The position numbers and the translations under genes were made by a program. A DNA stretch of 42,502 nt from Perkinsus chesapeaki (lineage: Eukaryota > Perkinsozoa > Perkinsida > Perkinsidae): positions 9,583 through 52,084 of the forward strand of contig JAAPAO010000214.1 in NCBI GenBank assembly GCA_013115145.1, in the 5' to 3' direction. Shown here piece by piece: positions 1 to 42,502 of this stretch. Numbering within the stretch: the first letter of the stretch is position 1; each line of letters begins with the position of its first letter. The notes beneath the pieces were generated by a model. That model saw nothing but the letters and a program-made list of their open reading frames with translations, did no database searches and had not been told where the DNA came from.

Positions 1-75
1 GAAATTATATAAAGGAAAGAGGAAATTATATAAAGGAAAGATGAAATTATATAAAGGAAAGAGGAAATTATATGA
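1..75. repeat. 21-bp tandem repeat, about 3.5 copies
   Basis: The unit GAAATTATATAAAGGAAAGA plus one variable base (G or T) repeats three full times and then decays after GAAATTATAT. It lies left of the last visible DUS3 exon, so on the minus strand it would fall inside a DUS3 intron or past a truncated gene. No coding potential is seen. Confidence 0.9.
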
Positions 76-194
76 GGGAGGGTTTCCGATATAATATATT
101 GTAGAATTGTCATAAACTCTCAGAAAGTGTCGCAAACAACAACAAGTGGCGATGAATGCAACTTACCCTACAAAGTATCATGCTAAACTCTCAC

Positions 195-794
195 CTTTCG
201 TATGACTGGTAGGCATCCTACAGTTCAAGCCAAAAGGACAACACCCATCAAGAAGCTTCGGGAAGGGGCAGTCACCGGGGAGATCAACCGGCCTCTGAGA
301 AACGAACTTTTCAACTGTTGAATCCAACCAGGTCTTTTTCCGAGCGCTCAGTGACAAGGCAGAGACTTTAAATTCGTATATCGCCATATTCACTACGGCG
401 AAAATACAAATTTGGAATATTCGACCTCACTAAGGTTCCCGCTGTTCTCCCCATGGCTCACCTCCATCCAATACTTCCTAGCATCATGATTGAATTTGCA
501 ACTATCGCCAAAAACACACGTTCCTCCGCGCGCCACAACCGTGCAAAGTTGCTGGTCGTTGTTAATAACGTTTAAATTGGTCTTCCTATCAATTGTCTTG
601 TTCTGACCGTGCGTTCTTTTCCGCTTCGTGCCTCGATCTTCTTCGTCGCTCTCCCCCTCGGATGACTCTACAGGTTGTTGCTTTTCAACAGGTGTCTCTT
701 GTATAAGATATTCTCTCTTAATCGGAGCTTCATGCCGAGCTATCGCGTCCGCCACCCAATCAGTGGAAGCTAAAACCGTCGAGGTTGAGACCAT
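195..794 (-). CDS. DUS3: tRNA-dihydrouridine(47) synthase, N-terminal zinc-finger part (partial)
   Basis: DUS3 reduces a uridine at position 47 of tRNAs; the flavin-binding catalytic barrel should lie beyond the left edge and is not in the window. Two exons are visible, 794-431 and 392-195, separated by a 38-nt intron (393-430, GTGAGG...CGTAG) whose phase closes. The protein starts MVSTSTVLASTDW, has an acidic then basic linker (GESDEEDRGTKRKR), and then a canonical CCCH finger, C-x8-C-x5-C-x3-H (LCTVVARGGTCVFGDSCKFN then H). The second exon holds a second finger ending CPFGLNC-RMPTS-H, the C-x5-H ending typical of the second DUS3 finger. Exon 2 ends at a GTGAGA donor in phase 1. A short out-of-frame ATG lies upstream. 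The identification rests on the paired-finger layout; another CCCH protein is possible. Confidence 0.75.
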
Positions 795-1174
795 CAGATG
801 ACTTAGGAACTGCAGATGGCATCCGTAAGGTAATACGAAATTAGCCTCCCCGAAACGCCGCGGAGCTCCAGAGACAATTTCTTGACAAAGAAGTCTTGGT
901 AAAGTACTATTGAATAATTACATAATTACACTTTCCGAAAACAGGAACTAGCCTCACGAAAATCTGCTGAAATATTAAAGGCATTTTAGTAAGAAGTATT
1001 TTCCTATCGAAAGATACAGTATTCCCTCTTCAGTCAACAAGATACCGATGGTATGATATATAACAATCGAAAGATACCATTTCAAACACCATAATTCTGC
1101 GGCATTTCCGACATGCAACAACCAGGGCCAGCTTTGCCACTTCATAGACTTCACGAAGTAATATAATGGTATTG
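795..1174. other. Upstream spacer of DUS3; no clear gene
   Basis: This contains the DUS3 5' flank and AT-rich sequence. Minus-strand frames at 975-1230 include a Cys-rich stretch (ACRKCRRIM) that could be an exon of the gene to the right, but I cannot find a convincing pair of splice sites. Confidence 0.3.
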
Positions 1175-1309
1175 AATGCAACTATATTACACTGTAAAAC
1201 CGTTTCATAACGAAGAGTTAACGTCACTTTTTTACACTGTAAAACCGTTTCATTATAAAGAGTTAATGCAACTATATTACAGTGTGAATCTGTTGCATAA
1301 TGAAGAGCT
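1175..1309. repeat. 45-bp tandem repeat, 3 copies
   Basis: Three consecutive 45-bp units start at 1175, 1220 and 1265. They share TTACACTGTAAAACCGTTTC and end in GAAGAGTT or close variants. The third copy is the most divergent. The region is non-coding on both strands. Confidence 0.9.
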
Positions 1310-1544
1310 ATGCGTAAAGGACCCCTTCATTGAGCGCATCCAATACAAACGGATATTTCAACACTTCAACTCAACAGACATAAATCGCACAATTAACATC
1401 GACAACGGGACATGACCCTCATGAGCCTAAATTGCTCATTCTGGAGAAAACAGATTGAAATCGAAGGCGACCAGTTCTATCATCATAAGTATATGAACCA
1501 GTACCTTGCGGAACCTGATAAATATTCTTCAATATCTCCGCAAT

Positions 1545-1860
1545 GCGAGAGAAATCTTAGCAATCTTCGCAGTGCGCCAAGAATCTTTGAAATCTCCGCA
1601 GTGCGCCAACAATCTTTGAAATCTTCGTAGTGCGCTAAGAATCTTTGCAATCTTTACAACGCGCTAAGGAGCACCCTTCAAATCCTCACAGTGCACCCAA
1701 GAGTATCCTTAAAATCTCCCCAGTCCGCTCGAGAGTATCTTTAAAATCTCTCCAGTGCGCTCGAGAGTATCTTTAAAATCTCCCCAGTGCGCTCGAGAGT
1801 ATCTTTAAAATCTTTACAGTGCGCTCATAGGTATCTTATAATCCTCACAGTGCGTTTATC
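1545..1860. repeat. Degenerate ~32-bp tandem array (CAGTGCGC array)
   Basis: About nine units of roughly 30-33 bp carry a core of CTTCGCAGTGCGC or CTCCCCAGTGCGC followed by GAGAGTATCTTTAAAATC. The units at 1731-1826 are nearly identical; the left ones are more diverged. The array begins directly downstream of a minus-strand donor (GTGAG at 1860-1864), so it probably sits in an intron. The core also occurs in THP3 introns at 27546 and 30150. Confidence 0.85.
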
Positions 1861-1864
1861 TCAC

Positions 1865-3724
1865 CTTAAATGTATCTCTAAAAGATGTCGTCCTCCTCAA
1901 TGCTTTTCTAACCATTTCAGTATCCTCCTCCAAACCATCGTCACCATCTCGACGGCGGAGCGATGCAAAAGATGCACATTTTTTAACAACATCTTTACGC
2001 GCTTTCTTCTCCTTATTATCTGAATAAAGGCAACAATGGCTCAAACAATAATCCAATAATACGATAAACAACAATCTGAACAGGCGTCACAGCAAACAAA
2101 ACTTGAATCGCAACAACACCCGAGGATTCTTCCGTGTCAAGAATTTTCTCCAAAAAATCGAGTTTTTACAACTTTTTTAAGGACCTCTAAAAGGAGTGTG
2201 GAACGAGAAATTTCTCGCGGAATGACTTCTCGACAAGGGTCACTCAATTCCCCAAGTCGAATACATTATTGCCACTTTTCCGTTCAATTCACTTCGCAAG
2301 TACAAAGAGCTGGTGCAACATTAGTCTAAAGCGTAGCAGCGATGTTTCGGAATCGATCGTGTGATCGATTTGCTATAGCTTACCTTTCAGTATGTGATAT
2401 TTCCAATACCGGCATATTTGACCGTCTTCAGCAGGTGGACCTCTAGCTGGCGGTAAAGTGAGATGATCAACTCGTGAGCCCGTCATGTGATGATGCAATC
2501 GTAATCGAACCATTTCATTCTGAAAACAAAACCAACTTGGGAACACCTTCAATGGTGCTTCGTTGAGCCCTAAATTTCATTCACCCAACTCTTTTCCTTT
2601 CTTCCCCAAAACTGGAACCCTTGCGGAAATCAGTGTTGATTATCAATGAAAATTAACACTCATTTTCTGGATTTCGATGATTCAGAATATTCCTCCGAGA
2701 ACGAAACGCCTCAAACAACCTAAATTTAGATCTTGATCCGAATAGAAGCATGAGCAGAATTAGAACGATTTACTCTCCAACAATGTTAAGAGAAAACCTA
2801 AAATTTACAGCCTCAGCCGCGCACCCTCAAATCGATTGGATGTTACGAAACGGCCATCTCACAAATCCGAAATATTGAGGTAATCGTTCCACGTATCGTG
2901 TTGACGTTTTAAAACTTGAGCCTAACTTTTTGAAGAGATACGTATGCAAATGCATTCCTCGCAGCAAAGCTAAAAACCATATGAAGCGATTACCTCTCCG
3001 AAAACAATCTTAATAGAAAACCACATTTCCCTGTTTAATTCCCTGCTCGACTCACCCCTCTTATTTCTAATAATTTCCCTTCAGTTAGAATTGGCAAATC
3101 ACTGTTAACCTGCGCCGCACCAACCAGCCTTCCCCGAGTATCTTCCGACATCCCACAAATGGTAGGGAGCACTTCCGTGACGCGACGTCTCAGCCCCTGA
3201 AGAACTAACAGTATTCCAGACCAAAGCCGCCGCACCATCGCTCAACAGTTTATTGGAGCTTCACCTGGACAAGGTTCACTTATGTGCATTAGGAAGTCTC
3301 ACGCCACTGCTTCTCACAACACGGTTTAAAGTCGCACATGGCAATTCGGAAGCATTCGGCCACCGCTTGCATTATTATTTATTACGAAAATGATATATTG
3401 TCAGTCCCATTCAGCGTTATTTGCGACCAAAGTAATCATGGATAATTCTACTAGAGGAATGAGAGAAATTCCCGCAATGATAATTTTTCCTGGAAAATTT
3501 CAGAAAAATTCGTCAAAGTACGGAAATTATTTTACCGATCTTACTTCTGGAAAAGTGAAGTGATGTGTTGCAATTTTCCTCAAATATCTCATCATGATCG
3601 GGTGATTGCCGTCCACATATCTTAGCTCGACCAGTGCACTGAAACCAGAATCTCGCGCAATTATTCTACAGAGAACAACGGTGTTGGTGAATCTTATAGG
3701 GGGGAGACCAGGACCCCATATCAT
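1865..3724 (-). CDS. Unrecognised multi-exon gene, exon blocks only
   Basis: Four minus-strand blocks look coding but I could not chain them with certainty. Block 3545-3724 reads RFTNTVVLCRIIARDSGF and onward to a GTAAGA donor. Block 3056-3240 reads LWSGILLVLQGLRRRVTEVL to a GTGAGT donor. Block 2384-2519 ends ICRYWKYHILK at a GTAAGC donor. Block 1865-2019 (acceptor TTATTCAG, donor GTGAG) is strongly charged: DNKEKKARKDVVKKCASF ... DDGLEEDTEMVRKALRR. The introns hold the palindromic block at 2351 and the tandem array at 1545. No domain is recognised, and this could be one gene or two, possibly continuous with the blocks at 4-7 kb. Confidence 0.35.
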
Positions 3725-4113
3725 CGAAAATCCGAATTAAGTTATATTTGATGATCAATTTATTTCTCAAATTCATCGAGCTTCGTCCTAAACGTGGGAT
3801 ACAAAGAGATATTATAAATTAAAAAATATTACTAATACTTTCTTTAAGAAAGAAAATGGTTTTATTCTGTATAAGGAATAATTATATTTTAACAATATTA
3901 TTAATATGATATCGAATAAAACCATTTACAATGCTCTGCAAATTACAGTATAATAATCGGTACAATAAAACCGATATAATAGACCCTAAACCACTTTAGT
4001 TTTTTTGTCTTTTTTTCTACAGATTATTGCTCATTTCAGATACCACTAACATTTTGCAGCTCAGGAGAATTCCCGACTCTAAGGTGTTGAGATCAGTCTC
4101 TAAAGCACTTAAC
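3725..4113. other. AT-rich spacer or intron
   Basis: Strongly AT-rich DNA with ATTATAAT-type low complexity from 3770 to 3990. There is no credible reading frame. It may be a long intron between minus-strand exon blocks. Confidence 0.4.
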
Positions 4114-4117
4114 TTAC

Positions 4118-4302
4118 ACCAGTATTATTGCCGCCCTCTGTGCCATCCTTTCGTGCTTCTTCCTAGTTGTAAAACTAACCGCTCTTCCCCACATCATCAG
4201 CCCTCTCAGCAACTTCACTGCCTCTGACGCATTCGATGATTTATCGGCACACAATGCGTCCAGATCAGAGGACCCGGTGCTCGATGAAGTGGCAACTCTC
4301 GC
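4118..4302 (-). CDS. Possible exon of unrecognised gene
   Basis: A minus-strand frame after acceptor CGTTTACAG reads LENARVATSSSTGSSDLDAL, then SSNASEAVKLLRGLMMWGRA, ending AQRAAIIL at a GTGTAAGT donor. The Ser-rich then helical, basic composition looks coding. Its entry phase does not match the exon ending at 4614, so an unseen small exon or a separate gene is needed. Confidence 0.35.
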
Positions 4303-4613
4303 ATTCTCCAATGGCCTGTAAACGAAGTATGCAGGAGAGGCTCATCCAACCTCAAGATACTTCTTTAACCCGAATGTCAAGTTCGTGATGAAATGTACAG
4401 ACAATTGGTATCTTTAATTGTGTGCGCTGTCTCCCTTCTCACCAAAGTGCAACCACCACTAATGTTCTTATAGGAAGTACTTTACTATTACAATAACCAC
4501 CCCAAATCGGCTGTGTTGTTCAATCTCCCTAAGTTGCCAGTGCAAAGGTATAGTAACTATTTTGATATGAAATATGTTACTAGTAAACTTCATTCCAATT
4601 CGACCCATCCTAC

Positions 4614-5742
4614 TCTGTTCCTCAAAATGTACAACGAATCTCCGACTTCCAGGGTCAAATTTCGCTGCCACTTTCGAAGCCATAATAATGCCGCATAAAT
4701 TCTAAGCAGTGCGGAATGCTACCCAGTTGAAAGCCGCTGAACCCTAAAAATGCCTTGACATAAAAATGCCTTGAAACAAATCAGATGAATTTAATCGATC
4801 GGCTGTAGCCACGTCGGCTAATTCCCACTTTATAAGTTCATGAAACACTCCGTCACTGCGCCACGAAATTCCTACCTTGTCGTAGCAGTTGTGGTCGTCT
4901 GATTCTCCTCATAATGGTAAACTGGCCGGACAAGCGTATCAGGTAAAGGCAAGCCAAACCGTCTAACTTCAGATAACGCACTATAAAGACTTTTAGATAC
5001 CTCCAAGGTGGTGACCTGAAATCTTGCTAATCTTGACCAATCTTGCATTTCCTCAACGCTACCGTGTATGTGATAAAAATATCGTCCAACATTTGTCTCA
5101 CTTCGTGCGTCGATGCCACCGGAAGAATGCCAACAGGCTCCACTGGACTAAAACACCAGTAAAGGTGAAAATTGAAAAATCGGAAAAATCCGGATTTTTC
5201 CAGGAAAAATCCGAAAAATCTGGAAATTTCCGGAAATTCGTAGTAACGAAATTCTTCTCACCTTGCCATGATAGCTTTACTGGGATCAGCACTCGCCACA
5301 TAGCTCAGCAAAGCACCGAAGCCGGATCCAAGGCTCGTCTGCAACTGGGCAATGAAGTCATTGATAAGCAAATCAAGGGATAATGCAGCCTGTTCTTTGG
5401 ATACCTGAACAAACAAGTCATTAAATTACAATAACGAATAGAGTCTTTAACCAATTCCATTGTTTTCCTCTTTTCCGCCCCGAAGCCAGCAGTGAGACAG
5501 AGGGCTCGAAGAGAAGAAGGCCACCGAACTCGCGAGAGTGTTCTCTATAATTGTCGATCCCCCAGACATGGCAGTCCTACCTTATTTTCCAGGACGGAAT
5601 CTCCGCCAACATCAACCGTTTCTCTCATCATAACAGTTAAGAGACCATCAAAGAATCTTCTAAGGCTACATAAACCATAGTCAATCTCACACATGGCTGA
5701 ATGCAGCTTTAGTAACCATTGCAGCTTTAGCCGCATCAACAC
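4614..5742 (-). CDS. Unrecognised protein, five phase-consistent exons
   Basis: Exons 5742-5581, 5404-5262, 5147-5063, 5015-4876 and 4701-4614 join with matching phases (0, 2, 0, 2). In order they read LKLQWLLKLHSAMCEIDYGL ... MMRETVDVGGDSVLENK; then VSKEQAALSLDLLINDFIAQ ... YVASADPSKAIMA; then PVEPVGILPVASTHEVRQML ... FITYT; then VTTLEVSKSLYSALSEVRRF ... PVYHYEENQ; then IYAALLWLRKWQRNLTLEVG and onward. The make-up is helical and leucine-rich, with no domain I can name. The last exon either uses a GTAGGA donor at 4613 or runs on to a stop near 4590. A likely upstream exon at about 6226-6320 (CPRFEDCWMNDEIEMEYTEA to a GTAAGT donor) suggests the gene starts further right. The intron 4702-4875 begins with the shared block AATTTCGTGGCGCAGTGACG. 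Confidence 0.6.
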
Positions 5743-6225
5743 CTGATCAGCGGAAAAGCTGGTATCAATTCAGCAAAACAAAGCTCAAGGTCGATTCCTG
5801 TTTGCAATAGGGAATTTCTGACCGAGATACATCAGCCGTAATTAAGGGAGAGCGAGACTGTTTAGTGACCCGCTAAACCGTATTATCCCGTGAACCGGGC
5901 TCCTGTGCGAAGGCTGAACTCCCGAAGAACATCCGTCCCATTTTTCGGCACAAATCTGCGCTTACTACTTCTATAAACGCCACCCACCCACATGACCCAA
6001 ATTGGCTATAAAAATGCTCAATCGTTCGGGGGGTTGCAACTATGTCTTTTATGAACAAAAATGACGCCAGAAGACTGAGCACCTCAGAAATACGAAAATG
6101 TGCGAGAATCAATGATAATTGGAAAACAAAACATGATCAACAACAACTATTTCAACTCCAACGAAATATATTATTACAATTTACCAATGTCACGCTTCAA
6201 CCTAAGATTCCCCAATCCCCACTTA

Positions 6226-6320
6226 CGAAAGGTAGCGCCTCCGTATACTCCATTTCAATCTCGTCATTCATCCAACAGTCCTCAAATCTCGGACAAAGCA
6301 TCACAATAAATCTCGGTATT
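6226..6320 (-). CDS. Possible upstream exon of the unrecognised gene
   Basis: The minus strand reads LCPRFEDCWMNDEIEMEYTE followed by ALPF and a good GTAAGTGG donor. It is acidic and looks coding, and its position suits an exon upstream of the chain at 5742-4614. The acceptor is not certain. A second candidate lies at 6740-6890, after the palindromic block and a TTGTTAG acceptor, reading YGELSQLVTNITNVWSWG. Confidence 0.35.
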
Positions 6321-7054
6321 CCAGTATATGAAATCGTTCGTGCGTCTGCGTACGATACCGACTTGTCCCTTATTATCGGCGGAAATGAGGGTGACCCTCC
6401 ATAATCACCAATAGTCTGGAATAGCAGCCATAATCATGTAAATACTGCATTTGCCAGACCCATATAAAGAGTAGTTCATCCGCGTCACAATAGCGGCGTC
6501 ACGCCATTCGCGCGGCTCCAATCACGTCAACCAAGATCACTACATACTATTTCTTGGTGGGGATACTTCCCTCAGAAGATTAGCTACACATCACGCTTCA
6601 CTTTCTCAACATTTTCCTTAATTTTTATTCGAGCAATTCAACCTAATTACCAATTTTCTAAAATCTCTATTTTTGATAGGTCAACTGCTCGCCACTGCTA
6701 CTTGCCACGTACACTGTCCCCATTATTACTTCATTCCATTTGCTCGACTTCGCATTCGTAATCTTCTTCCTCACTCTCAGTGTCACTCTATGAGGTAACT
6801 TCACACGATACAGAGTAGTGGTAGTGTGACCCCATGACCAAACATTGGTTATATTAGTAACCAACTGGGACAGTTCACCGTATCTAACAAAATCGATCAC
6901 ATGATCGATTATCATACCGACAATAATCACTCTACAAACATGCGACGAAAACCAGCAACAAAAGCGTATCCCTTCAGTATGTCTCGCGCAAGCAGTACAA
7001 GTTCTGAAAATTTTTCTCGTTTTTAACGTTGTTAGGGGTCAGTGAATCTGGCAC

Positions 7055-7659
7055 TACAGTCCTCCAAATTAACTCAGAATATCACGTTTTTGTGACCATT
7101 CTCTGCCAGATTTGCGACTCTATGCCCAAAACTCAGAAAGCCTCGTTCTAACATGGCCTTCAATATACCACCGAAGTTTCAGCGCCTAACACTCACTGGT
7201 TATTGAGAACTGAGAAATCGGCACGGAAAAGAAAAGATCGCTACAATTGGTGCATATTGTACCGTGTGCATCGCGAAATGAGCAATGTCAGGCTTCGCTC
7301 TGCGATTTCTCCTCAACTACTTCCGACTGCTCAATGAGACTTTAAGGGGTGAGTACTGTATATGATAGGTTTCAAGTACTACGAGAGTTATAATCGAACT
7401 CTTCTATCTCGAGGTACTTCCCTAAGAAAAATCGTGATTTTTGGGCCAAAATTAAGGTGTGTATTCTAAGTTAATTTGGCAACTTTTCCGTGCCGATTTC
7501 TCAGTTCTCAATAACCAGTGAGTGTTAGGCGCTGAAACTTCAGCGGTATATTGAAGGCCATGTTAGAACGAGGCTCTCTGAGTTTTGGGCACACAGTCGC
7601 AAATCTGGCAGAGAATGGTCACAAAAACGTGATATTCTGAGTTAGTTTGGAGGACTGTA
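7055..7659. mobile_element. Foldback MITE, Tc1/mariner-like ends
   Basis: Two 175-bp arms, 7057-7231 and 7483-7657, are near-perfect reverse complements with only a handful of mismatches, around a 251-bp unique centre. The outer ends are CAGTCCTCC...GGAGGACTG, flanked on both sides by TA (7055-7056 and 7658-7659). TA duplication and CAGT ends are the usual signature of Tc1/mariner-type elements. There is no transposase frame inside, so it is non-autonomous. A partial extra copy of the outer end (TTCTAAGTTAATTTGG) sits in the centre near 7464. Confidence 0.85.
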
Positions 7660-9800
7660 TTATGATCGCATTGACATATCTGTCGGGTCTAGTACCAGTG
7701 ACATGGGGAGCGAGAATCGATGGACAGCTGCCGACTCTGACGGTCTAGTAGACAACACCAACAGGAGCACTTTACTTAGGCACGACTGAGCTCCATGATG
7801 ATTGAGTGAGAGGAAGTGAATAATATATTATTATAATGTAAATGTTATGATATTAAACGATATATTATAGATAGGAATAATGGTTTGATAATAACAGTAA
7901 ATTATTGATTTGATTTATCCACTAAAGTGTAATGATATAAATAATGATTTAATCCATACAAAAGGAAAACAACAGTAGAATAATAACAAGCAATAACATC
8001 TCTACAACAGCATATAATATTCTCATTTTTATGCAGCTGCCTGTCCCCTTCGATAAGGCTGCTGATTATCGCCAGTATAATGTTTGTTATCTCTGCGGGT
8101 TCAGTTATGCGTAATATCCTTCTAAGCCCTGGTCTGAGGATACATGCTACCATGAGTGACAGACGGGACGGCCCCAAGCTCGCTGATAATCTCTTCTATA
8201 TTTTTCTAGACTATCTTATACAATCATCTTCATACTGATATGCGAATTCAGTTGAACTCTCAACATTCCAAAGCCATACCATAAAGCTCGAATACCGCGA
8301 AATTCGAGACCCGCCTCCTGTCCAATCCTTGTTTCCTCCTTCTTTAACTATGAGCCATGATCGCCAATAATGTAATAAGGACCACCACTAACTAGTCCCT
8401 AACAGTTGCCCTTTATTACAGGTCATTAACATTTTGTATCGGCGGTGATGCCATCTTTTGCAGGAACCCTGGCGAGTCGAACTTAGCTGATCCTTCCGGC
8501 ATAATAGGAACAAAGGGAAAATAATTCACTGATATACAACATGCAGTAAAATATACAAGGGCCCAGGAACAGCGGACATTGGAAAAAAACAGTTACGATT
8601 AGGTTCGGTTGCAGGTACTGCGTGCCTCGGTGCTCCGCCCTTCCCCAGCATCGACGCCTCGGCAGGCCATCACCGCTGGGCTATAGAAGCAAGTTGAGTC
8701 ATATCAAACAGACTATTATGAAACTTGATAATAAATATCCATATAAACATTTTTCCGAATGAGATGTGAATGCTCCGAGCCCTATTTGATATAGAATGTT
8801 TCAAGCAATAATACCGATGGGTCAGCCTGACCCGTCAAGGACTACCAAAGACGTGCATGGATGCGTTCGAAGGTGGCGCAGGTGGTACGGGAGTGGCCCC
8901 ATGGAAAACCACACCAGAAAAGGTCCCTAATGGCGAAATTCGACTACGGGCACCTTCCTAGGGCAAAATTTTTCCCCAATCGCATTCCTTCTGGAAACAA
9001 TTCTGTTTTCCTTCCTTGACTAAACAAAGCCCAGTAACCGAACGCAATACGACAAGTATTATGATAATCATGGACGCAAGCTCCGTGACATAGGGGGACA
9101 GGAATGAGGACGTAAGCGATCAAAATCAGTACTACAAGGTATCTAAATCGATCAAATGGTCATTAACTCAACCTCAAGATACCCCCCCATATTACCCGCC
9201 CTTCAGCACTGCGGAATGATGTCCCCTTTACACTGAGATGGTTTACTGGATATGAAGTCGCTGGTCGAAGTGGTGCTAGAATTTTCCACAAGTGCCTAAC
9301 ATGTACAAAATGGCCGATCTTGATCGGCGAATTTTCCTCTAGAAAGCTCATGAAGATGCCATAGAGTTCTCCACAAGAACTTCCTATATTCCAGCCAGAC
9401 TGCCTTTATTACCTGGATCGCCGCCAATACAAATGCCTGTGGTCAGGTATCTTCCTTGGCATTATTGCCTTCCAGGACTTGAAGTTATTAAATCTATCCA
9501 ACCTCGGATCCAAATGCCTGTATTGATGCCCATCGACTGTAGATGGTCGATTATCATGTCGCATTGATATACCTTCTATTGACAACCTAATAAAAAATAT
9601 CCTCTTTTTGGAAAAAACAATGGGGAGAAATTCCAGTATTCTCTTCGATGTTGAAGACGTTCTTGGTTCGATTTTAATAGCTAGCTTATAGAAAGATTCT
9701 GCAGAGGTCGATAGATGTGCCTCACCTGTTAGGTAGATTATCTCGATTCCTTCCGATATAGGCTGTCATTTCAAAATAACCATCATACTTCAAGGAAAAT
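7660..9800. other. Gene-poor spacer
   Basis: AT-rich at 7800-7930 and otherwise mixed. A minus-strand frame at 7902-8177 is open but has no recognisable protein or splice signals. I find no supported gene, RNA or repeat here. Confidence 0.4.
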
Positions 9801-9821
9801 AAACAAGCACAATGCGCAGAC

Positions 9822-9892
9822 GGAAATACAATTTTGTGGCGCGCGAGAGATATTCTCCGCCAAGGTTCGATCCCGGCAAGCTGTATTTTTCC
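9822..9892 (+). repeat. tRNA-like relic
   Basis: A B-box-like GGTTCGATCCC (9873-9883) is followed by GGCAAGCTGTATTTTT, a T-run as in Pol III terminators. Upstream is TTTTGTGGCGCGCGAGAG, which resembles the shared intron block found elsewhere. No full cloverleaf can be folded. Confidence 0.4.
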
Positions 9893-10742
9893 ATTAATTA
9901 TTTCGCTGCGGTCGCACAAGCGCCGCGATCGTTCCCTACTTACCATCTCTACTGTGGAGGAAGGGCTATGGGCATCAATGCGGACAACAACACGGTTGCC
10001 CGTCGGTTTGCCTGGTCGGTCTAATGTCATTTATAACTACCCAAGGCAGCTTATTTATTTGGCAATTTCCCAAACTCACAGTTGAGCAATTTACTATTGC
10101 TTTTGTAAGGGATCCTTTTGCTGAAATGGATTTTTTGCCACCTAGGCTCTACGATTCCGGCATTCCAGTTAACATATATAACGGGCTGGCATAATTTTGG
10201 AAAAATAATAAGTCAATTTTCAAGCTTGATTTCGCCCAGGTCGAATGAGCAAGTCGAACAGGTGGTGTTGATGAAATCGGCTTCAGTGTTAGGATATAAC
10301 GGTGAAGACGTTGGTGAAAGAAAAATTGACGAAGTTATGTCCATCTGGACCCAAAAGGCTGTATTTTATATGACTATTAAGCAAGGGAGAGTATTAGATA
10401 TTTCAGTACTACTGCTTTTGTAGGGGAGATGGTTGCTGTTCTCACAGCTAGTTGTTAATCTAACTACATCTCGGAGAAACCGGTTCTGCCTCTTCGATTG
10501 TTAGTTCTACTTTCGGCGCCTTAAAACTTAACAGCTTATCTGTTGAGGCCCTAGACGAGTTGACTCTACTTACTGGCTCCGCCAATCGCGATGGAAATGC
10601 TCGCCTGTTGGTAAAGGAAAATTGGATTTCATATGGCTTTTGTGAGGGGAGTTAGAGGTCAACTGGGGAAGGTGGCGGATAGATATTTTGAAGGCAATCG
10701 CTGGTTCTGGCAGTATTTCCTATTCCTTGTTGTCTTCACTCG
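9893..10742. other. Upstream region of NAA15; possible small exons
   Basis: The phrase GCTTTTGTRAGGGGA recurs loosely at about 10100, 10413 and 10635. A plus-strand frame near 10236-10425 (EQVEQVVLMKSASVLGYNGE) is open but unrecognised. No gene is called. Confidence 0.3.
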
Positions 10743-13700
10743 ATGACTAGTTCTCTATCACAGCTGCCCGGCAAGGACCAGAGTCTCTTCAGACAAGTAA
10801 TATAAAAGGAGGGGAAGGCAGTTTACGGTTTTTCTATCAGATGGTACGGTACTATGAGACCAAGCAATACAAGAAAGGCATCAAATGCGCCGATCAAATC
10901 TTGAAGAAAAACCCAAAGCACGGAGAGACGGTGTGCATGAAGGCATTGATAATGTCTTACGTTAATCCAGAGGATAAGAAGGAGGCATATGAGTTGGTTA
11001 AGCAAGGACTCTTCTACGATCTTAAGAGTCACGTCAGTTGGCATGTGTAATAATACCATATTTCCGTCTGATCGTGGTCTAAAAAGGCCTCTCCAGGTAC
11101 GGTTTGATGCACAGAGCCGATAGGAACTACCAGGAGGCCGCCAAGTGCTACAAGAATGCCCTTAGAATCGATCCGGAGAACCAGCAAATCTTGAGGGATC
11201 TTTCAATGCTTCAAGTGAGCTTCGCTCCGCCCTATTTTGAATGCACGTTTACCATTTTTAGCTTCACCAGCGCGATTTGGAAGGATATACGGAGTCACGC
11301 CGGAAGCTGCTGTCGTTGAGATCGTCTCAAAGGATCAATTGGATGGCTTATGCAGTGGGAGAGCATATGTTGGGCAATTACGATGTTGCTAAAACGCTGT
11401 TAGACTCTTATAAGAAAGTAATAAGGCATGTGAGATGGTGCAGTGGTAGAGCTACCGTTTGTGGAGGGGAAGGTTGTGGGTTCGATACATAGGGAAGGCG
11501 TTTCTATTAGTCGGTTTTTTTATTAGAACTTTGCAGCGGAAGTCTCCGAGGATGCAGACTCGAAATACGAGCAGTCAGAGCTCTACCTCTACCAGGTGAA
11601 GATTCTCCCGAGGTCGATTAGCTGACCTTCCCTTCAGGCTGTCCTTTTGGAACAAGGCGGGGAATTGCAGGAGTCACTGGATATCTTAGAGGATCATAAA
11701 AAGTAGAAATAATTTCCGCGGTTAAGTCGGGAAATTATTTTCAAGGGAAATTGTGGACGGCACGACGAGACTGGAAAGCATCGCGCGGCTCTCAATGGGT
11801 TTGGGAAAGCTTGATAAGGCAGCGGCAGCGCTTAAGGAACTCATAGTGGACTACAACGCAGAACAGGAAAGCTACGTGCTTGCGTGGCTTAGCTGTGTGG
11901 AAGACGGAAAGTAGTATAGGAAGGATGGTCTAACGGTATAATTCAAAGTTTTCATGCGAGAGGTCGTAGGGTCATTTCCAGGATGGTGCATTCTCAGGTT
12001 TTCTAACTTTTGGCCGCAAATGACTTCGAAGGAATGCTGCTGGCCGGTGAATTCTGGCCTTCTTCCTAAAGGAGGCGCGAGGGTAGTGGGGAGGGCACGG
12101 GTTCGATTCTCGATAGATGCATTTTATTGGCACTATTAGTGGGACCTGTTAGGTTCGTGGATGGTTGCCAAAACCAGAAGATAGGAAGATTGCCGCGCCA
12201 GTCGAGGTGGAGTTCGCTCCTGAGCTTAATGCTGGGAAAAAGAGTAATCCTTGGAGCTGATTTGTATCTTGCACGCTCCAACCTTGGATACGTTTTAGCT
12301 CTTCTCGTAAAGGGCGGGTGCAAAGCTCTGTATCGACCGGCCCGAGAGCTCACCGTTGAGGAAGAGCAAGAAGTCATGAAAGCTTTCGAAGGTCTCAATG
12401 CTGACGTAAAAAAGGAGACCGGTAATTAAGTCAGGCGGAGCGAAGCGATTTTTATTTCCAATTTTCAGGATTTTACTCGGGAACAATCACCAAATGCATC
12501 TTGCTGTTCTTGACTGGCGAACGTTTCGAATCGAAACTGAAGGAATATGTTACTAAGCAGCTCTGTAAAGGTGTACCGTCAACTCAAAAGTAATAGGGAA
12601 TCTTTCTCCGCTATGAAGTGCACGCTTCAACCTCTCTCAGATTGCTCCGAGTGTTCTACAAGCAAAGTGCTAGCAAGCAGCTAAGTGTTGATCGTATCGT
12701 TAAGGAGTGTGAGGCTGAAGGAGAGGAACTTATCGCTCTCGCTGATGCACGCTCGAAGGCCACAGACGCGGCGGATGTGCCCAAGCCACGCGAAGGGTTG
12801 GCCAACCTCCCGCCAACCTACGCGTGCTTTGCCTTGCTCTTGGCAGCAAACCACCTGGATCATATAGGCAGCTACTCGGAAGCTGTAATGAAAGGAATTT
12901 CGTGGCGCAGTGACGAAGATTGGTGTTGTTCGTTTAGATGGAGAAGATACAACGTGGATTGGAAGTTAGTCCTACTTGCATTGACCTTTACGTGTCGGCC
13001 TCGAAAATGTAGTATTCGATGGTATCTTTGCGCACTATAAAGAATATCTTTTCAGCTTAAAACATGAGGAGCGCTTTGATGAAGCTGCCGAGTATATGGA
13101 CAAGGCTCGACGGATGGACTTGGCAGACAGGCAGCTTAACACACTCAGTGTGAAGGCGCAGCTGAGGAAGGGTGATATTGACACAGTAAGATAATATTAG
13201 GATTTCATACCGTATTTCTCACTGATCGCGACGGTTTTTATTAGGCGAACTCCCAAATTATGTTATTTGCTAAGGAGAATGACACGATGACCACGTCGAA
13301 CCTTTACGATATGCAGTGTATGTGGTGGGAGATCAGAACTGGCATGGTAGGCGGCGGCGGCAGCGGAGCGAAGTGATTTTTGTTTACACATTTCGGCTTA
13401 GTTGTACGAAGCTCGAGAAGACTATAGCATGGCCCTAAAGCGCTTTAATGATGTTTTGAAGCAGTTTGAGGACATCCGCGATGATCAGTTCGATTTCGCG
13501 ACCTACTGCATGAGGAAGATGACTTTGAGAACGTAAGGTTCCGGGAAGGATCGTCGGCGCCGTCATTTTACGCTTTTTCTATCAGATTCGTCGAGTTCTT
13601 AAAGACAGAGGACAACTTGGAGCAACATATCTACTATAGGGAGGCGAGCGCTGGTGTGATACGATGTTACATGAAGTTGATGGATAAAAGGGAGAAGGAG

Positions 13701-14415
13701 GCAGCCGAGGCGGCCAAGGCGAAAACTGAGAGCGAACAGAATAAGGAAAACGATTCCAAGGTGGGGAAGTCTCAGGGCTTGTAATGCGTGATTTGGTCAT
13801 CGTTAGTTGTCTTCGGCGGAGCGAAAGCGTCTGAAGCATCAAAAGAAGAGAAAGCAGCATGACCAGCAGCAACAAACCACTACACAGGACAACTCGAAAA
13901 AGCCCGAAGGTAAGGAAGTTAGCTGGTTACGTGGGTTCGATTCCCACATGGTGCATTTTAGGTGCCTTTGGTATGCGAGCAACTGGCCTGACGATGGAGG
14001 AGGAAAGAGCGAAGGGTGACGAGCTCGAGGCAGTTGCAGATCCTCTTGATCGATGCGCGCATATTTGCGAAGTAAGACCGCTGTGGTTCTGATAATATAT
14101 TATGCGTCGCTCCGCCTTTGTAGGTTTTATCAGAAAAGTGCGGCACTTGGCCCGAGACACAATCCTTATGTTTTGACGTTTCCCTTCGACGGAAGAAATT
14201 CTTACAGTCCTTAGCCTGCCTGGTGCGACTGAGGAAGCTCGGCGAGCCCGTAGCAGAGCAGGCCAAAAAGCTGGCTGAAACGGCGAAAGCTGGTGAGTTT
14301 TGGTTTTTGTTGGCATCTAGAGTCAATACTGTTGTTGTCAGACGGCACATTGGAAGGAGTGCCAGCCAAGGTGTTCAATGAAGAGCTGAAAACTCTACTT
14401 TCAGAGTCGTGTTGA
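10743..14415 (+). CDS. NAA15: NatA N-terminal acetyltransferase auxiliary subunit, 21 exons, 841 aa
   Basis: NAA15 is the TPR scaffold that anchors the catalytic NAA10 on the ribosome for co-translational N-terminal acetylation. Exons: 10743-10796, 10841-11046, 11097-11214, 11262-11417, 11527-11595, 11638-11702, 11746-11910, 11998-12046, 12153-12243, 12299-12421, 12469-12589, 12641-12884, 12938-13008, 13056-13185, 13245-13346, 13402-13532, 13586-13760, 13807-13909, 13962-14071, 14124-14292, 14342-14415. All phases close (2526 nt). Family landmarks in order: [110 protein letters not shown], the [20 protein letters not shown] signature, and the usual basic stretch [19 protein letters not shown]. 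Length is close to animal NAA15. Exons 8 and 9 (11998-12243) are supported by phase only and encode a non-canonical stretch. Introns are 42-109 nt and several carry shared or tRNA-derived blocks. Confidence 0.93.
11418..11526 (+). repeat. Intron 4 of NAA15 carrying a sense tRNA-like unit
   Basis: Inside the 109-nt intron, TGGTGCAGTGGTAGAGC matches a tRNA A box and GGTTCGATAC a slightly decayed B box about 40 nt downstream, on the gene's own strand. The unit is followed by T-rich sequence and the acceptor TTTTTTTATTAG. Confidence 0.6.
11703..11745 (+). other. 43-nt intron made of an 11-bp inverted repeat
   Basis: Intron 6 of NAA15 contains AAATAATTTCC (11707-11717) and its exact reverse complement GGAAATTATTT (11730-11740), separated by 12 nt. 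The hairpin spans nearly the whole intron between donor GTAG and acceptor TCAAG. Confidence 0.85.
11911..12152 (+). repeat. Two consecutive NAA15 introns with sense tRNA-derived units
   Basis: Intron 7 (11911-11997) has an A-box match TGGTCTAACGG, a decayed B box (AGGGTCATTTCC) and the 3' end GGATGGTGCATTCTCAG. Intron 8 (12047-12152) has B box GGTTCGATTCT followed by GATGCATTTTA. The TGCATT ending is shared with intron 18. The small exon 8 between them (11998-12046) is only phase-supported. Confidence 0.6.
13910..13961 (+). repeat. 52-nt NAA15 intron formed by a tRNA 3' half
   Basis: The intron reads GTAAGG at the donor, then a perfect T-arm (GTGGG, loop TTCGATT, CCCAC at 13931-13947), then ATGGTGCATTTTAG. 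The T-run after the tRNA end, where Pol III would terminate, doubles as the pyrimidine tract and 3' splice site. Confidence 0.75.
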
Positions 14416-14708
14416 AATACTCATACGATAAAGATGTGTTCCTTTAATGCTACTAATGACGATTGTGAGACTGTGGGCCGCTGCTGATGATGGTGCTGCT
14501 TGAATGATCTACAATCAGCAACAACTTGTTAAACTAGTAACACTGTCTTTATCAGCGGATGCTCACGTTTGGTTGTCAATCATGGTTAGATGGAAATGTC
14601 CCCCCACTTTACATACTATAAGTGTCCTCGAGTGCTTCACTTCACTCTTCATCCGCACTGGGGTTTTGTGTTAATTGTGAAAGTCGTTATTATTACGAGA
14701 TATTCCAA

Positions 14709-17700
14709 ATGCTTACTCTTATGAATGTAAATAAATGCAGCAGCTGGCTGATGGTCATGTTGATGTGGATGGCCTCGGGCTCCGACCCAGATTGCGAGAT
14801 AAGTAAGTTGTAAAATGACCCCGGCCCGATTCGAACGGACAACCTTCTGATCTGGAGTCAGATGCGCTACCGTTGCGCCACAGGGCCAGTTGATTATTTG
14901 TTTATGTCAGACCCGGAAAGTTGCCAAAGGAGCAGTTGTGGCCTTTTGCCGCAGGTCAAGAATGCTAAGTTTGTTGGTGTAAGCTCTCTGTTGTCTACTG
15001 ACATAATATTTTCAACTTGTAGGAACACCCAGAAGGCGGAGTATTCGATCACGAGGCGGTTGCCGAGTTCGCTTGCCATGAAGGACACTCAGTAGATGGT
15101 CTCGCTTTGGGTACATAACAATGTTAATAAAATGATTATCGTTTGGGATACTTCAGGGCCAAGGAAGCTGCTCTACCGCTGCCACTCTGACGGCCTATTC
15201 AAGCCCGTTCGATCAGCTCTGACAGAATGTATGCTCGTTGCTGTTTTGCCTCGACCTCTACCCGCCTGTGACAGGTAAACCGGTTAAATGTGGTGCGCCG
15301 TTCGAGCTGCCATATGCCTTTCCGACGTCACATAAAGTTGGCGAGCCTATCGTCTATCCTCAAAGGGTGAGCGGATCTGTGAAGTTGAAGTCATCGGCTT
15401 GTGCAGGTTAATTATTCGTGTCACGAACATCACACTGCAAATGGAGAGAACGACGGAGCAAGTAAGATGGGACGCGACAAAATGACCCCGGCCCGATTCG
15501 AACGGACAACCTTCTGATCTGGAGTCAGATGCGCTACCGTTGCGCCACAGGGCCAATCACGCAATTTGACACTCATGTGGCGCTGTTTGTCAGAGGAGAT
15601 CAGCATAGTTTGCGGATCTGACGGCAAGTTCCAGCCTTCATATCCTCTACCACGATGCCAGCCAATACATTGCGGGGAATTCCCCAACATAACCAATGCC
15701 GAACCATTCAGGCGAGTCCGTAAGTAGCTACCAATCCTCGCAGTATGAATGCCTAAACTCGATCAGACAAGTACCGCGTAGAAGAAGGGCAAGGCATGGA
15801 CTACGTCTGCTTGAACGGTTTTACTGAGAAAGTGTTGGGCTTTGAAATCAAATGCGTTAATGTACGGCACTTTGCCGAGTTCCGTTCGTGAACTGTGGTC
15901 TCTTTTTTCAGATCGATGGCATTGTGCAATGGGACATTCCTGCTCGGACACCATGTGAGCCTCAGACGAACCAGTTGCCTTGGTCATTGGCTTCCATCAG
16001 GCGTCGCCAGGAAGTGTGGACAGCTTGAACACTTCTCTGATGCGGAGCAGACCGATTTCAGCAATGACATAACATATCGCTACCCTTCCAAAGTGCCATT
16101 TGCTTGTAAGTTCCGCAGTGGTCCTCCGCATAGCAAACCTCATCTGTTAGGCGAGTCCGGCTATGCTCTGGGTGGCGACAAGAATCGTCATACTTTCACT
16201 GCGTCATGTAGCATCACTGGTATATGGGAGTACGATCGTGGCAAAGATCGGTGCGAACCTGTCATATGCGGTGAGCCGATGCCCGGTGTTGAGAGTGAGA
16301 ATTTGTGGCGCAGGTGACATTAACGATGTACCCGGCGAAATGAAGCGGTTTGCCACTGCAGTTATTGCTCCGAAGGTGCCGTTGATATACTATGCGCATG
16401 CGTGCAAAGCTCTACTTAGGTGATGCGATTAGGTGACAAGATGGAGTTCGCCTGTGATGAAGGTGAATCATTGGAAGTTGTCTGCCATGGCAAAGCCTTC
16501 CCTCAGGAGCATATGTTGCGGGAAGCGATAGGAAAAAGACAACCTACGCCATTGAGTGCAGCAACACTGGAGACTTTAAGTTGGCCGCTGGCCACCAAGG
16601 AACATGTCAGCAAACTACAATAGAGCCGCTTGTACTGTGGCCTCCTCAGGCATGAAACCATGTGGCCCACTGCTGCCGATGAAGAGTGGTAAATTATTGT
16701 ATCCAGCCGGAGTAAAGATTGGCCAAGTCGTAGAGAGTCCAGCAAATGTCGTCTACACATGCGAGCAAGGCCACACCCTTGGTACAATTGGAACTCATCT
16801 GAAATTCGGAACGTCTCTTTTAGGTGGCGTAGTCGGCGGTGAAGTAAAATTCTCGCAGCAATGCCACCCCGATGGTAATCTCTCACCAGAGGCGCAGCCG
16901 CCGGCATGTGAACTAGTGGTGAGTGGCTTACCGCATCCCTTGGCTTCACGGCTGTGTTCCAGAAATGCGGCCATGCCCCTGCAGTGCCTCATGGGGAGCG
17001 GCTGGCCTCTGGCGAATCGGATGATGAAGAGTTCGTTTATGAAGACGAGGTTAAATATACGTGTTCGGAGGGTATGACGCACAACGGTGTCGCCCCAGCA
17101 AAAGGAGGAAGTTCTTTGCTGGTTGCTAAGTGTACGCACGTGTTATGGCTTTATTGCCTCGATTACCCTTCACAACAGGTGGAGTGCTCGGATGGGGAAT
17201 GAAAGATACTGATGGTCGATGGTCAAAGAGAGATGTGCAGTGTCAAGTTCCAAGATGCCAACAGAAGCTTCCTGCAGTCCCAAATGCAGTGAGATGAATC
17301 ATATAATGCGAATTGATATTCTTTGAATTGTTAGGCGGCAGTATCAACTCATGTTGTTAACGGAAGACTTGCTCTCAATGGGACCGTCGAGTACAAGTGC
17401 AACGTAGGCTTTGCACTCAAGGACCAAGTAAGAGGGGACACGGCAAAATGACCCCGGCCCGATTCGAACGGACAACCTTCTGATCTGGAGTCAGATGCGC
17501 TACAGTTGCGCCACAGGGCCAATCTGTCCCCCATGCGTCCGTATAATCTCCCATCTTCTCAGACAAAGCCAGGTATCGTCTCTTGTAACGAGGAAGGGGA
17601 CCTAACCATAGAAATGGACAACTTCGAATGCGTAATGAGCTCTCTCAGCACTTGTGAAATATTCTCTCCTTAGGCACCGCTCGTGTGTCCTCTGCTCCCC

Positions 17701-18350
17701 ACGATTATGTATCATGGAACTCTTCACGGTCCGCCAGCACGGGAACCTTACAAGGCACCACCAAGTGAGGGGAGCATGAGCACTACTAACAAAGTATACT
17801 CTCATTCTCAGGAGTCTACCAATGCCCAGATCGATGGACACCAGACAAAGTCGAGATACAGTGCGGCCTTGATGGCGAATACCACGCAGTTGGACCTCGG
17901 GATTTCCGAATGGGCGACCCCAAGACGACGCGGTGAGGCATGTTGCTGTTATTTTTGTCACAACACTTCCAGGTACCCAATGTGCCATCCGCCCTCTTGT
18001 AAGGCTTCTGACATACCACCGGCATGGACGCATATATCTCTACGATCGCGCGCCCAAACAGGAGATTTCATCTACGGAACTTCTTACAAAATCAAATGCC
18101 AGCAAGGATTCGGCACCGCTAATGCTACGAACATGTTGCCAGTACGATGCAATGAGAACTCCCAATGGGAGATTGATGGCAATCCTGAGGATTTCGCCAA
18201 AGACGGCTACGTTGGATGTAAGCTCTTTTGCATATTATAGCAACTGCTACAAATTGTAGCCTACAATGATGCATCATAGGTACCGAAAGGTTCACCGGCA
18301 CTGGCGAGTACATTCCGGAAATTTGGCCGCCGCCCGTGTTGTATGGCTAA
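14709..18350 (+). CDS. Secreted multi-CCP (sushi) domain protein
   Basis: The first exon (14709-14802) encodes a signal peptide (MNVNKCSSWLMVMLMWMASG, then SDPDCE). After it follow repeated CCP-like modules, shown by recurring C-G-x-x-P-x-V and internal/terminal Cys patterns: SSCGLLPQVKNAKFVG; KPVKCGAPFELPYAF; PIHCGEFPNITNAEPF; KCGQLEHFSDAEQTDF; EPVICGEPMPGVESE; MKPCGPLLPMKSGKL; KCGHAPAVPHGERLASG; CQQKLPAVPN; HPPSCKASDIPPAWTH. At least eight modules are likely. It ends TERFTGTGEYIPEIWPPP plus VLYG and a TAA. CCP modules usually mediate extracellular protein or glycan binding. Many short introns split the modules; I verified the first exons, several internal junctions and the last one, but not every junction. 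Three introns hold antisense tRNA-Trp genes. No membrane anchor is seen at the C-terminus. Confidence 0.8.
14816..14887 (-). tRNA. tRNA-Trp (CCA), copy 1, in CCP intron 1
   Basis: A 72-nt cloverleaf on the minus strand: acceptor GGCCCTG pairing with CGGGGTC (two G-U), D-stem GCGC/GCGC, anticodon stem TCTGA/TCAGA with loop CTCCAGA (anticodon CCA), T-stem GTCCG/CGGGC with loop TTCGAAT, discriminator A, then TTTT. It lies antisense in the intron 14803-14910, between donor GTAAGTTG and acceptor TATGTCAG. The D-loop AACGGTA keeps G18-G19. Confidence 0.8.
15483..15554 (-). tRNA. tRNA-Trp (CCA), copy 2, in a CCP intron
   Basis: Identical over all 72 nt to copy 1, followed by TTTT on its own strand. 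It is antisense in the intron 15462-15593. The flank between donor and tRNA (GTAAG then GGGAC.CG.CAAAATG) resembles that of copy 3, not copy 1. Confidence 0.8.
17449..17520 (-). tRNA. tRNA-Trp (CCA), copy 3, D-loop variant
   Basis: One change from copies 1 and 2: the D-loop reads AACTGTA, so the first of the two conserved Gs is lost, which may weaken folding or function. It is antisense in the intron 17428-17562 (donor GTAAGAGG, acceptor TTCTCAG). Confidence 0.7.
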
Positions 18351-19556
18351 CATGACCAAGTTGATGTAACGCATTGATGTCTTGAGTTATTCAAGTAGAG
18401 TTATCAAATAAAAACAGAGGAAGGAATAGTCCTAAGAAAGCAATTATGAACGCGCTGCATTTCGAGTCGATACCGCGCGTACCGGTGTGATTAACACTTT
18501 GTGTCAATACTGGCAGTCTTATGTCGCCTTGACAATACTCTGGTTGATCTCTAGACATGTCAAGAGAAATGAAAAGAGAAAATACTAACGCCATCAAGCT
18601 TCAAGCTGACATACAGTAGCGGCCGAGCAAACTTAGCGACGTGGACGGCTGAAGCTATACAGAACAATTCTAACGATGAGGCTTGACTATCTTGCAAGTT
18701 GTACTGAGAGGCTGTTCCCCTGTCGAAATTGCTCCGGCCAACCTCAGATTACCGACAATGCCGGAGATCACGTCCGGAACTTCTTGCGATAGCGACCCTA
18801 ATGGTGGATGGTACGACCTGGGGTGCCTGCACGTTTATACAGTGTCTCAACCAGCGGGTTGTAGAACGGGACTTTTAAGACATAAGCATCGAGACATACA
18901 GTCACTGTCATTGGCTTTACACGTTACACTCCTTTATAAGGCTGGAGCGCCCAATGGCGCTTTCCCTATGGCTCCACGGTTTAGATACAGAATATAGCCT
19001 CCCCCGCAGCCGGCAATCGCGACGCCGGCGGCGTCGCATGATTGACCCAACAAAAAACCTTTTGCGGCTGATCCGTAACCATTTTTCTGGCGTTATACGC
19101 CCTCTCAGTCGGTTCCGGTTGACCGCTTTTAAGATTTCAAGGGCGCTCTGGCACCTGCTACAGCGTGCACAGGGTTGAGTCTTCTCAAGCGATAGCTTGT
19201 CAACAATACATGCTAAATATTCCTGTAGAAATTCTGGCTCAACAGCTCGGGTACAAGAAGCTGAGCTCTAAACACTTGTCATGAATGTTTCACTAGCCAT
19301 CTGGAAATGAAAACCTACATTCCCATTCCGAGTAGGTTGAACAGCATATCTACCTTCTTCGCGGTGGAGGTACCCATTATAAGCTTGCTACAGTGGCTAC
19401 ATATCCAACTTGAACGTCTGTTATTTAGCTATTTCAACTTTACCTATCATGCGACGCAACTCGGTTCGGCCTGATAGCACACTGGGAAGTCTCTTAGACA
19501 GGACCGAACCTTGAGCATATACTCTCGCTTAGTCTTTCTACCACTACCAACAGCAG
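18351..19556. other. Spacer between CCP gene and GNAT gene 1
   Basis: No convincing gene. It contains perfect hairpins such as GCGACGCC/GGCGTCGC at 19019-19037 and CAAGC/GCTTG near 19187. A promoter for GNAT gene 1 presumably lies at its right end, but no motif is clear. Confidence 0.4.
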
Positions 19557-20533
19557 ATGAGACTATACTCGTTCTTCGTGGCCTCCGTATGCTCGGTGGC
19601 TGAGAATATCAAATATCGCAATTATGAGCAGGGAGATATCAACGCTGGTGCGCAGGTCTATTGCAGCACCGACCCCCAGATCCCTTGCTATGTCGCAGTA
19701 GACCTAGATAAGGGTGACCATGTGAGCTACGGGTTACTATGGTCTCGTTTGCACATCGCACGGCCTACGAATCCTGCCTTGTTTAGATGGCAGATACTCG
19801 TTGGATACATTCTGATGTACATGCCTTACGACCTCCCAGATATATACGATAAGGCTGTTAGATCGATGATGTAAGTCTGATGAAATCCTCATAGGTTGTC
19901 TGGTCCATGTTTCTCTCTCAGGAAGGATCCCAGTCAGAAGGGGGACTTCGGATACATAGCTGTTGTAAGCAAACACTTTTTTTGCACTTCACATTTGCAA
20001 GAAGTGCTGTCGAGCTCATATAAGAACAAGGGCGACTCGCCCCGGACGAGTAGCGACTCGCTACTAGCGAGGTCTCACAGCAGTGACCCGTTCCTCCATT
20101 GTAGATAGTAGATCGCGGTTCCGATATCAGCAGTGCTACTACCGCATGTTGCGGCTTTTTCCCAGCTGGCTCTTTTCTAGGTAGAGGTGGATGAAGATTA
20201 TAGAGGACGCGAAATTGGCACAAATCTTGTGAAACACTGCATTGCATTTGTAATACTAATTCGAACTTTATCATTTCCAGAGTAATGTGAGAATATGCTT
20301 TCGACACATGACCGTACATAGTACAATCTCCGACTTAGGGAGAAAGCAGTACAGATGTCCTGGCTATGACCCTGGATATTGACGACGAGCACTTTGATCT
20401 CACCGATTGGTACAAGAAGTTTGGGTTCCAGATTGTGCTGGGTAAGCACTGAAGTCTTGGTAGTAGGAATATTTCCCTTGTTTCAGAGAATCACGATGAG
20501 CGTTTCTTTGCGCTGTATTACTCACGTGGCTGA
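19557..20533 (+). CDS. GNAT acetyltransferase paralog 1, 6 exons, 167 aa
   Basis: Exons 19557-19721, 19794-19870, 19922-19964, 20181-20249, 20339-20441 and 20487-20533 join in phase (504 nt). The N-terminus MRLYSFFVASVCSVAENIKY has a hydrophobic, signal-like segment ahead of the acetyltransferase fold. Then come VGYILMYMPYD (beta 3), DFGYIAVVEVDEDYRG (beta 4 to alpha 3), LAMTLDIDDEHFDLTDWYKK (beta 5 to alpha 4) and FFALYYSRG. The CoA pyrophosphate loop reads RGREIG, so the central Gly of the R/Q-x-x-G-x-G/A motif is Glu. Intron positions and phases match the paralog at 22244. The altered loop suggests weakened or lost acetyl-CoA binding, or a new role. Substrate unknown. Confidence 0.88.
20049..20065. 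repeat. Perfect palindrome inside GNAT1 intron 3
   Basis: AGTAGCGA and TCGCTACT separated by one base, within the 216-nt intron 19965-20180, next to the related GC-rich phrase GCGACTCG. Confidence 0.8.
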
Positions 20534-22243
20534 GTGCGGGCAAACTGTATGATATTGACATGGTATGATATTAGTCGGCTCTTTGTTGGCTCTTCAGCTG
20601 GCTACAACTTCTTTCATTCGCTTAAGGCTTAGCTCCCTTTTTTCGAGGGTAATTCTGCCTATTGCGTTCATCGTTATAAGCGCTAACTGCTGGCACCAGT
20701 CATCCATTCGCTGTTCACTGAGGGTCAGCAAAGCTACTGATGCACAAGCGGCTAACTCTGGAACTATAGATGAACTTTCTAGCCGCCGGAAAAGAGTATT
20801 TCTACGTTCTCGTGCAAGTCTAAGCGGAGTAAGTTTTGTGGGAGTCATGTTCAGTGATCAGTGTTGAGTTAAATAGTATGACTCATACTGTGTGAGCGAA
20901 GGTGCGTGTCGGGGCCCGGGGCACTCTCACTAAGCGGGTCCCTCAGCGCACGTCGATTTCGCTAATGCCCCGTTGCGAGGGCGCATACGCACAATCGGTA
21001 ATTCCGATTCAGTATGTTGCTTATTTTCCTGGGATGGGCTCAAATTCCTTTCCTGTGCCTTTTCACCCGGCACAAGGACCTAACGGATCTCTCGACTTGG
21101 CCTCGTGGAGTTCAGTAAACGCACTTTCGTTCACTTCCACACACACGCCGGAGCGCAAGGATTTAGAAATTCACTGGAATGTGCGAAAAGCGAAACTTTA
21201 CGGAATAAACAGTTATTCATCTCACTCTAGGAATAGACAACAGACCCTACTGAACAAAGTCCCTAGCTAAGCCGACCGTAGAGAAGGGACTGAGCTCGCA
21301 CACACTTGTTAAACTCGTTGGGTATACGAATGCGCAACAGGAACTCAAGGAGCCGTAACACGACATGTACTGAGCATCGCTCGCCCACCCTTTCCTGATA
21401 ATCACTGCTCGTATGAGTCCAAGATGACTGCCTGCCTTTGTCGAAGTTGATGCCTTTCTATGAGGGAACACTCCACGTAATCGAAATAGTTACAGCTACT
21501 AGCGTCAGAAATCTAGCACCTATGTCCGGACAGTAAAGTGCTGTCAGCTGCTTTTCAGGCTGATGGTATCAGTGGTTAGTCAACCCTAAGCCGTTAGGTG
21601 ATCTCCGCCGCCGAACCGGTTCCCTACGGAGATGCGTGGGAGCATTCTGGATGCTTTGGGTTGGCAACCACTCCACAAAAAAACGATGCTTTCAAGAGCA
21701 TTGATTGCTTGAGTTAGCAAGAGTAAGTACAGCACTCGGTTACATCCAGTTGAACGCGGGAGTCTCGGTGCCCGGGCGGCCAAACTAGCTCTGGGCATGC
21801 GTCACCTGTCCCTTCAGGTTCGACTCGAACCTTGTGGGCGGAGTCGTGATAGAGACGTCGATTGATACTATCGGTAGACGATGGGCGGCTCTGGTAACAC
21901 AATCCCAGAGGCTTTATACGAAGTAGTGCTTAGCGGGCAGGAAATCAGGCAATGACCTATCAGTGATGCAGACTCAACTCCCCTGTACCCGAAGCCAGAA
22001 GTAAGAAACTAAAGGAATAAACTGAGAAAATATCATTGGTTTAGTTACCTTTAGACTATAGGCTATAGTAGGCTAACCATGACTAGTATCCATGAATGAC
22101 ACTCTAACCGTGGGTCCCATGGCATGGGAGAACGACATTATCTTTGAAGACAGCCTTAGATGTCTCCAATTCGCGGTGACAATCAGCCTCCACGGCGCGC
22201 CGTGCACATTGGTCCCATCCGTCCACCTGATACTAGCAAACTG
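20534..22243. other. Spacer between GNAT paralogs
   Basis: Open frames on both strands lack splice signals or recognisable proteins. Short perfect palindromes occur at 22055-22069 (ACTATAG/CTATAGT) and 22116-22128 (CCCATG/CATGGG). Confidence 0.4.
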
Positions 22244-23301
22244 ATGATGCTATATCAACCCCTTTCCCTCGCGGTACTCATATGCATAGCAGCTGGAGAT
22301 ATTCTATACCGTGACTATCAAGCGGGAGATACTGGTGCAATCATGGATCAACGCTGCACGCAGAAGCCGAAGATTCCTTGTTACGTTGCGATAGATGATA
22401 CTAAGAGTGCTAATGTGAGTTGGGGGTTGCCTTTGGCTTCATCTGCATACCATCAGCTCGTATGGTACGCTCATCTTTCTCAGACGGTGGTTGGATTCAT
22501 TCTGATGACCATGGATTACAAACTATCGAAGGATGGCGAAAAAGCTGTCAGATCGAGAATGTAAGTCGGACGTATTGCGCATTTCTGATGAATGCCGTTT
22601 TTCTATTTTTAGGAAGGATCCGACTAAGCCAGGAGGATTCGGGTATATAAACGTGGTAGGCAGATGTACTCTGCGCTTTTAACTCGCACAGCGCTTTCTG
22701 GAAGCGTCACATTTATCCCAAAAGGCTTTCCGCAGTCTTCTGAGATTCTCAAACGACCGTGGAAAGCCCCTCGGAACATGTTTCAAATTCTAAAAAATTG
22801 AGAAGCCAGACGTGCAAGTAAATCTCGGTCATTACAACTTTGTAATGGAGAATGGTTTCCCTTGTCAGGTAACTGTGTCAAGGCCATACAGAGGACAAGG
22901 TATCGGTTCCCACTTGCTGGAGCACAGTATTAGCCTTGTAAGTATACTATCAACCTCGATGTTCTTCTATTAACGGGGATCTATAGCTCATATATACTTA
23001 AATACATCGCTGTCCGATCAACTTAGTGCGTGCAATATCTATGGTGGACACCACTTGGACACCGAGAAGCTTGACAGAGCGTGGGTGCGCCTACTGTTTA
23101 TATTTTAGGGGAAACTCACGCCGAATACCTTGGCTATGACTCTTCATGTTGATGATGAAAATGTCCGTGCCATGGAGTTATACACGAGAATGGGGTTCAA
23201 GAACGTTTTGAGTAAGACTGGAAGGTATATACATAATACATACTGTTCGTGCCATTTCAGAAGAGGGAGATGATTATTTATTCGCCCTATATTATTCTTA
23301 G
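22244..23301 (+). CDS. GNAT acetyltransferase paralog 2, 6 exons, 167 aa
   Basis: Exons 22244-22414, 22484-22560, 22613-22655, 22869-22937, 23109-23211 and 23261-23301 join in phase (504 nt). The N-terminus MMLYQPLSLAVLICIAAGD is a good signal-peptide candidate. The fold follows: VGFILMTMDYKLS, GGFGYINVVTVSRPYRGQGI, LAMTLHVDDENVRAMELYTR, MGFKNVLKEGDDYLFALYYS. The acetyl-CoA loop RGQGIG is canonical, so this copy should be active. Exon order, phases and total coding length equal paralog 1, so the pair arose by tandem duplication after the introns were in place. Two adjacent ATGs (22244 and 22247) could start it. If the signal works, it acts in the secretory pathway, unusual for the family. Confidence 0.9.
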
Positions 23302-25084
23302 AGATGATCGGAACTCGGCGTATTCAGCTCTGTGAGAGTTTTTCAACCCCTATTTATTGTTAGCTACTTTTGATTCAAGCCCTCGTGGGAAGTTTTCGGC
23401 GTAGCGTTTGTATTAGAACCTTTCAAGCCGATCCCGATGAATTTGTTGTGTTCGTCATCTGTGCCAAGTTAATAACTTGAAGTTATCCATACTTGCCACG
23501 GATTTCAAAGATCGCTAATGAAGTTACTTCTGTAATAAACTGTTTCGATAAAGCGACTCGAACGTGAAGCCTTAAGTAGAATGTTTACGGGTAACTTAGC
23601 GGCTAGGTCCTAGCCTGTTGGGCAATCAACTTTGATGGTCACCAATTAAAAACAATTGATTTGCACAGGCCAGTAGCCTCGTCTTGCTGTGTCCACGACA
23701 GCGGCACAAGTCATTCCAACGATATCAACAATGAATACTTACATAAAAGTATGATCGAATGACCTCAACAAAGACGGCAAAAGGTCTCACTGCTAATTAC
23801 AGCAAAAAGGCAACGGCTGATCCTGCCCAACACAATAGTGCACAGTTTGTGGAGGGGGATTCCACGATCTTAGGGAGCTGATACTGCGCGGTGGTTGCAG
23901 CATATGTTCGAGAAGACCTATTTTCGTTGAGAACCCGATATGAACCGAGTAAATGCCAAAAGCAGTGTAGGTCCAGTACTGGAGCGAGTTCAGGGCCGTA
24001 TAGAGTTAATCAAGAAGTACGGGAATAGAGCTCAGAGACCTCCCCGTGGTTATTCCTGGAAACGTTTGGAGTGACAAGGTCTTTTACTTGCGCAACGCAA
24101 GTTGCGCTCCCCCCCATTTTTTTCAAGTAGCACGGAGGGCATGTGTCCTAACTCATGTCGAGCTAGTTCGCATGCGACAGAGCAGAGAAGCACCTTGTCT
24201 CTCTCTGTCAACCAACAATCCGCCGTGCTTCTTGAGTTAATGGCTTAGACGTTGAATGCTAACCAGTGAGACTAATATTCTCGAGAGAGATCCGCAGTAT
24301 CAATATCAATATGAGATCCGAGAGATCCCAAATTTGTTGACTTCACTGAGGTTCGTTCGTGCCATGTATGCTTCGGTCACACTCGTCATCTTACTAACCC
24401 GCGTGATGTTACTCTTGGATCCTCAAGTCCCTCTTAGGCGCTGCTCAAGCGAGAAGACCAGGAGGCCACACGGTACATGGCGCAGCAATGCCGCGCCAAC
24501 GGCGCGTCGGTACCGGGGACATACAACAACCGGCTTCAACATCTTATCAATCGCCGACTGTTCTCGTTTCTAGATGCGATCTCACCGAGCATGAACGGGT
24601 CTACTTCTATAAAAGAGGGAAAGGGTTATGCCTTTCTATATCACTGGTAGGAAATGCAACGGGCTAAGCGCCTAGACCTGGGTAAGAAGCAACTGAGTCA
24701 GGCAGTTCTCACTATTCTAATTCTAAAATATCATTATTCTTCATTTTCTTCTACTCTTATCGCCAACAACAAAGCTTACCGAAGTTCACTTGATAGCGAG
24801 CACTCTAGCATAGGTAAAGGACGGCGGCTGCAGCGGTAATCTCATGTGCACAGTGTGTTCGTGTAGGACTAATAGCCAAGCCCAAGATCCAAGCTCGGCC
24901 GGCAAAGAACTCTTCTTGTCATATTCATTCATCTTTTCGAACTATTTTCGAAAATACTCGAAGTGAACTCGCATACACCTGTTACTTTTGAAACAAGTGT
25001 CAGGCAGAAAATTAAGACTTGTTTACGATGATTTAACACTGTCAAACAAATGCGTCAGAAACGTGAACTCAATCATGGGCTTCC
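23302..25084. other. Spacer with hairpins
   Basis: No supported gene. Perfect hairpins include CTTGCG/CGCAAG (24087-24101) and CGCGCC/GGCGCG (24492-24506). Confidence 0.4.
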
Positions 25085-25897
25085 CTAGAAGCACTCAGGT
25101 CGTCTGAAACGCTGGAAGCTCGCAGGGAGGCTGAACTTATTCGATTCATCAACAACTGGAAAGTTCTCCGCCGTCGGAATCACATAGCAGGTTGGTGCGA
25201 GTAACTGCAGATTCCAAAATGCCAAGGGAAAGATATGAAAGTCGTGTTCACCGAGAAACGCCGGCTCATCATCAGTGGGCGAGCTGACTTCGTGACGGCG
25301 AGTTCACATTTCGATTGTCGCTGTTTGGGGAACTGTACCTTCGTCATGTATCGATTTATAACGTCCTCTCGGGGTCGCTGAAGCTCCCAACTAAAAACGA
25401 CAGCCCCCGGGCTCGAACGAGCGCGATTCATATTCCTAACCTTAAGTAGATCCACGGATCGCCGAAATTGACATCGTAAACTTCTGCTAACTTCACTAAT
25501 CTTTCGTCCTCTTCATCAGTCCACGGCTGCCCCTCCCTCTCCAATGGCGTGCCCTGAGAAAACCGCGTTCTATGTCTCACATAATGAGCAGCATTTTAAC
25601 TAATGCTGATCGTAACTTCCAAAATAGGCGGTCTCTTAGATAATCCTCATAGAGAGGCTACCTTGAATCTCTCCATGTACTCCTTATCAGGCCAAACACC
25701 GTGGTTGAACTTCCTCAGGTAAACCATTAATTTCCTTCTCTGCTCCGAAGCCATTTCCTGACATACGTTTCCCACTCCTACAAGTGTTGGAGGTCACCAC
25801 TCACCACACGCTGAATATCTTCATATTCGGACGATATAAAATCCGACCAGTCTTCAAAACATGACGCGACTTCTTCCGCATTTTCACCGAAGTCCAT
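25085..25897 (-). CDS. Small Myb/SANT-domain protein, 5 exons, 177 aa
   Basis: Exons 25897-25805, 25757-25662, 25553-25441, 25390-25339 and 25264-25085 join in phase (534 nt). An acidic N-terminus (MDFGENAEEVASCFEDWSDF) leads to EQRRKLMVYLRKFNHGVWPD, then a single Myb/SANT-like repeat: QPWTDEEDERLVKLAEVYDV, a second aromatic at DPWIYLSWELQRPREDVINR, third helix to YMTK. The C-terminal exon (PAFLGEHDFHIFPLAFWNLQ onward) has no motif I know and ends RRPECF. The second Trp and the R-x-x-x-x-V-x-N-R-Y pattern are typical of the domain. It may bind DNA or chromatin. The ATG is chosen because the exon opens with it in frame; a further upstream exon is possible. Intron 25391-25440 carries a B-box-like GTTCGAGCCC. 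Confidence 0.75.
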
Positions 25898-26748
25898 CTC
25901 TTGTAGGAACCTGTGAACGCCTCCGGAAGTTCCAAACCCGAACCATTATTTCAGCGACAGTGTAATGCTGGCTCGTTGATATCATTATCATTATTATATG
26001 GTATCATTCAAAACATGATATTGTGTTCTATGAATCACGGACATTCCACAGTGGAATCGTTAAGCTCTTCCTGATGTCGAAAGCGGCAAAAGTTCCTTTT
26101 TGAACGTGCATGTCAACGCAGGTGATATGGCTTAGATTTTTAAGGAAAAGAAATACTCTTATAGTAACTGGCAGGTTGTAGACAACTGATTAACTGTATT
26201 AATAATTATCTCCAATCAGTCTTTCACGCATTCCCTTCGACGCCGAGCTCATAATAAAGAGTACTTTCATAAATCCGCATTCCATTTAGAAACCCACCAG
26301 GCAAGTTAGGCTCCCTCAGCAGAGCAGTTTCCAGCGATAAGAATTTCGAGAAGTTAAAAGAGTGATTTGGCTGGTATCTCCAATTCAGCGAATAAACCAG
26401 TCAGCTTTCGTTCCTCAGCAAAAATTTCCGAGCAACCTTTGGGTCATTTGCATGGCTTTTGATTTCTGAGAGCTCGTCACCAAAGTTTGGCGGGGAACTG
26501 TGGTGACGACACAATCGAAATCCCTACGGTATCAAAACTCGTTGTGGTCCAAAGGACGATTGTCAAAAAGCGCGAGTTCTGGATAGCGCTTACTGCATTA
26601 TATAAAAAATACGGGATTATACAGCCCGATGCAATAAAATAGAATAATTCGATTTTTTTCGCTGAAGGTGAAGGTGAAATTTTGAAGATGAGTAATACAA
26701 TGAGGGTCAAAACTAATTTTAGCGCGGTCCTCAGTCGAACGATTACAC
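25898..26748. other. Spacer, no gene seen
   Basis: AT-rich in parts (25980-26000, 26590-26650), with short unsupported frames on both strands. Nothing is annotated. Confidence 0.4.
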
Positions 26749-27098
26749 CTACTTAAGAACGTCCCAGTCCTCGCTCGGTGGTGGTTTCGCATAGGCGCGT
26801 TTAATTAGTCGCTTTTCCGCTCGACCAAGGGTTTGCTTTTTATGTTTCAACATATTGCGGAACGTCTTGAAATCAAAGTACTGCTTGGGATGCTTCAAGT
26901 GGTACGGCGGACGACTTCCCTGAAAAATCGGGACAATGATAATCGATCACGCGATCGATTTACCGGATCTTGCCAAACTTTATGTTCCGAGTGCGGCAAG
27001 TTGGGATAGTAGTCACTCTTGTAGTGCATTATGCGCTCCGTCCTATCCAACAGCAGACGACTTCTTCTCAGAACTGCTACTCCGCCACCTTGCGCCAT
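26749..27098 (-). CDS. Small basic protein, 2 exons, 101 aa
   Basis: Exons 27098-26964 and 26919-26749 join in phase 0 across a 44-nt intron. The protein is rich in Lys, Arg, His and aromatic residues: MAQGGGVAVLRRSRLLLDRT, SDYYPNLPHSEHKVWQDP, SRPPYHLKHPKQYFDFKTFR, ending PPPSEDWDVLK. It has no membrane segment. The composition would suit a mitochondrial ribosomal or similar RNA-binding protein, but I do not recognise the family. The ATG follows a tRNA-like relic at 27110-27150 that may lie in a 5' UTR intron. The coding intron carries the ATCGATCGCGTGATCGAT palindrome. Confidence 0.7.
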
Positions 27099-27109
27099 TG
27101 GTAATAATC

Positions 27110-27150
27110 ACAGCTGCTATACCAAAGGTCCCCGGTTCGATTCCAGGCAT
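27110..27150 (+). repeat. tRNA 3'-half relic
   Basis: GGTTCGATTCC (27131-27141) is followed by AGGCATTGTCATTT, the same layout as the other tRNA-derived units. It is antisense to both neighbouring minus-strand genes, just upstream of the 26749-27098 start codon. Confidence 0.5.
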
Positions 27151-27221
27151 TGTCATTTCTAACATCTACACCATGAATTCACGTAGGAAACAATCAATGA
27201 TACAACAATAGAAAACAATCG

Positions 27222-30200
27222 TCAACCCATCATAGTGTGCTTTCGAGAAACCAATGCCTGACACAACACAAAAAACGACACTTGCCAAAATCGATCAATC
27301 GGGCGAGCGCTGCTTACCGGATGATTGCATATCACCGCGTGACTTGGTTTGCACTGGAGATGGTCTTCACCGTTGGACCAGGTTTTAACAGTCAATGCTG
27401 ACATTAAAATCGATCACCTGGGCGAGCGCTTTTGACGATTTCGGCTTACCGTGCTCCGTCAGCCATGTGGTGGCATCAGCGGCATCGGTGAAGTCTAACA
27501 CATCGACAAGATGAGCGACTGGGTACGTTTGGTATCTGATCGAAAATCTTCGCAGTGCGCAAGATACTTTCGTACGCCTTTGTGATGGTCCGTAGTGCCT
27601 TGAGACGCATTCGTTCGAGGAAGAGTCGGAGCAAATGGTACGCATGCGTTGGGGCAGCTCTGATAGGTATACTTGACGATGGATCTTCCTCGTCGATTTC
27701 AGAGGAATCTTTACGAGCAATTCGGACCAACCTGATGACATGAAAGCCACTGAGCTGTGATCAGCGTGGGAGATTAATAAAACTTTCGGCAAATGGAAAC
27801 TAACCATCCCTACGTCCTGAACGGACTGATGAACGTGGATGAACGAGGAGCGATAGATATTATTAGTTTGTTGGTGATGCTATTATTAATGGTAATATCT
27901 ACATACAGCACATTATAATGAATAATAATGTTATATTATTAGTATTGATTATTACCACATTAGCCTACTGAGTATCAAATCTATATATATTATATAGGCA
28001 TTAACATCACCAATTCGGTGGGATTTGTTCAGAAGTGATAAGGCTAGATATGAGTAATGCGTTTCCTATTACCATCAATGATGCTCGATAATAATATAAT
28101 GTGATGAGCAATCACGCAATAGGCGAAAAATAAACAAGGAGCGGTCTTTAGTGCGCACTGCGGAGAGTCCCGAGGATAATGATGTTAGATAATCGATTGA
28201 GGTGACGCTTGATGCTATCTATTATTATACATATTAATTATCATCCATTATAGAATTATTATTAATGAAACGTAGCAATAAGGTCATTATGAATCATCAA
28301 TATATATTATCATATGCATTAATACAGGGTAAAGTGATGAGCCTGAATGGCGTTGCCTTATTTACCTAAAACAAGCCTTATAATCGTTGGTAGCCATCGC
28401 TTGTCGAGCCTTCTTAGCAAATACGACATACGGGTGATGCCGCTGTTCGGGGGTCAGTGCTCTTAGGAACTTCATTTCATCAGCACGCAGTGACTGTAGC
28501 GAGTAGTATCTGTCACGCGCCACGAAATACGTCCTTATCGACAGCGATCAGACGAAGCTTACAGGAGTCTGTAACAGAGAAACTCGCAAGTCACATTGTC
28601 GTCATTGGCGTCTTTAGCTGCGTAAAGGTATCTTAGCTCGAAGCATGCAAGATGCACCAAATGTCAACCTGCCGCTCACTTCAATTGCGTTTGACACTGA
28701 TTAAACTGCCCAAGATCTTCTGCTTCCAAAGCCCATCGGGCATTTGCTTCATACACCGACCGAGTGAAATCATCCTTTATATTCTGCACAGTTAGGTCTT
28801 GCCGGACCGCTCTGATGACATCCAACAGCTAGAGGTGTCAGAAAACCAAACGGCCCACCTGAGCTGCTCGCCAATGTATTTCCAATCTCGTGACTTTTCA
28901 TGATGATAAATCTTCAATTGCTCCATCCACTTCTTCAGCACACTCGGTGGTCGAACCTGCGCAGCAATTTCACATTTTCAACGACAAACCCCGCTCGCAC
29001 CCCTCGATGTGACACTGCGGAGAGAGAGAAGGGAGAAATGAAAACAACTGTATCCGACACGCATGAATTCGTATCTCTCCTCCTGATAGATTGAGATCCT
29101 CAACACCCTATAATTCCCTCAACTATCACTGGAACGTGTTTCAAATCGCCGACTTACCATCGCCGAATACCAAATTTAGTAGATACTCCATCATCGATGA
29201 TAATAATGATACGTGTTAGTGATTTTTTAGTACTAGTATGATTCATTGGAAACTTTCGGTGGCATATCTCAGGAATCTCCACACTTCATGATGGTGAACT
29301 ACCCGTTCTTCCCGCGCGCCACGAAACTTACCAAGCTCGGATCGGGTTGACTGGTAAGACGGAGATAGTTCTTCTCCATTTTTTGACATGTTCCAACAAC
29401 AACAAAATCGACAGTCTGTTCAAACACTTCAGTCTCATCGACACCAAACGAGAAATTAACATCCAGCGGAGCGACGCGAGGTGCTGCCGACCTAATGACA
29501 GCTAGAGGTGTCAGAAAAATGTACCCTGAAAACTCACCTGCTGGCATCATCTGTCCATAGCCCCGAGGCCGATGAGCTTGAATTATCGTCTGCTTCTGAA
29601 GAAGATATCCGTGAGAGCTTAAATGCAGAGACTAAGATCTGAACCCCACTGCAAGAGTTATCTCCTAATAGCAATATGAGAGCTATAAACCACAATGATA
29701 CTTTTATAATAGGATTTGATCGTATTATTGATGAGAAAAATACGGCTTGAATATTAAATTATTGACTACAAGGTTATATATCTTTATTGAACAACTACAA
29801 TACAGTATGAGCCAAACTACCTTACTTCAAACTATTATCGAATAACCTTTCATATCTCTTCCATTGATAATAACCATATTGATAAATTATTAATAATATT
29901 ATTAGTAATTACTATCAGTTTATTGGTAATAATATTTTTATCGAACGAATACAATATGGACTTGAACCCCGTACTAATATCTCCATACTTCAGACTATCA
30001 TCAAATAACCTTCGTAAATCCCATTATATATAACTTCACATCTCGCCGAGCTAAACTCACTGAATCTCTCCATTCGTTGTTGCCTCCTCTTCAGCTCCTC
30101 TGCAGTAGCCTCACCCGCCATCATCAAAATAGCTCCCTGCACAGAAAACCTTCGCAGTGCGCGCTTTAACAAAGATCTTCTCGGAAAAGATTCATTTGTT

Positions 30201-33200
30201 TTCTTTGATGAAGGCACATGCTGCTCGAGCTCTCTATTAACACATTGAAAACTCATCCAACAATTTCCAAAAATTGACATATTTTTTTTCATACGCAAAT
30301 TCCGTGGAATAAAAAATAACTGCGAAAATACATGTACTTTAGTAGCCCTTTTTGGCTCCTCGTTAACCCACTTTCTTTGGCTTAGCCTTCGCTGCTGCCT
30401 GCAGTTTAGCCTTCCGCTTGTTATTCCCTCTCTTACTCGCTCCTGGCGTCAACGTTACATTATACCCCGCCGGCGTCCCGTCACTGAGGGGTATGAAGTC
30501 TGCAGACTTCTGCCCTGAAGCACGATCACCTTTACGAAGACAATTACGTTTCAATTGGCAACTCACCGAAGGACGCACGCCGCGAAGGCGATTTCTTCGG
30601 ACTTCCTCGCCGGGATCTTTTGGGCGAAGGAACAGCCGCGGACTCCTGAAATGCCAGCATTGAACGTAGGAATAGCAGCACATTGTGGTAGGATGGAACT
30701 ACCTACCACTACAAGATATTAAATAACAGATATAAAATAGTCTACAAAAATATCTAATAGTAGTATAAAGAAAGTCCAATATGACCGGTATAATGAACTC
30801 CCTTAAAGACTTATACGACCTAACCTCTTTCGATTACTGCTGTGATTAATGTGTACATTTATATGAGCAATTGAACTACGATTTACAATGTAGATCGTAT
30901 CAGGTTATAAATACATCAGACCCTCGATTAAGATATTCCCCTACCAACCTGTTCCCATAGCTTTGGATCCACACGGCAGTCTATCTCATTCTCACTCGGT
31001 ATCGGATAATTGTTCCAGTCTGTTGCCCAGTACGTCCCTGAGATAGATCAAGTTACAACGGACCTCGTTCTGCGCTTAAACTCAACAACGGCCGCCTAAC
31101 TTCACAACTAGACGCAGTTCAAGTATTCAAAGTTCAAGCGCAACATATCTACAGATCAGTAGCATAGGCAGATATTTTGACACAACTCGGATAGGATATT
31201 TCATCACTAGTTATTATTTTCTTTACCGCTGTATTTAATTATTCCATCTCTCGACTACCACTTCATTGAGAAGCTCGCAAGCGTCGAAAAAAGAAACAAA
31301 CCATCCCAGACAGCTGAGCGATGTAAAGTTCCACCGAAAAGACTCCCTCCTGCCCGACGAGTCTATGAGGCATCCGACAGACAACGATATTTCTCTTAAC
31401 CCGACAAGCGTCTTTGCCGATCCGATCTCTCCTCCTCACCAGCAGCTTTAAGCTTGTTAGTAATATCCTTCACAATGCCATCAGCTGCTGACAACCTGGC
31501 CGTCCTCAACTCTTGGCTCATACCAGGGTGACCACCGAGGGAAGCATACAGTCGTTGAACCCATTGGAGCATTCCAGGTGGATGTTGAGATGCAGCCGCC
31601 TGAGAACCAAACTCACGCAGAGTTAGCAAATCCCTGCTGGTCATCGGTCCCAGGTTCGATCCCCACCCCCAGAAACATCGGATTTTCTCAGAAAACCCCA
31701 TTCCAGCTTTTCACTATCTTTTGTAATAATTCCTTCCAAGTTTGTGTTCTCCAACTCCGCTTCCGTAAGACGTAAGGATCGATCCTGTAGCCCCACCAAT
31801 ATAGGACACCCGTATTAAAGCGAAACATCCCACTATGGACCGGTCGCGGGTTCGATCCCCGCACCCCGCATCCCTACCTTATTATTCATTGCATTTTGGA
31901 TCACTGCAGCTGCCCCAGGTTGACCAAAATGTCTCGCCTGGCCTCCTGCCGCTCTAAGCTGCTGTTGTTGCTGCTGCTGAGCATACCATGCCTGAGAGAA
32001 TGCAAGATTGAGCAAGATTGCAAGATTCGATACATATACGATCCTTATAAGAACAACATGTGCTGCTGAAAGCACAACAACAACTATACTGAATCCACGG
32101 ATCCCGGATTGCTTGTCCCGGATTCGGGTTTCGGGTTTTGAAAACCCGGAAATCGTCCGGTCTTACCTGTTGATAGGCCATCGCTGCTTGTTGCTGTTGA
32201 TACATCATATACATCGCTGCTTGCTGCTGCTGTTGACTAACAATAATGAAAGTGAGATAATCATCGATGAATAAATACTAGATTCTAATTTCATTAATAA
32301 ACATAACGATCCTGGGATCGAACGTGTGCGGTTTACTTCCCAAAGTTATGCGGCGGTTGCTGCCCCCCAGCTGAGCTGCCGCTCGTCTGTTGCTGCTCCG
32401 CCGGCTGGCTGGCTGGAGGGGATACTTTCTTCACTTGCTGCTTCTCCACCGTATGCTCATAAAGATGCGCCACCATCGTCTTCCAAAATTGATATCTGAC
32501 CTCGGAATTCCGCCAATAGCATCTTTTCAAAACCGAGGCAAGACAACGACCGAAAATGCTAGTCTGTCGAAGATTAAAACACGCATACTGTATGCACCAG
32601 TGTAAGGGAATATATTAAAACGTTTTTTCGAATATGAAAAGTCAAATGTGTCCCCCGATTTCCAAAACCACTGTCCATTTCCCCCAGTCTAGCGAACCAC
32701 AGTCATCGTTTTTCATAACCTATGCTGCTGGCGAACCAATTTCATTATTTCGCATTGAGGATCAATATTGCTCAGAGCCTGTATCGTTAGCGCAATCAGT
32801 TTCTTGGGACACTCATCTCAGCAGCTTCAGCAAAGCCTACCCCTGATTTGTGACCGACATCTATCCTATATGAAGCACTTATTATTAAACAACACCAACA
32901 GCAGCTGCGCAATCTTCCCCTGCACAGCAGCTTAAAGCGTCAATAGTAACGGACCTCTCAATCATCAGTTAGTGAATCAAGTCGCGGGTGACCACAAACG
33001 TTACCAGAAATATGACCACCATATTTCCCTCTACTACAAAGCCACTCCTTTTTTAGTTGAATTCGGTTGCTGTTTGTTCAAAGTCTTGGCATACTCCTGC
33101 ACATGCTGTCGAACCTGAGAACCCCACCACCAGCATCCGGGTTCGATCCCACCGTCTAGCATTTTAAAAGAAACAGCCACGCATGGTTCATAAGGTTCAT

Positions 33201-33478
33201 ATGGTCTTATGGCAATTTGCTGCAAATTCGCCTTATGGCGAGTTTCGGCACTACGAATTAACGACTATCTAACAGTATTTACTCCACATCAATACGAAAG
33301 AAGATGCTGATGGATATTATGTCCCTTCTCGGATGCATGCGAATCAACCTCGAAAGAATCTTTCTACCTGTTCCTGTTGCGCGGCTGGAAGGACATTAAA
33401 CATCCCACAGACTCGTTGCTTTTCCACGGGATTCTCCGCCGAGCTATCCAAAGTAACCCCACATGACGCTTCTGCCAT
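27222..33478 (-). CDS. LENG8: THP3/LENG8-like SAC3-domain protein, 20 exons, 674 aa
   Basis: Members of this family (yeast Thp3, animal LENG8) work with a CSN12-type partner in mRNA maturation in the nucleus. Exons: 33478-33368, 33114-33038, 32495-32337, 32236-32167, 31991-31878, 31599-31440, 31037-30949, 30645-30567, 30514-30372, 30136-30061, 29595-29538, 29491-29332, 28956-28859, 28811-28680, 28631-28563, 28509-28366, 27659-27576, 27535-27450, 27397-27318, 27257-27222; total 2025 nt, all phases closing. The start is [21 protein letters not shown] Gln/Met-rich region follows, then the helical [13 protein letters not shown], the [10 protein letters not shown] stretch, a basic RRQQRMERF, and the SAC3/GANP core: [81 protein letters not shown], then a winged-helix-like [19 protein letters not shown]. 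Several introns carry shared sequence blocks. Confidence 0.92.
27258..27449 (-). repeat. THP3 introns 18 and 19 sharing GCGCTCGCCC...GATCGATTTT
   Basis: Intron 18 (27398-27449) and intron 19 (27258-27317) both begin GTAAGC and both contain AGCGCTCGCCC, a few variable bases, then TGATCGATTTT. Exon 19 lies between them (27318-27397). Confidence 0.85.
27536..27575 (-). repeat. THP3 intron 17 with GCGCACTGCGAAG block
   Basis: A 40-nt intron whose middle is TGCGCACTGCGAAGATTTTC on the coding strand. The same block, GCGCACTGCGAAGGTTTTC, ends THP3 intron 9 (30137-30371), and the related CTTCGCAGTGCGC core forms the array at 1545-1860. Confidence 0.8.
27660..28365 (-). other. Long AT-rich THP3 intron 16
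   Basis: At about 706 nt this is by far the longest intron in the gene. It is mostly ATTATTAATAT-type low complexity (27850-28330), with one GTGCGCACTGCGGAG block at 28151. No coding stretch is visible in its central part. Confidence 0.7.
28812..29537 (-). repeat. Identical 20-nt block in THP3 introns 11 and 13
   Basis: TTTTCTGACACCTCTAGCTG on the coding strand occurs at 28826-28845 (intron 13, 28812-28858) and 29499-29518 (intron 11, 29492-29537). Both introns are 46-47 nt and end a few bases later in CATCAG or CATTAG. Confidence 0.9.
31600..31877 (+). repeat. THP3 intron 5 with two antisense tRNA relics
   Basis: On the strand opposite THP3, GGTTCGATCCCC occurs at about 31652 (then ACCCCCAGAAA) and at about 31848, where GCGGG, loop TTCGATC and CCCGC form a perfect T-arm followed by ACCCCGCAT. 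The second relic abuts the intron's donor GTAGGG. Confidence 0.65.
33115..33367 (+). repeat. THP3 intron 1 with antisense tRNA 3'-half relic
   Basis: GGGTTCGATCCC (33138-33149) is followed by ACCGTCTAGCATTTT on the strand opposite the gene. The GCATTTT ending matches the NAA15 intron units. Confidence 0.6.
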
Positions 33479-34081
33479 TTACGGAAATAATCCAAGGCCT
33501 ATGATACATCAGTCAACCTAATATGCATCATGTACGCTCAACTTAAGGATTCTCTAGTATAATATACCACAGGCAAATACGAGCTTATTGAAATGAATGC
33601 AAATAAAAAATATAAACGAAATATCTGTTCGCACTGTTATAGTCAGGAACCGACCTAACAATGTCAATAAGCTCTACTGATCAAGCATCAACTATCGAGG
33701 CAGCAGCAGCAGCAGCAATCTTCAAAAATGGAGGGTAGTAATATCTCGTAAACATCTTAGGCAAATCTAAATGAGTTGCACTGGGAATTTTCCGACTTAG
33801 ACGATCCCAACTGAGCTGCTCGAGGCAGATTGAGTGAATATCGATCATGGTTGCACTGACGTAATATACTAATAATATCTACACCAATCTATAAGCACTA
33901 GATCTTCGCTGCGAAAGGGCGGAGGTCCCCAATACTATATCACTACAAACCAAAGAATGACCTCCTTCCGCTCAACAACCACAGATGAGGTCAACGAATA
34001 TAAAGCAGATGCCTTTCTTATACAACACAATACAGTATATAGCAACAACCCCTCCCCCCAAAAAAACTATAACTCAACAAC

Positions 34082-34101
34082 CGTCACTGCGCCACGAAAT
34101 T
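34082..34101 (-). repeat. Shared intron block AATTTCGTGGCGCAGTGACG
   Basis: The 20-nt block follows directly on a minus-strand GT (CTG|GTAATTTCG) and is identical to those at 4851-4870 and 12896-12915. A small frame upstream (MAGAAEGMTSGL) may be the 5' exon of an uncharacterised gene. Confidence 0.8.
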
Positions 34102-34257
34102 ACCAGTCCACTGGTCATGCCTTCAGCGGCCCCAGCCATAGTGCCAATGTCTCAGCCCACACTTTTTCAGATCTTTCTCGTACCCACCATATTTAAAGTC
34201 AACTCTACCATTCCAGTGCTCCCCTCGATCCTGGGGCAGCACTCTAACCGATGCCTA

Positions 34258-34326
34258 TAAAAAGGTACGTATTCGAACCGAGGACCTTTCGAATGACAGT
34301 CAAGCGCTCTACCAACTAGACTACCT
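34258..34326 (-). tRNA. tRNA-Asp(GTC)-like gene or pseudogene
   Basis: The minus strand has an A box TAGTCTAGTTGG, anticodon loop CTGTCAT (GTC), B box GGTTCGAAT, an AGGTA/TACCT acceptor pairing and a terminal T-run. The anticodon stem has one mismatch and the T-stem does not close, so it is probably a pseudogene. Confidence 0.5.
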
Positions 34327-34344
34327 CGTTTCTCGTTTTGTATT

Positions 34345-35944
34345 CCTTATCTGCCTGTAGTGTCGTTACTCCTAAGGCTTCCTTAACCATCCTGTCCATC
34401 AGTTCCATCGACACAAACTCATCTATCCGCTTCGGAATGCCTTTACTCTCCTGACATACACCACCTCCATCACACATTGTTCAATAAAGTGTATTGCTGC
34501 TAATATTAATAATAGCAAATCCTATCTCGACAACACATACTGACAAAAACCAGCGGAGCGGGGAAGTGGGAAATTCCGATGCGATCCGATTTTGCCAGTA
34601 GTCACGACTCGTGCTTAGCCCATGCCATTTCGCTGGAATAAATTCGACCTAGGCCGACCAGCCACTCTTCTGTTTACAACATCACTTAGGAATTGCATTG
34701 GGAGTGCGCCGATTAAAACAGATACCAAGACGAGGAGTACTTCTCAGCGATGGACCAAAAGCTTCTGCTCTAAAGCTTGTCCACTGTCAGGACAACCTGT
34801 AAATTGTCACCCCGCTCTAACCGTGCTTCCGCTCTATTTAGCCACACTCCCGTGACTTCTTCGTGTCACCAATTCACATTGACGCTGCGCCGAGTGAGTG
34901 ATTGGTTGACGGTATTGGGTTCCCAATGCCACCACAACCGGACAAGTATCCCTTTCCTTGGCCGCCGAGCAAGCCCATATATTCCCGAAACTCTACTCCT
35001 CACATCGTGCGAGAGTATCTTTTCGATCGCCACCTCGAAAAGATCTCCCAAAATTTGATTCCTCGGTGACGCTGCGAAGCCCCACTGGGACACCTACGCG
35101 CGAAAATCCTGCGGAAAGTAATAAATGGTATAACCTGCTGATTGGGCATGTTCCCCAGACTAAAAACTAAGTCATCGGACGGCCGAAGGAGCTCCTCTAT
35201 ACTTTCCTTGCATCGAGTATCGATATCAAAGTAAACCCCTCCTAATGATAGGCAACAAGCTGCACAAGTGTGTTTATGAATACTACCGACTGATACTGTA
35301 TCAGTGATAAATGAAACGGAGACTTTAGAGCTTCTAGTATATCGAAAGTAACCCAGGCACTGTCAGCGAGCGTTGATTTAATACACCAATGAAGGAGTGA
35401 CTAACGGTGCGTGATCGTGGAAGGAAAAGCAAGTATGATGCTTATAGAGAACGAATTCGGGGGTTAAGAGATGACCGTGAGGATCATCGATAAATATGTA
35501 CTCCTCAAAGGTGGAGTAGGAAGAGGAGATATAATATAAAATATGTTACTACTACGGAGGCGGAGGAGGTCTAATATAAAATACCAGTGTGGGAATCGTC
35601 AGTGATAATTCGCCATCAGTGATTGTCAGTGTGACAATAATCCCTCAGTTCTTTCCTTCCAAACTCAACATTCCTCCATGACTCCCCTCCTCCTTACTAC
35701 TACCATTCAAGTATATAATACTATACCGGAACAGCTCAGCTAACACAACACCCAGCAGCTGCAGGCCTCCTGCTTCGTCCATCCTTACCAACTTGTTCAA
35801 TGCATCTCGAATATTACCACCTTACAACACCAGCAACTTCAATGCGATCGAGCACACCTGCTCCGGTTGAACATTCCTAGCTCGAGCCACACGGAGACCT
35901 TCATCAGCAAAAACGACGACTTTAACATCCGACTCGAACATTAG
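34345..35944 (-). CDS. Unrecognised multi-exon gene, exon blocks
   Basis: Coding-like minus-strand blocks: about 35944-35690 (MFESDVKVVVFADEGLRVAR, ARNVQPEQVCSIALKLLVL, a 42-nt GTAAGG...GTAAG intron, MDEAGGLQLLGVVLAELF); about 35240-35165 (RCKESIEELLRPSDDL); 35093-34866 (ASPRNQILGDLFEVAIEKIL, SHDVRSRVSGIYG, KGILVRLWWHWEP); 34450-34345 (ESKGIPKRIDEFVSMELMDR, MVKEALGVTTLQ). I could not chain them in phase. The block order suggests one gene read right to left, but two genes are possible. No family is assigned. Confidence 0.4.
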
Positions 35945-36250
35945 ATTTCTCCTCCTTGAGAGATAACGCAGGAGAAGATGATCAATAGTGCAAATAAGAT
36001 GCTCCCTTCTTAGACTTTAACGAATAAAATGTATATTAATATAAAGCCACGACTAAGGGAACAAGACGGTACCTCAGCACTGCAGCAACTTCAAGGTTGA
36101 ATTGCACTTGGTCGAGCCTCGGCGATCACAAGCGGTAGGAATTTTAAAATGTACTTTAGAATGTATGGCGGAGAGATAAGAATCCCCCTACAGCGAGCCA
36201 TAACCTCTATCGGGATCCAATCGGCCTTGGCAAAAAAGTATATTGAACAT

Positions 36251-37811
36251 CTAACTGAACAATGTAATAAAACTGTAATTTGTCACTATAAATAATAATT
36301 TTCTTCTCGCAACTACGTGCCAGAAAATGCCCACAATATTCAACGTCAAGAACACACTCGAGCCGGGTGGCCCAATTCCTCCACTGCCGACTGATTTATC
36401 AGGTACACTCATACACCTGAGATTCATGCAGGGTAGGCGACGGTCGGCGGACCAGCTGACAGTGTCAGCCTGACACTGGAAGAATTGAACAGCGCCGCTG
36501 CTGAGGCCTATTGCCCGTTCCAAGATGCAAATTGCCAAATGGTCATTTTCTTGGTAGCTACCAAAATTGAACTGTACATAGAATAGGAAAAGCTCAGATA
36601 TGCGGAAGCAATGTGCGAACGGTTGATGAGCCAACAACAAGATATAACTGAGGTACCCGTTGTTGTTGTTGCTATTATTACCATTAACCCTATTAAAGGG
36701 CTTATCTCTTCCATCGGCCCTGTCCGCTACCGACATTAGGAACTCCCATCGATCTTGAGCATCGAAGAAAGTGTACTGCCATGAGGGGTGCTGACTAGAC
36801 CACTGTGACACGACCTGATAATTGAGAATAGGCGTGGATGAAGGAAGGGAGAGTTTGCAGTGCCAGCTTTGGAAGGCACCTTCACTCTTTCCGAAAGGAG
36901 GGGAATACCGTGGTACTGGGAGGTCATCATCACTAGTAATATACAAGCATACTCAAGGGAGGTTGGCATTTTAAACAGTTCTTCGAAACGCTACCAAGAA
37001 GAGTTATTACTATACACATAAAAGCAATAATACAAGTTTGTATTTAACAGTAGACCCTTACTTCACCTATATCATCGAGTAAAGCCAAGGATCTATAGTA
37101 TATTGATAGAAGATATGGAATAATAAGATAGTACCCGGACGCACCTGAGCCATTCTAACTGGCATGATCGATGATTCCATCGTTTGGTAAATAACCCTTG
37201 GAATTCGTAGAGGCTTATCTTCATCAGACAATACGTACCGAGGAGGAACACTGAGAAACAATGACAAGCAACGGGCTGCTGGCAACCTACTATTTGGTGA
37301 GGACCGCCGTTGATATTCTACAAGTGAGGTTTTTAGGCATCGACCCTCGCTGCTCTTCGACACTTCGCGATTTAGCAACCTAACCTTGAGGTCGGTAAGC
37401 TGAGGTGAGCTGCTGCGAGATAGTAAAGCATTTTGAGTACAATAAAATGAATCCTGGACCGGAGTTCAGTAGTAAAATTTGCAAATGCCAGAATAATCCC
37501 TTCTCAGAACCGAAGGGGTGGGTGGGTGGTGAATTGGTCGACAATCCAGCTGGTAAGTGACGGCTCTGCGACCAGCCTACCTTGTAGCCGACAGAAGATT
37601 CTTTGTTGAGGTCGGAATTGCCAGATGCTGCCAGAGTGGTGCAAGTTCGTTCATACCAATACCTTCACACTCAGCTCTGCGAGCACGATTACGTTGCCGT
37701 AGGGTACCCAGTTGAGAGAAGGAATCCAATAGAGGCTGATAGGAGTGACAAAGATAATGCGCGGTTAACGGAAATGTGCCAAGTTGCTGGCTTTCTAAAA
37801 GTTGCTGTCAT
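36251..37811 (-). CDS. GT32/OCH1-like glycosyltransferase, type II membrane, possibly incomplete
   Basis: Exons 37811-37693, 37250-37145 and 36814-36689 join in phase. The first encodes a short cytosolic tail and a signal anchor (RALSLSLLSASIGFLLSTGY). The second and third give RIPRVIYQTMESSIMPVRMA, then VSQWSSQHPSWQYTFFDAQD and RWEFL, matching the family pattern IPK-I-HQTW ... W...NP-(W/Y)-Y-F-D-D ... F. GT32 enzymes transfer sugars from nucleotide donors in the Golgi. The next expected block (RxDLxRYxxLYxxGGxYxDxD, with the DXD metal site) is not found. The open frame 36689-36251 continues as FNFGSYQENDHLAICILERA and on, without that motif. The gene may therefore be broken, or the 3' exons may be missed. 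Confidence 0.55.
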
Positions 37812-38044
37812 TGTAGTAACAATCTCTAAATAAGTGGTCGTGTGCCAGTTGGTCGTCGAGTGACCTGGGGTCAAGTACAGGTATTAAAATCTATTAATAC
37901 TTCCGGTTCGCCTCATCACATGATTGAACCATGAAGATTCAGATTTTGTACTATCAATCATCCTAGATGGTCGTCATTCTATCCAAGTATTTGCTATGAT
38001 ACGCAACAAATATGTATCAACAAGTAACTTGTGAAGCATCCAGA

Positions 38045-38112
38045 TAGTTCGGTAGGTGGAGATACAGACCTTGAACCTGTTGGTCGACGGTTCGATTCTA
38101 GGGCGAGGCATT
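38045..38112 (+). repeat. tRNA-like relic
   Basis: GGTTCGATTCT (38091-38101) followed by AGGGCGAGGCATTT repeats the layout of the intron relics. It lies upstream of, and antisense to, the glycosyltransferase gene. Confidence 0.45.
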
Positions 38113-38284
38113 TGAAGGATAGCCCACGGTGTTCACGCTAACCCAAACAGGTTGCTTCTGAGAGTGGACTGCGTTATGCGGCAACACTTTTGCCCAACTT
38201 CAATGAACGACCCGGGACGGTTAAAATGGCGGCCCTATGGCGCTTCAAGCACCATAGGATCATCATCGCACAGACGCGGCGCTT

Positions 38285-38568
38285 GGGTATGCGTTTATTT
38301 GCACGCATACCCATAGTCGGCCACTGGTATCAACAACTTGGTAGGCCGGAGTCTTATACCTTCGAATGATATGAACAATAGATTAACTTTCGGAAATTCA
38401 TGGAACTCCGTAGTCGCACTCAATAGTCGTTTTCTGAAAACGACTATTCTCAGGATCAACTTGAATCAAGTTGATCGCACTCCTTTATCATCGCAGCCAA
38501 CCGTATCCCGGTGGCATCACTCGAGCAACCGTGTTGCGTATTGAATCAATCCGTCATCAGATGACGGA
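38285..38568. repeat. Cluster of perfect hairpins
   Basis: Perfect arms of unrelated sequence: GGGTATGCGT (38285-38294) with 38303-38312; AATAGTCGTTTTC (38422-38434) with 38436-38448; GATCAACTTGA (38454-38464) with 38466-38476; TCCGTCAT (38550-38557) with 38561-38568. Loops are 1-8 nt. Confidence 0.9.
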
Positions 38569-39180
38569 ATCCCTCACATGAGCCATGATGAATGTTTAAT
38601 GATAATCTTGAGCATCAGTCCGAGGCCCTTACACTGTAAGGCTTACAGAGTATCAAGTACACATTCCAGGGTTGAACTGCCACCCGTGTTCTAGAATGAC
38701 ATTAGCCACTGCTACTCCCGGCTGGAATCAGTCTAGCAGGCTTGAATCAGGCAAATAGTTTACCCGCAGTCGTATGGCAAGGCAGATAGGCTTTATCGAC
38801 TACAGTAGTTGTCTTCTGTTTGGATTCGAAAATATCTACGCAATCGTGCTAACGACGTACAGCTTATGCTGAGCTACTCAGTAGCCATGCTTGAGTTTCA
38901 TGTTGAAACCCCTTGAACTCGCCTCAGATGTTGCTAGAGGAAGCATCTATTGTTAAAGCGATTTTACTTCAGCGTATGAATGCCACCGACAAAACGCTAG
39001 CCATACTTGACCGCAATTAAGGAAACAACTCCCCGTATGGTACGAGATGAAAAGAGATGAACAGTATTACACTGAACGATACACTAACTTTTATCATTTA
39101 TTAGACCCTTCTCGATCACGTGAAGCCTTCAGGCGATTACCCTTCATGAGGAAGGATAACCATTCGTCGTCATCCGACAA

Positions 39181-39612
39181 TCATCTCAGACCAATAGTAA
39201 TAGTTCGACCTTCCTCGTGTACCACAAACCGAGGACCAGGAGGCAAAAACTCGAAAACTAAGAAATCCCCCATTTTGAATCTGTTCGGGCAAATCGAGTT
39301 CAGGGTGTAGATAAACTCCCCGTAGTTTGCCGAACTTGGATCAAAAAAGATGAAGTCGTTGGTTTCATGCCTCATCCTCAAGTAGCCCGACTTAATAAAC
39401 GGCTCCTTATCACACACGACCCCTATGTCGGCAGTCGGACTTAGGTTGCTATATCTGAAGCTTACTGTAATGTAAGTGTAAGGGTTGACTTTAAAGCCAC
39501 TGTACTGACCCTCAGGGAAAGGCCACCCGTAACCGGCAACGATCACTTGGGTAACGAGGATTAAATCCAGCATAGAAGCCATTGCCATAACGAAGGTTTG
39601 GGAAGAATACAT
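39181..39612 (-). CDS. Small secreted protein A, single exon, 143 aa
   Basis: An uninterrupted ATG-to-stop frame with a hydrophobic N-terminus (MASMLDLILVTQVIVAGYG) as signal peptide. The mature part is beta-rich: YTYITVSFRYSNLSPTADIG, FIFFDPSSANYGEFIYTL, DFLVFEFLPPGPRFVVHEEG, with two Cys in the mature chain. It shares a C-terminal pattern with the protein at 41654 (hydrophobic strand, x-P/A-G-x-R, hydrophobic V-V, E-G). Lineage-specific secreted proteins of this size are common in parasitic protists. Function unknown. Confidence 0.75.
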   Translation of the reverse strand: MYSSQTFVMAMASMLDLILVTQVIVAGYGWPFPEGQYSGFKVNPYTYITVSFRYSNLSPTADIGVVCDKEPFIKSGYLRMRHETNDFIFFDPSSANYGEFIYTLNSICPNRFKMGDFLVFEFLPPGPRFVVHEEGRTITIGLR

Positions 39613-39945
39613 TGAAAAGTGCTATTGTAGCCGGTAGCTATGCTTGCACGCATGGTTCGCGTCTCAGCTGCCGAGGCTCTGCTAAAGTCTCCTGATCTCT
39701 CGAGTATGCCCTCCCCGCAGCGTGTCTCCCTAGGCATGGTCAGAGTACGCTTCGGCCACCTGCATCTTACTCTACAGGTTTCAAACCTATATTCACTTCA
39801 GCATCAATATAATCCTGACCGTAGACTTCTATTTGATGATACTCAGCATAACAGTTTGGTAACAATTACCAGTGAATATGTTGGCTCGTATGAGACCTTT
39901 TATATTTACCCTATTTGAACTGGGGCGTACGAGGATCACTAGAGT

Positions 39946-40033
39946 AAGCTGTTATAAATCATAACAGCTTGGTTTGGTGAGCCTCTCTCTAAGAGAGGCT
40001 GCAAGAGAGGTTCTCTTGCCGCAAGAGTCTTGC
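39946..40033. repeat. Four adjacent perfect hairpins
   Basis: AAGCTGTTAT (39946-39955) pairs with 39961-39970; AGCCTCTCT (39980-39988) with 39992-40000; GCAAGAGA (40001-40008) with 40012-40019; GCAAGA (40021-40026) with TCTTGC (40028-40033). They follow one another almost without gaps. Confidence 0.9.
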
Positions 40034-40080
40034 AGCCTAACTACTCATGATGGCCGTGTCCATCAGATGATGCAGATGGG

Positions 40081-40430
40081 GTACTACGCCGCTAAGTTCA
40101 ACTTAGTAAGTTATCTTCGTTCCTAGTAAGTTATTGCCAATAACTTATTAGTTGTAACGCAACTCGCAGGAGGCATGAGACATTAACAAGATACTATTAC
40201 TATGGAGTGGCCCGAAGCGCACAGTGTTCCCGCGGCAATAGCATGGCTATCCAGAGAGTGGCGCGTGTTACAAAGATGGGCACAGATATAGACTAATATA
40301 GGACGGAAGTGCTATGATGGACAAAAAAGAGACAGCTCAAGAGTATTACAGAACTGGCACGCCTACGGCAATGTATCTTCCAGCTGAGATGACTCATAAT
40401 CTGATCCCAGAACAGCGACTCGAGGACCTC
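40081..40430. repeat. Diverged direct repeat, copy 1
   Basis: It matches 41210-41560 in the same order: AGTAAGTTA-type palindromes, GCAGGAGGCATGAGA, GAAGCGCACAG, AAAGATGGGCACAGATA, GCTATGATGG, ACAGCTCAAGAG, GGCAATGTAT, AGCTGAG. Gaps and substitutions are many. It is non-coding or a decayed gene. Confidence 0.75.
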
Positions 40431-41209
40431 GATACCATTCTAACGACATGGTAATCTCTTATCAAAGAGAGACGAAATTTGGTATCAGCGGGTTTGACAT
40501 CTTTTCCAGGTGTGTTGGCATCCTCACGAGAATAGGCTTGGGCGGCGGAAAAGCTCCACTCTTCCAGCATCTCTCGAGATTTGATGATACCAACCTTCTC
40601 CTTCATATGCATATTCCTCGGCCTTTTGTGGGTGTGAACCAGTACTACTCTTTCAGAAAGAGTCATTCTGCCACCAATTGCGACAGTGGCATCAATACAG
40701 AGGTAATATACAGTAGCGAGCGGGGTGTACTTCTTCTAACCCTCAAAGCTGTTCTGAGAAAGCTTGCCCCCAAGAGCACAATCTCCACTCTTGTAGTCTC
40801 ATTCGCGATAGCCCCACCCCGTATTTCATGAGCATGTAAACCCCGTTACAAAATAATATGACCTCTACACTTTCGAGCGTAAAATAGTAACGAGAAAGAG
40901 TTAGGACTTGATATTTTGTGAGAACACTACTTTAATACTTTCATTACTTTAGAATACTTGGCACTGCCAAGTTGGCAGTAATACTTCTTTTATATATTTC
41001 GGCGAAAATGCCTACAGAGGAGCCGAAGGGAAAGTATCAACTCTCAACTAGACAAGGCAAAACTAGAGAATATAGGAATGGTAGACTAATCAATAATATA
41101 GCAAAACAACAACTAAACATTATCAATGTATACTATATTATATAGTACACATGCCGCATGTGACATGCGCACTACCCAAGCGAAATATGTGTAGCGGTGC
41201 TAAGTTAGC
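40431..41209. other. Spacer between the direct repeats
   Basis: A plus-strand frame at 40448-40831 is open, but its protein is not recognisable and no splice or start context supports it. Hairpins: ACTCTTTC/GAAAGAGT (40647-40663) and ACTGCCAA/TTGGCAGT (40973-40989). Confidence 0.4.
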
Positions 41210-41560
41210 GGACTTCCTAGTAAGCTGCTACTAATAACTTACTAGTAACTCGGCTGCAGGAGGCATGAGAGATCAACATAAGACTCTTATTATGAAGTGG
41301 TCCCCATTCGGGCCGCACGAAGCGCACAGGGCTACTGCGGCAGTGGCATAGCTATCAGTTTCGATCGACCAAATTGTGGTGCGTCCTACAAACATGGGCA
41401 CAGATACAGAATAATATATGACGAGAAAGCTATGATGGGCAGATTTGGCACAGCTCAAGAGCTGTGTTGAAGTCAGAATTGAAGTATCAGTATTAGTTGA
41501 AAATACGGTTATTAAAGGCAATGTATTTGCTAGCTGAGGTGATTCAGAATCTGGCCCGAG
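41210..41560. repeat. Diverged direct repeat, copy 2
   Basis: Partner of 40081-40430, about 1.13 kb away. It carries the hairpin CACAGCTC/GAGCTGTG (41449-41466) where copy 1 has the unpaired ACAGCTCAAGAG. Confidence 0.75.
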
Positions 41561-41653
41561 AACCTTAACTTGAGATCGTCGAGACAAGTCTTGCCTCAAA
41601 AGAGGGGTGTTGCCGCGTTTCATCTCTATTGATGATACCATCATTATGATAGA

Positions 41654-42049
41654 CTAGCATTCTGGTGCGAGAGGGAGTCTGTAGCACACAAATCCTTCCT
41701 TTTGCATCACAACAAGACGACGCCCTGCACTGGTCTCTATCACTCTCATAATCAGGAAAGTGTGGTCCAGAGTGTTAGGAAACGACCTTATCAAGTCGTT
41801 GCATTCTTTACCACCAACGATGACTTGGATATAACCTTCGACTTCTTGCAGTCTATATACACATTTATATTTCTTATCCGGCAGGTCTTCTCTTCTTCTT
41901 ATTAATTTCATCGTACGATTATCAAAGAACTGGATACTGTAGACTAGCGCGTTGCTGAATGATAAACAGCGAACATATTTATCAGTGAGATATATTGGAG
42001 TGGAAACGATCTGGCCAATGACCGCAGCCATAATGAACATGGCGTTCAT
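41654..42049 (-). CDS. Small secreted protein B, single exon, 131 aa
   Basis: The ATG at 42049 gives MNAMFIMAAVIGQIVSTPIY, a signal peptide; upstream in-frame codons lack an ATG. The mature part is beta-rich with five Cys: DKYVRCLSFSNALVYSIQFF, KKYKCVYRLQ, YIQVIVGGKECNDLIRSF, HTFLIMRVIETSAGRRLVVM, FVCYRLPLAPEC. The last third resembles secreted protein A. Function unknown. Confidence 0.72.
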   Translation of the reverse strand: MNAMFIMAAVIGQIVSTPIYLTDKYVRCLSFSNALVYSIQFFDNRTMKLIRRREDLPDKKYKCVYRLQEVEGYIQVIVGGKECNDLIRSFPNTLDHTFLIMRVIETSAGRRLVVMQKEGFVCYRLPLAPEC

Positions 42050-42082
42050 GTTTGCAAATAAGTTATTTGGAATAACTGCCAA

Positions 42083-42502
42083 TTCCGACGTCCTACTCCC
42101 ACAAAGGAATATGCAATCACGCTACGTTAATAACATATACTCGAAACGGCGACCATGGCGCGGCGGCACGGCGCCTGTGGAGCGGATTGTTCGTTTGCGA
42201 AATAGCAGGATTTCGAGCGGCCCCGTCCTCTGCCAACAGATAACGGGCTATGGGAGATGATAAGTGGCATTCCGCAGCCGTCTAACTCTGTTAAATGATC
42301 CCGGTGCTCTCGAAGCTATTCAACGATTAGAAGATGAAGGTGCAGACAGCACGTTTGCGAATGGGGCGACGCAAGCGTTGCCAAGCTGATATTGTGCCAC
42401 AATCCCACTGGGTCCAGGTAGGTTACTATTGTTGTGACCCCATGGAACTAGACATTTGGAAGATAAAGTTGAAACAATTTATTTAGTTATAAGTAATCGT
42501 AA
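42083..42502. other. Right edge, no gene seen
   Basis: Upstream region of secreted protein B. The short GC-rich stretch at 42150-42180 and the rest show no supported frame. Confidence 0.4.

Follow-up and report, generated by a model that had tools for sequence, protein, structure and literature searches.

The window, the whole 42,502-nucleotide stretch of Perkinsus chesapeaki DNA analysed here, carries a 20-nt block, AATTTCGTGGCGCAGTGACG, in exact form at 4851-4870 (minus strand), 12896-12915 (plus) and 34082-34101 (minus). Perkinsus is a single-celled parasite of shellfish. The three copies, reproduced with the coordinates and strands reported by a first-pass annotation, are the three matches found at up to 3 mismatches, against 0.00 expected from shuffles. 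The sense copy at 12896-12915 lies inside an intron of NAA15 (12885-12937, plus strand, 53 nt, gene-model score 32.7). This had been called intron 12; the block is indeed intronic, but the intron is number 15 of the 24 in our model, which spans 10633-14415. When NAA15 is spliced across 12885-12937, it aligns without gaps to NAA15 of P. olseni, the two agreeing at 14 of 20 residues near the junction; identity between the two proteins is 83%.

The block had also been placed in introns of at least three gene models, which holds for NAA15 and less well elsewhere. The copy at 34082-34101 abuts a donor GT, its intron being weakly supported (score 11.4) and the gene scoring only 10.3 in a wider stretch. 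That at 4851-4870 follows GTAGG and has no gene model; the gene finder placed no gene there and the best splice/ORF candidate is open for just 69 nt on its shorter side. Looser copies, consisting of the left half of the module, TTTCGTGGCGC, were found as annotated on the minus strand. The first, at 28517-28527, continues into GTGACAG and its end forms the acceptor of a predicted 53-nt intron (28510-28562, score 19.0). The second, at 29316-29326, closely follows a GTAAG donor in the gene that the first-pass annotation names THP3, and there the gene finder draws a longer intron, 29083-29331. The copy reported at 16300-16318 corresponds to a match at 16301-16311 (plus) that spans the acceptor of a predicted intron (16271-16313) in a sushi-like CCP gene model, but it has 2 mismatches in 11 and may be due to chance, 9 such 11-mers being expected by chance in the window. 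Finally, a composite at 9831-9874 (plus) joins a left half, ATTTTGTGGCG, to a tRNA B-box-like GGTTCGATCCC 22 nt later.

Genome-wide abundance and structure of the module

The exact 20-mer occurs 42 times in the 35.4 Mb genome and 239 times at up to 2 mismatches (control, 0). The left half, ATTTYGTGGCG, is found at 891 sites (control, 23). The block is the commonest form of a dispersed module of 18-20 nt, 5'-ATTTYGTGGCG-(1-3 nt)-GTGACG-3', whose build is bipartite with discrete spacer classes of 1-2 nt. Among the matches listed (the first 100 of 129), the core reads GGCGCA in 38, GGCGC in 29 and GGCGA in 20, with 10 near variants and 3 unrelated sequences. The exact 20-mer is absent from viral contigs; 3 matches to an 18-mer variant, which may be due to chance, were observed in them.

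Variation within the module is far from even. Just 3 of the 58 single mismatches listed affect the 10 central positions, where an even spread would have put 29 (p about 1e-13), so the core is less variable than the edges, as would be expected of a binding site. The middle CpG is never altered and the two outer CpGs carry 21 and 15 changes. In a 240 kb sample, where 20 of the 21 loci had been picked for an exact block, 45 left halves were exact, 21 had one mismatch (7.75 expected) and 101 had two (96 expected).

Conservation in 100 aligned copies, chosen for at most 2 mismatches, ends sharply at the edges of the 20 nt. In sense introns, identity of the upstream flank was 0.264 compared with 0.259 at random (s.d. 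0.016), and that of the downstream flank 0.303 compared with 0.288 (s.d. 0.013), a slight excess; an extended donor-side similarity suspected by eye in a few of these introns was not borne out by these values. Block introns have about 20 of their ~45 nt in common, the similarity stopping short of the intron ends and the splice sites being unrelated. A flank test over many offsets yielded only scattered 3-4 nt matches (best 7/100 vs 1.3) by way of target-site duplication (TSD) or TIR, and no inverted or direct repeats in the flanks. Neither the paired arms of a hairpin nor the inverted repeats of a palindromic MITE were found, since column counts show a right arm that is not conserved and the folds of 14 block introns gave a mean z of -0.19 against shuffled sequence; full palindromes were seen in two copies (L040, and L019 near 4656). 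Pairing with the donor within introns was also discarded, with 10, 5 and 3 of 420 at 5, 6 and 7 nt vs 12.3, 2.6 and 0.7, and no clear case.

Location in predicted introns

Introns and exons were predicted by a self-trained gene finder, with introns modelled as GT-AG. Among 100 copies, 58 fell in a predicted intron, 6 in an exon and 36 in neither, compared with 101, 200 and 199 of 500 random positions; at a stricter score cut of 10 the counts were 33, 4 and 63 for copies and 78, 160 and 262 for random positions. A test requiring both splice signals and an open frame was passed by 60 of 99 copies vs 113 of 600 random positions, in sense:antisense ratios of 43:17 and 59:54 respectively. The intron association claimed previously is thus supported, as a sequence common to many introns of different genes, and the copies are not spread evenly over intronic and intergenic DNA. 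The left-half family is less clearly intronic (6/21 in the 240 kb sample and 8/20 others, at the same score cut). Some copies lie in apparent exons, as in L019, where four variants stand inside one long open frame; a protein search with L019 returned no homolog, although a longer true protein would exceed the length limits of that search. The predicted exonic copy of L028 is doubtful, as a clean reading is obtained with a 40-nt antisense intron instead. A thiolase search returned only distant paralogs (40-51%).

Judged by conserved protein domains, block introns appear to be spliced out in both orientations. Of 20 block-intron junctions tested, 14 are spanned by a Pfam match (sense in 10 cases, antisense in 4), and 13 of these matches exceed the curated cut-off; the antisense cases are dynein AAA_9, the Glu/Gln tRNA-synthetase anticodon-binding domain, Prp8 RRM_4 and Med26. 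The block has not made its introns longer, since 43 of the 49 measure 36-55 nt. The block had been said always to read with the gene, which is false genome-wide: 42 of 58 intronic copies are sense and 16 antisense (binomial p 0.0009 for bias), a distribution that favours sense and yet partly shows the two-way orientation held to count against inserted introns. A position just inside the donor was confirmed only loosely, as the block starts 2-19 nt past it (median 11, 37 sense introns), about the offset of a 20-mer floating in a ~45-nt intron.

Similar behaviour is seen in other dispersed modules. In a second family, GCGGAGCGAAGCG, there is a tendency to a common run on the acceptor side, and some introns of ~46 nt resemble by eye a tRNA T-arm piece over nearly their whole length, which would be hard to obtain by insertion into a pre-existing intron. 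Compared with the consensus of the pol III A box, TGGCGCAGTG fits it. However, no more than 5 of the 891 copies are followed by a B box at a distance of 18-48 nt (0 in the reversed control), and A and B boxes at tRNA-like spacing, the mark of a tRNA-derived SINE, are confined to these. In 20 ten-kilobase block loci, no block coincided with a tRNA predicted by ARAGORN. The block matched neither U2 nor U4, and U1 and U6 snRNA genes were not found; among U6 candidates, L104 fell below the family cut-off, had no signs of a real U6 and itself carries a module copy, and L134 matched no Rfam family.

Discussion

Most often the 20-mer is found within minimal introns of ~45 nt, where both orientations occur and sense is the commoner. 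Its copy number, sharp edges and intron enrichment are directly established, as are the splicing of block introns in both orientations, judged by protein domains, the core that avoids mismatches, the discrete spacers and the lack of related flanks and of duplications. From these we tentatively prefer, at somewhat under an even chance, a short module that is spread by copying, has a bipartite core under constraint and gives rise to minimal introns or settles in them; it resembles an introner, although it is not proven to be one. Such a module would have been copied into genes, where minimal introns were seeded or colonised. Splice sites, like the other ~25 nt, would be of host origin and free to diverge, with the total length kept near 45 nt, and the core may be kept intact through recognition by a copying machinery or by a DNA- or RNA-binding factor. 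With splice sites and remainder derived from the host and only the core recognised, the copied unit would therefore be shorter than the intron. Against this explanation, a unit of 20 nt that brings no splice sites is not enough on its own to create an intron of 45 nt, and the strong constraint on the core is also expected of a binding site. The copies in apparent exons or in neither predicted class, the less clearly intronic left-half family and the lack of target-site duplications, terminal repeats and common splice sites likewise speak against it.

Close behind comes the possibility, which we would give about one chance in three, that the block is purely a selected cis-acting site for a putative DNA- or RNA-binding factor, with introns tolerating a 20-bp site and no mobility being involved. 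The scarcity of central mismatches, the bipartite build with its spacer classes and the lack of a fixed orientation are in agreement with it, together with local clustering (12 gaps of 1 kb or less vs 2.5 expected, first 100 of the 891 left-half sites) and the fact that 6 of 19 module introns come first in their gene, in models whose gene starts are uncertain. Nevertheless, 42 exact 20-mers exceed the identity that such a site requires, left halves in the block-selected 240 kb are almost all-or-none, and a DNA site leaves unexplained both the sense bias and the excess in introns over unpredicted DNA.

The copied module may also be one of several, although we regard it as rather improbable that several ultra-short families (the 20-mer, GCGGAGCGAAGCG... 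and tRNA T-arm tails) nucleate new ~45-nt introns in Perkinsus. Each module would then lack fixed splice sites, host sequence would provide them, the spliceosome would set the intron length, and only the part read by a copying or binding machinery would stay recognisable.

The proposal of the first-pass annotation, that the intron itself was inserted, corresponds to a classical introner, an intron-sized transposon arriving whole with its splice sites. The intron enrichment, the sequence common to many introns and the acceptor-side run of the second family are compatible with this, but the limited shared portion of each intron with its unrelated flanks and splice sites, the block floating in both orientations and the lack of TSD or TIR signal, which is expected of DNA-transposon types and not required of all introners, make it unlikely. 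Less probable still is an RNA splicing element in which GTGAC acts like a branch point. CTRAC is the usual kind of branch-point word, and in 418 other introns 15 of its 24 occurrences fall at distances of 15-29 nt from the acceptor; in 37 sense introns the distance for the A of GTGAC is 8-33 nt, and the sense bias would also fit. However, this offset is variable, antisense copies likewise reside in spliced introns, and TGAC, TAAC and GTGAC alone had no clear positional peak in the 418 introns. A fragment of a tRNA-derived SINE or a spliceosomal snRNA is very improbable, as the A-box fit, the single B-box composite and the T-arm pieces in introns are outweighed by the B-box count, which mostly refutes it, by module variants that break the A box, and by the negative tRNA and U2/U4 comparisons.

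Comparison with known systems

The origin of introns is an old open question, for which introners are a leading current answer. In this sense, the recurrent block hints at short copied modules that help to build or furnish introns. Minimal introns with short common cores and differing ends may mean that surveys based on intron ends underestimate how common introner relics are or, alternatively, that introns host a previously unrecognised genome-wide recognition site. If several families do nucleate introns, then introns would be gained from pieces of less than half an intron, in either orientation.

MITEs and minimal palindromic repeats are very short, dispersed and present in both orientations. 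The Perkinsus block shares these features, including its two full palindromes, but differs in that most copies have no right arm and no inverted or direct repeat flanks them. As with the introners surveyed by Gozashti et al. (2022, PMC9860276), a dispersed sequence is common to many introns of one genome, that of an aquatic protist; unlike them, the Perkinsus introns have only an inner 20 nt in common, with differing ends and splice sites and no TSD or TIR. The method described there permits insertion in the opposite orientation and compares introns by the likeness of their ends, so that introns of the kind described here would probably escape it; Perkinsus is absent from the main text of that survey. 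Amoebophrya, a fairly related lineage, is similar in having repeated introns with no established mobiliser, but its introner elements, as described in PMC7789003, carry inverted repeats of 8-20 nt inside the intron, are bordered by direct repeats of 3-5 nt and use non-canonical splice sites, whereas in the Perkinsus introns, modelled as GT-AG, none of these repeats was observed.

Copies and anatomy of the block

The first-pass annotation had placed exact copies of the 20-nt block at window positions 4851-4870 (minus strand), 12896-12915 (plus) and 34082-34101 (minus); a pattern search of the window recovered all three, and no further match at up to three mismatches. The genome that holds the window (35,393,606 bases in 884 contigs) contains 239 copies at two or fewer mismatches, 110 forward and 129 reverse, and the reversed pattern gives 0 and 0. 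Of these 239, the 100 listed comprise 42 exact copies and 58 with a single mismatch. The left 11-mer of the block, ATTTYGTGGCG, occurs 891 times in the genome versus 23 for its control, and ATTTCGT followed by GTGACG after a gap of 3-14 nt occurs 129 times versus 17.

We aligned 99 of the 100 listed places (all but a copy on contig 474, and with the three of the window among them) together with one extra copy from locus L016 of the same genome. On both sides, conservation breaks off no more than one or two bases from the edge of the 20-mer. Part of the identity among these copies is a selection effect, since they were picked at up to two mismatches. The base preceding the block is A in 1 of the 100 copies, 90 have T or A at the second base past it, the position after that is mildly T-rich, and the remaining flank positions are approximately random. 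The central ten positions hold only 3 of the 58 mismatches in the listed single-mismatch copies, where an even spread would give 29; this sparing of the core can mean either selection on each copy or a recent pool of source copies varying only at the edges. Between the fixed outer parts, the first 100 of the 129 gapped matches carry the cores GGCGCA (38), GGCGC (29) and GGCGA (20), and more rarely GGCGCG (3), GGCGT (3), TGCGC, TGCGCA, GGCGAA and GGCGAAA (1 each) or unrelated sequence (3); the module is therefore bipartite, with a spacer of 1-3 nt. The left half is close to all-or-none in a 240 kb sample, 20 of whose 21 loci were selected for an exact block: it was found 45 times exactly, 21 times at one mismatch (7.75 expected) and 101 times at two (96 expected).

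Placement relative to predicted introns

Genes were predicted with a gene finder self-trained on the fetched sequence and blind to the block, whose introns are GT-AG by construction and have a median length of 48 nt. For P. marinus, published genes have introns of 39-1622 bp, mostly below 100 (PMC3101222).

With each site at the middle of a stretch of some 600 bases, 58, 6 and 36 of 100 blocks fell in introns, exons and neither, versus 101, 200 and 199 of 500 random positions, which were drawn near blocks and are not a genome-wide sample (score cut 3). The corresponding figures were 49/5/46 versus 87/184/229 at a cut of 6, and 33/4/63 versus 78/160/262 at a cut of 10. A splice-plus-open-frame test was passed by 60 of 99 blocks versus 113 of 600 random positions (59 of 99 versus 27.5% in a looser earlier version), and its union with the gene finder covers 68 of 99 versus 195 of 600. 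About one third of the copies thus have no intron support, and chance alone would account for a considerable share of the passes.

Twenty copies of the left half other than the full block, taken from the start of the 891-copy list with some places skipped, gave 12 introns, 3 exons and 5 neither. Four of those introns score below 3 and four exceed 80 nt; at a score cut of 3 the counts become 8, 3 and 9. The exon call at locus L123 resembles a missed 40-nt intron. In the 240 kb sample, 21 copies of this kind, again other than the full block (6 introns, 6 exons, 9 neither), differ little from random; intron placement is therefore less clear for the broad left-half family than for the full block. 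At L019, positions 4290-5100 hold five module variants in 0.8 kb. A predicted intron contains one of them, and the other four share a single long ORF, in several frames and on both strands; a protein search found no homolog of the predicted protein.

Protein continuity across block introns

The NAA15 gene model at window 10633-14415, whose intron 12885-12937 contains one of the blocks, gives a protein with 83% identity, over 97%, to NAA15 of Perkinsus olseni. The next matches, Symbiodinium included, are at 39-40%, which places the genome in Perkinsus or very near it. The model has 24 introns, and the spliced protein aligns without gaps to the P. olseni sequence at 15 junctions; the nine exceptions are the first two, two in 11418-11526, two in 11911-11997 and the last three.

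Twenty of 45 predicted peptides from genes with block introns, chosen by eye as likely domain-bearing, were searched against Pfam. A domain match spans the block-intron junction in 14, lies beside it in one, and five gave no match. The ten sense cases, in which block and gene read the same way, are cNMP-binding, Lyase_1, thiolase, TPP enzyme (below the curated cut-off), EryCIII-like C-domain, two ankyrin proteins, peptidase C69, Rad4 and RNB; the four antisense ones are dynein AAA_9, Glu/Gln tRNA-synthetase anticodon-binding, Prp8 RRM_4 and Med26. On the evidence of protein continuity, introns that hold the block are therefore real in either orientation.

With regard to the splicing machinery, a U2 snRNA lies at 1501-1707 (minus) of locus L009. 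Its branch-site-pairing region reads AAGTGTATGTATCTG, the usual eukaryotic form being GTGTAGTATCTG, and it seems to have one extra base.

Extent of the putative copied unit

The proposal that the intron itself was the inserted unit was not borne out, as upstream flanks are random-like, the offset of the block varies and there is no duplication signal. Across 37 sense introns, the start of the block lies 2-19 nt past the donor and its last base 5-30 nt short of the end of the intron. The upstream flanks of sense block introns show no likeness above composition-matched random sequence, the downstream ones are slightly more alike (0.303 versus 0.288, s.d. 0.013), and neither target duplications nor inverted flanks are conspicuous around the blocks. 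Lengths of 36-55 nt are found in 43 of 49 block introns (median 45) and 395 of 584 others (median 48). A late 20-nt insertion into an existing intron should add length, and no lengthening is seen, unless such introns were trimmed back.

Two repeats of other kinds were observed in the window: an inverted repeat (7055-7231 and 7483-7659; 177-nt arms, 97% complementary, 251 nt between) and a tandem array at 1534-1853 whose 29/32-nt units contain CAGTGCGC and have isolated relatives at 27542 and 30144.

Other dispersed modules in introns

At least three other dispersed families occur in the same kind of introns. The tRNA T-arm word GGTTCGA or its complement has 16 matches, in both orientations, in 15 of 467 introns (1.7 expected). 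This T-arm/B-box piece is found in short introns at window 12083-12152 and 13910-13961 and in L014, L016, L018, L019, L020, L023, L027 and L028; by eye, several of these introns look tRNA-like over almost their whole length, among them an intron of L016 and the one at window 13910-13961, and some have a T run ahead of the acceptor. Three tRNA-Trp genes (minus; 14815-14888, 15482-15555, 17448-17521) lie antisense within predicted introns of a sushi-like CCP gene model (14751-18350).

A second family, with GCGGAGCGAAGCG and GCGGAGCGAAG-type words, is present in 9 of 467 introns (0.1 expected), at window 12422-12468, 13347-13401 and 11215-11261 (antisense) and in L016, L018, L021, L022 and L029. 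Many of its 25 aligned copies, two of which are one place fetched twice, have a common run towards ...TTTACCATTTTT, and in several GCGGAGCGAAGCG copies this run extends towards the acceptor. Finally, GAGCGGTATG or its complement has 6 matches in the 467 introns (0.1 expected), and 12 copies in 11 of 21 loci (0.4 expected; L010, L012, L013, L015-L018, L021, L023, L025 and L026), 9 of them inside predicted introns. In NAA15, 6 of the 24 introns carry the block, the T-arm word or GCGGAGC, and one more is doubtful (11476-11526).

Given these families, a contribution of short copied pieces to intron formation in this genome becomes more likely. Mainly because of them, we slightly favour a copied module over a pure binding site as the origin of the block. 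Among the matches listed for literature on introners and intron gain, Perkinsus introns and assemblies, introners with transposons and conserved intronic motifs, the portions available contained no description of the block. Compared with the 20-nt block, the GCGGAGCGAAGCG family is closer to a classical introner, several of its copies being alike towards the acceptor.
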